A stretch of DNA of 64,000 nucleotides from Skeletonema tropicum (Eukaryota; Bacillariophyta; Thalassiosirophyceae; Thalassiosirales; Thalassiosiraceae): positions 434,001-498,000 of the forward strand of contig CM074141.1 in NCBI GenBank assembly GCA_037178625.1, written 5' to 3'. The notes under the pieces were generated by a model that had not been told where the DNA came from, searched no databases, and was given only the letters and a program-made list of their open reading frames with translations. The position numbers and the translations under genes are program-made. Below, one piece after another: positions 1 to 64,000 of the stretch; the first letter of the stretch is position 1; each line of letters begins with the position of its first letter.

Positions 1-1
1 G

Positions 2-760
2 GGATGGTTTGAGATCGTCGAATTGCCAACTAAAATCGTCGACAAATACGACAAGAAAGAAGACAAAATGATAAAATCAGAGATCATCGACAAATCATCT
101 GAGACAATATCGCGTCTCTTTAACAAATGCTGGTTGAGTCGTTATCCTCGTCCACGATACGTGACGTGTGATAATGGAGGTGAATTCAAACTTCACCTCG
201 CCGAGTTATGCAAAACTTACACGATTGGTAGAAAGCCGACCTCCAGCAGAAACCCTCAAGCAAACGCTATTCTAGAGCGTGTGCACGGTGTCGTCAACAG
301 CATGTTGCGCACCTCAGGTCTCAATGACCTCGATGAGGTAACTGACGCTCAAATAGACGATTGGATCACCAACACAGCGTGGGCAATCCGAGCGACCCAT
401 CACACAGTGCTCAAGTCGTCACCTGGTGCTGCTATATTCGGTAGGGACATGTTATTCGACATCCCTTATGTGGCAGACTGGGCTGACATCGGCCGTCGAC
501 GACAAATGCAAGTGGACAGTGACAACGCCCGAGAAAACTCGAGACGTCTACCGTATGATTATAAAATTGGTAGTAAGTGTCTCATCATTAAGGACATTAA
601 TGGTGAGCGGCTTCCTAAAGCCGACGACCGGAACAAAGGACCTTATGCTGTTACGGAAGTCTACACGAATGGAACTGTCAGGATACAAAAGGGTTCAATC
701 AGTGAACGAATTAACATTAGGAGAATAACCCCATACTTCGATAGAAATGAAGAATCATAG
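2..760 (+). CDS. Ty3/gypsy integrase, C-terminal part of pol (runs off the left edge)
   Basis: The frame is open from base 2, so the protein is cut by the window edge; the first residues read GWFEIVELPTK, typical of a gypsy integrase core. The second catalytic aspartate lies in CDNGGEF and the glutamate in NPQANAILERVHG, with family spacing, so the D-D-E core is largely present. The last 60 residues carry a GPY/F-type module (NKGPYAV through INIRRITPYF), which is known at the C-terminus of Ty3/gypsy integrases and separates it from copia. The enzyme would insert the element's cDNA into the genome. No stop or frameshift interrupts the visible part. The stop at 758-760 is followed by about 215 bp of non-coding sequence, a purine-rich tract and the 3' LTR, so this is the last gene of the element. 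Protease, RT and RNase H must lie left of the window. Confidence 0.9.
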   Translation, partial: GWFEIVELPTKIVDKYDKKEDKMIKSEIIDKSSETISRLFNKCWLSRYPRPRYVTCDNGGEFKLHLAELCKTYTIGRKPTSSRNPQANAILERVHGVVNSMLRTSGLNDLDEVTDAQIDDWITNTAWAIRATHHTVLKSSPGAAIFGRDMLFDIPYVADWADIGRRRQMQVDSDNARENSRRLPYDYKIGSKCLIIKDINGERLPKADDRNKGPYAVTEVYTNGTVRIQKGSISERINIRRITPYFDRNEES

Positions 761-985
761 AGCAGGGGGGCGTGTACAATATAAATTAAACATCACATTA
801 GCATTAGGAATATATCCTCAAGGCCAAGTGTACCGCACGTATCAAGTACGTTTGTTTTCAACAAGTCTTTTTACCAGAGCTCACCGTGCGTGGACAAAGT
901 CCCCGACCGTCACTCCTCAAAGAGTTTTATCCCACGTGGTTTTCTCCTTGTGTTCTCCCCTTTGATCCCGACACTTGGGGGCGAG

Positions 986-1281
986 TGTCATAGGCACTGG
1001 CTACATTAGCCAGATACCAATCCCGTTTCCTGTAGCCTAGCACACGGTCCAGCTCGCCAATGGCTCGCTAAGTCATTGTCTGTCCTTCCTTCCACGTTAA
1101 GTAACAGATAACGTATGAGAGCCACAGGATCTCATTACGTCACCCTTATCAATCGATGACGTGCCTTCCTTCAGCCATCTTCTTCCGGAAGCTGCATCGA
1201 TCACTCTTAACGCAGACTAGTATAATTTACATAACACCAAATTATTCATTCAACTCACCGTATCAGCTACCGCCGCTGACA
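986..1281 (+). repeat. 3' long terminal repeat of the gypsy element
   Basis: The 296-bp segment begins TGTCA and ends TGACA, a perfect 5-bp terminal inverted repeat of the TG...CA type. It sits directly after a G-rich purine tract, where second-strand priming places the 3' LTR. The partner LTR is not in the window, so the boundary rests on these two signals alone. Confidence 0.75.
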
Positions 1282-2072
1282 GGGGGTAGCAAAAGAGGAG
1301 AATTCACAGCTTACCTACGAAGTGCCGAAACTCGGGCTGTAGAGGGATTTTTGGCGCACTTCAAAGCATGAAACTTGGCTGTAAGGAGGTCCCATTTTGG
1401 CGATAGATTTTGAAAAATACCCGTAGACCTCTTACATAGGAATAGTATATCGCTAAAAACTTTTTCAAAATCTGCTAGGTATTTTGAAAAGGGTATAAAC
1501 ACGCTGGTCAGCCAGCGTGTAGTGTAGCCATTGGCACTTCGTGCCAAATCACCTTTACATACTAGTAGTAGGTATTATATACTATCCCTTGCTTGCTGGG
1601 TTGGTTGCTGGTACCTCAGTAAGGTGTCTATTAGGTTGGCCAAAGAGGGCTATGATTTTGGAGCATTTCCAGCTGTCCTGACCGCTCAACGGCATGGCCC
1701 CTGGCAGGGCCATCGTCCAAGACATCAGGCAAAAGAGGTGTCTCACTTAAGCTAATATAGATATGTAAAGATTGAAGACATGTATCTTATAAATATGCCA
1801 GTTTGAAAGAGCTGGACTTCAGCTTTCTAAATCACCGCTGGTGGGCCCGTAAATCCCGATTCCCGCAGAGATATGGCATTAGAAAGTTCCCAGAGGGCCA
1901 AAATCCTGTACCACCCCTTTTAGAAAAAACAGGCTTACATACCAAAAGTGAGCCAAAAGTGCCGGCAGATTCAGGATCAAGCGAGCCTCAACGCATCTGC
2001 TCTGCAAATGTCTTCCATGTTTTCAATCCCGCTCAGCGCGAATCGGTAGAAGTACTTACTTAAGTATATACA
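1282..2072. other. gene-free stretch between the gypsy LTR and a TIR element
   Basis: No convincing coding sequence. A 10-bp inverted pair (ACGAAGTGCC near 1318, GGCACTTCGT near 1531) brackets about 200 bp and could be the remains of a small foldback element. Nothing else is recognised. Confidence 0.4.
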
Positions 2073-2568
2073 TACTGTACGGCTGGGTTCAAATAGCACC
2101 ATGTAAATCGGGGGACCACTTTTCAAAATGTTCTCGTCGGAATATTTTCCTGCTTTTTTTTGCACTACACGGGCAAGAACTAGTAGTGTGTAGGAGAAAA
2201 TTAAAACATGCAATTTTATATGATATTGAATGAGTAAAGTGGTCCCCCGATTTTTTTATGCATTTGAAGCATTTGTGAGGGATTCCCAATTTCAGAAATT
2301 AGATGAGACAGATTGAGTGCCGGTCTAAAACAAAATTAATTCCTACGTACAGTAGTTTTCTTCGAGAAAGTCATCACTCAAAATGAGCTAAACAATGGTG
2401 AAATACCCTCTCCTACGGCCGCCAATAACACAACAACTACTGGTCTCACAGGCCCAGATGAAACAGATATCTCTTCCTGTTGGTCCATAGGATCTCATTG
2501 ATACCTCATTTGTTGTCTAACTACCAGTAATGAATTCAAAAGTGCTATTTGAACCCAGCCGTACAGTA
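2073..2568. mobile_element. non-autonomous element with 27-bp perfect terminal inverted repeats and a nested inverted pair
   Basis: Bases 2073-2099 are the exact reverse complement of 2542-2568 (core GGCTGGGTTCAAATAGCAC). Inside, 2105-2122 and 2236-2253 form a second exact inverted pair (core ATCGGGGGACCAC), so the left half can fold by itself. No transposase frame is present. The 496-bp length and TIRs fit a MITE or foldback element. No clear target duplication was found, so the superfamily is open. Confidence 0.65.
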
Positions 2569-2749
2569 CATAAGTTTACTCCTACTAAAATAATCTCTCT
2601 ATCTTCTACTTACTTAGGAGTAACATAAATTTATGTACTTAGAAGTACTGATCTACATAAGTAGAGAGAGCGAGAGTCATCTCTCTCTCTCTAGACTAGA
2701 GAACTTCATCTGTCTCCGAGTCCGAGTAAGTGCCTTCTTGCTTCTTTAG

Positions 2750-2964
2750 GCGTATCGGGATAGTGGGCGCTTTTCATACCCTCTTGTGGGCGGTGCCCAC
2801 GTAGGGCCCACAACTGCAAAAAATCAGGTGAAAATGAGCTATAATCTATAATGAGGGCAAAATCCCCGAATATCGACCCGAAATCACCCGAAATCTCCCG
2901 TCAAGCCTCCTGTCAAACCAGTCCCTCTTGTTGGCACGCCCACGTGCCCACTATCCCGATACGC
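2750..2964. mobile_element. small inverted-repeat element (about 215 bp)
   Basis: The 19 bases at 2750-2768 (GCGTATCGGGATAGTGGGC) are the exact reverse complement of 2946-2964. The interior is non-coding. This is consistent with a MITE; no target duplication is evident. Confidence 0.55.
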
Positions 2965-3720
2965 TTGTCTTCTTGCCCTTACAAGTCTCAGGGTGAAGAT
3001 TTAATCGAAGGAGGGGAGGGATCAGATACTTATATGTGCCCTGGGAGCCGGATGGAGTGGTGCTACCAGGAGAGACCAGTAACCATCTCCCCAAAACGCA
3101 TTCATTGCTTTCCAATTTGAGTGAACAAGACTCGAGAGAGTGTCCGGGCAGAAGTTTAAAGGGTAATGATACAGGTGTGTCTAGCAGTCAGTAGCAGATG
3201 GCTTCCCGGATTATTAGGCGCGCATTGTATTATTTACTTCTGCTCTTAAGAGATTGAATGAGATTACAAGAGATCGTCGTTGAGATCCTGATAAGCCACA
3301 GGCCACAGTAGGCTTCAATAAGGCGCCTGTTCTTCCAAGCGCATCTACTTTCATGCTGCTGACTGGTAGGTGGTATCATTCAGCCTCTGCATCATTTCTT
3401 CTATCACTTCTTCTAAAAAGAAATGATTGGCTATCTTCAAAAGATAAGCAATCGGCATGTCGACAGTCGACACACAAAAGAATCGAGTGCTTTTGGATTG
3501 AGATTGAGGCAATTTTTTCAGGCTGTGGGCTTCAACAAATTTGGGGGACGAAAAAAGGGGAGAAAAAAAGAGGAGAAAACTCGCCGGCCACAAACATGTG
3601 CATGCTACGATACATGCTACGAGACGCCGAGCGACGCTCCGGAGAGGGTACTTATCATCGAAGTCATTACAGTGCACTGGTAAGTCCTTTGGCATTATCG
3701 ATACCACATAAGCGCCAAGC
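2965..3720. other. stretch without a supported gene
   Basis: Short frames run on both strands here, but none has family resemblance or coding-like composition. Near 3540-3580 there is a purine-rich run similar in character to one near 32410, not long enough to call a shared repeat. Confidence 0.3.
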
Positions 3721-3721
3721 C

Positions 3722-4573
3722 AGGTTGGTGACGATTCCGATGTAGATGATGAGCTCGACAGTATGGCGGCAGCACACAGCTGCGGATGATCTCTCCGATG
3801 ATGGACTTGATGCTGGAGTGGAGGCTGCCATCGATATGCCTCCTTCTTCGAGTTGGTTGTCGAAACTCTCTAGAAGACATCGTTCGACAGAGAGAATGCA
3901 TTCAAATGACGAGTGGAAATACTTTAAAGACAATGGCGGTAACTTCCAGGGAGGAACAGATTTTGAAGCCGATAAGTACTCTGGAATAAGATTGTCTGAC
4001 TTCGCTACAAGTTGGAACAGCTGGGTCGATACTCTTGGTCATTCCAAGCCAACATTGACGTACAAAAGAGCCAGTCATCTTCAGGATGATGCCTATAAAT
4101 CTATGAAGAGGAGGGCGGTAGAGGCAGCCATTCTTCGTCCTCACACTCCGGCTATCACAGTGTTGCACGATAAGCACACCAATCGAGCTACAGCTGTCAC
4201 GTATCTTCCCGAGTTTGGTCAACCTGAAATGCCGGCAGTTGCGCATCCCTTTACAGATACAATGGATACTGAGGACTAGCAAATAACTGCAACAAACTAT
4301 GATGGTGATGCAGATGAGCCCGGGCCTGCTACTGCCGTACCCCAGCCAAGGAAGAGAAAGAAATCAAAGATGCGATCTAGGAAATGTGGTAGGGAGTATG
4401 CAGATGATGCTTGGAGGCAATATCATCAATTAGTGATAACAAGAGATGCTAATGGAAGAGCGATGAGAGACAACAACGTCAAAGTTTGGGACACTTGCAC
4501 TGTACCTGAAGAGTTGTACGAAGAAGACTTCCCTTGGGATGGTACGGGGCGCATGCCACCAAGAAGGAAATGA
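3722..4573 (+). pseudogene. broken ORF with an acidic N-terminal part and a Lys/Arg-rich C-terminal part, possibly the end of a transposase
   Basis: The frame from 3746 gives 177 codons ending in TAG at 4277-4279. The same frame then continues without a stop to 4573, giving a basic stretch (PRKRKKSKMRSRK) followed by a CGREYADDAWRQYH segment. One amber codon therefore splits what was a single reading frame of about 275 codons. Upstream, an acidic run (DDSDVDDELDSM) is readable in another frame just before 3780, so a frameshift near the start is also likely. The Cys-containing basic end and the W-x-x-YH segment are reminiscent of C-terminal tails of piggyBac-like transposases, but I cannot assign the family with confidence. 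It may be a decayed transposase or an unknown host gene. Confidence 0.4.
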
Positions 4574-6960
4574 CGATGATTGTGATTGATCAATATTTGT
4601 TTGATTTGCACATAAATAAATATATGTTGATGCATTCTAAATAGTATTTGATTGATAAACTGCTATGGAATGGCATTTGTGCACTATAAGTGGATTTATA
4701 TGATGATAGTGAAGTGAGGTGGTGAAAAATGTGCAAAATCATAAGCATCGTACTAACTATGTAATAATACGAAAGCGACCGTTGCATCTACCAGCCCGTG
4801 GAGTGCAAAATTGAAATCTGCATAAAATTTTGGTCTTGCGGGCACTCCAGATTACTATTTGACCTACCATCAGCAGCGATTTATGCGTCGTGAAGTTGAT
4901 GTAATATTGCATCATAGCGCCGACAGTCGAGATTGCCTCTCTCGGCGGGAAGTTTCACAGGCGGGCAAGTGGCAAGTTGTCTCATTGGGGGCACGCCCCA
5001 TGCTATAGTCGGCGCGCCATTCGACGCACCGGCGCCATTCGACGCACGACGCAACTTCCCTCTTTTCGACAAAAAAAGAGCCGCAACATGACGGCCTCAC
5101 ATCCTACTACCCTCATTACACAACTAAATGTCGACATTCCGAAGTAATAATGTACATTCTAGACCATTTTTTGACGCTGAATTCAATGGTTTTATCGGTG
5201 GCTCGCCATATTCAGCAAAAAGAGACGTTTGACCCCCACAATAGCGGTGGTGATTTTCATCCCCTCCGCCGCAGAGCACCTGTTGCCAGTAGCATAAAGG
5301 CGTCGTTTCGGTCCATGAAACAGCAAGTAAGGTTGTAGGGGCGACCAATATTATATATATGGACGGAATATGCGCGAATTAACCGGGTGTGGGTCTCATG
5401 CAACGCCTATTCAACCTACCAAATCTATGAAGTCAATTTAGAAAGATTTCCACCATTTATCTCCATCAATAGTGGGTATATATCTGACACAAAACATGTT
5501 GAAACCGCACCATGGATCATAGTTGTCTTGTCTACTATATGATAATCAAGATTGTTGAGGTGGACTGCTCCATCTTACCACAGTGACTACTGCAACCCGG
5601 TTTCCTCGACAACTACTGATTGTGGGTTATGAGAAGCCCACCCGAAGACGCCTACACGAGTGTTGTGGCATGATAATGACGTCTCCTCAATGTGCAATTG
5701 GGAACCTTTCGCCTCATCAAATCAACAGCCATCTCTTGTGCGCCTTTTGCTGTGGTTGGAGACAATGTTACAACTGTTATCAGTGCCTTTCCTACGAAGT
5801 CTCATGGAATGAGAGGCCGGATGATCGACATAAAACTCCATGATGGCGTAGATGTTGCGTGTAATTAATGCATCTGAGTAAGCTAAACAATTATCATAGC
5901 TTACAGATGGAGTTATTAATGATCTACTACTATTCTGTTGTCTACATTACATAATCATGAGCATCTTTTGACATGCCCGGTATGTGCAGATTTTCATGTG
6001 TGTGTGCGTCACCTGCAATTATCACCAAATCCACTTTGAATTAGACGCTACAGCTTACATAATCGGAATCAGCGTGAAAAATGGGGTTAGGAATGTCTTC
6101 TGGAGGGTGTATGGGATCGATAATGCTATGGTTTGCCTTCGGATTCATCATGTCAGATGCTCTTTTTCAAGATTTTTTTACTGTTCGTGCGTGAGTACCT
6201 CAAATATCGAGGCAATTGAACGGAGCAAGACCACCACACACCGAATATGCATTCCAAACAGTATAAATAGAAAGTTATTAGTCTTTCAACTTAAAGCATC
6301 GGCATATTATTGGCCAATATTGGCGTAGTAATGCCAGATTTTCTGCGACGCAACAAGATTTGGCTGGGTGTTGGGGAGAAAAATACCTATCTCTTTATGT
6401 ATCTCGAATAGGTTTGGTGGTTTTTGCCACCATTCTTGGGCCCGCCAAAAAAAACAGAAAACGTAGCTAATTCCTATGTGAAAAGGGGGCATCCGGCATC
6501 CAAAAATCAAATCGGAGATAAGCACCATGACCGACCTCTTGTTACTATGGCCATGTGTCCATACAATATCAGTGTTATGCCACCGGAAACTGCCGTAGTA
6601 TGATCTCAACATATAGTAGCATCATATTTATTTTTGTTTGGGTCGCCAACTGTCATATTTAAATTTTTATTCAGCATGTTAATGAGTTGGTATGCTGGTC
6701 GGGCATGGGTACCAATATTCGGTGCAATGATAGAACACATAATTACGGCACTATTTCGATATTAATTACCTCCCAAACGATCATCCAAACCCTTTAGGTT
6801 CCACCCATGTTCATATTCTAGCAAAATGTTAACGTTGAACTTCAAACATCGAAGTATATACAACTTGCTTTGACGTATCATTGCCTGGGACGATGGATAT
6901 TGCGAAGTTGATCTAGAATGTCAACTGAGCACGTAACAGTATTGCACAGATCGATAGTAT
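4574..6960. other. 2.4-kb stretch with no supported gene
   Basis: AT-rich at 4574-4800. A short direct repeat of GCGCCATTCGACGCAC occurs near 5010-5050. No frame in this interval shows family features. No RNA gene was recognised. Confidence 0.4.
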
Positions 6961-7443
6961 TCATTGTCTGATATCATTGATCAGTAGTTGACATGCAGAA
7001 AACGGTGCATTGCATCCCCTATCACAAAGAACAACACATATCCCATCTCTCTCAGGTATGGGCAGAATGCGCAACGTCGTGCCATCACGTTTACCTCCAA
7101 ACCACCCAATCATTTGCTCGTCAATTGAAATCGTATTATAGGTAGTTCTTGATTCATCATCAACAGTGTCTGTGACCGTCTCCACCATTTCGTTGCCCTC
7201 CCTCTCCATTTGCATTCCACCATCTGTCAACATGGGTGAATTGTAGTCTTTATTTTTGGTGATACGAGGTGCATATTTCGGCTCCTTTGACAATAGTGAG
7301 CTTTCACAGTCACTAATAACTTCTATAGAGCTTATGGATGCTGGAGGAGTAACATTAATGGCGGTGGTGATACCAAATGGCTCACTGCCAGGCTCGGCAG
7401 AACGGATGTAATGATGATGAAAATCATGTGGCAGCGGTGGCGG
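6961..7443 (-). pseudogene. piggyBac-like transposase fragment (DDE region)
   Basis: On the minus strand the frame is open from 7443 to the stop at 6961-6963, about 160 codons with no ATG near the open end, so it looks like a fragment. The second half contains SIDEQMIGWFGG, then about 15 residues, then a PERDGICVVLCDRG segment. This resembles the catalytic core of piggyBac-type DDE transposases, where an acidic DE-x-M motif is followed by a GG-containing loop and a KPE-x-G / CD strand. The N-terminal third is Pro/His-rich and the C-terminal catalytic residues are missing. Judged a dead fragment. The family call rests on motif memory and could be wrong. Confidence 0.4.
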
Positions 7444-8160
7444 CTACGAAGGCGTTAAATGTGCAATAGGGCTAAATCAAGCCGCCGGCCCCGTTGATTA
7501 AGACCTATTGCCATTAGTCTGCGCCGGTTGGGGAGACATTGGCAGTGCCTCGCCACCTGTAGAGGGGGGGTGTATCACCATGGTCGTTGTGTTGTTTTTG
7601 TGGTTGGCTCTACGTGAGAAAAACCCAATGTACGTGGGAATTAGTACGGGCGGGCTATTTTTGAGATTTTCAAATATGGTAGAGAGCTCATATTTTTCGT
7701 CATTTAGCCAAAAAATAGCCCTACTTTGAGACCACAGTAGACTAAATTCTCTTGAAAATAACCATACAAACCCTAGTATCATATGAAAGCTTAGCTCCTG
7801 CTCTTTCTCTCGATGTGTCTAAATCCGTCTGGAGAAGCCGTCTTGTCGGTCAAAATGGCGCTAGAAAGTCATAATGTGTTTTTTTTTGCAAAATGGTGGG
7901 AATCCCCACCATTTTGAGATAAAGAGATAAAAATCCATAATAACCCTTGTTGTGTTCGATATTGGATTTTCTACCCGATCGTCGACGCATCAACGCATGC
8001 GTCGAAAGGCGCGTCGACTAGCATGCCCTCCAGCCGTATTTACCTACGCACGCGCAAAAGATCTGGGATGTCACGTTCATAATGGATTTCACAATATGTG
8101 ATGGAAAGGATCTTGGATTAGTACTATTCCTACGTTTACCAGAGTTGCATCACGTGATCA
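7444..8160. other. stretch without a supported gene, upstream of the phytotransferrin promoter
   Basis: A 94-codon minus frame ends at 7498 but has no recognisable features. CG-rich near 7980-8030. An ATCACGTGAT palindrome lies at 8149-8158 and may belong to the downstream promoter. Confidence 0.3.
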
Positions 8161-8203
8161 CAACGTGACCTGAGTTGCAGCTCCAACGTGACCTGAGTTG
8201 CAG
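8161..8203. repeat. two tandem 20-bp promoter repeats
   Basis: CAACGTGACCTGAGTTGCAG occurs at 8161-8180 and again at 8184-8203, separated by CTC. It lies about 430 bp upstream of the phytotransferrin start, next to an ATCACGTGAT palindrome. Duplicated sites of this kind could bind a transcription factor, but no function is shown. Confidence 0.6.
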
Positions 8204-8447
8204 CCCACAGCCTGAAAACGTTGCCGAGATTTGAGGGTGTGGATGTGGGCGCGTGATCTATCTTCGAGAGTTCGCGCGCAGCTTTCTTATGAGAGAGGCC
8301 GCGTGAAGTAATAAAGCACCCTCCGTCATGCGTGCATTAAAATGTGTGTGGGGGGTAATAAGAATTATCCACAAAATATTCTCGAAATTATTTTCCCTTC
8401 TTTAATAAATATGGGTTTACACTTTGAGGAATCCAGTACGAGAAAAG

Positions 8448-8455
8448 ACACGTGC
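8448..8455 (+). promoter_or_regulatory. ACACGTGC motif, candidate iron-responsive element
   Basis: An exact ACACGTGC lies 175 bp upstream of the start codon and about 70 bp upstream of the TATA box. As I recall, this octamer was reported as an iron-responsive cis-element in the promoter of an iron-starvation-induced gene of Phaeodactylum tricornutum. Its position upstream of a probable iron-uptake gene supports a regulatory role; this is inference. Confidence 0.45.
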
Positions 8456-8518
8456 TGGGCATCGCGCTCCGCGAAAAGCGCATGCATGTCGCTGCATTCT
8501 TTCGCCATCAAAGAATTG

Positions 8519-8528
8519 TATATATATA
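8519..8528 (+). promoter_or_regulatory. TATA box of the phytotransferrin gene
   Basis: An alternating TA run about 105 bp upstream of the ATG, in a region otherwise not AT-rich. It is well placed to set a transcription start near 8550. Confidence 0.5.
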
Positions 8529-8629
8529 CGCACGGAGTCCAGCCACCGCTTGTCAGCGCCGCATCTTTCACCTTCACCAATATAATATTTTTGGATCCAA
8601 AACGCCGATAACATCATCGAATAACAATC

Positions 8630-10436
8630 ATGAAGCTCTCCATCTCCCTACTTGCTGCTTCTCTTGCTACCGCCGATGCTGGTGTTTGGGGCAACCTTCG
8701 TCGTCGCCTCTCGTTTGAAAAGGTTGCCACCTACTCTCCTGGATCTCAGGTAAGTTCATAGTTTACATCTTGTGTCTTCAACGCTAGTGACACATCACAT
8801 GCTCATCTATATCTTGCTCTGTGGTCATTCAGGTTACCGATCACTGCGCCATCGACCGTGATCAACGTGCCATCGAAGTCGAACTTGCACGCAAGACGAA
8901 CGAATCATGGCAAAACGCCCAACAGATCTACCTCCAAGGTGGTAACTCCAAGTCATACGCTCTCATCACTCTTAGTGAGCCACTCAGATCCGAGGTGTCC
9001 AAGGGAACTACCGTTACTGGAAAGAACGCTGCTGGAAATGAGGTTGCCGGAAAGATGTACGATACCACTCCATCTGGTACAGTGAATGTCAAAATTCAAT
9101 ATGCTACCACTGATATTCAAGATTCCTACGTTCAATGCCAAGTTGGTGCCTTGGTTGGAGATGATGTCAATTTATCTGGATGTTTCGCAGGTGAAAGCAC
9201 TATCACCATTGGTAACGAGGTATACGCTTACACCTACACACCGGAGACAGAGAATAATAATGGAAGGACTATTGCAGGATTCTCTACTCAGTTGGAGGCA
9301 AAGTTGAAGAATGGCCCTAATGCTCCTTACACTGACTTTGAATACTTTCGTAAATACTACGGTGAGTCATGTTGATGACATGTTTTTTCTCCATTTACTT
9401 GCGTTCTCTTTATGAATCAGTTTTCTCACTTGTTCATCATATCATCTATTACTCGTTAGGGACATCCGACTATGCTGACCAATGGGTCAATGCTGCCTTC
9501 GAGGGTGGAAGAACCTCATTCACCAATGGAAATGCCGACTTCTCCCAATACGGCATGGAGGGCAGAGAACAAATCATCAAGAAGGGAACCGCTTACATGA
9601 ATGTCTTCATGTATGTCATTCGCGAGTTTGAAGACGCTCTTGACGACTGCAAGAGGGGATGCATCAACTGTAACGACGACCCTGTCCATGCTTGGGATGA
9701 AGGTGTGTGCTTCTACACTGGATCTCTCGAGGGACAAGACGGCACACCCTCTGGATACTTGCTCCACCAGCTTGCCGACAAACGTTCCGAAAACTTCAGG
9801 ACCGGTGGCCCCGATGGGACTGACATTGATGGCCAATCCAAGTTGAACTATGATCTCATGGACGAATTCGCTCTTGGAAACTACCAACTCCAGAGTGGAA
9901 ACTGCCCTTCTGCACGAAAGACTAAGGAGCGCATTGCTCAATTGATGTACGTTCCTATGATCCAGGGATCGTTGCGATATGCATACAAGGTTGATAAGCT
10001 CCAGGGAGGTGAGAAGGAGAAGGCAGAAGGAGCTGCCTTTGCAGCCGCCGTCCTTCCTCGTATCCACGCCGCTAACAGTGAGGCAGCAACCACGATTTAC
10101 AAGAACTTGGGTGTTGGTGCATCAAGCACTAATTTTCAGGACGTGAAGGCAGCTTTCGAGTCTGTCTACCCTCAATTAGGACTCACCTGCGCTGATATCG
10201 GTGGTCTCTGGAATGAAGCAACGAAGAGCTACTACGCCGGTATGGAGCCATGTACAGATGCTAGCACCACCACGGTTATTACTCAGACAAACAGCAAACT
10301 TGCCATTGCCCTTGGCTCAACATTTGGTGCCCTCTTTGCTGTTGCTCTCATTGCAATCCTCTACATGAGATCGAGAGAGAAGCAAGGAACTCCCGTGTTT
10401 AAGACAGAAGAAGTCGAGACTAGTGTTAAGGCCTAG
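8630..10436 (+). CDS. candidate phytotransferrin (FEA1/ISIP2A family iron-binding surface protein)
   Basis: Three exons, 8630-8749, 8833-9361 and 9460-10436, join in frame to 541 codons; the introns are 83 and 98 bp with GTAAGT/GTGAGT donors and CAG/TAG acceptors. The ATG gives a signal peptide (MKLSISLLAASLATADA). The ectodomain carries cysteines spread along its length, a QQIYLQGGNSKSYA segment, a CKRGCINCNDDP cluster and an HAWDEG-x-x-FYTGSLEG motif at about residues 293-306. A hydrophobic span at about 497-519 and a 22-residue charged tail give a type I membrane protein. As I recall them, this order and the HAWDE/FYTGS motif match the FEA1/ISIP2A phytotransferrins, which bind ferric iron at the diatom surface and deliver it by endocytosis. 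The family call is from memory of motifs. The frame is intact and the promoter has an ACACGTGC site. Confidence 0.7.
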
Positions 10437-11133
10437 ATAAATGTATATAATCAAAAAATTTGTGTTGTTGCCATGGTCAGGAAGGAGAGCAGATAGAGAA
10501 AGATCATCATTGTTTCTATCTTGAACAGATAATAATGCTAAACAATTAAATAGAATGTACTTCTCTAATCCTAATGTAGCTACTCTTGAACAGCTCTTGT
10601 TTCCCACTATCTTATGAGCATGTCGCACTCGATCGTGCTATTCTGATTGAAAACTTGAACTCCAAATGCATGGTAGATTGCTCCATATCATATGTATTCT
10701 TTCTGCTTCATCTTCTTCATTGTAACTAATAACTCATATGCTCCTCTCGTGCCTTTTCCATGATGTAATCTTGATGTCTTCAGCTGTCACACCAAATTTC
10801 TATCTTTGTTCACTAGATAGATGCTTGCTATTGGTCATCCTGCTTTGCTGCTCGCGCAACTCATCCATAGATTCTCGATATTGATATGTCGACCGGAGAT
10901 AAGGTGAACAGCTTTCCATGCATCCTACAGCTTTCCATCCCAATTAAGTAGCATTGGGGGACTTTAGAGTAGGCAGTCGCTCTTCATAGCCGTGAAGGCG
11001 CAAGTCTCAATTAATTTCTCTCCTCCCCCCTCTCTACTTCATAATTATCGCTTCCTCGTATCACTGCAGAGACCTATAAAATGAATGACCTTCTCTTCCT
11101 CCCCACTATCGTCTTATCCCTCTTCATGAATTA
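10437..11133. other. intergenic region between convergent genes
   Basis: It holds the 3' flank of the phytotransferrin gene and, from the other side, the 3' flank of the isolated LRR gene. It is T/C-rich. No polyadenylation consensus is clear and no coding sequence is supported. Confidence 0.4.
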
Positions 11134-12031
11134 TCATTCAAATGCGTTTGATGGTAACTCTAGAAATGGAAGGACATTATTCGTCACAATATCTTGAGGC
11201 ACAACACGCTGGAGGGTAGGCACAACATCCTCCTCCAATAAGCGGCGATGCTCTTCTTTGTAGTGCATAATTTTGTCAAGAAGCGATCCAATCCAAGTTC
11301 GTATCGCAACGGCTTTTTCTCCTACATCCTCATAATCGTCTCCAGCAGGTGCATTAGGAAGAGTCTGATTGATTGAATAGATTTCTTCGTAAATATCATT
11401 TCTCCATTCCTCCAAATGTAATGCGGCGATAGCTTTGTGCAGCGCTCCGTCTTCCTCCAACAAATCTACGTGATTCAATTTTTCACACCCTTTGAATGTG
11501 TTATCATTGGTAATGAGGCCATTTTTCAGTGGGATAGTGATTCTTTCAAGCGATTTGCACCCAGAGCATGCATACCCCTCAAATCTTTCCAACTTAGTAC
11601 CAAATTTCAAGTCCGTCAGAGCCTCACAATGACCGAATGTGGCCCACTTAACGATCCTAACGGATGACAGATTAATGCTCCTCAAAGATTTGCAGCAATT
11701 GAATGCCCCTTGTTTAATTATTTCCAGCTTGTCACACTCCACATCCGTCAGGGCGTCACAGTCAGTGAATGCCCCCTCTCCAACAATTTTGACGCCCGGC
11801 ATGATCACTCGTCCCAAAAGGTAACAGTAAAAGAATGCGTATTTCTTCAATCTTTTCGACATCCTCATGACAGATAACTTCAACGATGTTGGGATGCTCA
11901 AAGAATGCATCAGCACGAATAACGGTGACGGATTCATGCACGAAGATGTGAGTTGCAAGACGAGGGATAATTTCACCCTCCTCGCCTCTGTAAATGTATC
12001 TCATGAAATTGTTATCGCCACTCTCCGCCAT
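11134..12031 (-). pseudogene. type A LRR_5 gene A1, frameshifted
   Basis: Starts at the ATG ending at 12031 (MAESGDNN) and reads the type A head (YRGEEGEIIP, ATHIFV, NIVEVICHEDVEKIEE). The frame then shifts: an extra A in the GAAGAAATACGC run near 11845 moves the coding sequence to the frame that continues YAFFYC, GRVIMPGVKIV and on to LPFLELPSNAFE. With the shift corrected the protein would be about 298 aa, the family length. Two LRR cores have lost the usual AF (WATF and YACSGC), suggesting relaxed constraint. It is the only family member outside the 30-64 kb cluster, with no B gene beside it; the upstream side is occupied by a transposon at 12121. The break could also be an assembly indel. 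Confidence 0.8.
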
Positions 12032-12120
12032 GATGGAACTGCAGTAAAATAATATTTTATTTGCATTGATGTGTTGCTCCTTGCTCCACAAAAAGTGATG
12101 GAGCGAATACTACCCTGCTC

Positions 12121-12972
12121 TAGTGGTGAAAAAAATTGTACGCAGCAGCTCAAGCTTCGTAAAGACACAACTTGTGTAAACGGTGATGAGCTTATTACAG
12201 CTATTAAGGATGTCGCGCCAAATTTCAGGTGGTTTGATTTTGGGTTGGCCTTACTTCCCACCAAATGTCAGAGGGTTTGATTTTTGTCCACGACGGACGG
12301 ACGGACGGACAGGAATTTCAAGCGAAATGACCGGTAAGCTCTGCTTCGCTCGACTAACCCATTTAAACAAGCTCAAGCTTTGAACGAAGCTTGGATTGGC
12401 GGAACGAAAAAAATTGGCGGAACGAAAAAAATTGGCGGAGAATTTTTGCTAGCGGAAAGCTAGTAAAACTCACAAAACACGTCAAAACAACCATGTTAGT
12501 ATACCCACCTACTACAGACTCATAGTAAACCTTAGACAAAAATGTCCTTTAGGAATGCCAAACAGAAGACTATTGAAGAATAATTATTCCTCGTTTGATA
12601 TAGTTATAGTTGATTTATGTCGAGTTTTTACTCGACGAATATTGCTAATTTTTGCAGCTCCTCAGGCGTTAAAAACACTAACAAAAATCCTCGCCAGACA
12701 CAGTATCTGACCACATCGGCAGCTAAGTATGGCGAATACAGCCCATCCACCGGTGGCCAGCGGCTCTATGGAAAGCTGATGATGTGTGCTATTAAATAGT
12801 CATAGGGTTATTGGGGTATATCCGCTTGCTATTACTTTTATACCCTACTGAAGTGCCGACATTGTTGTTTTGTGAGAGTTCTGCTCTTTCTCCACTAGCT
12901 TTTTCTGTCTTTTACTACGGTTGGCGCCAAATTTTAATTGACGCAAAACTCCGCCAATTATTTTCACCACTA
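12121..12972. mobile_element. TA-flanked non-autonomous element (Tc1/mariner-like)
   Basis: The left end reads TA then GTGGTGAAAA, and the right end mirrors it as TTTTCACCAC then TA (12123 and 12970 are the termini). The inverted match extends inward with one mismatch (AAAATTG against CAATTATTTT). A TA target duplication with GTGG-type ends suits the Tc1/mariner superfamily. The 848-bp body has a four-copy ACGG run near 12296, two tandem 18-bp ATTGGCGGAACGAAAAAA units at 12395-12430 and a partial third, but no transposase. It lies directly upstream of A1. Confidence 0.6.
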
Positions 12973-12974
12973 GC

Positions 12975-13249
12975 CTGATTTATGGTGATAACGAGACTGG
13001 TCTCGTTTTGATTTTTTGCCTGGTCTCGTTACCAAGGCCACCTCGAGACACTAGTCTCGTTATTGAAAAGTGGTCTCGTTATAAAGAAGAGATCTCGTTT
13101 CTCCTACAAACAACCCTACAAACAGCACGTATTTACACGTACACTAGCTCGTTTTCACCTGTTGATGGACTTGTCTCGTTATCAAAACAAGACTCGATCA
13201 CTTACTGGTCTCGTTTTCAGGAAGTGGTCTCGTTATCACCATAAATCAG
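12975..13249. mobile_element. 275-bp inverted-repeat element filled with GGTCTCGTT motifs
   Basis: Bases 12975-12996 and 13228-13249 are exact reverse complements (22 bp, core TTATGGTGATAACGAGA). Between and including the arms, TCTCGTT occurs about eight times, mostly as (T/C)TGGTCTCGTT, spaced irregularly by 15-60 bp. No coding sequence. It is a MITE or foldback element with subterminal repeats that could be transposase-binding sites. Confidence 0.6.
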
Positions 13250-13301
13250 AAATCAGAAATCAGGGTACTTACGAAGACTTATAACTTTTTTACAAGCAGG
13301 G

Positions 13302-13668
13302 ATCCTCTCCAACCATTTTGAAATCGGCACTGTGGTGCCGATTTGGTGTTGTGCTCAGTACCCATAAGGCTTCAAATCGGCACCTCGGTGCCGATTTCAA
13401 AATCCGCCTTGTATGTTAGTGGGCAAAGCTAGGCAGCTCCTAACGGCATTTTTTCAAAAAAAAGAAGTAGCCCTTCTATGCAATAAAGTAACTAAAGGCC
13501 ACATATTGGCTAACAATTATGCCGTTATTTGCACGAGGCCTACTGCCTTTTTTGAAATCGGCACCGAGGTGCCGATTTGCCTCTCACGTAGAAACATACC
13601 AGAGCTCTACGGAAATCAGCACCGAGGTGCCGATTTCAAAAAACGGTTGGGATATAGAGAATCCTCAT
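13302..13668. mobile_element. element carrying four 24-bp palindromes (GGCACC-N-GGTGCC core)
   Basis: Near-perfect palindromes with arms AAATCGGCAC and GTGCCGATTT sit at 13321-13344, 13374-13397, 13555-13578 and 13613-13636. The outer flanks are themselves inverted (GGATCCTCTCCAACC against GGTTGGGATATAGAGAATCC), which sets the approximate element ends. Non-coding. The architecture resembles the TIR element at 51824-52234, whose palindromes have a GGCACCCGGGTGCC core. Confidence 0.55.
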
Positions 13669-13675
13669 CAACCTT

Positions 13676-13854
13676 CTATCGAAAAGCACCGTGACCGCCA
13701 ATGCATCCTAGTTGCATGGTCCCATTAAGGTCACCCTTGTGTACTACTGTGATAACTCATTCTACAAACGAATTATGGTTGCTATCTACAAAAGTGCAGT
13801 CCGTCCAACGCATCCCAATATGCTAGGACTCCCGTCACTGTGAGTTGAAATACT
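13676..13854 (-). repeat. 179-bp terminal direct repeat of the outer element, left copy
   Basis: By eye identical to 27029-27207 over 179 bp. Together they bracket 13.5 kb containing copia-like coding remnants and the nested younger copia. They behave as LTRs, although the ends are not canonical TG...CA. The 8-mer TCATCAAC lies 3 bp outside this copy (13665-13672) and immediately outside the other (27208-27215), a possible target duplication. Confidence 0.65.
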
Positions 13855-15647
13855 CCCCTCAATCCAAGCACACTTGGCTGGATTGTAACTCACTATCAAC
13901 CAAAGATAAGCCCAAGGCTTCTAACAAGTATCCACAATCTAACCTCGGATCTAATCTCCGCAGGAGGATGAGTTCGCCAAAAGCTACTCTCACCCTTATG
14001 GTGTACTCCCATTGACTTGCATCAGAGGTCAATTGGTACCGCCACACATTTGAGATGTTCGGTTTCGGCGTTGCCGCGTAGTCCCTAGTCACCTCTGATT
14101 CGAAATCTCTCTAGAATCTCAAACAAACCATCTTCATTCCTCATCCCAGGTGACATTGGCTCAACAAGTATTTCTCATGAGTATTGATACACTCCATGAT
14201 ACACCTTCTTCTCTCTTGTAACTTCGTTCCACCTAGGATATGCACTAGCGACACCTCACGCTTCTTCTTCAAGAAGGTCTTGGAGTCATCGCGGCGGCAT
14301 GACGGGAGATGTAACCTCCGTCCTGTCATCCTCCGTCAAAGTAGCCAAGTCATATCTTGCTGTGTATCGCTGCTGGGTCACCCGCGGCGGAGTCGGATCA
14401 ATTTATCTCTGCGTCGTGATGCTTGCCCAAGAATGATAATAAGTAGGTAAAGTAATACTCCAAATGTCCATCTCTGAGTAGATCAAGAGTCTGTTCATCA
14501 TAGAAACTTCTTCCAAATAGATACCAACGCTACCAAGCTCGTCCTCCCTCGCAGGATTTCTATCAAAGATTTGTAGGAGGCACATCCTCACTCAACAATT
14601 CTCTTCTTACATCAAATATCTCTGGCCGGTATCTACTTACTGGTTCTTGAATGGTGCTTCAACTTTACAGTTGATCAGACATACTAGCCCCGAGCAAGGG
14701 CCCGGTACTCTACGTCTTCTCGAGCTCCCACTTCCACTTCACAGTACGAAACTTACCGCCAAGATAAATCGATGGCTTCGTAATAGATGATTTCTTCAGC
14801 TTCCAATGTCGACCGATGACTGCTTCACATTATCAGATGCTACATGCACGTCATTTCTGTACAACAAGGCTCCCTCCATGCACTCTGATCCGTCTCTCGC
14901 TGCGTAGCAGACCGAATCATACATCGGAGTCTCACTTCGACGATTGAAATCTAATGTCAATCAAATACTTACTCATTTCTAGCCAAAATCCCTGCCTGCA
15001 ACACGACTTCTGCAAATCGCTTGCCGGATACGAGCCCGCTTTCCTTCCGTTTCAACGCCAAATTCGAGACCGCACTCATTTATTTGAGGGCATTAAAACA
15101 TGTATCTTGTTCCTGCGAGCACTTAAAGACATATCATCACAACGTAGGCGAATGCAATCCTAACACTCTCACAACGACTTACCCCATAAGCATAGATGGA
15201 AGTTGTTGGCCCTGGGTTTTATGCCCTTCTTGGACCCACCAACTCTCTCCCCTGAAGTCCACCACGTCAAAACAAATATGGCCACTTATAAATGTATCAC
15301 GACGTCACTCTTATCCAAGTGGATTGACCGCCTGATCCCATTCTTCATCGCAAGTGCCATCAGTTCTTGTCACAAATCACTGCCATTGTCTCTATAGACA
15401 AGGGACATCTGCAACTGACCGTGGAGCTTCAATGATACATCATGCTTGTGAGGCCTGCGTTTGTCCTATTCTTGTTGCCGTGGCTGCCCCACCGTATTGT
15501 TACGTGGTCCGACAAGCCATCCTGCGAACTATTCTTGAATGCAATGGTCCTCGCCTTCTCTCGCATTTTGCAGGGAACACATAATCATGCAACCTCATCA
15601 TCGATCGTCCTCGCCGTAACATACTCAGAACCTCCATGCATAGGTTG

Positions 15648-15893
15648 TTAACTTTTCAGATCCCTCTGTCGTTTCCACTGCTTCACAAGCACGGTGTGTT
15701 TGACTAAGAATTTCCATTCTCCTGTCGATCGACGAATCTTCTTCTGGTCATCCGTCTTGATATACTTCTTCTCTTTCGAGGCAAGAACACATCCACGACG
15801 ACGATCTAAGACTTTCTCCAATCGCATAGGGCAATGTCCACTCTCATCTTTAACCTTCTCGACGGATATTCTAGGCAATGATATTTGCTCCAT
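15648..15893 (-). pseudogene. copia polyprotein remnant (linker between integrase and RT)
   Basis: An 81-codon minus frame reads LEKVLDRRRG, then EKKYIKTDDQKKIRRSTGEW, then KFLVK. In many copia-type polyproteins an I(I/L)DHR-type element followed by a basic segment and a W-x-(L/V)-x-(V/I)-x-W-(R/K) element lies between integrase and RT. Here the last part drifts after KFLVK, as expected of a decayed copy. Family assignment is by pattern only. Confidence 0.35.
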
Positions 15894-16354
15894 ACTTCTG
15901 TGTCATCACATCTGGATACTGAAGATAGTAGATCATAGCAAGAAGGGCTGGATCGGTCTCGTAGACACACGTTGTCTTACTCGATCCTTGTCACCATCCA
16001 TGACGTAGCACCTCGCACTGCTTTTATCCTTCCTCCCCTTGAGGGAGAAAGAAGCTACACACCATCAAGTAATCCGTAGATGATACACTACAAGTATGCT
16101 CCCCTGTCGCGTCACATAGTCAGCTTCATGGAGCGCAATAGTAGTCCTTTCGAACCTCATCAACAAGCAATGCAACGCACATGCATCCTCGTGCCAGCTA
16201 CATCTATCCTTTGGATCATCCAACCATATCTCATTGGGTTCTCTCGAGCCTCTTCCTCTATCATAGGAAGCGTCACTTAACCGGCAAGTCCAGATTGATA
16301 GCGTCTCCTAACTTCCGTCGAAACCGAATAATTCATAAAAGCAAGTTTGTGATT

Positions 16355-16511
16355 CCTCTCAGCACACATAGCTGAAAGCTCAAATTTCCTCTCAGCACAC
16401 ACAGCTGAAAGCTCAAATTTCCTCTCAGCACACATAGCTGAAAGCTCAAATTTCCTCTCGGCATACCAAGCCGAAAGCTCAATCTCCTCTCACATATCAA
16501 GCTAAAAGCTC
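16355..16511. repeat. tandem array of about five 33-bp hairpin units
   Basis: Units at 16355, 16388, 16421, 16454 and 16486 each contain CTCTCAGC, a 7-base loop and GCTGAAAG, an 8-bp stem with one mismatch. The fourth unit changes both arms together (CTCTCGGC and GCCGAAAG), keeping the pairing. The fifth is degenerate. The period of 33 bp is also 11 codons, so the minus strand reads an LSFQLCVLRGN repeat. Confidence 0.75.
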
Positions 16512-17735
16512 GTGCGCGAGAAGTCAAACGCCTATGCGTCTCCTTGGAAAACCTGTTCCATTCTGACAAAGTCCAGCGTGCCATAACATTACCATTGTTC
16601 TTATGTCGCCCTAAACACCTACCCAACTTCTCTATCGACTGCGGATCCTTTCTGTCTTCCAAATCATACAGCGTTCCAACCGCCAAAATTGCAGAGCGTA
16701 TCGATATTGGCCTGCTCAGCATAGCCGCCGTATCCTGTCGTACATAGATTGAGACCGTCAAGACGGTGGGCATCATGATCCATGAGGTTCATGCTCTTTA
16801 CCCTGCACTCAATACAACTGAGACATTCGCTCTCTAGCAATTCTGCGCAAGTTCCATTCATCAATGAGCCAATAAAGCGCCCCAAGAAGGTATGCCAATA
16901 TCTCTCTCCAGTAATCACAGAGTGGTACCTACTTCATAAGCACTGCCGAACCCCGAGGATCGCAGACGAAGTGTTTAGTAAGCCAACCTCTTCTCAATTA
17001 CCTCAAGAATTCAAATGCTTCTGATTGATGCCCTAGGTGAATGAAAGCAAACCCCTCTTCCGTAGACATAATCCTGCGCAAATGTGTACCTCAAGTGCTC
17101 CTAATTCTCAAAAGATAAACGTTGTATCGGTGAAAACAGAATCCAAGAATCGCATCAACAAAATGTTCGATCGTTGGTGGGACATTATCAATATCAGTAG
17201 GGACGAGCCAGCGCCGCACTGTATCAGCTGCGTTAATAGTTCGTCGAGCATCCTCTGATGATATCCTTCAGACCACATTCTTAGGATCTCCTATCTCAAA
17301 CACACTGAAATTACTCGCTGCTCCAATGATAGCACCAATGTCATTCACAATAGCTCATATATCCTGCGACTTGGGCCGCCGATATGCTACCAGCTGCTAC
17401 TCACGCCGTATTCAGATGTAGCTAATCCAAAACGTCAGCAAGTTACTCCTCCATGCGGCAACTTTCAATAGTGCTAACGCCGACTAAAGTGATCCTGCAT
17501 AGACTGCCTCATGCATCCATACTCACTCCATGAACATCAGAAAGCGACATCCTTTCTGACCACACACTCTAGAATGTGTGGATTTACACAATGACCAAAT
17601 ACCTTCGCCAATTCCTCATCTCTTGTCGCCGTAGCCCGACACTCAAGTACGAAAAGATCCCACTATGGTTGTAGTTGTACGTGAATAGCACCTCATTCCA
17701 GTCTCTATGAGCCTATCCTCATCTGCATCTGCATC

Positions 17736-17740
17736 CTTGG
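17736..17740. other. target-site duplication, left copy (CTTGG)
   Basis: CTTGG directly left of the LTR at 17741 matches CTTGG at 23865-23869 directly right of the other LTR. A 5-bp duplication is the normal product of copia integrase. Confidence 0.85.
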
Positions 17741-17967
17741 TACTAAACAGTGAACAAAGTAAATGCTATGAATCAATTACTGAATGGATTTTATGGCTAC
17801 TTTGTATCATGGTGAAAAAACGTGAGGCTCCGGCGATTAGAATTCTTGTTGGATCGGAATTCTGACACCGCTCGGAGTCGATCGAGAAACGAGAAAGAAT
17901 CTCGGATACAGAGAAGTGTCAGAGTTCAAACTCTGGTATTCCCGAGTGGTAAACGATGAGACTAGCA
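17741..17967 (-). repeat. copia 3' LTR
   Basis: The 227-bp copy is colinear with 23637-23864 and lacks one base (GGCGATTAGAATTC here, GGCGATGTAGAATTC there). On the element's strand it begins TGCTAG. The pol stop codon (17962-17964) lies inside it. Confidence 0.9.
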
Positions 17968-20900
17968 CACCCTTGCCAAGACTTCTTTCTTGCGTTCATT
18001 GAGTTCTGTGATAACGCTGGGAGAAGACAATATTTCTGGGCGGATGTTTCGATGGTGTGCGCCTGGATGATGTTTGGTCCAGTAGTCAGCATAGTTCATT
18101 CGACCTGGGCGCCAATAGATGCGGAATTGTTTGAGAGTTTCTCTATCTCGTAGCCAGTGGAAACGCATGTCCATTGCCTTAGTGCGCTTTGGTTGCACTT
18201 TGCTGTTGATGACACCTTCGGCAGTGGAATTGTCTGTTTGGATGGGTGTGGCCGGTTGTGGATGTCCTAGTTGTTGAAGGATTAATCGAATGTAGATAGC
18301 TTCTCTTGCATTGATGTAGAGAGCAGCTAGTTCTGCTTCGGCGGCGGAAGTCATGACGTTTTTGATGATTTGCGCGATGTTCAAAATGGCTCCGTTGTTG
18401 GGTGGAAAGGGATCGTTGTTTGAAAGGAAGAAATGTCCTCCAGCCCTGCTTCTTGCATTGGGTTCGCACAAATAGCTAGCATCGCTGTGCGTGGCTAATA
18501 TCATTTCGCTAGCGTTGTAAGTTAGGACGGCTTCTTCTTGGGAGCTGACGTAATCGAGAAATTGGGTAGCCTTAGCCAGCGTGTCGGTGGTTGGATTGGA
18601 TTGATTTGAGGCGATTGCGCTTAGTGGAGTCAGGAGTGTACCATCTACGGCTCGTCCTAGGTAGAGAAATTTTCCAGTTATTTTGCGAATGCGACTTGCT
18701 GCTGCTTTGTCAAGGGGAGGCGTACTGTGTTTTGGCACCGTAATTAGGAGGGACATGGCGATGTGGCTGGTCCTGCCTGTGCTCTGGTGGTTCATGGCCT
18801 AACTCTGTAATTGCTGTTTTGACGTAGCCAGGCATAGATAAATGTACTTTGCGTCGATCGTAATCCCAATCAAGCTTTATGCCGATGTATCGTTTTCCGT
18901 CCCATTCTTTGGAGCATTTGTAGTGTTTTTGGATTACACCAAGCAGATGATCAGCGTGTTCCTTTCCGACGTATTTGACTCCAAAATCGTCTACTACGAG
19001 AGGAACTTGATTGGGCGCCACTCATGGTGCCACAGGCCTGGGACATATTTGTCCTGGTAGTACCCTTCTTTGTTGAGACGCTTTTCGAGAAGTTCTTGCG
19101 CAATTAGGCCGGCTTGGGGTAGGCCATACATGCCTGCACGAATTTCGACGTAAACGATGTCGTCATCAGTAGCGATGTTGCGGAGGTTATATTCTTCGAT
19201 TACTTCGTTTGGAATGTCGCTGAGTTTGAGTTTGATGTATTCGTATCGTTGCATCGGTGTGTTTAAATAGAAGTTCTTGATATCGATGGTCATGAATCGG
19301 GCATTCTTGGTGGAGATGACACTGTTGAAAAGTATTTTGGCAAGAAGAAGATCTGCTGTTGGTGTACCAACTTCGAATGGATAGTTGATAAGGTTGCCTC
19401 CTACTGTCAGACGAGTTCTGTTCGGTTCATCTACCTTCTCGGGCCGTACTTTGCATACAAATTTTCCGTAGCTAACATCTTTGCGTCGATCTACTGGGAC
19501 TTTACTCTTTGGGATGAAGAAGATGGTGTTGGTGCCCTTTACACGTCCTCCAATTCCTTGTGCCAGCCTTCCAAATTCATTTGCTGAAGAAATATCCCAT
19601 GCTGGACCTAACTTGGGGTGTTGGCGAAGTTGACGGTAACTCAGAGATTTTCCTGTATCTGGATCAAGAACGTTGTACGCTGATTCAGAGGCGAGCAGTT
19701 GGTATGCGAAGTCGGTTAGGTCATTATGTGCCGATGGTTTGAGATATTCTGCTTCCATGGTGTCTAATGCAAAGAGAGCATTGGCAAGGTATTCAGACGT
19801 ATCAGTCGAAGTGGATGTCCTACTACCACTACGAGTGCGGGTTGGCAGAATGTTTGAAGAGGATATTTCTGGAGCTCTCATTTCTCGTCGTAGCCTTTTT
19901 GGTGTGAAGATATTATCAGTGGGAGAGTGAGCTGCTGCCTTGAAATCGGAGATTAACTTTTGCAACGGTGATATAGGTTTTGACGGTGCAATGATGGTCG
20001 ACGATGTTCTTGTTGGCTCTTTTTCTGGCGTCCTAGGAGGTGGTAGCTTGGCTCTTTCTGCTGTAGACTTCTCCATCTCCACCCTTGGAGATGGAAGCTT
20101 GGCTCCTTCTTCTGTAGACATTTCCATCTCCACCCTTGGAGGTGAATGTTCCTGCTCTTGTTGATTATTTTCAGGTGCGTATTCTCGTTCCCAATCTGCT
20201 GGAGCCTTTCCTTCGGCTATGGAAGAAAACATTTCACTTGTAGCTTTGAGTCCTCGAAGATTTCCTTCTCCTGCATAGTTCGGCTTGCATTGAATGACCT
20301 TTGCTAGATTTTGAGCTGCTGCGATGACTACATCTGCGTGCGTGACCTTTGGCTTCGTGATGTAATGATGCTTAAAGAATACAGTTTCGCACACTCGTTC
20401 CGCTGCTGAATCCTTGACGAAAATGAGATGGCTTCTGTAGTGCTCGGCAGATGTTCCTAGCGACCAGCCTTTCTTGGCATGTTGCCCCCATGATGAACGT
20501 CTAGCAGTCGCTTCATGCACAAGTACTTCACAACCAAGTGGAGCTAGTGGCTGTCTATTGTAATCGAAAACGCCAAATAGAGCTTGATGGGCGGAAACGG
20601 TGGGATAGGCATTTGATTGTCGCAATAAATTGAGCGTTAGCTCAGTTTGTGGTAACAACTTGTGCCACATGTTCATTGGGAAAGATGGTGGCAGTCCACT
20701 GAGAACTGATATGAAGTGCTGTTTGAAATTCTTGATGCTTGTTTCCGCAATGTTACGCCGATGGGAATCTGGTGGAACTAACTCGTACCGACAGGTTTGC
20801 TCAATGAGATCCTTCATCGCTTGTGAGCATTCATTATCGAGGACATGCTTCTTAATGTGAACTCCTGCTCGTTTGAGGCGACCGATGAGAACTAGATAGG

Positions 20901-22329
20901 CTCGTTGCATCTCTTCGTCTTTCCTGCTCTTCATTGGCTCAACTAAAATGGCATTGCTATCAATCTCTAGCATGACCATGAGATAACGATGACCTCCCTT
21001 GGATCGAATGGGGAATGCTCCTGTTTGATCGCTGTAGATTTGATTCTTCATGTCGAGAACTTTGATGTATACATCTTTCTCCTTTTTCCCTTTGGTCATA
21101 GACGTATCTACATCCGTGAGCGGTTCGCGAGCTTTGGTGGAGCGGACGCCTTGCCGTTGTTGATTTAAATGGCCCATTTGCGTCTCCTCTGATTCAGGGA
21201 AATATTTGTGCACATTTGCAACTGTAACAAGCGGCCAACCGGCGAAATTACCAGCTCGAATTGCTTTCAACCACGTACTTTTTACAGGAAATCCTAGCGA
21301 GGCATGCAGGTAACGTATACTCTCACGTAGAGACGGTAGCTCAAACAAATTGTGAGCTGCTTCCGAAAGCTTGTCTTCATTTATTGGAACAGTAGATCCA
21401 TCTTCAAGCGGGACTCGCCATAAATTTCCTTCACGCCAGCCCTGTAGAACAGCCTCGCCTGTCACGGTGATCTGTACATCTTTTTCGTCATACACAGTAA
21501 CGCCTTTGTTGCCGGGCTGAAAGATGGTGACATAGCTACTATCGGCAAGCTTGCTGATGCTAACGAGGGAGTTCTTCAGTTGAGGGATGATGTCAGCTTC
21601 TCTTGCTTCTGGTCGTAATTGAGACATTGGGAGTACCGCTTGTGTTGAAGCTCGCATGAAGTTGCCATTAGCTGCTCCTACAATTTTGGTTGAAGGCACA
21701 CCAGTCGACACGAATCCACCGTCATCAGTTCCGAAGTGATTAGTGGCTCCTGAATCGACAATAGCTGTTTTAGGAGGTGAGCTCTTATTCATGTTGAACA
21801 GCGATAGATTAGCTGAATACTCGGCTAGACGATTAAATTTGTTCCGCAGTTGTTTCAGGGGGCCGAGAACATCGGCTTCAGTAGATTTGGGGGTTGGGGG
21901 TGGAACACGAGGCAATTTATCTCTTTTTCCTCGTCGGGATACTTTGAGGATGCTTTTGAGGATGATTTTATTATCTGCACTTTTCTCTCGATATGATTGC
22001 ACATCACTTGGCAAATGACGTAGCATGTTGTTTCTGCTGGCAAGAATTGACAGTTCCTCATTCAACTCTCTATCGGCTAGGCGGAGTCTCCGGGCCGCTT
22101 CTTTGCGTTGCTTCCTCTTTGATCGCATTTGGTCTTTCCAATGGACTTGCTTGTTGGGCGGATCGGGTGGCTCGGGTGGCATGGGTGCTGCACGTGCATG
22201 CTTGTGTAGGATTGAGGCTGGCTCTGCTAATACTTCGAAAGGATTATCAGAAGAAGAAATTAATTTGCTGGTGTTTACTTCTGGTTTAGGGAAATTTACT
22301 CCAACTATTAGTTTATATTCTTTATCCAT
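17962..22329 (-). pseudogene. copia pol polyprotein (protease, integrase, RT, RNase H) with two frameshifts
   Basis: The first 1111 codons (22329 down to 18994) read a protease site DSGATNH, an integrase core with DQTGAFP, LDNECS and AETSIKNFK as the D-D-E residues, a Ser/Thr/Pro-rich linker, and the first half of RT (TIDIKNFYLN, GMYGLPQAGL). The frame breaks near 18985; the next frame gives the RT active site as VVDDFGVKYVG and runs to 18710. A second break near 18718 moves to the frame of the connection and RNase H (THSDASY, SAAEAELAALY, TDNSTAEG), ending in the LTR. The RT has VVDD instead of YVDD. The enzymes copy and integrate the element, so this copy is probably inactive unless the breaks are sequencing errors. 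Confidence 0.92.
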
Positions 22330-22362
22330 ATGTTTCGATGTATCAGCAGACCGCGTGCACCT

Positions 22363-23541
22363 TCATTCCTCCGCAGCAGCAGGCACCCATCCTGCGGGTG
22401 GTGGTGGACCGGAGTAGTTGGGATGGGCCCAACAACGCTCCGCAGAGATGTAACGATGCAAACGATTGCAATGAGTACATTTGGTGGTCATCTTGATTTG
22501 ACGTGCACGGCGGATGCTTCTTTCGCTCTTCAACTTTGCAAGTTCATTCTGCAGATCCTCAATCTTCTTTTTGTCGGCGCTGCTGTTGCTGTCGGATGGA
22601 GGGGGTGCTGGAGAAGCTACCTGTTTTGCGGCTAGGGCTTGTTCGAACGTGGCAGTAATATGAGCTAGACCAGCACCTAATTTGGCATTGATTTTGCTCT
22701 CGATGTCATCTTCAGTGAGATTGGCACTAAATTGGCTATTACCTGCGGTGGTAGTGCCCCTGCCTTTCTTGTTGGCCGTACGACGTGCCTTATCCTTTTC
22801 AGCGAAGAACGTCTTGAAATTATCCCATGTACGATCGGCAGCATCTCTTGCTTCCCATTCTCGGACGCTCTCCTGAAAGTCTTCATTCATTTTGAAGGTG
22901 GCAAGGGCCTTGACTTGGAGGACATTGTGGTTCAATACAGGATTGGGCACTACATTGATGAACTTGTTCTTCAACTTCTCTTTTCCTGCAAAGTAGGTAC
23001 TGAGAGGGGTATCTCCGTCGAGGTCGGGCAGCTCAAGATATTGGTCGAGTTGTTCCTCAACGCTGAAGGCTTCATCTTCTGTGGCGGCAGCAGCAATCTC
23101 GTTCATCATCTCGAGGGGAGTAACGTGGCTGTACCCGTTATCATCCAGGTGTTGGAGGATGGGTTCGGGAACGCTATCGAGGATGATCGTCTGAAGCGCC
23201 TCAGTGACTCCTTCTTGCTGGCAGAACGCCTCTTTCTCAGCGGCGAAGTCAGCTTTGGCTTGCTCAATCTCGGCGCGGGAGTCTAGTCCAGTGAAGTCTG
23301 GTCGGCTGCCAGGATCTGTGGCAACCGGACGAACGGCGTCGGGATCTCGCACATGTGCGGCATAGGCGTCATCATCGAGGACGAGGTGGACAGAGTTCAC
23401 AATACTTGCTACTTTCTTGACGCCTTTCTTGAACTCTTCCATCTCCAAGGTGGAATAGTCGGTGGATTGGATACGGGGGATGAGATGTTTGTAGGTCATG
23501 GTCATCTCCCGCGCCGCATTTTTGGTTGTGGTGTAGTTCAT
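22363..23541 (-). CDS. copia Gag
   Basis: An intact 392-codon frame from ATG (MNYTTTKNAAREM). The middle part is helical and charged with no membrane segment, as for a capsid protein. The C-terminal end is basic and has a Cys/His group, KCTHCNRLHRYISAERCWAH, an atypical zinc knuckle spaced C-x2-C-x11-C-x2-H instead of the retroviral CCHC. A Pro/Ala-rich tail ends the protein. It starts about 96 bp inside the 5' LTR and ends 33 bp before pol, in a different frame, so pol needs its own initiation or a recoding step. The role in forming the particle is assigned from position and the zinc motif. Confidence 0.85.
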   Translation of the reverse strand: MNYTTTKNAAREMTMTYKHLIPRIQSTDYSTLEMEEFKKGVKKVASIVNSVHLVLDDDAYAAHVRDPDAVRPVATDPGSRPDFTGLDSRAEIEQAKADFAAEKEAFCQQEGVTEALQTIILDSVPEPILQHLDDNGYSHVTPLEMMNEIAAAATEDEAFSVEEQLDQYLELPDLDGDTPLSTYFAGKEKLKNKFINVVPNPVLNHNVLQVKALATFKMNEDFQESVREWEARDAADRTWDNFKTFFAEKDKARRTANKKGRGTTTAGNSQFSANLTEDDIESKINAKLGAGLAHITATFEQALAAKQVASPAPPPSDSNSSADKKKIEDLQNELAKLKSERSIRRARQIKMTTKCTHCNRLHRYISAERCWAHPNYSGPPPPAGWVPAAAEE

Positions 23542-23636
23542 GTTGTGAACGTTGATACAGCGTTTGGCTGTTGATTATTAGCAGTGGTTTGGCTGCTTGC
23601 AGACGGATGGCTGCGTTTGATAGTCCAGTTCAGTAA

Positions 23637-23864
23637 TACTAAACAGTGAACAAAGTAAATGCTATGAATCAATTACTGAATGGATTTTATGGCTACTTTG
23701 TATCATGGTGAAAAAACGTGAGGCTCCGGCGATGTAGAATTCTTGTTGGATCGGAATTCTGACACCGCTCGGAGTCGATCGAGAAACGAGAAAGAATCTC
23801 GGATACAGAGAAGTGTCAGAGTTCAAACTCTGGTATTCCCGAGTGGTAAACGATGAGACTAGCA
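23637..23864 (-). repeat. copia 5' LTR
   Basis: The 228-bp copy has inner edge TACTAAACAG and outer edge TAGCA, and is followed by the CTTGG duplication at 23865-23869. It should contain the promoter for the leftward transcript. Confidence 0.9.
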
Positions 23865-23869
23865 CTTGG

Positions 23870-26800
23870 GATTGTATCTTACTTTGGTAATTCACTGAAA
23901 TCACGCCTCGCTTCCATCCCAAAAGATGAAACGTGGGATCTAGTGCTGGCTCTTCAACGGGATATGAGAGCGTTGTATACCACAAGCATTACAAATCACC
24001 ACGATGACCACTGGAGTGTCATTCATACATCCTATCTCCCACAAATGCATTGATCTCTACCGCCACTCCTTATCTGCATGCGTTCAACAAGCTTAGATGG
24101 GAATCCAAATCAGTCAAGTCCATTGTTCAAAGTTCCTATGAACTTCTATTTTCGATGCATCCGCAATAGCGTTTATTGCTCTGCCATCGACATCAAACTC
24201 ATCGGGGTCACTCTTCTCTCACCTCAGTAATCATTCATTGTGAAAGTTCGACTACCCTCACCGTTCTCTTCAGTGGAGTTTGGTAAAAGTCATTTACTCC
24301 TCCATTCATCCTTCTTTTGACACTTCTTGATTACTATATTCCTACCTATAATGCACTTGCTCCTTGCTAATCAATGACTTCGGGGAACATCCCTGAAGCC
24401 TGGACTCCAGCTAGTATCAGGAGATGGCATTGGCTGTACTTGTTACACCAATATTGGCATCAGTGGGATTCGGTGTGGCCAAATTGTCACTTGCTGCTGC
24501 AGTACTTCTCCCCCTTCGCTAGTAGTGCTTCAGCTGGAGAACTTGCGAAAACTGCATCTAAGCAACACCTGCCTCAAACCATATCGTGCACTATACAGTC
24601 GTCGCATACCTCGAAGGGATAGCAACCGACTTGCATTTATTAGTGCCTTCAGAGCAAAATCTCACCACCTGATTCATCCGTCCTGATACGGTATGCCTCC
24701 ACTCATGCAAATACTTTCTCCGGGTCCGAAGCTTGCTGAGCCGCTCATACCAGCATAGCCCCACTCAAAGTTCACTCAATCATCTGCCCACCTTCATCTA
24801 GCCTGATCTAATCGACCCAATACCACCTCACGTTCTCAAGGGAAATGCGCCTGTGCTGCAATCCTTCACCTAATCATGGAAGACGTGCACTCATGCTGCA
24901 AACCGTCGCCCAATTTTAGAAGACATGTTCTCGAGCTACATTCCTTCTACCAATCTTCCTGCATCAACACTCCAATGAACTTGATCATTGCATCCTCCAA
25001 ACGTGTACTCCTCAGTGTGTAAAAGAATGAATGTCGGTCTTGCGCATGCAATCCCCAAGAAATCAATCAAAATCAACACTAGGCCGAACACCGTGATACT
25101 AGAGGTGAGTGTGCTATGCAGCAACCCCACAGTAGTCTCCTTATCTTTTCCCGTAGCTTGCCAGAGCGAGCCACCTGATCCCTTGACTAAAATCCTCTCC
25201 AAAATGCGTTCTGAATCTACTCCAAAGTATCCTCAAGACTACTCAAGATGCGAGTATACATAAACGCAAGAGTGGTCCATAACAAGTTACAGCGACCACC
25301 TCATGAGTCGTTGTCTTAAGAATCCCTGTTGGTGTTATCAATCTGCGGTTCATGGGACTCACTAAAGAGGCCGCTCTGCTAAACCTCGCAGTTGCATCAT
25401 GAGAGTCATCACTCAACGTAGGATTAGTTCAGGAATGGGACAAAGGCGGTACTAACTTGAAGTTGAAGTCGAAGTTGAAGATAAATGTCTTTGCTACATC
25501 CATTGTACATAGTAGTAGGCCAGTGCCGTACACCATACAGATGTAGTAGATTGTGCTGAATGTCCTGAATGAACGTTGTATACAAGGCCAGAAGCCATAA
25601 GTACTTGTAGTATCCTGATCATCCTCATCAGTAATTGGTGTCAGTATGAGACCGAGAGCCAAACTCCATGGTCATGTGCAATAGGAGTGGACTTTCATCG
25701 TGCTATGCTGTATGTGCAAGCTGATCACGTTGCAATTATCGTAGAAATATCTGTAAGTGTGAAAAGTGGTTGAAACCGATAAATGTGAGTAAGGATACAA
25801 AGAATTTCAAACCATTAAAAGTGCGATATCCCTCTTCCTCAGGACTCAAGGGAGGCGATGTCGCAACGCGTATGTCAGATGATTCGGCCTGGTCAGTGGT
25901 TAGGAATCTCCTCACGCGAAACGGCTCAAACGGCTCTTGCCAAAATGTGTTTATGGATCATCATCAACGTGGCCTGTTGCCTCTCCGTTGAAGAAACCGT
26001 ATATCAGTCCAACGGCCGTTCATCATAATGACGCCTCTGATATCAGCGCCCAAAGTTGGTTAGACAGCGGGACTTTTGGAGGGGTTCGAAGTATCGGAGC
26101 CTACCATCTCCTCAACTACCCACTTCCGTCAAACAGACAACCTCCTAGGTCATTATGAGTATCTGATGACAGTGGCTCCATCGGGAGTAGGAGCCGCGGC
26201 ACGTCCTCACATCTGCGGGTAGCTAATCCATATGTGAATGCCTGTTAGAGCCTAGCCCTAACGTCGTCTGAAGTCCTTATTGTTTTGGCACCGGGTCGAC
26301 TCGGCTATACAACAGACAGCAGGGCTCGAGACCTGTACCCAATTGAGGTCCCAACATTACGTCTTTTGAACGCCTGCGAACAAACAACTTTAAAGCATAA
26401 TGTATTAATTTCCAAAATGGATCTAATACCGCGATTTCTTATAGTTATGGGCACGACGCGAATGACATTCGTGTGTTTTCCCAACTTACTAGAAACAACT
26501 AATTGCCACTAGATTTGTCCGCATCTACAGCGGGGTACGCATGATTATTTATCCTCTCACCGTTTCCTCAATGTAGAGTCTTTGACCAGGCCAGATCCGA
26601 CGCCATGCTAAACATGCGTCTCTCCGAAAAGCGCATCTTGATGTCTCGATCCTCAAAAAGAATCAACACTCAATAGCTCCATCTTTAAACTCCTCTCTCG
26701 TCAGGGAGTGACCATCTTTAAACTCCTCTCTCGTCAGGGAGCTGACACTCAATGGCATATCTGCGGATCCAACGCCATGAACAACATGTGCATGTGTCTC

Positions 26801-27028
26801 TCCATAATATGATCGCCATTTCGTGTCCAGTTGCTTTGCAGCCAGTCTATCCAAAACAACACGGCAACTAATTGCTCATGCATGGTTCTCAGCCGCTTTT
26901 TATTTCCCAGATCCAACGCCATGCTCATCATGCATCTGCGTCTCTCCGTGATACAAAAGGTCGACTTCGTAGCCAATCTATTCAAAACGACGTAGCAACC
27001 GAATTGCACACGCCTGGGTCTGTATAAG
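23870..27028. other. right interior of the outer element, no intact gene
   Basis: Continues the outer element beyond the nested copia. No frame shows protease or Gag motifs clearly; a minus frame at 24936-25202 is the longest but is unassigned. The end carries degenerate repeats, listed separately. Confidence 0.45.
26586..26965. repeat. degenerate short repeats near the outer element's right end
   Basis: A unit with CATCTTTAAACTCCTCTCTC plus GTCAGGGAG occurs twice in tandem near 26685-26742. A second unit, GATCC(A/G)ACGCCATG followed by a CATG-rich stretch and GTCTCTCC, occurs three times, beginning near 26596, 26765 and 26912. Confidence 0.55.
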
Positions 27029-27207
27029 CTATCGAAAAGCACCGTGACCGCCAATGCATCCTAGTTGCATGGTCCCATTAAGGTCACCCTTGTGTACTAC
27101 TGTGATAACTCATTCTACAAACGAATTATGGTTGCTATCTACAAAAGTGCAGTCCGTCCAACGCATCCCAATATGCTAGGACTCCCGTCACTGTGAGTTG
27201 AAATACT
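27029..27207 (-). repeat. 179-bp terminal direct repeat of the outer element, right copy
   Basis: No base difference from 13676-13854 was seen. On the minus strand this would be the 5' repeat, providing the promoter if it is an LTR. Confidence 0.65.
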
Positions 27208-27912
27208 TCATCAACGCTTCATAAATCATTCAATTCAAAGTAAGTAGCACACACGGCGCGCAGGCGGAAATTCCAGCCCGCTTGGACCCGAACGGAACCC
27301 CGAAACAAACTCTTAACCCGTCTCAAAAAGCGGAAAGCTGCGAACTTTCTCCATTCGAATACCGTCTTTCAATTTCAAAAAACGAGAAAGTCGCCTACAA
27401 GACATCACCTTGGGGCCGTTTGAATCTCTACCAAAAAGCAGCTGACAAGCAGCTGACACTTCTTGCGTTGAGCTTTCTGCGCCTCGCTCGCCGTTTGAAT
27501 TTTGTCATCTAAGTTCCGCAAGTGCAGCGGATCAGAGCGAGCGAGACGCACCATTCATACCATGGAGTTCGGCTTCCTGCGCAGCTAAGTTAGGTTGTTA
27601 TGGAATACATTGTGAAGAGTAGGTTGTACGGATATATAATTACTGCTTACCGTCCATCTGATCGAATAATAGAGTAAGTGCATCTATCAATCATCATTAT
27701 ACATCGTTGCACCTATCATCAACTGCCATCATCATCTGAGAAGTCGAAGTGTCATCTGTTCGCAATTTTTGTTGACACCATCTGGAAGAATCTCACATCA
27801 TCTGCCAATGCCTTGATTTGACATCTCATAATATTACAGAGAGAATAGACGTAACACATCACATCAAAGGCAGCACCCATCATCATTTCAGATTAAGAAT
27901 GACCCATCAATA
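27208..27912. other. 5' flank of the zinc-finger gene
   Basis: No supported gene. A 76-codon plus frame at 27282-27512 lacks features. The last 250 bp are A/T/C-rich with repeated CATCAT, a plausible 5' untranslated region. Confidence 0.4.
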
Positions 27913-28338
27913 ATGAGTGACATGAACCATCATCCGAACCCCACCGCCGCAGCCGCCGCCGCCGCCGATCCATCAACTTCTTCTTCGACGGACAATACCA
28001 ACAATGACGCGGCAAATAATCAGGACGCTGCCTCAAATAATTTAAATGTGCTCCTCTTGGCTGCGGCAATGGTCACTTCGCCCAAACAGCAGCAGCAGCA
28101 GCAGCGACATCATCAACAGCAGGGCAGTAGTAGTAGTAGTACCGCCGCCGCCGACAACAAGAAGAAGCCTCCTCTAGTGAAGGATGATGCCGCCGGCAGT
28201 TCTGGTGTGATACATCCAACTACTACCACCACCACTACCGAACAGCCGATATCATCAATCTTGACATCAACATCTACGTCGACGACGACCAACAACAGCA
28301 AACAACTTCATGACGAAATGTTGGCCGACCTCTTCTAG
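27913..28338 (+). CDS. low-complexity ORF, probable displaced N-terminus of the zinc-finger gene
   Basis: 141 codons from ATG (MSDMNHHPNP) rich in Ala, Gln, Ser, Thr and Asn runs, ending at TAG 28336-28338. It overlaps the next frame (from 28310) by 29 bp and has the same composition, so both probably belong to one gene. Bridging them needs a removed length of 1 modulo 3, and the GT-AG combinations I tried ending at the TTCTAG acceptor do not satisfy this. The alternatives are an assembly indel or a separate upstream ORF. Confidence 0.45.
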   Translation: MSDMNHHPNPTAAAAAAADPSTSSSTDNTNNDAANNQDAASNNLNVLLLAAAMVTSPKQQQQQQRHHQQQGSSSSSTAAADNKKKPPLVKDDAAGSSGVIHPTTTTTTTEQPISSILTSTSTSTTTNNSKQLHDEMLADLF

Positions 28339-29863
28339 AATTGCATCTGACATGTTTCATGCCAACGCTGCTACCTCTGCCTCTGCCCCAGCTTCTTTGG
28401 ATGGAGCTACTACAAACAAGTCAATCATGATGATGTACGACGCAGCAGCCTCATCTCCTCCCTCGTCGACGACGCCCACGGTAACACCCCTCTTTACCAT
28501 CGAACTAGTCGATGATGTTCCATTGGAGGCCTTGCCAACTATTCAGAATAGTACAGCTCCTCCCAAGATGATGAAGAAGAAGAAGATGTCCACTGATATT
28601 GTTGGTGGTGGCTTTTCGACGACTGGTGGAGTGAATCACCATCAGCACCAGCAGAGGAATTATGCAACTACACCATTTGCTTTACCAATCAAGAAGCGAT
28701 TTACTGCCGCTGCTCAGAAGAAGATGATGATGATGAGAAGGAATGTGACTGATGATCACCACCACCATCAGCAGCAGCAGAAGAAGAACCAGTTGCAGCA
28801 GCAGCTGCAGGAGTATGGACAGTTGAAGCAATCTGTTGTTGCTTCTTCCACCACCACTGCTACTACCGCTGCCAATGAATCTACTACCACTACTTCTAAT
28901 ACAACTGTCCTTGCAGAATCCTCTTCCTCCTCCACATCCAATACCACCACCACCACCACAAAGAAGAAGAAGTACCGCAAGCCAAAATGCTCCCACCCAT
29001 CCTGTACCAACCGTGTCATGAATCAGGGAGTCTGTGCCCGACACGGAGCACGCGTCCGCACCTGCTCGGTACCCGATTGTACCAAGTATGCTCAAAAGGG
29101 TGGAGTGTGTATCCGACACGGGGCTGTGAAGGAGTATAAGAGGTGTTTGGTCGTGGGGTGTAAAAGTCGTCCGGTGGGGAGGGAGGGTGTTTGTGCGAGG
29201 CATGTTGGAGTTGTTGTTGTTGTTGGAGGTGAGTTTTATAATAATATATATAGGGTTGTCTTGTGTGACCTTTATGCTTTGAAGACTTTGATGTATTCTC
29301 TCTAACACATAATGACACAATGATACTTTCAATGAACATTTTCATCAGGACCTGCTTCTTCTTCGGCGACTACTGGACAGGTGCAGCTGCTACAGCAGCA
29401 TCAGGTTCAGGCTCAACAGGAAGAACGACAAGATGTTGTTACCACTACCAACGTTGTTCGCGATGAACAGCAATCTCAGTCACATCAACAACAACAACCA
29501 CATCAAGTTCGTGAGCAACCTCCCAATGACACACAAGATACTGCAGCAGTTGTAGCAGCTCTTGCCACCACAAGCATACGCCTCGTCAAATCCAAATCAT
29601 CCTCCTCCTCAAAAAAGAGGAAGTGCTCCATGGCTCAATGCACCAAACAAGCCAAGGTGGGCGGCCTCTGCATGAAGCATGGTGGTAAAGTCAAGTACCG
29701 ATTTTGCAATGCTCCAAATTGCAGTAATGTTACCCAAAAGGGAGGGTATTGTAAGCGCCATTTCAACATCTTGGTGGAGGGCATTGAACCTAATAATGGT
29801 GAAGGTGCTGGTAACAAGAGGAGGAGGTTGAGTGGTGGAACTACAGATGGACGTAGTGAATAA
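28310..29863 (+). CDS. protein with five C-x4-C-x9-C-x2-H fingers (WRKY19-like repeat family)
   Basis: Two exons, 28310-29228 and 29349-29863, join in frame (donor GTGAGT, acceptor CAG, 120-bp intron) to 477 codons. The long N-terminal part is Ser/Thr/Gln/His-rich. Three fingers cluster from about 28987 to 29205 (CSHPSC...CARH, CSVPDC...CIRH, CLVVGC...CARH, the third with a 10-residue gap). Two more follow the intron at about 29620-29765 (CSMAQC...CMKH, CNAPNC...CKRH). The protein ends with a basic NKRRRL segment. Proteins with repeats of this finger are common in stramenopiles and are often annotated WRKY19-like, although the WRKY residues are absent. A nuclear, nucleic-acid-binding role is plausible but unproven. 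The start may lie further upstream if the preceding ORF belongs to it. Confidence 0.7.
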
Positions 29864-29945
29864 ATAATGAATACTGCCGCTGCAGTTTGTGAATGGTGGC
29901 TAACACCAAGTTGATGAGATGCTATGTGGAAAATATAGAAGATTG

Positions 29946-30345
29946 ACGATGAAAGGGGGTTGATCCTGAATGCAAGGTTCGGGATTTCGGAGTATGTGTG
30001 ATGACAAGCTATCTTAAAATGAGGTCATCTATCCTCTAGGAGTTGAGAATCTAGTCAGTGTCCGAGAAGAGGAACAGAAATCGATGTATTGTGCTATTTG
30101 TATATTTGTTACGTGGGGCAAGATGTTATAGAGTGTCTTCACGTGTGTATTTGTTGCGTTTGTGCTACATATTTGTGTAAGGGAGAGAAGTTTGGGTGGA
30201 TAATTCGATGGTGGATCGTGCTATTTGTTTACTAATAACTATTAATACTATATTGCGTGCTATGTGGCTATTGAAAGTTTATCTCTACTACTATTGAATG
30301 CTTGTCGAAGACTTCTATGTTCTATTGTCCCTACTTATCACTACT
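29946..30345. repeat. 3' flanking module of type A genes, copy 1
   Basis: About 400 bp colinear with 38341-38720 and 41810-42190, with small indels. It marks the left edge of the LRR gene array, directly after the zinc-finger gene. No coding sequence is supported. Confidence 0.8.
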
Positions 30346-30348
30346 CTC

Positions 30349-31254
30349 CTAAGCACGATCTGCAACATGAAATGTGTATGGTGGCAAGTTGAGAAAAGGA
30401 AGGACACTATTCATCACAATATCTTGAGGCACAAAACGCTGGAGGGTAGGCACAACATCCTCCTCCAAAACGCGTTGATGCTCTGCTGTGTAGTGCACAA
30501 TATTGCCAAGAACTAATCTTATCCAACCTCGTATCGCAACGGCCTTCTCTCCCTCATTATTAATCTCCCCGTAGTGGCCAGCATCTGCAGTGGGAAGAAT
30601 CTGATTGATTGAATAGATTTTATTGTTCATATCACTTCTCCATTCTTCCAAATGTAATGCGGTGATAGTTTCGTGAAGCTCCTTCTCAACTAGATCAACG
30701 TGCTTCAACTTTCTACACCCAATGAATGTATTGCCATGGGTAATAATCCCATCTTTCAATGGGATGGTGATCCGTTCTAGAGAGAGGCAGTAATGGAATG
30801 CTCTCTCATCAAATCTTTCCAGCTTGCTACCAAATTTCGCGTTCGTCAGGGCGGGGCAATCACCGAATGCGTACCTCTTAACGATCCTAACGGATGACAG
30901 ATTAATGCTCCTCAAAGATTTGCAGCAATTGAATGCACATTGTTTAATTATTTCTAGCTTGTCACATTCCACGTCCGTCAGGGCGTCACAGTCACCGAAA
31001 GCAAAACCCTCAACAATTTTGACGCCCGGCATGATTACTCGTCTCAATCGAGGGCAGCACCAGAATGCGTTTTCTTCAATCTTTTCGACATCCTCATGGC
31101 AGATAACTTCAACGATGTTGTGGTGATGTAAGAATGTCCACGCACGAACGACTTTGGCGACCACAAAGATATGAGTTGCATCATCAGGAATAACTTCGCC
31201 CTCCTCACCGGTGTAAGTGTATCTATTGATAATAATATTGCCCTCGGCCTCCAT
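30349..31254 (-). CDS. type A LRR_5 (BspA-like) protein A2
   Basis: 301 codons, starting at the ATG that gives MEAEGNIIINRYTY; an in-frame upstream TTG is ignored because the paralogues A3 and A5 start at the equivalent ATG. Residues 1-35 are a conserved head (YTGEEGEVIPDDATHIFV). About six LRR_5 repeats follow to roughly residue 190, each with an AF-x-x-C core (ENAFWCC, GFAFGDC, QCAFNCC, RYAFGDC, ERAFHYC, NTFIGC). Residues 195-290 form a helical tail with LHLEEWRSDM, HYTAEH and a closing VLPFLNLPPYTF. No signal peptide or membrane segment is present, so it is probably intracellular. LRR_5 repeats are binding scaffolds; the ligand is unknown. Its divergent B partner is the relic at 35229, now 4 kb away because of an insertion in the shared promoter. 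Confidence 0.85.
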   Translation of the reverse strand: MEAEGNIIINRYTYTGEEGEVIPDDATHIFVVAKVVRAWTFLHHHNIVEVICHEDVEKIEENAFWCCPRLRRVIMPGVKIVEGFAFGDCDALTDVECDKLEIIKQCAFNCCKSLRSINLSSVRIVKRYAFGDCPALTNAKFGSKLERFDERAFHYCLSLERITIPLKDGIITHGNTFIGCRKLKHVDLVEKELHETITALHLEEWRSDMNNKIYSINQILPTADAGHYGEINNEGEKAVAIRGWIRLVLGNIVHYTAEHQRVLEEDVVPTLQRFVPQDIVMNSVLPFLNLPPYTFHVADRA

Positions 31255-31845
31255 GATGGAACTACGGCGGATAATATTTGAGACGATGGAGAGTTCAAGC
31301 AAACGGCCCGTTGATTTGAAGATAGTAGCGGTTATTAAGGAGGTCTTTTCGATTGTTATCGTGCCCGTCGATCTACGGTTCTTATCTCTGTCTCATAAGG
31401 CGGGGACAATTTAATCTTATATAAGTATTAATACCCCCCCCACCTAGACACCGGTTTCAAGGCTAGTGGTTCCCCCGAGGGGATTTTTACCCCCGCTGTG
31501 AGGACCACTAACAAACTACAGGGGTCAAAAAAGGTGTCTAACACCTCTTCGCTACGTACACAAAATTGTAGGAATTGGTACACACCCAAAAAATGCTTCC
31601 CGCATTTTGTGGAGGAGAGAGAATAAGCCTGCAAAGTTTTTCTACGTACACGTAGTACGATTCCTACAGTAGCTACTCCTACCAAATTCGGGCGGGAAGA
31701 TGACTTTTTCACTGTCACATCAGAAAATGCTAGCTGTTCGCTCAATATCGTTAGACACTTTTTCTGTAATTCACGTTTTTTGACCCGGACACTATAAAGG
31801 TCTGCACTAGTGTGAGTTGCGCGGCGTCTTTTCGAACACCGTCCG

Positions 31846-32357
31846 CTACTGGCGGGAACTAAATCGTACCGGAAATAAATCGTACCACGAAGAAATCTCC
31901 ACACAAATCACTAACAAAACACAAAAAAGACGCATTCTACACCCTAATATCATGGTTCTGAGCCTCCATGTCAACGCCTATCCCAAATAATCGACCATAA
32001 TATGATAGTATAGACAAGTAGCTTTCGATAGAACCACTGGTCAACGTTGTATGTAGTATACTCGCATAGCAGCAGCAGCGCAGGCATGCAGATATGCCGT
32101 AGACATGCGTCATTCTAGATCGAAATAGCAGTTATTGGTCCCAAATTTGTCGATAGGTGCTCCATCTCGACGAACTATAGTCTCTTCTGCATCATATAAT
32201 GTATATATACTGTTTGGGATTCTATGTTTAGGCTGCTATATGTATTTTCGTCGAGTATCATGGCCAAATATATGACTCTTTTCATGTTGTTAGTGTTTTG
32301 TGCGTAAAATTTGATAAATCGTACCGCGGCGAGGTACGATTTAGTTCCCGCCAGTAG
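31846..32357. mobile_element. 512-bp element with 25-bp perfect TIRs
   Basis: 31846-31870 is the exact reverse complement of 32333-32357 (core GCGGGAACTAAATCGTACC). Further ATAAATCGTACC copies lie just inside both ends. No transposase. The superfamily is unknown. Confidence 0.65.
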
Positions 32358-33581
32358 TCCGTGCGGGACACAAGGCATTTTTTTCGTGGCGGTTCCTTCG
32401 TCGTTTTGGGGGGCGAAAAAGGAGGGAGAAAAGAAGGAGGAAAGTTCTGCTCTTGACGTAGCATTGATACGACGAGCAACAGCTGTAGTAGGAGACAGAT
32501 ATAATTATTGTGCATCATCTTATACAAGTCTCGCCAGCCTCCTACGAGATACGAGATTTGCTTTCGAGCCAAGAGCTCAGAATGCATGGGCATGGCATCG
32601 TGAATGCTTCATGTATCATGTATTAAGCAGGCAGGGGCTAAAAAATATTGACACAAATTGGTACGGCTGTGAACTCTCTTGATGTGTGTCAACTTTGGTT
32701 TTATCAGGTTACAATCTTCTTCAATCTATTGCTGTGCACTAGGTGCAGTAGAACTGGTTTGTAGTTGGATTTCAAATCTTTCGTCATATTGCCGCATCCA
32801 ACCATCAGTGTTCTTGGTCTCATATTATGTATCCGTTCACATCACACTCTGCAACTTTCTATGCCCACAAAATGACTAAGACTGGCGTGAATAGAGCAAG
32901 TTTGTATGTCTTCGTCGATGCTGTCCATACGAGGTGCTGATTATTGCGTGTTGATACATTTTCGAACTGAGGTATTCCCACTTTCATACACCATCCACGA
33001 AGCACTTGCATAAGCAAATGATGCAGCCATCATCGCCTGCAAAAACTTAGCCTGCCTCTGAAGAATCCGATGCGCACGAAACATTCGATCAGTATTTTCG
33101 TGTGAGGAGAGACGATAGCTTCGCCCGACGTATTTTTGATGTCGACGACGCCAAAAGCATACCCACGTGTCGATTGTTTTTGTGTGCTCGACGGCATACA
33201 ACATTATCGACTTGTACGCAACATCACAAATGTCCTTTGTTTTGATCTATATTGGATTGGTTATATTTGGATAGTCCAGAGGATAGAGGTAGCCGGCCGG
33301 TGACACGGAGACTTGCGGCACTAAACACAGAGATGTTTGCGATGATGAATGAGAGTTCTGCCTTCACAGGTCAATCCATAGGAAATTTGGATGCGGACTG
33401 TGATCGATTATCATTAGTGGTGATTGGTAGTTGTGTGTTGCTCGTATCTCTACAGCTACGGATATCATCATCTTGATGATGGGAGTGATGGTTTTGTGCA
33501 AAGACGGTCACGAATCTCAAACTGTGCGTGATTTCGCAGTCTACGTGTGTTCTACAGTGGTTTGAACTTCCGTGACTTGGA

Positions 33582-33640
33582 GTGACCGTATTTGCACCCC
33601 CTCCGTGACCGTATTTGCACCACCACCGTGACCGTATTTG
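33582..33640. repeat. 23-bp tandem repeat, 2.6 copies
   Basis: GTGACCGTATTTGCACC plus a C-rich spacer at 33582, 33605 and 33628 (the last partial). Confidence 0.75.
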
Positions 33641-33662
33641 TAAGAACCGGCACAAAAACGTT

Positions 33663-34117
33663 GCCGGACACAAACAAGTGATTTTATGTCTTCACGAGCG
33701 CTTGCCGCGAGTGAAGACATAAGGTCACGAGTTTTGTGTCGTGGCGGGCGACGGTGTGAGAAACGATCAGCGCAATGAACACGAGTGCCCGACCTGACTG
33801 TGTCGTGACTCGGGCCGAGCGCAAAAAAGATCGGGCAAACACACACTGCTCAAAAGGCGGCCACAAACGATGAACCAAGACTTAACTCAGCGCACTTGCG
33901 CCTGACGAACTAAGTGATTTACATACCCCAACACTCGTGCATCGCTGCGCTCTCCTCTCGTGCTGTGATAATCATTCCTGCGTGAGGACAATAGTGTTAT
34001 GGTATCAATAGGCGCAATTTTTTACTTGCTGCCAGTGTCTCCTACCGTGAGTGTCGTGAAGAGTGAGTGGACGCTTTTTGAGCAGTGTGTGTCCGATTTT
34101 TCTTTTTTGTGTCCGGC
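33663..34117. mobile_element. nested inverted-repeat (foldback-like) segment
   Basis: The outer arms GCCGGACACAAA (33663-33674) and TTTGTGTCCGGC (34106-34117) pair exactly. A second inverted pair, ACACACTGCTCAAAA near 33841 and TTTTGAGCAGTGTGT near 34076, lies inside, as does a 12-bp hairpin at 33684-33722 (TTATGTCTTCAC, 15-base loop). No coding sequence. Confidence 0.5.
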
Positions 34118-34259
34118 CCCGTTGCGACACAACACCAACACAATGGTACAATGGTAGTACTACCCTCTAACAACACTTTTAGTTGAGTTATTTTTTACAT
34201 CGCTTAGTTCTAAACTCATCGGCTGCCGCCCCCCAGCATCGCCATGGTGCTCATTGACG

Positions 34260-34505
34260 TGCATTTCTATCGGAGCACGAAAACATTTAATGCATAATGA
34301 TCCGCACGAAGGTGCGGGCAAATGATGACCATTCGGAGTCAAAAAGCTCTTTGAAAAGGAAGGAAAAGATGTGACGGACGATGCTCTAGATGCCGCCATC
34401 GGGCGTATTGAGACAATCACTGCAGATGCGTCTGACCCAGGTGCATGCAATCTTGTTGAATTTCTCCATGAGGGTGATACGTGCGATAATGCAACATTCA
34501 CCTAA
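34260..34505 (+). pseudogene. coding fragment with a double TGA, family unknown
   Basis: The plus frame ending at TAA 34503-34505 gives 55 coherent codons from GTC 34338 (VKKLFEKEGKDVTDDALDA and on), preceded by TGA TGA at 34323-34328 and then another coherent stretch (MHNDPHEGAGK). The composition looks like a globular, acidic, charged protein. Two consecutive stops and no start make it a pseudogene fragment or a mis-spliced exon. Confidence 0.35.
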
Positions 34506-34531
34506 TTTCCTAAGTGATATGATATGATACG

Positions 34532-34846
34532 TTGAAGGATTTACACTCTGACTCCACTCCCATCGTTACGAAAGGGATTTACATTCTTCTCCCAGACGAA
34601 AATATCAATGTCGATGTTATCAATGTTGATCTTCCAACAGAGCCTGCAAAGAAAAAACAAAAAACATGTGCATTCAAGGCGGGCGATGATGGGCAAGGAC
34701 TACAAGCAGAACAATACCCAACGATGATTGACAGTGGAAGGCGCCTCCGCTATTGGCCAATAACAACTCACTCTCTCTCAGAGTCTCGGAATAGAGAGAG
34801 AGTGATCCTTGCCGACCGACAACGCACGAAGAACGAAGAGATTTAG
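34532..34846 (+). other. ORF with an NLS-like stretch, probable fragment
   Basis: 104 codons; the first half is coherent (TKGIYILLPDENINVDVINV) and is followed by a basic PAKKKQK segment. The second half runs into the promoter sequence shared by the A/B pairs from about 34703, so only the first 57 codons belong to the inserted DNA. It may be continuous with the fragment just upstream. Confidence 0.3.
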
Positions 34847-34961
34847 ATAGATCTTTTTAATGAATGAAGGCAGGTTGCAGGTTGTAGACCTCACGGTCTC
34901 CCGCGAGCACTTTCTATGCAATGAGTATCTATTGATGATTTCGTTTGGCTTGAGAACCGGC

Positions 34962-35228
34962 TCTACTTAGCCACATGCTATAATAAGATCATCGAAAACA
35001 GTCTGTTTGGAATGTAGTTTTGATTCGTGGATCACGGACGGACAATGGATAGGAGTAAGTTGTTGCGCTACAATACATAAAAACATCGCGAGCACTTTTT
35101 TATTTTGCGACCCAACAAGGACCCAACAACACATCAAAACGTCCGACAACCCGTGAATGAAGGTCAACGCCCGCCAAGGCGATCTATCTTGTTAATAATT
35201 TATGATTTTACCGAGCAAGTATTAATGA
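34962..35228 (+). promoter_or_regulatory. type B promoter left without its gene
   Basis: This segment is colinear with the 250 bp upstream of B4, B6 and B8 (GAAAACAGTCTGTTTGGAA, CACATCAAAACGTCCGACAA, CCGCCAAGGCGATCTATC), ending at the ATG ATG of the relic. It shows that a complete B gene once stood here. Confidence 0.65.
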
Positions 35229-35276
35229 ATGATGGCGGAGGTACGAGGCGAAGATGATCTCTTGTTTCTCTCCTAA
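35229..35276 (+). pseudogene. truncated type B gene (first 10 codons only)
   Basis: Reads MMAEVRGEDD, the type B start, then leaves the family sequence and stops at TAA 35274-35276 inside the 3' end of A3. The rest was deleted by recombination joining this point to the end of an A gene. It is the former divergent partner of A2. Confidence 0.8.
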
Positions 35277-36172
35277 GCACGATCTGCCACTTCAAATGTG
35301 TATGGTGGCAAGTTGAGGAAAGGAAGGACACTATTAATCACAATATCTTGAGGTAAAAAACTTTGGAGTGTAGGAGCAACGTCCTCATCCAATAGGCGGC
35401 GATGCTCTTCTTTGTAGTGCACAATATTGCCAAGAAGTGATCTAATCCAAGCTCGTATCGCAACGGCCATTTCTCCCGCATCATTCCTTCTGTCTCCAGC
35501 AGGTGCAGTGGGAAGAATCTGACTGATTGAACTAATTTCTTTGTACAAATCACTTCTCCATTCTTCCAAATGTAATGCAGCGATAGTTTCATGTAGTCCC
35601 ACCTCAACCAGATCTACGTGCTTCAACTTTTTACACGCTTTGAATGTATGGGTAATAATCCCATCTTTCAATGGGATGGTGATCCGTTCAAGAGAGGTGC
35701 AGGCATAGAATGCCCCTCTTTCAATTCTTTCCAGCTTGCTACCAAATTTCGCGTTCGTCAGGGTTTTGCAATCACTAAATGCACCCTTCTCAGCGATCCT
35801 AGCGGACGGCATGTTAATGCTCCTCAAAGATGTGCAGCTACTAAATGCGTACACTTTAATTATTTCTAGCTTGTCACATTCCACGTCCGTCAGGGCTCCA
35901 CAATTGTCGAATGCAAAACCCCCAACAATTTTGACGCCCGGCATGATTACTCGTTTCAAGCGAGGGCAGTGATAGAATGCGTATTGTTCAATCTTTTCGA
36001 CATCCTCATGACAGATAACTTCAACGATGTTGGGATGCTCATAGAATGTCCACGCACGAACGACTTTGGCGACCACAAAGATATGAGTTGCATCATCAGG
36101 AATAACTTCGCCCTCCTTACCCCTGTATGTGTATCTATTGATATAAGTAGTAATATTGCCCTCGGCATCCAT
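35273..36172 (-). CDS. type A LRR_5 protein A3
   Basis: 299 codons from MDAEGNITTYINRY. The repeat cores read QYAFYHC, GFAFDNC, VYAFSSC, KGAFSDC, RGAFYAC and a sixth shortened by two codons (THTFKAC where A2 has THGNTFIGC). The helical tail ends VLPFLNLPPYTFEVADRA. The frame is intact. Head to head with B4 across 706 bp. The 3' end abuts the B relic, so the usual type A 3' module is missing here and the terminator context may differ from A2, A5 and A7. From about 36053 upstream the sequence is identical to A5's first third, while the rest of the gene differs at the variable codons. The function is unknown; the fold predicts a binding protein. Confidence 0.85.
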   Translation of the reverse strand: MDAEGNITTYINRYTYRGKEGEVIPDDATHIFVVAKVVRAWTFYEHPNIVEVICHEDVEKIEQYAFYHCPRLKRVIMPGVKIVGGFAFDNCGALTDVECDKLEIIKVYAFSSCTSLRSINMPSARIAEKGAFSDCKTLTNAKFGSKLERIERGAFYACTSLERITIPLKDGIITHTFKACKKLKHVDLVEVGLHETIAALHLEEWRSDLYKEISSISQILPTAPAGDRRNDAGEMAVAIRAWIRSLLGNIVHYKEEHRRLLDEDVAPTLQSFLPQDIVINSVLPFLNLPPYTFEVADRA

Positions 36173-36878
36173 AATGGAACAACAGCGGATAATTTTGTTG
36201 ATTTGAGGATAGTAGCTGGTATTAAGGAGGTCTTTCGATTGTTATCGTGCCCGTCGATCTACGGTTCTTATCTCTCTCTACTATAACTTGACACGAGGGA
36301 TGAGCTGAGATGACGCTTTGATAAATTCTGCCCAATGAAGGCACGAGGCGGCGAGGCGGATACTACTCGTCCGATGATGAAGCGATGCAGAACAATACCC
36401 AACGAGGATGCAGAGAGACAGTTGGTGACGGTAGAAGGCGCCTCCGCCGATGATATTGGCCACTACAACTAGATTCGAGATACACAACGGCTGAGTAATT
36501 GTTGGCAACGAGGGGTGTTTGGCTTGCTTGAGAATCGATCTGCGCAGTTGTATGTGGGGCTTTAGGTTATTTCTGTTTTCTGTGCTAGAGATACGGTTGG
36601 CTTATTGTGGCTTGAGAATCGATCTGCGCAGTTTGGCATGCTCTCTCTCCTCGCTCCAGCTCGTCTAGCCAATTATTATCGAAAACAGTCTGTTTGGAAT
36701 GTAGTTTTGATTCGTGGATGAGTTGTTGCGCTAAAATCTTTGCGAGAACTTTTTTATTTTGCGACTCAACAACACATCAAAACGTCCGACAACCCGTGAA
36801 CGAAGGTCAACGCTCAACGCCCGCCAAGGCGATCTATCTTGTTAATAATTTATGATTTTACCGAGCAAGTATTAATGA
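36173..36878. promoter_or_regulatory. divergent promoter of pair A3/B4
   Basis: 706 bp. The A side has a conserved GGTCTTTCGATTGTTATCGTG block and GATCTACGGTTCTTATCTCT. The middle has GATGAGCTGAGATG and AATACCCAACGAGGATG. The B side has two copies of CTTGAGAATCGATCTGCGCA (near 36518 and 36611), then the GTCCGACAACCCGTG and GGCGATCTATCTTG blocks before the ATG. The same order recurs in the other pairs. No canonical TATA was identified. Confidence 0.6.
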
Positions 36879-37811
36879 ATGATGGCGATTTTTATTTACA
36901 TGGGTGGCGATCAAGAAGTGCCCGATGGTGTTAGAAGACGTGCCAGAATTCATAGATCCGTCAAAATTATTCCTGAAAAAGCATTCTACCATCGTACAAA
37001 TCTTATTTCTGTGGAGTTCCATGATGAGATCGAGATTATTGAGGAGTCGGCGTTCCAATGGTGCGGTTCATTGAGGGGACCCATTAAATTGCTGGGCGTC
37101 AAAATCATCAAAAAGGCAGCATTCTCTGGATGTATCGCCTTGACAGATGTAGAATTTGGTGACATGCTGGAAACGATTGAAGAGAGGGCATTCTACTACT
37201 GCAACTCATTGAGAACTATCACGATGAAATCCGTGAGGAATATTGGAGAGAGGGCGTTTGCATTTTGCAGAGAGTTATCTGATGTGGAATGCGGTGAAGA
37301 TCTTGAAACAATACAAGTAGGCGCATTCGATGATTGCCTCAATTTGAAACGAATCATCTTGCCATTGAAAGACAATATGATCGAAGATGATGTATTCCTT
37401 CATTGCTCAAAGCTCACAACAGTGGAATTAGTTGGGGGGATCCACCACACCGTTAGATCTTTGCATATGGAGAGCTGGGGAAATAAAATGATGAATGAAA
37501 TCAACCGCATCAAACAAGTACTACCCATCACTCATCATTCTCAAAAGACTATAGAAATACAGCATTGGATGGAATCAGTCATCCGCCGACTCAATCACTA
37601 CAGGACTGAACACAACACCTTGTTGAAGGAGGCTACAACGTTGCTGGAACTCGCTCTGTGGAAGGCCAATCTTGACAATAGCAAGGGAGGTGAGAGGGAG
37701 GGAGTAAGAACAACGAGGGGAAGTCGAAAGAGAGCAAGGAAAGAGATCTGTGTTACATCTGGCGCAAGCATTGTGATCAAGAATGTGTTGCCATTTCTCC
37801 TATTGAAATGA
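36879..37811 (+). CDS. type B LRR_5 (BspA-like) protein B4
   Basis: 310 codons from ATG ATG (MMAIFIYMGGDQEVPDG). It lacks the acidic insert (EVRGEDD or EARDDDD) found after MMA in B8-B13. Repeat cores from about residue 35 to 190: EKAFYHR, ESAFQWC, KAAFSGC, ERAFYYC, ERAFAFC, VGAFDDC, DDVFLHC. Then follows a helical region (LHMESWGNKMMNEINRI, RLNHYRTEH, TTLLELALWKANL), a basic RGSRKRARKE stretch that could be a nuclear signal, and a closing NVLPFLLLK. That last motif is shared with type A, so the tail marks both as one family. No signal peptide. The frame is intact. It is nucleotide-identical to B6 by eye. Confidence 0.85.
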   Translation: MMAIFIYMGGDQEVPDGVRRRARIHRSVKIIPEKAFYHRTNLISVEFHDEIEIIEESAFQWCGSLRGPIKLLGVKIIKKAAFSGCIALTDVEFGDMLETIEERAFYYCNSLRTITMKSVRNIGERAFAFCRELSDVECGEDLETIQVGAFDDCLNLKRIILPLKDNMIEDDVFLHCSKLTTVELVGGIHHTVRSLHMESWGNKMMNEINRIKQVLPITHHSQKTIEIQHWMESVIRRLNHYRTEHNTLLKEATTLLELALWKANLDNSKGGEREGVRTTRGSRKRARKEICVTSGASIVIKNVLPFLLLK

Positions 37812-38735
37812 CAATGATCTAGGTTAGAAATCATAAATGATGTAATTGTTGTTTAGAGAGATAAGTATTTTACCAATGTCCATAAGCTAGCACTGTGCAT
37901 GAATCGATTTCTCAGGCACACAGTCTGCTACACCATGATCACTTATCATTTGCACGAGCTTACTTTTACTGTAGAGGTCGCTTTCCTTCTTTATACTTTT
38001 ACTGCTCCACTCTTGTCCATGCTCTGCCATATCCTAGATCTCTCTGAGCTATGACAACTATTATTCATATCCTTACCGTCGAGGCAATTGCAATATCGTC
38101 ACCCACTGCCTTGGTAGCTTGTACGGTAGTAGAACAGGCGTGGTACAGCTCAGTGCGTCTTTTATTATGGTGATATCGACGCTATCACTATCACAGATAG
38201 AGAAATAATTCTCTCTAGGGCTGGTGAGTTCGATGAGAGGGTATCTTCATCATGGACAGAGACAGGCAGAGCATCGATAGAACATTGCGTCCTTTCGGAT
38301 TGAAAGAGGCGCAGCGATGAACAATGACAATGACTAGATATGACGATAGAAAGGGTTGATTCTGAATGCAAGCTTCGGGGTTTCGGGTTTCGGAGTATGT
38401 GATGACAAGCTATCTTTAAAACTAGCTCCTCTAGAGGTTGGGAATCTAATCAGTGTCCGAGAGGAGGAACAGAAATCGATGTATTGTGCTATTTGTATAT
38501 TTTTTACGTGGGGCAAGAAGATAGAGTGTCTCCACGTGTGTATTTGTTGCGTTTGTGCTACATGTTTGCGTAAGGGAGAAGTATGGGCGGATAATTCGAT
38601 GGTGGATCGTGCTATTTGTTTACTAATAACTATTAATACTATATTGCGTGCTATGTGGCTATTGAAAGTTTATCTCTACTACTATTGAATGCTTGTCGAA
38701 GACTTCTATGTTCTCTTGTCCGTATCACTTCCCTC
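37812..38735. other. 3' flank shared by convergent B4 and A5
   Basis: Holds the B-type 3' block (about 37830-38330) and the A-type 3' module (38341-38720). Short frames are not conserved as proteins. No gene is supported. Confidence 0.55.
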
Positions 38736-39641
38736 CTAAGCACGATCTGCCACATCGAATGTGTATGGTGGCAAGTTGAGAAAAGGAAGGACATTATTCG
38801 TCACAATATCTTGAGGCACATAACGCTGGAGGGTAGGCACAACATTCTCCTCCAAAACGCGTTGATGCTCTGCTTTGTAGTGCACAATTTTGCCAAGAAC
38901 TAATCTTATCCAACCTCGTATCGCAACGGCCTTCTCTCCATCATACTCCTCGTAGTTGCCAGCATCTGCAGTGGGAAGAATCTGATTGATTGAATAGATT
39001 TTATTGTTCATATCACTTCTCCATTCTTCCAAATGTAATGCGGTGATTGTTTCGTGAAGCTCCTCCTCAACTAGATCAACGTGCTTCAACTTTCTACACC
39101 CAATGAATGTATTGCCATGGGTAATAATCCCATCTTTCAATGGGATGGTGATCCGTTCTAGAGAGAGGCAGTAATGGAATGCTCTCTCATCAAATCTTTC
39201 CAGCTTGCTACCAAATTTCGCGTTCGTCAGGGCGATGCAATTACTAAATGCACTCATCTCAGCGATCCTAACGGATGGCAGATTGATGCTCCTCAAAGAT
39301 GTGCAGCTATTAAATGCACATTGTTTAACTATTTCTAGCTTGTCACATTCCACGTCCGTCAGGGCTCCACAATTGTCGAATGCAAAACCCCCAACAATTT
39401 TGACGCCCGGCATGATTACTCGTTTCAAGCGAGGGCAGTGATAGAATGCACTGTATTCAATCTTTTCCACATCCTCATGACAGATAACTTCAACGATGTT
39501 GTGGTGATGTAAGAATGTCCGCGCACGAACGACTTTGGCGACCACAAAGATATGAGTTGCATCATCAGGAATAACTTCGCCCTCCTTACCCCTGTATGTG
39601 TATCTATTGATATAAGTAGTAATATTGCCCTCGGCATCCAT
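38736..39641 (-). CDS. type A LRR_5 protein A5
   Basis: 301 codons, MDAEGNITTYINRY start as in A3. Cores: YSAFYHC, GFAFDNC, QCAFNSC, MSAFSNC, ERAFHYC, NTFIGC. The second half (from ERAFHYC onward) matches A2 and A7 almost exactly, while the first third matches A3, so A5 reads as a mosaic. The tail ends VLPFLNLPPYTFDVADRA. The frame is intact. Divergent from B6 across 706 bp. A head position is also variable here (VRARTFLHHHNIVEV, against VRAWTFYEHPNIVEV in A3). Confidence 0.85.
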   Translation of the reverse strand: MDAEGNITTYINRYTYRGKEGEVIPDDATHIFVVAKVVRARTFLHHHNIVEVICHEDVEKIEYSAFYHCPRLKRVIMPGVKIVGGFAFDNCGALTDVECDKLEIVKQCAFNSCTSLRSINLPSVRIAEMSAFSNCIALTNAKFGSKLERFDERAFHYCLSLERITIPLKDGIITHGNTFIGCRKLKHVDLVEEELHETITALHLEEWRSDMNNKIYSINQILPTADAGNYEEYDGEKAVAIRGWIRLVLGKIVHYKAEHQRVLEENVVPTLQRYVPQDIVTNNVLPFLNLPPYTFDVADRA

Positions 39642-40347
39642 AATGGAACAACAGCGGATAATTTTGTTGATTTGAGGATAGTAGCTGGTATTAAGGAGGT
39701 CTTTCGATTGTTATCGTGCCCGTCGATCTACGGTTCTTATCTCTCTCTACTATAACTTGACACGAGGGATGAGCTGAGATGACGCTTTGATAAATTCTGC
39801 CCAATGAAGGCACGAGGCGGCGAGGCGGATACTACTCGTCCGATGATGAAGCGATGCAGAACAATACCCAACGAGGATGCAGAGAGACAGTTGGTGACGG
39901 TAGAAGGCGCCTCCGCCGATGATATTGGCCACTACAACTAGATTCGAGATACACAACGGCTGAGTAATTGTTGGCAACGAGGGGTGTTTGGCTTGCTTGA
40001 GAATCGATCTGCGCAGTTGTATGTGGGGCTTTAGGTTATTTCTGTTTTCTGTGCTAGAGATACGGTTGGCTTATTGTGGCTTGAGAATCGATCTGCGCAG
40101 TTTGGCATGCTCTCTCTCCTCGCTCCAGCTCGTCTAGCCAATTATTATCGAAAACAGTCTGTTTGGAATGTAGTTTTGATTCGTGGATGAGTTGTTGCGC
40201 TAAAATCTTTGCGAGAACTTTTTTATTTTGCGACTCAACAACACATCAAAACGTCCGACAACCCGTGAACGAAGGTCAACGCTCAACGCCCGCCAAGGCG
40301 ATCTATCTTGTTAATAATTTATGATTTTACCGAGCAAGTATTAATGA
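39642..40347. promoter_or_regulatory. divergent promoter of pair A5/B6
   Basis: The same 706 bp as between A3 and B4, with no difference seen, so the two pairs should be expressed alike. Confidence 0.6.
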
Positions 40348-41280
40348 ATGATGGCGATTTTTATTTACATGGGTGGCGATCAAGAAGTGCCCGATGGTGT
40401 TAGAAGACGTGCCAGAATTCATAGATCCGTCAAAATTATTCCTGAAAAAGCATTCTACCATCGTACAAATCTTATTTCTGTGGAGTTCCATGATGAGATC
40501 GAGATTATTGAGGAGTCGGCGTTCCAATGGTGCGGTTCATTGAGGGGACCCATTAAATTGCTGGGCGTCAAAATCATCAAAAAGGCAGCATTCTCTGGAT
40601 GTATCGCCTTGACAGATGTAGAATTTGGTGACATGCTGGAAACGATTGAAGAGAGGGCATTCTACTACTGCAACTCATTGAGAACTATCACGATGAAATC
40701 CGTGAGGAATATTGGAGAGAGGGCGTTTGCATTTTGCAGAGAGTTATCTGATGTGGAATGCGGTGAAGATCTTGAAACAATACAAGTAGGCGCATTCGAT
40801 GATTGCCTCAATTTGAAACGAATCATCTTGCCATTGAAAGACAATATGATCGAAGATGATGTATTCCTTCATTGCTCAAAGCTCACAACAGTGGAATTAG
40901 TTGGGGGGATCCACCACACCGTTAGATCTTTGCATATGGAGAGCTGGGGAAATAAAATGATGAATGAAATCAACCGCATCAAACAAGTACTACCCATCAC
41001 TCATCATTCTCAAAAGACTATAGAAATACAGCATTGGATGGAATCAGTCATCCGCCGACTCAATCACTACAGGACTGAACACAACACCTTGTTGAAGGAG
41101 GCTACAACGTTGCTGGAACTCGCTCTGTGGAAGGCCAATCTTGACAATAGCAAGGGAGGTGAGAGGGAGGGAGTAAGAACAACGAGGGGAAGTCGAAAGA
41201 GAGCAAGGAAAGAGATCTGTGTTACATCTGGCGCAAGCATTGTGATCAAGAATGTGTTGCCATTTCTCCTATTGAAATGA
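40348..41280 (+). CDS. type B LRR_5 protein B6 (identical copy of B4)
   Basis: 310 codons, same protein as B4. It arose with the tandem duplication and has no private change that I can see. Its A partner, A5, differs from A3 at many variable positions, so identical B proteins are now paired with different A proteins. The 3' flank at 41281-42210 repeats that of B4. Confidence 0.85.
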   Translation: MMAIFIYMGGDQEVPDGVRRRARIHRSVKIIPEKAFYHRTNLISVEFHDEIEIIEESAFQWCGSLRGPIKLLGVKIIKKAAFSGCIALTDVEFGDMLETIEERAFYYCNSLRTITMKSVRNIGERAFAFCRELSDVECGEDLETIQVGAFDDCLNLKRIILPLKDNMIEDDVFLHCSKLTTVELVGGIHHTVRSLHMESWGNKMMNEINRIKQVLPITHHSQKTIEIQHWMESVIRRLNHYRTEHNTLLKEATTLLELALWKANLDNSKGGEREGVRTTRGSRKRARKEICVTSGASIVIKNVLPFLLLK

Positions 41281-42210
41281 CAATGATCTAGGTTAGAAAT
41301 CATAAATGATGTAATTGTTGTTTAGAGAGATAAGTATTTTACCAATGACCATAAGCTAGCACTGTGCATGAATCGATTTCTCAGGCACACAGTCTGCTAC
41401 ACCATGATCACTTATCATTTGCACGAGCTTACTTTTACTGTAGAGGTCGCTTTCCTTCTTTATACTTTTACTGCTCCACTCTTGTCCATGCTCTGCCATA
41501 TCCTAGATCTCTCTGAGCTATGACAACTATTATTCATATCCTTACCGTCGAGGCAATTGCAATATCGTCACCCACTGCCTTGGTAGCTTGTACGGTAGTA
41601 GAACAGGCGTGGTACAGCTCAGTGCGTCTTTTATTATGGTGATATCGACGCTATCACTATCACAGATAGAGAAATAATTCTCTCTAGGGCTGGTGAGTTC
41701 GATGAGAGGGTATCTTCATCATGGACAGAGACAGGCAGAGCATCGATAGAACATTGCGTCCTTTCGGATTGAAAGAGGCGCAGCGATGAACAATGACAAT
41801 GACTAGATATGACGATAGAAAGGGTTGATTCTGAATGCAAGCTTCGGGGTTTCGGGTTTCGGAGTATGTGATGACAAGCTATCTTTAAAACTAGCTCCTC
41901 TAGAGGTTGGGAATCTAATCAGTGTCCGAGAGGAGGAACAGAAATCGATGTATTGTGCTATTTGTATATTTTTTACGTGGGGCAAGAAGATAGAGTGTCT
42001 TCACGTGTGTATTTGTTGCGTTTGTGCTACATGTTTGCGTAAGGGAGAAGTATGGGCGGATAATTCGATGGTGGATCGTGCTATTTGTTTACTAATAACT
42101 ATTAATACTATATTGCGTGCTATGTGGCTATTGAAAGTTTATCTCTACTACTATTGTAGCTTGTCGAATACTTCTATGTTCTATTGTCCCTATCACTTCT
42201 CTCCTAATAG
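41281..42210. other. 3' flank shared by convergent B6 and A7
   Basis: A copy of 37812-38735, diverging after 42156 where a CTAATAG insertion and point changes precede the A7 stop. No gene is supported. Confidence 0.55.
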
Positions 42211-43116
42211 CTAAGCACGATCTGCGACAGCGAATGTATATGGTGGCAAGTTGAGAAAAGGAAGGACATTATTCGTCACAATATCTTGAGGCACAAAACG
42301 CTGGAGGGTAGGCACAACATTCTCCTCCAAAACGCGTTGATGCTCTGCTTTGTAGTGCACAATTTTGCCAAGAACTAATCCAATCCAATCTCGTATCGCA
42401 ACGGCCTTCTCTCCCTCATTATTAATCTCCCCGTAGTGGCCAGCATCTGCAGTGGGAAGAATCTGATTGATTGAATAGATTTTATTGTTCATATCACTTC
42501 TCCATTCTTCCAAATGTAATGCGGTGATAGTTTCGTGAAGCTCCTTCTCAACTAGATCAACGTGCTTCAACTTTCTACACCCAATGAATGTATTGCCATG
42601 GGTAATAATCCCATCTTTCAATGGGATGGTGATCCGTTCTAGAGAGAGACAGTAATGGAATGCTCTCTCATCAAATCTTTCCAGCTTGCTACCAAATTTC
42701 GCGTTCGTCAGGGCGGGGCAATCACCGAATGCGTACCTCTTAACGATCCTAACGGATGACAGATTAATGCTCCTCAAAGATTTGCAGCAATTGAATGCCC
42801 CTTGTTTAATTATTTCCAGCTTGTCACACTCCACATCCGTCAGGGCGTCACAGTCAGTGAATGCCCCCTCTCCAACAATTTTGACGCCCGGCATGATCAC
42901 TCGTCCCAATCGAGGGCAGCAATAGAATGCACTGTATTCAATCTTTTCAACATCCTCATGGCAGATGACTTCGACGATGTTGTGGTGATGTAAGAATGCC
43001 CGCGCACGAACGACTTTGGCGACCACAAAGATATGAGTTGCATCATCAGGAATAACTTCGCCCTCCTCACCGGTGTAAGTGTATCTATTGATAATAATAT
43101 TGCCCTCGGCCTCCAT
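42211..43116 (-). CDS. type A LRR_5 protein A7, mosaic
   Basis: 301 codons from MEAEGNIIINRYTY; an in-frame upstream TTG is ignored as for A2. Cores: YSAFYCC, EGAFTDC, QGAFNCC, RYAFGDC, ERAFHYC, NTFIGC. The 170 nt at 42740-42909, covering the second and third repeats, are identical to 11648-11817 of A1, while the rest follows A2. This is the clearest conversion tract in the window. The frame is intact and the tail ends VLPFLNLPPYTFAVADRA. Divergent from B8, with an enlarged promoter. Confidence 0.85.
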   Translation of the reverse strand: MEAEGNIIINRYTYTGEEGEVIPDDATHIFVVAKVVRARAFLHHHNIVEVICHEDVEKIEYSAFYCCPRLGRVIMPGVKIVGEGAFTDCDALTDVECDKLEIIKQGAFNCCKSLRSINLSSVRIVKRYAFGDCPALTNAKFGSKLERFDERAFHYCLSLERITIPLKDGIITHGNTFIGCRKLKHVDLVEKELHETITALHLEEWRSDMNNKIYSINQILPTADAGHYGEINNEGEKAVAIRDWIGLVLGKIVHYKAEHQRVLEENVVPTLQRFVPQDIVTNNVLPFLNLPPYTFAVADRA

Positions 43117-44672
43117 GATGGAACTACGGCGGATAATATTTGAGACGATGGAGAGTTCAAGCAAACGGCCCGTTGATTTGAAGATAGTAGCTGGTATTAA
43201 GGAGGTCTTTCGATTGTTATCGTGTCCGTCGATCTACGGTTCTTATCTCTGTCTCTACACAAGGGATGAGCTGAGATGGCGCTTTGATAAATTCTGCAAA
43301 TGATAGCGACGTTTCTAAGGCACGAGGCGGCGAGGCAGATACTACTCGTCCGACGATGACGCAATGCAAAAAAATACCCAACGAGGATGCAGAGAGGCAG
43401 TTGGTGACGGTAGAAGGCGCCTCGGCCAATAACAACTACACAACACTGCGATATTCATACTAAAAGTGTTGGTCAATGTTTTTTTGAGGGGCATGTTGGT
43501 TGTTGGCAATGTTGGGCGTTTGGCTTGAGAATCGATCTGCGCAGTTTGGCATGCTCTCTCTCCTCGCTCAAACAGTCTGTTTGGCATGTAGTTTTATTCG
43601 TGGATGAGTTGTGCGCTGAAAGCTGAAATCATGGCGAGCTCTAAAGCTATAGAGAGCTCCTCTTATTTTTTGCTGAATGATTTCTAGCAAAACAACAAAC
43701 AACCACTAGAACCCCATCAAACATCCTAGAACGAGCCGACTCAATTTGGAAATCAAAACAAAGAAACTATCACTACGGGGGATCCTACAAAAGCCCAGAC
43801 CCAAGCACCTACTACACACAAATATTCGGGAGAACGGTTTGTAAGGCAAACGGCTCGGCAGGACTAGCTGCCATTCAAGCACTCTATGAGAGCAACAATG
43901 GCCCGATAACAGCGTCATCACTTAATGATGACAAAATTTCATATTTATTACACAGTACAGGTGGCAGATCTATTTCACAAAGAAGTAGCTCTCAGTCGAC
44001 TCAAGAGTCTTCACAGCCACCTACAGATACTTTTCTTGTTTACAATACCAGTGATACGTAGTTTACCGTAGCACAAAAATTCTCTGTCTCTACAATAGAG
44101 ACTCGAGGGATGAGCTGAGATGACGCTTTGATAAATTCTGCCCAATGAAGGCACGAGGCGGCGAGGCGGATACTACTCGTCCGACGATGACGCAATGCAA
44201 AAAAATACCCAACGAGGATGCAGAGAGGCAGTTGGTGACGGTAGAAGGCGCCTCGGCCAATATCTCACTCTCTCTCAGAGTCTCGGAATAGAGAGAGAGT
44301 GATCCTTGCCGACCGACAACGCACGAAGAACGAAGAGATTTAGATACAATAGATCTTTTTAATGAATGAAGGCAGGTTGTAGGTGTGTAGACCTCACGGT
44401 CTCCCGCGAGCCGCGAGCACTTTTTATTAGGCAATGCATGAGATTTCGTTTGGCTTGAGAACCGGCTCTACTTAGCCACATGGATCATCGAAAACAGTCT
44501 GTTTGGAACGGACAATGGATAAGTTGTTGCGCTACAATACTTGCACTTTTTTATTTTGCGACCCAACAACACATCAAAACGTCCGACAACCCGTGGACGA
44601 AGGTCAACGCCCGCCAAGGCGATCTATCTATCTTGTTAATAATTTATGAGTTTACCGAGCAAGTAGTAATGA
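43117..44672. promoter_or_regulatory. enlarged divergent promoter of pair A7/B8
   Basis: The standard blocks are present on both flanks, but the central block (GATGAGCTGAGATG through AAGGCGCCTCGGCC) occurs twice, at 43265-43430 and 44108-44260. Between the two copies lies about 0.7 kb of foreign DNA holding the ORF at 43681-44061. Confidence 0.55.
43681..44061 (+). CDS. 126-codon open frame without a start codon, unknown protein fragment or exon
   Basis: The frame is open after TGA 43678-43680 and ends at TAG 44059-44061. It contains no ATG, so it was either cut from a longer gene or is an exon. The first part is globular-looking (NILERADSIWKSKQRNYHYG, TYYTQIFGRTVCKANGSAGL). The second is Ser/Gln/Thr-rich (SQRSSSQSTQESSQPP). 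I do not recognise the family. It lies in the extra DNA within the A7/B8 promoter, between two copies of a promoter block, so it was probably carried in by a duplication or insertion. Confidence 0.4.
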   Translation, partial: FLAKQQTTTRTPSNILERADSIWKSKQRNYHYGGSYKSPDPSTYYTQIFGRTVCKANGSAGLAAIQALYESNNGPITASSLNDDKISYLLHSTGGRSISQRSSSQSTQESSQPPTDTFLVYNTSDT

Positions 44673-45629
44673 ATGATGGCGGAGGTACGAGGCGAAGATG
44701 GTGAGATTTTTATTTACATGGGCGGCGATCAAGAAGTGCCCAGAGGTGTCAGGCGTGTCCGAATTCATAGATCCGTCAAAATTATTCCCCGGTATGCATT
44801 CCGAAATCGTATAAATCTAATTTCTGTGGAGTTTCACGATGAGATAGAAATCATTGAGGAGTACGCGTTCGCTGGATGCTCCTCGTTGAGGGGACCCATT
44901 AAATTGCTGGGCGTCAAGATCATCAAAATGGGGGCATTCCAAGTTTGTAGCACACTAACTGGTGTAGAATTTGGCGACATGCTGGAAACGATTGAAATGT
45001 ATGCATTTTTCAAATGCAACTCATTGAGAAACATCACAATACCTTCTGTGAGGACCATTGAAAGCCGGGCTTTTGCATGTTGCGAAGAGTTATCTGATGT
45101 GGAATGCGGTGAAGATCTTGAAACAATACAAGAAAGCGCATTCGGTGGTTGCGAAAATTTGCAACGAATCGCATTGCCATTGAAAGACAATATGATCGAA
45201 GATGATGTATTCCGTTTCTGTCCCAACTTTGAAACAGTGGATCTAGTTAGGGGGATTCGAAGCACTATTGCCTCTCTGCATATGGAGAGCTGGAGAAGTG
45301 AAATGATGGATGAAATCAACCGCATCAATCAAGCACTAACTGACACTGATGAGCGGCAAAAGACAGGAGCAATTCAGCATTGGATAAGGAATGTTATCCG
45401 CCGACTCAATCACTACAAGACTGAACACCACAAGATATTGAAGGAGGCTACAACGTTGCTTGAGCTTGCTCTGTGGAAGGCCAATCTTGATGACAATGAG
45501 GGAGGACTTGAGAGGGAGGGAGTAAGAACAACGAGGGGAAGTCGAAAGAGAGCAAGGAAAGAGATCTGTGTTACGTCTGGTGCAAGTATTGTGATCAAGA
45601 ATGTATTACCCTTTCTCCTATTGGGGTGA
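44673..45629 (+). CDS. type B LRR_5 protein B8
   Basis: 318 codons, MMAEVRGEDGEIFIYMGGDQ. Cores: RYAFRNR, EYAFAGC, MGAFQVC, MYAFFKC, SRAFACC, ESAFGGC, DDVFRFC. The stretch from the second to the fifth repeat is almost identical to B9 at 50 kb, while the sixth and seventh differ. The helical tail (RLNHYKTEHHKILKEAT), the RGSRKRARKE basic segment and the NVLPFLLLG end are intact. Partner of A7. Its 3' flank (45630-46155) keeps a shortened B-type block and then meets the 3' end of the MYB gene. Confidence 0.85.
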   Translation: MMAEVRGEDGEIFIYMGGDQEVPRGVRRVRIHRSVKIIPRYAFRNRINLISVEFHDEIEIIEEYAFAGCSSLRGPIKLLGVKIIKMGAFQVCSTLTGVEFGDMLETIEMYAFFKCNSLRNITIPSVRTIESRAFACCEELSDVECGEDLETIQESAFGGCENLQRIALPLKDNMIEDDVFRFCPNFETVDLVRGIRSTIASLHMESWRSEMMDEINRINQALTDTDERQKTGAIQHWIRNVIRRLNHYKTEHHKILKEATTLLELALWKANLDDNEGGLEREGVRTTRGSRKRARKEICVTSGASIVIKNVLPFLLLG

Positions 45630-46155
45630 TATGGTGACGGATTATGTTCTAAGTTTGAAATCATAGATGATGTAATTGTTGTTTAGAGAGATCGAAGAAA
45701 AGTATTATACCGATGACCATACTTAATATAGTAATACCACTTTATCTGATATTGGTCCATAACATTGATTATAGAGAGAAGTAAGGTCGCTCGCTCCTGG
45801 TGGTACAGCTAGGTGCGTCTTATTTTGATGATATCGATTTTATCACAGATAGAGAAATTATTCTCTAGAGAGGTGGTGAGTTGGATGAAAGGGTATCTTC
45901 ATCATGGACAGAGACAGGCAGAGCATATTGTAACATTGCGTCCTTTTGGATCGAAAAAGGCACGGCGATTAGTGAATGTTAGTCAATTGAGCAAAACTTC
46001 TATGGTATTCGTAGCAAACTTTTATGATAGTGGTGGATTTACATTTAATAATTATTTGCTTGGTTATTCTGAAAAGGCTAATTAATAGCAGCCCTCTTGG
46101 CAACGCAACGACATTTATCTCTACACATTTCTGAACAGACCATTCACTTATCCAT
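45630..46155. other. intergenic region between convergent B8 and the MYB gene
   Basis: The first 330 bp carry the B-type 3' block (CATGGACAGAGACAGGCAGA near 45903). No gene is supported. Confidence 0.5.
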
Positions 46156-49100
46156 TCAGTCTTTTGAAGCTTGAATCTTGGGCGAGGTGAATCCCAACAA
46201 CCATCGATCCTCCTCCTTTGTATTATCAACACTCTTCCAGAACTTCTCCGTCGAGTCATGTCCATCAATCCTCTTTGGAATTGTCCTCATTGGAGATAAA
46301 TTCTCCAACTGGGCATCGTGATGCGTGACATGTTTTGGCTCCATGCCAGAACAATCATGCAGACCGCTACTGCCATCCTTCTGGAGGGTCGAATTAATGG
46401 GTATAGGCTTCACTTTGCTGAGCTCTTCCAACGTCATGGTGGTCCGGCTCGAAGCTGCGGACGAGCACACAGTTAGCGGATGCGTTGTTACAGTGGTACT
46501 GGACGAAATGGAAAAGGAAGGTGTTACCATTCCAAGCCCGGGAGTGGAGGCTCCATCCTTCCTCTGCTTCTTCTCCGATTTGTGGATAGTATCAAAGAGA
46601 GACCTTCTCTTCTTCTTGTTTTGCTGAACAGACTGCAAACTACCAATGGGAGAAATAGCCACATGACGTTGTTTCATGTCCGCAGCCTTGGGTGTGGCTC
46701 CAAAGCGAACATTGGCAATGCACATTCGTGGATTACTGCTTGCATGAGGGGTCTTGGGAGTCTTGATCCCGTCCACATAAGTATTGCCCACATCGGCAAA
46801 GAGTTCACTGGGGGAGAATAACTCATTTGCATCCAAAATCTCGTCAAACTGCCCACTCTCACCTTTCGTCTTGACCATGGAGAGTGGAGTGAATCCATGG
46901 ATGAAGTCAAAGTTGACATCTGGCGTGTTGATTGCCGACAAATCACCTTTCTTGGACACTTGGGGTGTGCCCAAGATGGAAGCCCTCCCAGTCGTAAAGG
47001 TTGTCCGGAGATCGCGCTTATCACTCGTATTCACCTTACTACCCTTCAAAGCCGACCGGGGCGAGGAGAAGATATTGCTTGGGTGAAAGTCCATATCTTC
47101 ACTCTTCCTAGATGGGGTCTTACCAAACAATGCCTTGGATACACTATTCGTTTGCGCTGATGAACGATCATTTAATAACGATTCATCAAATGTAGCCGTC
47201 AACTTGGTCGTCTTTCCCTTGGCTACACCCGGATTCAAACGAGGAGTCTCGGTAGAATTCTTCAACGATTCCGTAGTCTCTGCAACCATCTTGGCCCTCC
47301 TCGACGAATTCTTCTTATTACTGGTAGAAGAAGAAGAAGACTTACGAGAAGAGGGACGCTGGCTATCATTCTCACGGACAGCGCTGAGGACTCCATCCAT
47401 ATCTCCTCGGAAGTCGTATCGACCGTCTTCACGCTTGAGTTTCTTGCCGCTTGTGGAGAGATATTTTTCGATCTTCCGTTTCATGGAGGAGTTCCAGTGA
47501 TTCTTGATGGCATTGTCCGTCCTGAGTAGATGAGAGATGAGTGGTGATAATGTCGACACAAGAGATGAAGAAGCGGTTAGACCATGTGTCACAAGATAGT
47601 CACACTAGAATCCAAACAAACTACACCAACAAAAACTCTCTCTTCCTTACCTTCCAGGCAACAACTTGGCAATCTCCGCCCACCGATTCCCAATATTCTG
47701 ATGATACTCCAAAATCATCCGATCCTCCTCCAAACTCCAAGCCTCCTTACTAATATTCGGATTCAAATGATTATGCCACCGTTCCCGACACTGCTTCCCA
47801 ATCCTTCCGGGCAAATGCTGCGCAATCACACTCCACTTCTTGGCACCCAGTTCGGCAACGAGACGTTCGACTGTGGCATCTTCTTCGGCGGTCCAGGGAC
47901 CTTTGACGAGGGTGGGTTTGAGGACCTTGTTCCATCGGTGGAGACATTGAGTTTCGGAACGTTGAAAGCCAAATGTGGTGAGGTGGGAGGATATTTTGCG
48001 CCAGCTTTTGGGTCCGTGTGTTTTAACGGCGGTGCGGAGTACGTCGTCCTGTGTGTGTGTGCGTGTGTGTGGATGAAAACGTTAGCAAACTAAAATCACT
48101 CCTACTACTACCAATGACAACAGTAACAAACTAACGACAACAAACCAACAATCAACACTCACCTCCTTCTTGCTCCACTTATTCCCCCTTCCAACACTCA
48201 TCAATTCCTCCTCCTCTTCCACCTTGCTTTTCAAATTCATCTTGACCGGTGAAAATATATTATTACTACTACTCGATGATGATTGTTGCTGCCCTACTCC
48301 TTTGGTGCTGCGATTGCTACTACGTTGTGGTTGCATTCGTCCATTATTGTTGCTATTGTTGTTGGAAGTGGTGGTCATGGCACTTGGAGTAGAGGAGGGA
48401 AGATAATTTGATTTGGACGATTGTTGACGTTTGCTCATTCTCTTCTTCTTGGCAGAGGAAGATGATGTGGTGGTGGAAAAGGTGGTGGACATTATGGAGG
48501 AGGAAGAAGAAGAAGTACCCTCTGCTCCTCCATAATTGTTGTTGTTGGTGGTAGCAGATCCATGAGAGGATGACAATAATTGCGTATCATTCTCGACAGT
48601 GTCCTTGGGCATCAGTGACATTGGATTTGCCATCATGTCAATAATTGACGTTTGTTGCAGGATGGTACTACCATCATTATTAGTTTCAGTCACATGATGA
48701 TTGCCAGCAACAGCAGATGCTGCAGTGGCATGTCTCTCACGATCCAATAGACTCTCCCTTACCACCACATGTTTATTATTGGGCACTTGTACCATTCTCG
48801 ATTGATCCTCCATTGTTGTTGTAGTGGGAGTGGAAGATGTTGAGTGGTGTAGAGTGCCAGTAGCGGTGGCGGTAGTGTTGACATGTGGTAGACGAATAAT
48901 TGTCCAACACCTCTTTATTCAACACATTACCACCATTACTCAAATTGCCAGTATTCTTTTTCACCACAGTAGTTTTAATGTATCCCGGAGGAGCCACCTT
49001 GACATGTTTCATTGTCTTATTGCTTTGTGCCGCTGCTGCTGCTGCTGCCGTCATTTTAGACGATGCCGAAATTGTACATGTAGATGCAGATGCAACGGTG

Positions 49101-49542
49101 GCGGCAGTGGTGGGCGGATATACTTGAGATGTATTCGTGTAATATGGCGCCGCTGTGTGTGTAGAGAGAGAGGGTTGTTGGCAAGGTGAGTGAGTGACAC
49201 ATTATGGAATAGAAATATTATCGAATCAATGACAGATGTCATGACATGTACAGCATCTAATATAATGAGATGCCTCAGATGAACTCTGTATCAAATAAGC
49301 CCGCCAAATAATAACTCACCAGTTGGAATGCCACTGAGCAGCAGCAGAAGCATTTGTGGTAGTCGGCTTATTGGCCTTGGTAGTAGTCCCCACCTCCACC
49401 TGTCCTCTGCTGCAATGTCTGTCTGCTGATTTTCAGTAGTGCCATTAGTATTATTGGAATTTTTGGAAGAAGCATTGCTGGACGATGATGTGGTGGCGCC
49501 AACAACAATTTGTCGTGCGGTTCGTTTGGATGATCGGGTCAT
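46156..49542 (-). CDS. three-repeat (R1R2R3) MYB transcription factor
   Basis: Coding blocks on the minus strand: 49542-49320 (tentative first exon), 49152-48163, 48048-47651 and 47521-46156, with introns of 167, 114 and 129 bp; the last two junctions are in frame and canonical. R1 spans the second intron (NKWSKKE then DDVLRTAVKTHGPKSWRKI). R2 is GPWTAEEDATVERLV to QCRERWHNHLNP. R3 is EAWSLEEDRMILEYH to TDNAIKNHWNSSMKRK. The tryptophans and the NAIKNHW helix are intact. Animal c-Myb and plant 3R-MYBs of this type bind AACNG-type sites and, in plants, control G2/M genes; a cell-cycle role is inference. The N-terminal 300 codons are Ser/Thr/Asn-rich and change frame near 48900, so the start may be 49542 or 48813. 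The C-terminal half has Ser/Lys runs and no known domain. Confidence 0.85.
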
Positions 49543-50300
49543 ATTTTAGTTCATTAATAGATGGCTATGATGTGTGCCCGCCGATCAATTGTTAGTTTGT
49601 TGGGTGTTGGTGGTGTGATTTTATAGACGGTGTCGTGTAGGTGTTGAACTTTTTTAAACTACACTGATTGACACGATCTCCGCGGTTAGATTATTACTAC
49701 TGTACTATCTCTCTGCACAACCGATCGCCGCCGCCCCTAATCTATTACAGAATTCCTCAGCTTTGTCAATAGTAAGGTGCACCACCAATAAATTCAAAGA
49801 AGTGACATGTAGGATGATGCCTTCCCTCTCTCTGTGTGCACAATGCCATAAATTCAAACTTTTGTTCCGAAAACGACGTGCGTGAAAATCCGTCCAAATA
49901 ATATATCAATGCGGGACAAACCCAAGCTGTGCGAAACGGTATTCCGCGCTAATAATTTAAGGTATGAGCTTAATTGATTTAGGTGATTGATACTTGTACG
50001 TGTATTGTACAATGGACTTAGTAGTGTAATTTAAGGGCTTATTTTGCGACTTTGCTCAGGTCTTAAAATTAAGTAGAGAATAAGTATAGTATCATGGGCC
50101 GTGGGCCTCTTTCTGCAAAGATTTCCCAAGCGGCACCACGCACCACTGCAACGAACTTCCAGCCACCAACTCAATGGCCATAACTTGTCTCCTAGCCAGC
50201 CAATGAAGGCGATGAGTGGCGTTTTGGAAAGCTCCCGTCTCTCCAAATAAAAATATAACTATTTCATAACGGCTTGTTCGTGCAAGCAAGGAGGAGTAAA
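49543..50300. promoter_or_regulatory. divergent intergenic region between MYB and B9
   Basis: 758 bp serving as upstream sequence for both. The B side ends with GCAAGGAGGAGTAAA before ATG ATG, also found before B11. Parts of it, with the MYB exon 1/intron 1 junction, are copied at 54532-55050. Confidence 0.5.
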
Positions 50301-51254
50301 ATGATGGCGGAGGTACGAGGCGAAGATGATGAGATTTTTATTTACATGGGCGGCGATCAAGAAGTGCCCAGAGGTGTCAGGCGTGTCCGAATTCACAGAT
50401 CCGTCAAAATTATTCCCCGGTATGCATTCCAATATCGTGGAAATCTAATTTCTGTGGAGTTTCACGATGAGATCGAAATCATTGAGGAGTACGCGTTCGC
50501 TGGATGCTCCTCGTTGAGGGGACCCATTAAATTGCTGGGCGTCAAGATCATCAAAATGGGGGCATTCCAAGTTTGTAGCACACTAACTGGTGTAGAATTT
50601 GGCGACATGCTGGAAACGATTGAAATGTATGCATTTTTCAAATGCAACTCATTGAGAAACATCACAATACCTTCTGTGAGGACCATTGAAAGCCGGGCTT
50701 TTGCATTTTGCTATGAGTTATCTGATGTGGAATGCGGTGATCGACTTGAAACAATACAAGAATGCGCATTCGTAAAATGCCACAAATTGAAACGAATCGT
50801 CTTGCCATTAAAGGACAATATGATCGAAGATAGTGTATTCCTTCATTGCTCAAAGCTCACAACAGTGGAATTAGTTGGGGGGATCCACAACACTGTTGGA
50901 TCTTTGCATATGGAAAGCTGGGGAAATGAAATGATGACTGAAATCAACCGCATCAATCATGTACTACCCGACACTCATCATTCTCAAAAGAATACAGAAT
51001 TTCAACAATGGATATCATAAGTCATCCGCCGACTCAATTACTACAAGACTGAACACCACAAGATATTGAAGGAGGCTACAACTTTGCTGGAGCTTGCTCT
51101 TTGGAAGGCCAATCTTGATGACAACGAGGGAGGTGAGAGGGAGGGAGTAAGAACAACGAGGGGAAGTCGGAAAAGAGCCAGGAAAGAGATCTGTGTCACA
51201 TCTGGTGCAAACATTGTAATCAAGAATGTGTTACCCTTCCTCCTATTGGAATGA
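50301..51254 (+). pseudogene. type B LRR_5 gene B9 with one nonsense codon
   Basis: MMAEVRGEDDEIFIYMGGDQ start; cores RYAFQYR, EYAFAGC, MGAFQVC, MYAFFKC, SRAFAFC, ECAFVKC, DSVFLHC. After 239 codons the frame meets TAA at 51018-51020, where the intact paralogue B11 has TCA (WISSVIRRL). The same frame is then open to the normal end NVLPFLLLE at 51254. A single C-to-A change therefore removes the second half of the helical tail and the basic segment. All repeats remain, so a shortened protein could still be made. No A partner lies nearby; it shares its upstream region with the MYB gene. Confidence 0.8.
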
Positions 51255-51814
51255 CATTATGGTGGATTATGTTGTAGGTTAGAAATCATAGATGATGTAC
51301 AACCAATCATAGATGATGTACAAAGGCTGTTGTTTCTAGAACAAATTATAGCACTGAGAACTGATTCCTCAGGCAATTCTGTGTTCTGCTACTGCTACTG
51401 TATTCTTTGCCTGAGCTTTCTTTTTGTAGTATATATAATCTTTCCCCCTCAACACACTTGTAAAAGAGTGTCACAACTCAAGAGAACTGGAATTCCAACT
51501 TTTCTCCACACTCTATATCTCTCTAAACTCTCTAGACAGCCATTATTCATTTCTTTTTTACCTACCATTAAGTAGGAGTACCACTGCTGCTTGCTGGTTG
51601 CGATACATTTCTTTGGGTTCCCATGAATGTGTACTTCTACTTTCTGTTCGTTTGAGTTCAGCTTGCAAGTCGAATTTGAATATCAGGCTGATGGTGGAAA
51701 GTAAGGTATCGTATGTAATGGCCAAGGGATGAAGATTACCACTGCAAGTAAGGTCAAAACCCATAGTTACTGCTTCTGAGGGTCGGTCGTAGGAGTAGGT
51801 CGTAGGAAGCCATA
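51255..51814. other. 3' flank of B9
   Basis: The first 340 bp are colinear with the 3' flank of B11 (56009-56340), including a TATATAAT run and GAGTGTCACAACTCAAGAGA. No gene is supported. Confidence 0.55.
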
Positions 51815-51823
51815 AGTATTTCA

Positions 51824-52234
51824 AGGACGGGTGACATCCGTAGAACTTCTACGTAGGAATTCTCACATAACCCTAGTACCTTTTTTGACCGCCGGAGACC
51901 TTTTTGAATGGCACCCGGGTGCCAAACATGAAATGCCGCCCGCCGATCACGATTTTGCTTTGGTACTCGCCTCGGGTGCCATTTCTCCGGGCAACGCACA
52001 CGATGATCGTGCTGGAAGTTTGAACATACCGGTAACATACCGGTACATCCTTACCTAGCTGGTAATCTAACTCCACCCTGGTACCAAATCCCGCCGCCGG
52101 AGGCTTTGAAAAAAAGTACCCAGGTGCGATATTTCCGGTCACAACTAGCGCTTGTTAGTGACCGCCTGCCGGAGCAAAATCTGAAAAAAGCACCCGGGTG
52201 CCATGCCCTCCGGGCAACTGATGTCACCCGTCCT
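51824..52234. mobile_element. 411-bp TIR element with 9-bp target duplication (Mutator-like, non-autonomous)
   Basis: The termini AGGACGGGTGACATC (51824-51838) and GATGTCACCCGTCCT (52220-52234) are exact inverted repeats. AGTATTTCA flanks both sides (51815-51823 and 52235-52243), a 9-bp target duplication as expected of MULE-type transposition. Inside are GGCACCCGGGTGCC palindromes or variants near 51910, 51966, 52116 and 52190, each beside CCGG-rich flanks. No transposase frame. Absent from the duplicated block at 56.3 kb, so it inserted after that duplication. Confidence 0.8.
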
Positions 52235-52243
52235 AGTATTTCA

Positions 52244-52530
52244 CCTTGGTCAGGGTCATTTTTTTATGGTTGATGGCAAGTGAGTATTGCATGTAATGTA
52301 CATAGGAATTAGATCGAAAAGAAACGGTACTGGTTTTTATCGGAAGCCACACTCATTGACTCGACTGTAAAAACTTCAAGTTGGAGGAGGTTGCTCGCGA
52401 GTTGATGTCGTTGCATCGCAGTAAGTATTCAGGATTCTTTTATGTGCCCTGTTGCATTGCAGGTTCATAATATTATCACTGCAACGTCGTTGGAAGAGGT
52501 TTATTCGGTGCTGTGCTAGATGGAGCAATA
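52244..52530. promoter_or_regulatory. upstream region of B10
   Basis: The last 60 bp (TATCACTGCAACGTCGTTGG, GTTTATTCGGTGCTGTGCT) match the sequence before B12. It does not resemble the A/B divergent promoter, so B10 and B12 have their own promoter type. Confidence 0.45.
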
Positions 52531-53508
52531 ATGATGGCGGAGGCACGAGACGATGATGAGATTTTTGTCTACATGGGCGGCGATCAAAGAGTGCCCGATG
52601 GTGTTAGACGTGCCAGAATTCATAGATCCGTCAAAATCATTCCCCGGTATGCATTCCAATATCGTGGAAATCTAGTATCTGTGGAGTTTCATGATAAAAT
52701 CGAAATCATTGAGGAGAATGCGTTTGACGGCTGCACTTCATTGTTGGGACCCATCAAATTACTCGGCGTCAAAATCATCGAAGAGGGGGCATTCGACAAC
52801 TGTCGCGCCCTAACAGGTGTAGAATTTGGTAACAAGCTGGAAACGATTGAAGGTCACGCATTCTACAACAGCTACTCATTGAGGAGCATAACGGTGCCGT
52901 CTGTGAGGACCATCGGAGAGAGGGCTTTTACATGGTGCTTTGTGTTATCTGATGTGGAATGCGGTGAAGATCTTGAAACAATAGAAGGATTCGCATTCCG
53001 AAACTGCCCCAAATTGAAACGACTCGTCTTGCCATTAAAAGACAATATGATTGAAGATGATGTATTCCGTAACTGCCCAAAGCTCGCAACAGTGGAATTA
53101 GTTGGGGGGATTCACAGCACTGTTAGATCTCTGCATATGGAGAGCTGGAGAAGTGAAATGGAGGGAGAAATCAACCGCATCAATCAAGTACTACCCAACA
53201 CCACCTATCCTTTTGAAAAGACTGCAGAAATACAGAATTGGATGAGATCAGTCATGCAACAACTCAATCACTACAAGACTGAACACCACAAGATATTGAA
53301 GGAGGCTACAACGCTGCTGGAACTCGCTCTTTGGAAGGCTAATCTTGATGATAACAAGGGAAGACTTGCGAGGGAGGGAGACAGAACAAGGAGGGAAAGT
53401 CAAAAGTGAGCAAGGAAGGAGATCTTTGCACGGACAGAAATCTTTGTTACGTCTGGTGCAAGCATGGTGATCAAGAATGTGTTGCCCTTTCTAGTTTTGA
53501 AATCATAG
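52531..53508 (+). pseudogene. type B LRR_5 gene B10 with a late TGA
   Basis: Starts at ATG 52531 (MMAEARDDDEIFVYMGGDQ); an upstream GTG in frame is ignored. Cores: RYAFQYR, ENAFDGC, EGAFDNC, GHAFYNS, ERAFTWC, GFAFRNC, DDVFRNC. After 292 codons TGA at 53407-53409 replaces AGA of the RKRARKE basic segment. The frame continues through ARKEIF, a short in-frame duplication that repeats ATCTTT, and VTSGAS to NVLPFLVLKS with stop at 53506-53508. The loss is confined to the last 33 codons, so a nearly complete protein lacking the basic segment and end motif could still be made. Confidence 0.8.
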
Positions 53509-54531
53509 ATTATCTTTGTTTCGCGCTGCAGTTGGCACTTCAATTTTCCAACCATAGTCAGAAGCAGAAGAATAGCAGTCAATTACTCTTACTGAAAGTG
53601 CTAAAATAAAAAAGCATCTACTTAGGTATGCTACTGACTATGGTTGAGACGATTACACTTACCCTTCATGCACACGGACACGGACACGGTCATCCTTACA
53701 AAAGTTAGACCGTTCCATTGCCCTGCCCTGCCATACCGATATTGCCTCTTGAGCAGTATCATAACAGCCAATACACTGATTTATTCCTTTGATGTTGACA
53801 ATTAACAGCTTTCCGGGTAAATGGTTTTTGGAGGGAACTAGAAGCCCAGCAAAGCTCATTTTTGAGCTACCGAATGGAGATGATGCCGTAGGAGTTTGAA
53901 AATGGCGCGACAGTGGAGAAGGTGGGCAAGATGCCCATCTGTGTCATAGGTGGCAGGTACCAGTAGAAAAATGGATATTTCTCACGTACATAGGAATAGA
54001 TCCAGGGACCACATTTTAGACGTCCTGCTCAGCTAGCGCAGCGGTAGGGCCCACATCAGCACTACCCAATATAGATCATAGTAGAGGTATGTTAGTAGAT
54101 AAAATTTATGAGCTTGATGAAGGCTGGTATACTAGTAAGCCTTCTGATAGGTTGGTCAAAGAAATCTGTGAATTTGGGTCGATTTTGGAGGCTATACTCG
54201 TCCCACACTGTGGTGCACATCTCATGTGTTCGAACAGGAGATATCTTGCAAAAGATGGTCAGTAAGTTGAGACCAACAATTGAGATGCCTGTCTCACTGA
54301 TATGCCAATTTTATAGACCTTGAGAAGAGCTTTCAGAATCACCGCCCAAATCCGTCTGAAGTCGATATCCCACAGAGATATGGGACTAGAACGGAGCCTA
54401 TTGAGCAATTGTGCCCACACATGGGCGCATACCCGGAAAGCTGTTAACCATTCATTATTTGCTCATTATCGATTGGTCGGTTGGATAGCGATATCCAAGC
54501 TTCGGTCGAGCTTGAGCTTTTAAAGTTGGTA
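53509..54531. other. 3' flank of B10 and unassigned sequence
   Basis: 53509-53770 is colinear with the 3' flank of B12 (57550-57790). The rest has no supported gene. Confidence 0.45.
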
Positions 54532-54602
54532 ATGCCTCAGATGAACTCTGTATCAATAGGCCCGCCAAATAATAACTCACCATTGGAATGCCACTGAGCA
54601 GC
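54532..54602 (-). pseudogene. copied fragment of the MYB exon 1/intron 1 junction
   Basis: About 71 bp match 49270-49344 with a few small indels, including the GTGAGT donor of MYB intron 1. Next to it, 54603-54627 matches the MYB upstream region near 49717-49742. The 370 bp in between are missing from the copy. It came along when the B9 upstream region was duplicated in front of B11. Confidence 0.75.
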
Positions 54603-54627
54603 ACAACCGATCGCCTCCGCCCCTAAT

Positions 54628-54787
54628 AGGGTGTCCAAGATGAGGTTAGGATTCCTACTTTCCCACGTAGGATTCCCACGTGGTCCCAGATGTGGCTAGG
54701 ATTCCTACTTTCCCCGCAGGATTCCCAGTGGGATTCTGGGGTGGGAAAGTGGGAATTTGGGGTGGGAAAGTGGATCTTGGACACCCT
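54628..54787. mobile_element. 160-bp MITE with 3-bp AAT target duplication
   Basis: The termini AGGGTGTCCAAGAT (54628-54641) and ATCTTGGACACCCT (54774-54787) are exact inverted repeats. AAT lies on both sides (54625-54627 and 54788-54790). The unoccupied site survives in the paralogous sequence near 49735-49745 (CCCCTAATCTAT), which confirms insertion and the 3-bp duplication. Inside, TAGGATTCCTACTTTCCC occurs twice. PIF/Harbinger-type elements make 3-bp duplications, usually TAA/TTA, so the fit is partial. Confidence 0.82.
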
Positions 54788-54790
54788 AAT

Positions 54791-55051
54791 CTATAAACTA
54801 TGAGCTTTTTTTAGGTGATTGATAGTTGTACGTGCATTGTACATTGGAATTGGTAGTGTGAATTTAAGGACTTATTTTCTGGAGGGAAAAATAAGATTAT
54901 GTTGTGAGAGGCTTGTGAGAGGTATCGTACAATAGGTCGAGGAGGCTGCCGTCCATCTCTTCCAAATAAAAATGAATCATACCATATCTTCATGGCCCGG
55001 CGGTTCGTGCTAATACATACTTACTAACGCGTGCTAGCAAGGAGGAGTAAA
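54791..55051. promoter_or_regulatory. upstream region of B11
   Basis: Diverged copy of the 49950-50300 region before B9 (TTTAGGTGATTGATA, GCAAGGAGGAGTAAA). Confidence 0.5.
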
Positions 55052-56008
55052 ATGATGGCGGAGGCACGAGACGATGACGATGAGATTTTTGTCTACATGG
55101 GCGGCGATCAAAGAGTGCCCAGGGGTGTTCGACGTGCCAGAATTCATAGATCCGTCAAAATTATTCCACGTAAGGCATTCTATCGACGTAGAAATCTAAT
55201 TCATGTTGAGTTTCACGATGAGATCGAAATCATTGAGGAGTATGCGTTTTACGGATGCCGCTCATTGAGGGGATGCATTAAATTGCTGGGCGTCAAGATC
55301 ATCAAACAGGGGGCATTTAGTAGTTGTAGCGCCGTAACAGGTGTAGAATTTTTTGGTGACAAACTCGAAACGATTGAAATTTTGGCATTCTACAACAGCT
55401 ACTCATTGAGGAGCATAACGGTGCCTTCGGTAAGGACGATTTCAAGAAGGGCGTTTGGTTATTGCTATGAGTTATCTGATGTGGAATGCGGTGATCGACT
55501 TGAAACAATACAAGAAGGCGCATTCGTAAACTGCCCCAATTTGAAACGAATCGTCTTGCCATTGAAAGACAATGTGATCGAAGATGATGTATTCCTTCAT
55601 TGCTCAAAGCTCACAACAGTGGAATTAGTTGGGGGGGTCCACAACACTATTGCCTCTCTGCATTTGGAGAGCTGGGGGAATGAAATGATGGATGAAATCA
55701 ACCGCCTCAATCAAGTACGACCCAACACCCCACCGTGGCAAAAGACTATAGAAATACAACAGTGGATATCATCAGTCATCCGCCGACTCAATTACTACAA
55801 GACTGAACACCACAAGATATTGAAGGAGGCCACATCGCTGTTAGAGCTTGCTCTGTGGACGGCCAATCTTGAGTACAACGAGGGAGGTGAGAGGGAGGGA
55901 GTAAGAACAACGAGGGGAAGTCGGAAAAGAGCCAGGAAAGAGATCTGCGTTACATCTGGTGCAAGCATTGTGATCAAGAATGTGTTACCCTTCCTCCTAT
56001 TGGAATGA
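55052..56008 (+). CDS. type B LRR_5 protein B11
   Basis: 318 codons from ATG ATG at 55052 (MMAEARDDDDEIFVYMGGDQ). Cores: RKAFYRR, EYAFYGC, QGAFSSC, ILAFYNS, RRAFGYC, EGAFVNC, DDVFLHC. The third repeat has one extra residue (GVEFFGDKLETIE). This is the only one of the four 50-57.5 kb B genes with an open frame to the normal end (RKRARKEIC, NVLPFLLLE). Relative to B9 it is offset by 4751 bp, and it keeps the B9-type upstream and 3' flanks. No A partner. Confidence 0.85.
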   Translation: MMAEARDDDDEIFVYMGGDQRVPRGVRRARIHRSVKIIPRKAFYRRRNLIHVEFHDEIEIIEEYAFYGCRSLRGCIKLLGVKIIKQGAFSSCSAVTGVEFFGDKLETIEILAFYNSYSLRSITVPSVRTISRRAFGYCYELSDVECGDRLETIQEGAFVNCPNLKRIVLPLKDNVIEDDVFLHCSKLTTVELVGGVHNTIASLHLESWGNEMMDEINRLNQVRPNTPPWQKTIEIQQWISSVIRRLNYYKTEHHKILKEATSLLELALWTANLEYNEGGEREGVRTTRGSRKRARKEICVTSGASIVIKNVLPFLLLE

Positions 56009-56592
56009 CATTATGGTGGATTATGTTCTAGATTTGAAATCTTAGATGATGTACAATAACTGTTGTTTCTAGAACAAATGATAGCACTGAAAACTGATTC
56101 TTCAGGCAATATTCTGTGTTCTGCTACTGCTACTGTATTCTTTGCCTGAGCTTTCTTTTTGTAGTGTATATAATCTTTTCCCCTCAACACACTTGTAAAA
56201 GAGTGTCACAACTCAAGAGAACTGGAATTCCAACTTTTCTCCACACTATAATTCCCTCCAACCTCTAGAGACAGCCATTACATATATTCATTTCTTCTTT
56301 ACCTACCATTAGGAGTACCAGTGCTGCTTGCTGGTTGCAATACATTACTTTGATGTACTTCTAGAAGTACATAACACAAGAAATACTTGTGTAGGTTTTC
56401 TGAAGCTAAATCAGTCGAGTCAACTGAGTCCCGCTGCGCCTTCTCATAATTTGTCATTTTTTCCGTACGCCATTTTCCGCTTTTTCGCTTTGGTTGCCGC
56501 GCAAGTAAGTACATACTTATCTTACTCTGTATCACTGCAACCTGCTACGTCGTTGGAAGAGATTTATTCGGTGCTGTGCTGGTTGAGCAATA
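56009..56592. other. 3' flank of B11 and upstream region of B12
   Basis: Colinear with the B9-B10 interval except for the MULE-like element, which is absent here. A palindrome, GTACTTCTAGAAGTAC, lies at 56356-56371. No gene is supported. Confidence 0.5.
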
Positions 56593-57549
56593 ATGATGGC
56601 GGAGGCACGAGACGATGACGATGAGATTTTTGTCTACATGGGCGGCGATCAAGAAGTGCCCAGACGTGTTAGACGTGCCCGAATTCATAGATCCGTCAAA
56701 ATCATTCCATCAAGGGCATTCTACCGACGTTATGAACTAATATCTGTGGAGTTTCACGGTGAGATCGAAATCATTGAGGAGTATGCGTTCTATGGCTGCG
56801 AATCATTGAGGGAATGCATTAAATTGCTGGGCGTCAAGATTGTCAAAGAGGCAGCATTCCATAGTTGTAGCGCCCTAACAGGTGTAGAATTTGGTAACAA
56901 GCTGGAAACGATTGAAATGCACGCATTCTACAACAGCTACTCATTGAGGAGCATAACGGTGCCTTCTGTGAGAACCATTCGATTCCAGGCGTTTGGTTAT
57001 TGCTATGAGTTATCTGATGTGGAATGCGGTGATCGACTTGAAACAATTCAAAGAGGCGCATTCGAAAGCTGCCTCAATTTGAATCGAATAGTCTTGCCAT
57101 TGAAAGACAATATGATCGAAGATGATGCATTCTTTCATTGTCCAAAGTTAGCAAAAGTGGAATTAGTTGGGGGGGTTCACAACACTATTGCCTCTTTGCA
57201 TATGGAGAGCTGGGGAATTGAAATCATGGATGAAATTAACCGCATCAATCAAGTACGACCCAACACCCCACCGTGGCAAAAGACTATAGAAATACAACAG
57301 TGGATATAATCAGTCATCCGCCGACTCCATCACTACAAGACTGAACACCACAAGATATTGAAGGAGGCAACATCGCTGTTAGAGCTTGCTCTGTGGAAGG
57401 CCAATCTTGAGTACAACGAGGGAGGTGAGAGGGAGGGAGTAAGAACAACGAGGGGAAGTCGAAAGAGAGCAAGGAAAGAGATCTGTGTTACGTCTGGTGC
57501 AAGCATTGTGATCAAGAATGTGTTGACCTTTCTAGTTTTGAAATCATAG
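56593..57549 (+). pseudogene. type B LRR_5 gene B12 with one nonsense codon
   Basis: MMAEARDDDDEIFVYMGGDQ start. Cores: SRAFYRR, EYAFYGC, EAAFHSC, MHAFYNS, FQAFGYC, RGAFESC, DDAFFHC. After 238 codons it meets TAA at 57307-57309, where B11 has TCA. This is the codon immediately before the one mutated in B9 (here ATA TAA TCA GTC, in B9 ATA TCA TAA GTC). The same frame is open afterwards to NVLTFLVLKS at 57549. The two stops are therefore separate events at nearly the same place. Confidence 0.8.
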
Positions 57550-57928
57550 ATTATCTGTTGTTCGCTGCAGTGGGCATCACCATAGTCAGAAGCAGCATAA
57601 AAGCAATCAATTACTTACTTAGAAGTACTAACAATATCAAGCATCTACACAGTAAGTATGCTACTTACTATGGTTGAGACGATTACATTTACCCTTATGC
57701 ACACCGTCATCGGTCATCCTTATGTAGTACTAAAGTTAGACCGTCCCATTGTGTTGCCGTGCCGATAAATATTTCCTTTTGACTTTTGAGCAGTACTTAG
57801 GTTTAGGTTATTTGCTATGCACGTGGAGGAGCGAGTTCGGGCGGGCATGCCCTTCAAATTGCCCCCAATCACTGACGTCAGCGTGGCAAAGGGTAGCACA
57901 ACACCATAAGTGTCGTCATAAAACAACC
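57550..57928. other. 3' flank of B12 and upstream region of the SDR gene
   Basis: Related to the B10 3' flank up to about 57790. The remainder contains TGACGTCAG (57872-57880), a CRE-type palindrome, shortly before the SDR start. Whether it is used is unknown. Confidence 0.4.
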
Positions 57929-58930
57929 ATGAAATCCGCTGTGATCAACATCCTACTCCTCTCTCTGGCAAAGGAGGCACTTGCCTTCTCGTCCATCTCC
58001 TCCTCATCTCTATCTCTACGAAGCAGCATCACCACTCTATGCCACCGCCAACAATGACGACGGCGCCGCCCTCTCTCGTCGCGATCTCTTGACACAAACA
58101 ATCACACTCACCACTGCCGCCGCCACACTTGGCCTCTCTCCCCTCACGGCCACAGCCGACGACACAAGCAACATCTTCCACCGTAGTAGTCGCCGGAGCA
58201 ACCGGTCAAACCGGCCGTCGAGTCCTCGAACGTCTCGCCTCCCAACCCAACACCAGTGTCATCGCCGCCGTCCGAAATACCGACAAGGCATCCAAATCAC
58301 TCTCCGAATCGAGCACGGTAGTTCGTGGAGCAATGATTCAAAAGGTACCATCATTAGATGCCGCGGGAATTGAATTGAAAAAGTTGGATGTGGCAAGTGA
58401 TTCGACCGATGTCCATTACGAGTGTACTAAGTGGTGCAGAATCGTTGGTGATTGCTGTTGGATTTGTTCCTGGAAATCCACTCAAGATGAATGCAGCCGC
58501 ACATGAAGTGGATAATGTCGGAACATGCAAATTAATCGATGCAGCCAAGGCAGCGGGTGTCAAGAAGGTAGTGTTGGTAAGTAGCATCTTGACCAATGGA
58601 CGGGCGTGGGGTCAAGAGAAGTCACCAGGCTTTCAAATTACCAATGCCTTTGGCAATGTTCTGGATGAAAAGTTGGTGGCAGAGAATTATCTCAAGAGTA
58701 GTGGATTGGATTATACCATTGTTCGTCCGGGGGGACTCAAGGCCAAGCCTCCTTCGGGTGGATTGATTATTTCGGGGGAGGATACGTTGAATAGTGGGGA
58801 GATATCGAGAGATTTGGTGGCAGATGTTTGTGTGGCTAGTTTGACGGATGGGAAGGCAAGCAATAAGGTTTTGGAGATTATTGAGGCGGAGGAGGGTGGA
58901 CCCAAGGTGTTTAATGGACTGAACATGTAG
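57929..58930 (+). pseudogene. atypical SDR (NmrA-like NAD(P)-binding protein) with plastid and Tat presequence, frame broken three times
   Basis: ATG 57929 opens a signal peptide (MKSAVINILLLSLAKEALA) with ALA-F at its end, matching the ASAFAP-type cleavage site of diatom plastid preproteins. A second frame gives LYATANNDDGAALSRRDLL with a hydrophobic stretch and ATA-D, a twin-arginine signal to the thylakoid lumen. A third frame has the nucleotide-binding VVVAGATGQTGRR. The fourth (from about 58415) has VLVSSILTNGRAWG, DYTIVRPGG and the end at 58930. Shifts lie near 58035, 58160 and 58415, each by one or two bases, with conserved sequence on both sides and no GT-AG intron to explain them. 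It is either a recent pseudogene or a gene with assembly indels. Similar atypical SDRs act as plastid redox or assembly factors; the substrate is unknown. Confidence 0.65.
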
Positions 58931-59820
58931 ATGGTGTTGATGATGGTGTTGATGTGATGGGAGGATTTTTTGTGCAAGTGAAACGAAGCAAGAAGAAAGA
59001 TTTCAGAATTCGTGAGAGACGACGTGGACGACGACGTGAAGTAGAAGATACATACAATAGGTGTACGCATACGCATCAGTTAGAAGCAGCGAGCGCAAAG
59101 AGCAACCCAAACCAACCTTCAAAAGATGTAGTGAATAAGATATGCAGCAATACTACACACAACCGTGCAATATCTTGGCGAAAGTGCAATGTTATGGAGA
59201 TTACTTTTGAGTCAGTGACACTTTTTTTCAATTGCATGCAGAAGCAAATCACATTTACATATTATTTAGCCATCCTCATAAGACTTACACCCTCTTTCAA
59301 TCCAGTAGGACACAGTGTTCTATGCTCTGCCTGTCTCTGTCGATACCCTCTTATCCAATTCACCAGAGAGAATAATTCTCTATCGGTAATATCATCGATA
59401 TCAACACACCATAAGATGTACCTATTCCCGTTCTGCTGTACAAGCTAGTGGGTGACGATACTGCTAATGATGCCTTGAAGGTAAAAGGAGATGAATAATG
59501 TTGGTCATTGTTATGTGACATGTAGAGTGTGGTGGAGCAAAAAGTTGGAATCTGCTTTGACACTCTTTTGCAAAAGTATAAATAAGGAAAGCAGCCTCTC
59601 CAGTGGATGAAAGCTAAAGCAAATGATAAGTGATCGTGGTGTAGTGTAGCAGAAGTTGTGCCTGAGAAATCGATTCATGCACAGTGCTATATGTAACAGA
59701 AATTTTAAAGTACGTCTGGTGGGCCCTCAAGTGTCGCACAGTGCTAGCTTCTGGTCATCGGTAAAATACTACAATTACATCATCTATGATTTCTAACCTA
59801 CATCATAATCCACCATCATG
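58931..59820. other. intergenic region between convergent SDR gene and B13
   Basis: 59290-59700 is an inverted, shuffled version of the B-type 3' block seen after B4 (CTCTGCCTGTCTCTGTC; CTGAGAAATCGATTCATGCA). No gene is supported. Confidence 0.5.
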
Positions 59821-60774
59821 TCATTTCAATAGGAGAAACGGCAACACATTCTTGATCACAATACTTGCACCAGACGTGACACAGATCTCTTTCCTTGCTC
59901 TCTTTCGACTTTCCCTCGTTGTTCTTACTCCGTCCCTTTCACCTCCCTTGCTATCGTCAAGATTGGCCTTCCAAAGAGCGAGTTCAAGCAGCGTTGTAGC
60001 CTCCTTCAATATCGTCTTGTGTTCAGCCTTGTAGTGATTGAGTTGTTGGATGACTGATTCCATCCAATGCTGAATTGCTCCTGTCTTTTGCTCATCATCA
60101 GTGTCGGGTAGTACTTGATTGATGCGGTTGATTTCTCCCTCCATTTCATTTCTCCAGCTCTCCATATGCAGAGAGGCAACAGTGCTGCTAACACCCCCAA
60201 CTAACTCCACTGTTGCGATTTTTGGACAGTAAACGAATACATTATTTTCAATCATATTGTCTTTCAATGGCAAGACGATTCGTTTCAAATTTGGGCAGTT
60301 TTCGAATGCACTCTGTCGTATTGTTTCAAGATCTTCACCGCATTCCACATCAGATAACTCTGAGCAAAATGTAAACGCTAGGAATTCAATAGTCCTCACA
60401 GACGGCATTGTGAGGCTCCTCAATGTTTTGCAGTTGAAGAATGCATAATCTCCAATCGTTTGTAACTTGTCACCAAATTCTACACCCGTTAGGGCGCTAC
60501 AGTTGTCGAATGCCCACTTGTTGATGATTTTGACGCCCAGCAATTTAATGCGTCCCCTCAATGAACCGCACCATTGGAACGCATACTCCTCAATGATTTC
60601 GATCTCATCGTGAAACTCCACAGATATTAGTTCATAACAATTTTTGAATGCCCTTGATGGAATAATTTTGACGGATCTATGAATTCTGATACGTCTAACA
60701 CGTCTGGGCACTTCTTGATCGCCGCCCATGTAGACAAAAATCTCATCGTCATCGTCTCGTGCCTCCGCCATCAT
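59821..60774 (-). CDS. type B LRR_5 protein B13
   Basis: 317 codons, MMAEARDDDDEIFVYMGGDQ. Cores: SRAFKNC, EYAFQWC, KWAFDNC, DYAFFNC, FLAFTFC, QSAFENC, NNVFVYC. Its first repeat has the cysteine (KNC) that most other B genes replace with Arg. The tail (QLNHYKAEHKTILKEAT), the SRKRARKE basic segment and the NVLPFLLLK end are intact. It is on the minus strand and head to head with A14, so this pair is a mirror image of the pairs at 35-45 kb: the whole unit was inverted. Confidence 0.85.
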   Translation of the reverse strand: MMAEARDDDDEIFVYMGGDQEVPRRVRRIRIHRSVKIIPSRAFKNCYELISVEFHDEIEIIEEYAFQWCGSLRGRIKLLGVKIINKWAFDNCSALTGVEFGDKLQTIGDYAFFNCKTLRSLTMPSVRTIEFLAFTFCSELSDVECGEDLETIRQSAFENCPNLKRIVLPLKDNMIENNVFVYCPKIATVELVGGVSSTVASLHMESWRNEMEGEINRINQVLPDTDDEQKTGAIQHWMESVIQQLNHYKAEHKTILKEATTLLELALWKANLDDSKGGERDGVRTTRESRKRARKEICVTSGASIVIKNVLPFLLLK

Positions 60775-61488
60775 TAATACTTGCTCGGTAGTATCATAAC
60801 AAGATAGATCGCCTTGGCGTTGACCGCGTCAAGAAGAAAAATAATTGTTGCTGGCTGTTGTGTTGTAAGTGAAAGTTGTAAGTTGTAAGGGTATTGCTAA
60901 GAAATCATTCAGCTAAAAATAAGGAGCAGAGAGAGAGCTCGCAATGATTTTAGCGCAACAACTCATCCACGAATCAAAACTACATGCCAAACAGAAGATT
61001 TTTAGGAGCTACACTAAGAGAGAGAGAGCTATGTAACTACAAAAGCATGCTTTAAAAGCGTGGCTCTCAAGCTAAACGAACATTCTTCGGTTGCCAGTTG
61101 CATGTCGCATGTTGCCATCACTATCAGACTCTTCGCAGCGTTGTAGTGGTCAATATCATCGGCGGAGGCGCCTTTCTCTGTATCCTACTTGAGTATTGTT
61201 CTGCGTCGCGTCATCGTCGGACGAGTCATTTCATCCTCGTGCCGTTAGAAACGTCGATATCATTGAATCAGTACGATATCATTGGGCAGAATTTATCAAC
61301 CAGCGTCATCTCTCGTGTCTCTATTGTAGAGTGTGTGTGAGAGAGATCTTTAATCGGCGGGACACGATAACAATCGAAAGACCTCAATCGCCCCCCTTCC
61401 GTGATACCCGTTACTATCCTCAAATCAACGGGCCGTTTGCCGATTGATTGAACTCCCCATCATCGCAAATATCCGCCGTTGTCACATC
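60775..61488. promoter_or_regulatory. divergent promoter of pair B13/A14
   Basis: 714 bp with the same block order as the other pairs, inverted: the GGCGATCTATC-type block near the B start, a CAAACAGAAGATTTT block, AAGGCGCC-type and TCGTCGGACGAGT blocks, then GATAACAATCGAAAGACCTC (61366-61385) near the A start. Confidence 0.6.
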
Positions 61489-62373
61489 ATGGAGGCCGTC
61501 GGCGATATCATTAATCGATACACTTACACCGGCGAGGAGGGTGAAATTATTCCTGATGATGCAACTCATATCTTCGTGGCTGCCAATATCATTCGTGCGC
61601 GGGCATTCGAATTCCATCGTAACATCATCGAAGTAATCTGCCATGAAGATGTGGAAAAGATTGAAATAGTCGCATTCCGTTTCTGCCCTTCCTTGAGACG
61701 AGTAATCATGCGGGGCGTCAAAATTGTTGAAGATTGTGCATTTATGCATTGTGAAGCCCTGATGGATGTGGAATGTGACAAGCTGGAAATCATTAAAGAT
61801 GGCGCATTCAATTACTGCAAATTATTGAGAAGCATCAACCTAACATCCGTCAGGATCGTTGAGCGGGACGCATTCGGTAATTGTAGAGCTCTGACGGATG
61901 CGAAATTCGGGAGCATGCTGGAAAGATTTGATGAGAGAGCATTCTTGTTCTGCACCTCTCTTGAACGAATCACCATCCCATTGAAAAATGGCTTCATTAC
62001 TGATAACACATTTCAAGGGTGTGAAAATTTGAATCATGTAGAACTGGTTGAGGGATCACTACTACATCAAATTGTAGCCGCGTTACATTTAGAGGAATGG
62101 AGAAATGATATGAATGAAGTAATTGATTCAATCAATCAGGCTCTTCCTAATGCACCTGCTGGAGAAATTGGCCAATATGTGGGAGAAAAGGTCCGGGCAA
62201 TACGAGATTGGATTGGATCGGTTCTGCGCCAACTTGGTCACTACAAAGCAGATCATCGCCGCTTATTGGATGAAGATGTTGCTCCGTTCCTCCAGTGTAT
62301 ATTGCCTCGAGATATTGTAATGAATAGTATCCTTCCTTTTCTCGAATTACCATCGAACGCATTTTTTGAATGA
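61489..62373 (+). CDS. type A LRR_5 protein A14
   Basis: 294 codons from ATG 61489 (MEAVGDIINRYTYTGEEGEIIPDD); an upstream in-frame TTG is rejected as in A2. Cores: IVAFRFC, DCAFMHC, DGAFNYC, RDAFGNC, ERAFLFC, NTFQGC. The framework is conserved while every core differs from A2, A3, A5 and A7, except ERAF in the fifth repeat. The tail reads LHLEEWRNDMNEVIDSI, LGHYKADHRRLLDED and ends ILPFLELPSNAFFE, closer to A1 than to the 30-43 kb copies. The frame is intact. Divergent partner of B13. Confidence 0.85.
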   Translation: MEAVGDIINRYTYTGEEGEIIPDDATHIFVAANIIRARAFEFHRNIIEVICHEDVEKIEIVAFRFCPSLRRVIMRGVKIVEDCAFMHCEALMDVECDKLEIIKDGAFNYCKLLRSINLTSVRIVERDAFGNCRALTDAKFGSMLERFDERAFLFCTSLERITIPLKNGFITDNTFQGCENLNHVELVEGSLLHQIVAALHLEEWRNDMNEVIDSINQALPNAPAGEIGQYVGEKVRAIRDWIGSVLRQLGHYKADHRRLLDEDVAPFLQCILPRDIVMNSILPFLELPSNAFFE

Positions 62374-62711
62374 GACAATTGTAAAGAGGACGAAGACGTT
62401 GCGAGGATGAGGAGGTTAATCGTCAGATAGTGCTGTTCAGAGATACGAGGATATTATGAATGAAGATGATAATTATGAAGAAGAGAGAGAGGGGTGGAAT
62501 GTTATCTTGGTCTTGAACAGCAATGAATTGTCTGTAGTAGTAGTAAATCTGAAGATGTGCAATCATTTACGCATTACTGAGCGTTTTAATCGAGATTAGC
62601 CTCTGCCACTTTCTCACTGATCAATACATCACAAACACCAGCCCCACGAAGAGCCAAATAGTGAGGATCCTGTATGAGAAAAAGTCCTAAACTCGAGACT
62701 ATGCATTTATT
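62374..62711. other. 3' flank of A14
   Basis: No supported gene; purine-rich at first, then unrelated to the A-type 3' module of the 30-43 kb copies. Confidence 0.4.
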
Positions 62712-62839
62712 GGAATGCCCATGCAGGAATAATTTTATTTGACGGATCTATGAATTCGGGCACGCCTGACACCGTCGGGCACTCTTTGATCGCCGCCCAT
62801 GTAGACAAAAATCTCATCATCTCGTACCTCGGCCATCAT
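62712..62839 (-). pseudogene. truncated type B gene next to A15
   Basis: From ATG ATG at 62839 it reads MMAEVRDDEIFVYMGGDQ, RVPDGVRRARIHRSVK, then TAA caused by a two-base insertion. The expected IIPAWAF follows in another frame, and after about 42 codons the homology ends. Only the head and the edge of the first repeat survive. It keeps its place as divergent partner of A15. Confidence 0.75.
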
Positions 62840-63300
62840 TAGTCCTTGCTCGGTGTTATCACATAAGATAGATCGCCTTGGGTTGACCGCGTTGTGACGT
62901 TGTTGCTGCAAGCAGAATTGTTGCGTGCTGTTGGTTGTATGTTGTATGATTGCTAAAAGAAATCATGTAGCTCGCACTCAATGATTCGCACAAACCATCC
63001 ACGAATCAAAACAACATGCCAAACAGAAGATAATATTGCATGCCAAACTGCGAAGATAGATTCTCAAGCCAAACGCCCATCACCATCATTGCCATCACAC
63101 ATCACAGCGCCAATATCATCAACGGAGGCACCACTGTCTCCCTGCATCCTCGTTGTCTATTGTTCTGCATTGCGTCATCGTCGGACGAGTATCGTAGTAT
63201 CCGCCTCGCCGCCTCGTTCCTCAGAAACGTCGATATCATTGGGCAGACTTGAAATTTATCAAAGCGTCATCTCAGCCAGGTCATCCCTCGTGTCTCTATT

Positions 63301-63334
<34 letters not shown>

Positions 63335-63444
63335 CTACGAGACGCGATCGCCGTCCGTGATACCCGCTACTATCTTCAAATCAACAGGCCGTTTGCCGTT
63401 TGATTGAACTCCTCATCGTCTCAAATATCCGCCGTAGTTCCATC
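62840..63444. promoter_or_regulatory. divergent promoter of the B-relic/A15 pair
   Basis: 605 bp with the shared blocks (AAACTGCGAAGATAGATTCT near 63045, CGTCATCGTCGGACGAGTA near 63174, CTACTATCTTCAAATC near 63368). It contains a (GA)n run. Confidence 0.55.
63302..63331. repeat. (GA)n microsatellite
   Basis: About 15 uninterrupted AG units, roughly 115-145 bp upstream of the A15 start. Confidence 0.9.
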
Positions 63445-64000
63445 ATGGAGGCTGAGGGCAACATTATTATCAATAGATACACTTACAGGGGCGAGGAGGG
63501 CGAGATTATCCCTCGTCTTGCAACTCATGTCTTTGTGGCCGCCAAAGTCGTTCGTGCGCGGACATTCCAACGGCATCACAACATCGTCGAAGTCATCTGC
63601 CTTGAGGATGTGGAAAAGATTGAAGAAAACGCATTCGCTTTCTGCCCTCGCTTGAGACGAGTGATCATGCCGGGCGTCAAAATTGTTGAGGAATATGCAT
63701 TCGGTAGGTGTGAAGCACTGACAGATGTGGAATGTGGCAAGTTGGAAATAGTTAAACGAGGGGCATTCTATAAATGCGATTCTTTGAGGAGCATCAACCT
63801 ATCATCCGCCAGGATCGTTGAGGAGGGTGCATTCAGTGATTGCATCGCCCTGACGAACGCGAAATTTGGTAGCAAGCTGGAAAGAATTGAGGATTATGCA
63901 TTCCATCACTGCCTCTCTCTTGAACGGATCACCATCCCATTGAAAGATGGGATTATTACCCATGGCAATACATTCATAGGGTGTAGAAATTTGAAGCACG
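63445..64000 (+). CDS. type A LRR_5 protein A15, cut by the right edge
   Basis: Open from ATG 63445 (MEAEGNIIINRYTYRGEEGE) to the window end, 185 codons. Cores: ENAFAFC, EYAFGRC, RGAFYKC, EGAFSDC, DYAFHHC, NTFIGC. The head has IIPRLATHVFV, like A1's IIPRLATHIFV, instead of IIPDDATHIFV, and the first segment has EVICLEDVEK where the others have EVICHEDVEK. The helical tail lies outside the window. No frame break was seen. Confidence 0.85.
   Translation, partial: MEAEGNIIINRYTYRGEEGEIIPRLATHVFVAAKVVRARTFQRHHNIVEVICLEDVEKIEENAFAFCPRLRRVIMPGVKIVEEYAFGRCEALTDVECGKLEIVKRGAFYKCDSLRSINLSSARIVEEGAFSDCIALTNAKFGSKLERIEDYAFHHCLSLERITIPLKDGIITHGNTFIGCRNLKH

What the first reader, a model, noticed from the sequence alone, without database searches (positions are those of the whole stretch)
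30349..64000. LRR_5 paralogues vary at the residues around each AF..C core while the framework stays constant
Aligning six type A and seven type B copies repeat by repeat, segments such as LTDVECDKLEII, MPGVKIV and KLLGVKII hardly change. The two residues before AF, the two after it, and one or two after the Cys differ in almost every copy. Examples for the same B repeat are EYAFAGC, ENAFDGC, ESAFQWC, EYAFYGC; then MGAFQVC, EGAFDNC, QGAFSSC, KAAFSGC, EAAFHSC, KWAFDNC. This is the pattern expected of a binding surface under diversifying selection, as in plant NLRs or lamprey VLRs. It is the best candidate for an undescribed system here: an intracellular recognition repertoire in a diatom.
Basis: partly seen in the sequence, partly recalled or inferred. 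Interest (0 to 1): 0.88.

Follow-up and report, generated by a model that had tools for sequence, protein, structure and literature searches.

The report
Fast-evolving recognition-like repeat proteins in diatom
A marine diatom carries a large family of repeat proteins whose scaffold stays fixed while certain residues in each repeat appear driven to change, the pattern expected of a set of molecular recognition proteins, although what they recognise is unknown.

Summary
The window (C15 of a 78.4-Mb genome, very probably a Skeletonema diatom) holds 6 type A and 8 type B single-ORF LRR_5 (BspA-type) copies. The genome gives at least 205 LRR_5 matches. Five positions per repeat (two before AF, two after, one after Cys) are hypervariable.

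Codon models on 29 A and 25 B copies give omega 2.1-2.6 and 1.8-2.5 there, against 0.3-0.6 elsewhere. A third group gives 5.3. Gene conversion inflates such estimates, but for A and B a tree-free test exceeds all neutral simulations in four divergence bins. NG86 counts give only 1.14 and 0.98. Selection fits better than hypermutation; one measure disagrees, chiefly in B.

Three close B pairs show almost no flank change. One A gene is a recent crossover chimera, switching parents inside the LRR.

Unlike VLRs and NLRs, most variation lies off the concave strand. Recognition is inferred; defence and mating cannot be separated. I found no published description in the searches made.

The parts
30349..31254 (-). 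type A LRR_5 gene A0
   Evidence: single ORF, start placed at the conserved MEAEGN; aligned with the other A copies
35273..36172 (-). type A LRR_5 gene A1
   Evidence: Pfam LRR_5 99.6 bits
36879..37811 (+). type B LRR_5 gene, first of an identical pair
38736..39641 (-). type A LRR_5 gene A2, chimera: start and upstream as A1, 3' half and downstream as A3, patchy switch inside the LRR at about 39525-39226
40348..41280 (+). type B LRR_5 gene, DNA identical to 36879-37811 (3.46-kb tandem duplication)
42211..43116 (-). type A LRR_5 gene A3
   Evidence: 133 matches in the genome at E<=1e-10
44673..45629 (+). type B LRR_5 gene used for the structure model
   Evidence: 119.6 bits; 127 matches in the genome at E<=1e-10; model pLDDT 81.4
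50301..51020 (+). type B copy with an early stop before the C-terminal constant part (frame goes on to about 51254)
52531..53409 (+). type B copy, C-terminal end lost
55052..56008 (+). type B LRR_5 gene, intact ORF
56593..57309 (+). type B copy with an early stop near the same place as 50301-51020
59821..60774 (-). type B LRR_5 gene, intact ORF
   Evidence: 151.6 bits
61489..62373 (+). type A LRR_5 gene
   Evidence: 117.6 bits
63445..64000 (+). type A copy cut by the window end; one in-frame TGA beyond

Best explanation
These are members of a large family of single-ORF, LRR-only (BspA-type) proteins with about seven repeats and a helical C-terminal domain ending in a conserved NVLPFLxL-like tail. 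SHOWN (codon models and tree-free test): the class of five residues per repeat (-2,-1,+2,+3,+5 around AF..C), about 35 per protein, evolves faster than expected for neutral sites, while the rest of the LRR and the protein outside it are on the whole under purifying selection; copies multiply by tandem duplication and at least one was remade by crossing-over inside the LRR. INFERRED: the repeats stack in register, so these residues form one stripe on the loop side of the solenoid, and this stripe contacts ligand. INFERRED: the family is a germline-encoded recognition repertoire, one specificity per gene, with the constant domain giving the shared output (oligomerisation, perhaps nuclear action given basic tracts such as RKRARKE). 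The likeliest ligands are variable molecules of parasites or viruses; mate or self recognition is the main alternative.
Against: Three close B pairs have 0, 0 and 1 flank changes of 35, one at fourfold divergence 0.097. Fourfold divergence at flank codons is 0.98 (A) and 1.32 (B) of the framework, both above the selection simulations (0.78) and B near the hypermutation ones (1.17-1.22). 11 of 151 (A) and 9 of 170 (B) sites outside the LRR also score >0.9, and in B 2 of 7 sites at concave offset +9 do. No ligand, localisation or phenotype evidence exists here. Confidence lowered from 0.6 to 0.55 on rereading.
Confidence: 0.55

Rival explanations
1. Relaxed constraint: the x positions of the BspA repeat are simply free surface sites and drift neutrally.
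For: LRR_5 repeats in general leave these positions variable (recalled); NG86 pairs give pN/pS near 1; three close B pairs with almost no flank change show no driven change there.
Against: Omega above 1 by ML; the tree-free ratio exceeds every neutral simulation in all four bins for A and B; flank residues are already about 78% different when framework fourfold sites differ by 0.1-0.2 (B).
Confidence: 0.12
2. Targeted mutation or very short gene-conversion tracts at the flank codons, without positive selection.
For: Whole-codon changes in otherwise identical DNA between recent duplicates; patchy parent switching inside the LRR of A2; PHI significant in A, 0 of 200 shuffles as low; flank 5-tuples shared at the same repeat by 27 units in A (2.6 expected) and 6 in B (0.2 expected); fourfold divergence raised 1.32x at B flank codons.
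Against: ML synonymous rate at flank codons is 0.80-1.09 of the framework with multi-nucleotide changes allowed, against 1.5-2.5 in threefold-hypermutation simulations; 5-tuples are almost all unique and none recurs at another repeat position within A or within B; no PHI signal in B.
Confidence: 0.12
3. The repertoire serves mate or self recognition in sexual reproduction rather than defence (a variant of the best explanation, not exclusive of its evolutionary part).
For: One LRR protein of S. marinoi has logFC 10.5 and 7.5 at two time points under sex-inducing conditions (PMC6678668, passage), and sex-related genes show fast evolution in other diatoms (PMC5485032, PMC7335047, passages).
Against: Family size (133 and 127 matches to A and B) seems more than mate recognition needs (inference); not shown that the cited LRR protein is of this family.
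Confidence: 0.25
4. A large set of substrate adaptors (for example for ubiquitin ligases) with diversified target choice.
For: LRR plus a constant helical domain is an adaptor-like layout (inference; domain organisation).
Against: No F-box, BTB or similar Pfam domain in the 4 family proteins scanned.
Confidence: 0.12

Closest known systems
BspA-type LRR proteins (Pfam LRR_5 PF13306), e.g. TpLRR 6mlx; large families in Trichomonas and Entamoeba
   Same: Repeat, fold and large copy number; diversifying pN/pS was reported for BspA genes in Entamoeba moshkovskii strains (PMC6414313, passages).
   Different: No clear secretion-like N-terminus seen (hydropathy only); a conserved C-terminal helical domain; selection resolved here to fixed offsets in the repeat.
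Brown-algal ROCO LRR candidate immune receptors
   Same: Stramenopile LRR repertoire with positively selected sites (PMC11378527, passages).
   Different: Those diversify by exon shuffling, with selected sites on the concave face; here single-ORF genes vary mostly off the concave strand.
Lamprey VLRs
   Same: LRR scaffold with hypervariable residues at fixed offsets (recalled).
   Different: No LRRNT/LRRCT caps by Pfam; many germline copies; most variation off the concave strand.
Plant NLRs
   Same: Clustered germline LRR genes, tandem duplication, chimeras, broken copies (recalled for NLRs).
   Different: No NB-ARC or TIR Pfam domain in the 4 proteins scanned.
Other diatom LRR genes: tandem families of Seminavis robusta, LRR proteins of Nitzschia putrida, two LRR receptor-like kinases with Ka:Ks>1 in Pseudo-nitzschia
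   Same: LRR expansion or fast evolution in diatoms (PMC7335047, PMC9054022, PMC5485032, passages).
   Different: The passages seen give no site-wise mapping; N. putrida's are secreted and the Pseudo-nitzschia ones are receptor-like kinases.

Membership tests
LRR_5 / BspA-type LRR | match to PF13306 above the curated cut-off | tested here: met
   99.6-151.6 bits against 27.7 in 4 of 4 family proteins scanned
LRR_5 / BspA-type LRR | BspA-type solenoid fold | tested here: met
Surface BspA-like adhesins of protists | secretion or membrane anchor | tested here: inconclusive
   hydropathy only, 2 proteins: max 15-residue mean 0.20 (B) and 1.33 (A) in the first 60 residues; no signal-peptide predictor run
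NLR | NB-ARC or NACHT domain | tested here: not met
   absent from the Pfam scan of 4 family proteins
NLR / VLR / ROCO-type LRR | selected residues on the concave strand | tested here: inconclusive
   concave offsets +8,+9,+11 have b/a 0.66,0.27,0.31 and 0 of 21 sites >0.9 in A, but 0.58,0.92,0.30 and 3 of 21 sites >0.9 in B; strands at +9..+12 in the model
VLR | LRRNT/LRRCT caps | tested here: not met
   absent from the Pfam scan of 4 family proteins
VLR | somatic assembly from cassettes | not testable with these tools
   one assembly only
ROCO | ROC-COR domains and LRR exon shuffling | tested here: not met
   no such Pfam domain in 4 proteins; intact copies are single ORFs
F-box LRR adaptor | F-box domain | tested here: not met
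   no match at E<=1 in 4 family proteins

The most novel reading that the evidence does not exclude
Skeletonema diatoms carry a germline, LRR-only, non-secreted recognition system of well over a hundred loci that binds variable ligands through the loop side of a BspA solenoid instead of mainly the concave face, renews specificities by intragenic crossing-over plus selection, and signals through one shared C-terminal domain: an innate immune repertoire in phytoplankton, of a build not described in the papers my searches listed.
Probability: 0.3. Interest if true: 0.92.

Novelty: new variant of a known kind. Interest (0 to 1): 0.76.

Why it matters
How diatoms, which carry a large part of ocean primary production, tell parasites, viruses or partners from self is largely open. 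This gives named genes, about 35 positions per protein and a constant domain to test, and a case in which an LRR appears to be diversified mainly on a face other than the usual concave one.

Tried and rejected
NG86 pair counts were not used as the main test because path averaging adds synonymous steps in codons with two or three changes; reported in full. ML omega alone was not trusted after gene-conversion simulations gave false positives. The first version of that simulation fit stopped its null optimisation too early and printed an inflated test value; it was corrected and the value was not used. Hypermutation was simulated and fits worse on the codon model, but is not excluded for B. Viral relatives: one scan of viral contigs with the B protein found none. 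Cassette shuffling between repeat positions: no 5-tuple recurs at a different repeat within A or within B. Literature: searches for diatom/leucine-rich repeat/chromosome-level, diatom/BspA, diatom/LRR_5, Skeletonema/leucine-rich repeat, diatom/leucine-rich repeat/positive selection, diatoms/immune receptors, BspA-like/positive selection and Skeletonema marinoi/gene family expansion: no listed title or abstract start, and no passage I read, describes this pattern. One search listed 10 of 365; only open-licence PMC papers are held. The C-terminal part was not folded alone, so no claim on its fold is made.

Sample: 108 distinct ORF pieces were found in 68 loci and the window; 60 had at least 280 aa and score at least 340 (32 A, 28 B); 6 truncated duplicates were dropped, leaving 29 A and 25 B. 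They are mostly the best-scoring part of 133 A and 127 B matches, not a random sample. One of the 29 A rows is the broken copy at 11.1 kb. The tree-free simulations were run on the A layout only and used for both families.
Full report
WHERE IT IS. The window is C15:434001-498000 of a 78,392,479-base, 125-contig genome. In the two protein searches (best 120 rows of each shown) every row whose visible name gives an organism says Skeletonema (S. marinoi, S. menzelii, S. dohrnii).

WHAT IT IS. Six type A and eight type B copies, the intact ones single ORFs of about 300-320 aa, lie between 30.3 and 64 kb on both strands, with unrelated genes between them; a broken A copy lies at 11.1 kb. All 4 family proteins scanned match Pfam LRR_5 and no other family above its cut-off. 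The genome gives at least 205 LRR_5 matches from the 150 of 603 candidates that were scored (some genes hold more than one match), 133 matches to A and 127 to B at E<=1e-10 (the lists overlap and include broken copies). Many lie on C15, C22, C23, C21, C5 and C4. Transcriptome-labelled (MMETSP) homologues exist, so relatives are transcribed.

THE PATTERN. In 29 A and 25 B sequences the offsets -2,-1,+2,+3,+5 from the A of AF..C have mean entropies of 2.3-3.0 bits; A, F, C and the following Leu are nearly fixed. Almost every repeat of every gene is distinct: 183 of 198 units in A, 150 of 153 in B after three near-identical B rows were dropped; the sharing that exists is at the same repeat position and above chance (27 units against 2.6, and 6 against 0.2). 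Tyr, Gly, Arg, Asn and Asp are common at these sites, but Tyr is also usual in BspA repeats (recalled), so this was given no weight.

SELECTION. My own grid codon model gives 24 of 35 flank sites with posterior >0.9 for beta>alpha in A (2 of 110 other LRR sites, 11 of 151 outside) and 12 of 35 in B (5 of 111, 9 of 170). Pooled flank omega is 2.11 (A) and 1.76 (B). With the tree built without flank codons it is 2.39 and 1.79; with multi-nucleotide changes allowed as well it is 2.59 (2dlnL 39.1) and 1.84 (22.7), with the flank synonymous rate falling from 1.18 and 1.58 to 0.81 and 1.09 of the rest. A simplified refit gave 2.59 and 2.46. A third group of LRR_5 genes (10 sequences: 8 from C21, 2 near-identical from C8) gives 5.34 (22.7) on 30 flank codons; no conversion control was run for it.

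CONTROLS. Neutral flanks with gene conversion gave mean omega 1.35-1.52, maximum 2.78, and 16 of 32 false positives; without conversion 0 of 8. I therefore used a statistic that needs no tree: divergence at first and second positions of flank codons over fourfold divergence of the framework. Real: A 3.20, 2.06, 1.66, 1.39 and B 3.06, 2.29, 1.75, 1.50 in bins 0.1-0.2 to 0.4-0.5; neutral maxima 2.54, 1.97, 1.57, 1.29 (100, 99, 100 and 87 simulations). Over all pairs the ratio was 1.77 and 1.90; there the 48 neutral simulations reached up to 2.01, so that overall ratio does not separate and the binned comparison is the informative one. Threefold hypermutation without selection gives flank synonymous rates of 1.5-2.5 and omega 1.1-1.3, unlike the data; selection at 2.5 gives 0.69-0.84 and 2.6-2.75, like the data; but fourfold divergence inside flank codons (0.98 in A, 1.32 in B relative to framework) sits above the selection simulations (0.78), and B's lies near the hypermutation ones (1.17-1.22).

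RESULTS THAT CUT THE OTHER WAY. NG86 on 14 A and 12 B non-overlapping pairs gives flank pN/pS 1.14 (bootstrap 1.03-1.28) and 0.98 (0.84-1.21); flank pN over framework pS is 1.82 and 1.48. Three close B pairs have 0, 0 and 1 flank replacements of 35; the pair L060/L063, at fourfold divergence 0.097, has none. So some copies keep their flank residues for long, and change is uneven in time.

HOW NEW VARIANTS ARISE. A 3.46-kb unit carrying an A and a B gene is duplicated in tandem; the two B genes are identical in DNA. The middle A gene (38736-39641) is identical to A1 from about 39526, just inside its start, through the 900 bases upstream that were compared, and matches A3 at 92-100% from about 39225 through its 3' half and downstream, with patchy alternation between about 39525 and 39226, inside the LRR. 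This is what unequal crossing-over with short conversion patches would leave (inference). PHI is significant in A (28 rows, 0 of 200 shuffles as low) and not in B (21 rows, proportion 0.4). Several copies carry in-frame stops: birth and death.

STRUCTURE. The AlphaFold model of the B protein (57-row alignment) has pLDDT 81.4, with every ten-residue block from 11 to 190 averaging above 90. Strands lie mostly at offsets +9..+12 (taken as the concave sheet) and short ones at -5,-4; the varied offsets lie on the loop from the short strand back to the concave sheet. Concave offsets are mostly constrained; in B offset +9 has a ratio of 0.92 with 2 of 7 sites above 0.9. The closest solved fold among Foldseek's best 1000 is TpLRR. 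No coordinates were at hand, so exposure was not measured; placing the residues on one stripe is inferred from repeat register.

MECHANISM. Shown: constrained scaffold, conserved C-terminal part, excess replacement at the flank class in A and B (and by codon model in a third group), tandem duplication and a chimera. Inferred: ligand contact through that stripe, one specificity per gene, shared output through the C-terminal domain. Defence or mating cannot be told apart here.

NOVELTY. BspA families, diversifying LRR repertoires and diatom LRR expansions are each known. The combination found here (LRR-only proteins without a clear signal sequence, mostly loop-side diversification, constant C-terminal domain, diatom) was not described in the listings and passages I saw.

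Noticed in passing
50301-51020 and 56593-57309: Two type B copies stop at almost the same place (after QQWIS and QQWI), removing the conserved C-terminal part; shared inheritance, conversion or selected truncation are all possible.
   Followed up: no
window 28310-29305: ORF with three WRKY19 zinc-finger stretches (PF24906).
   Followed up: no
window 47647-48081: Three Myb DNA-binding stretches, possibly part of a larger Myb gene within 46156-48918 inside the LRR cluster.
   Followed up: no
window 9369-10436: ORF matching Fea1, low iron-inducible periplasmic protein, just above the cut-off (28.8 bits against 25).
   Followed up: no
C87/C4, C47/C8, C106/C12: LRR_5 copies with near-identical scores on a short contig and a chromosome, possibly allelic haplotigs usable for allele comparison.
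   Followed up: no
C4:169978, 510987, 643825: Copies on C4 (the first two with identical ORFs) whose flank residues are fully conserved despite framework divergence from the third, the opposite of the C15 A cluster.
   Followed up: partly
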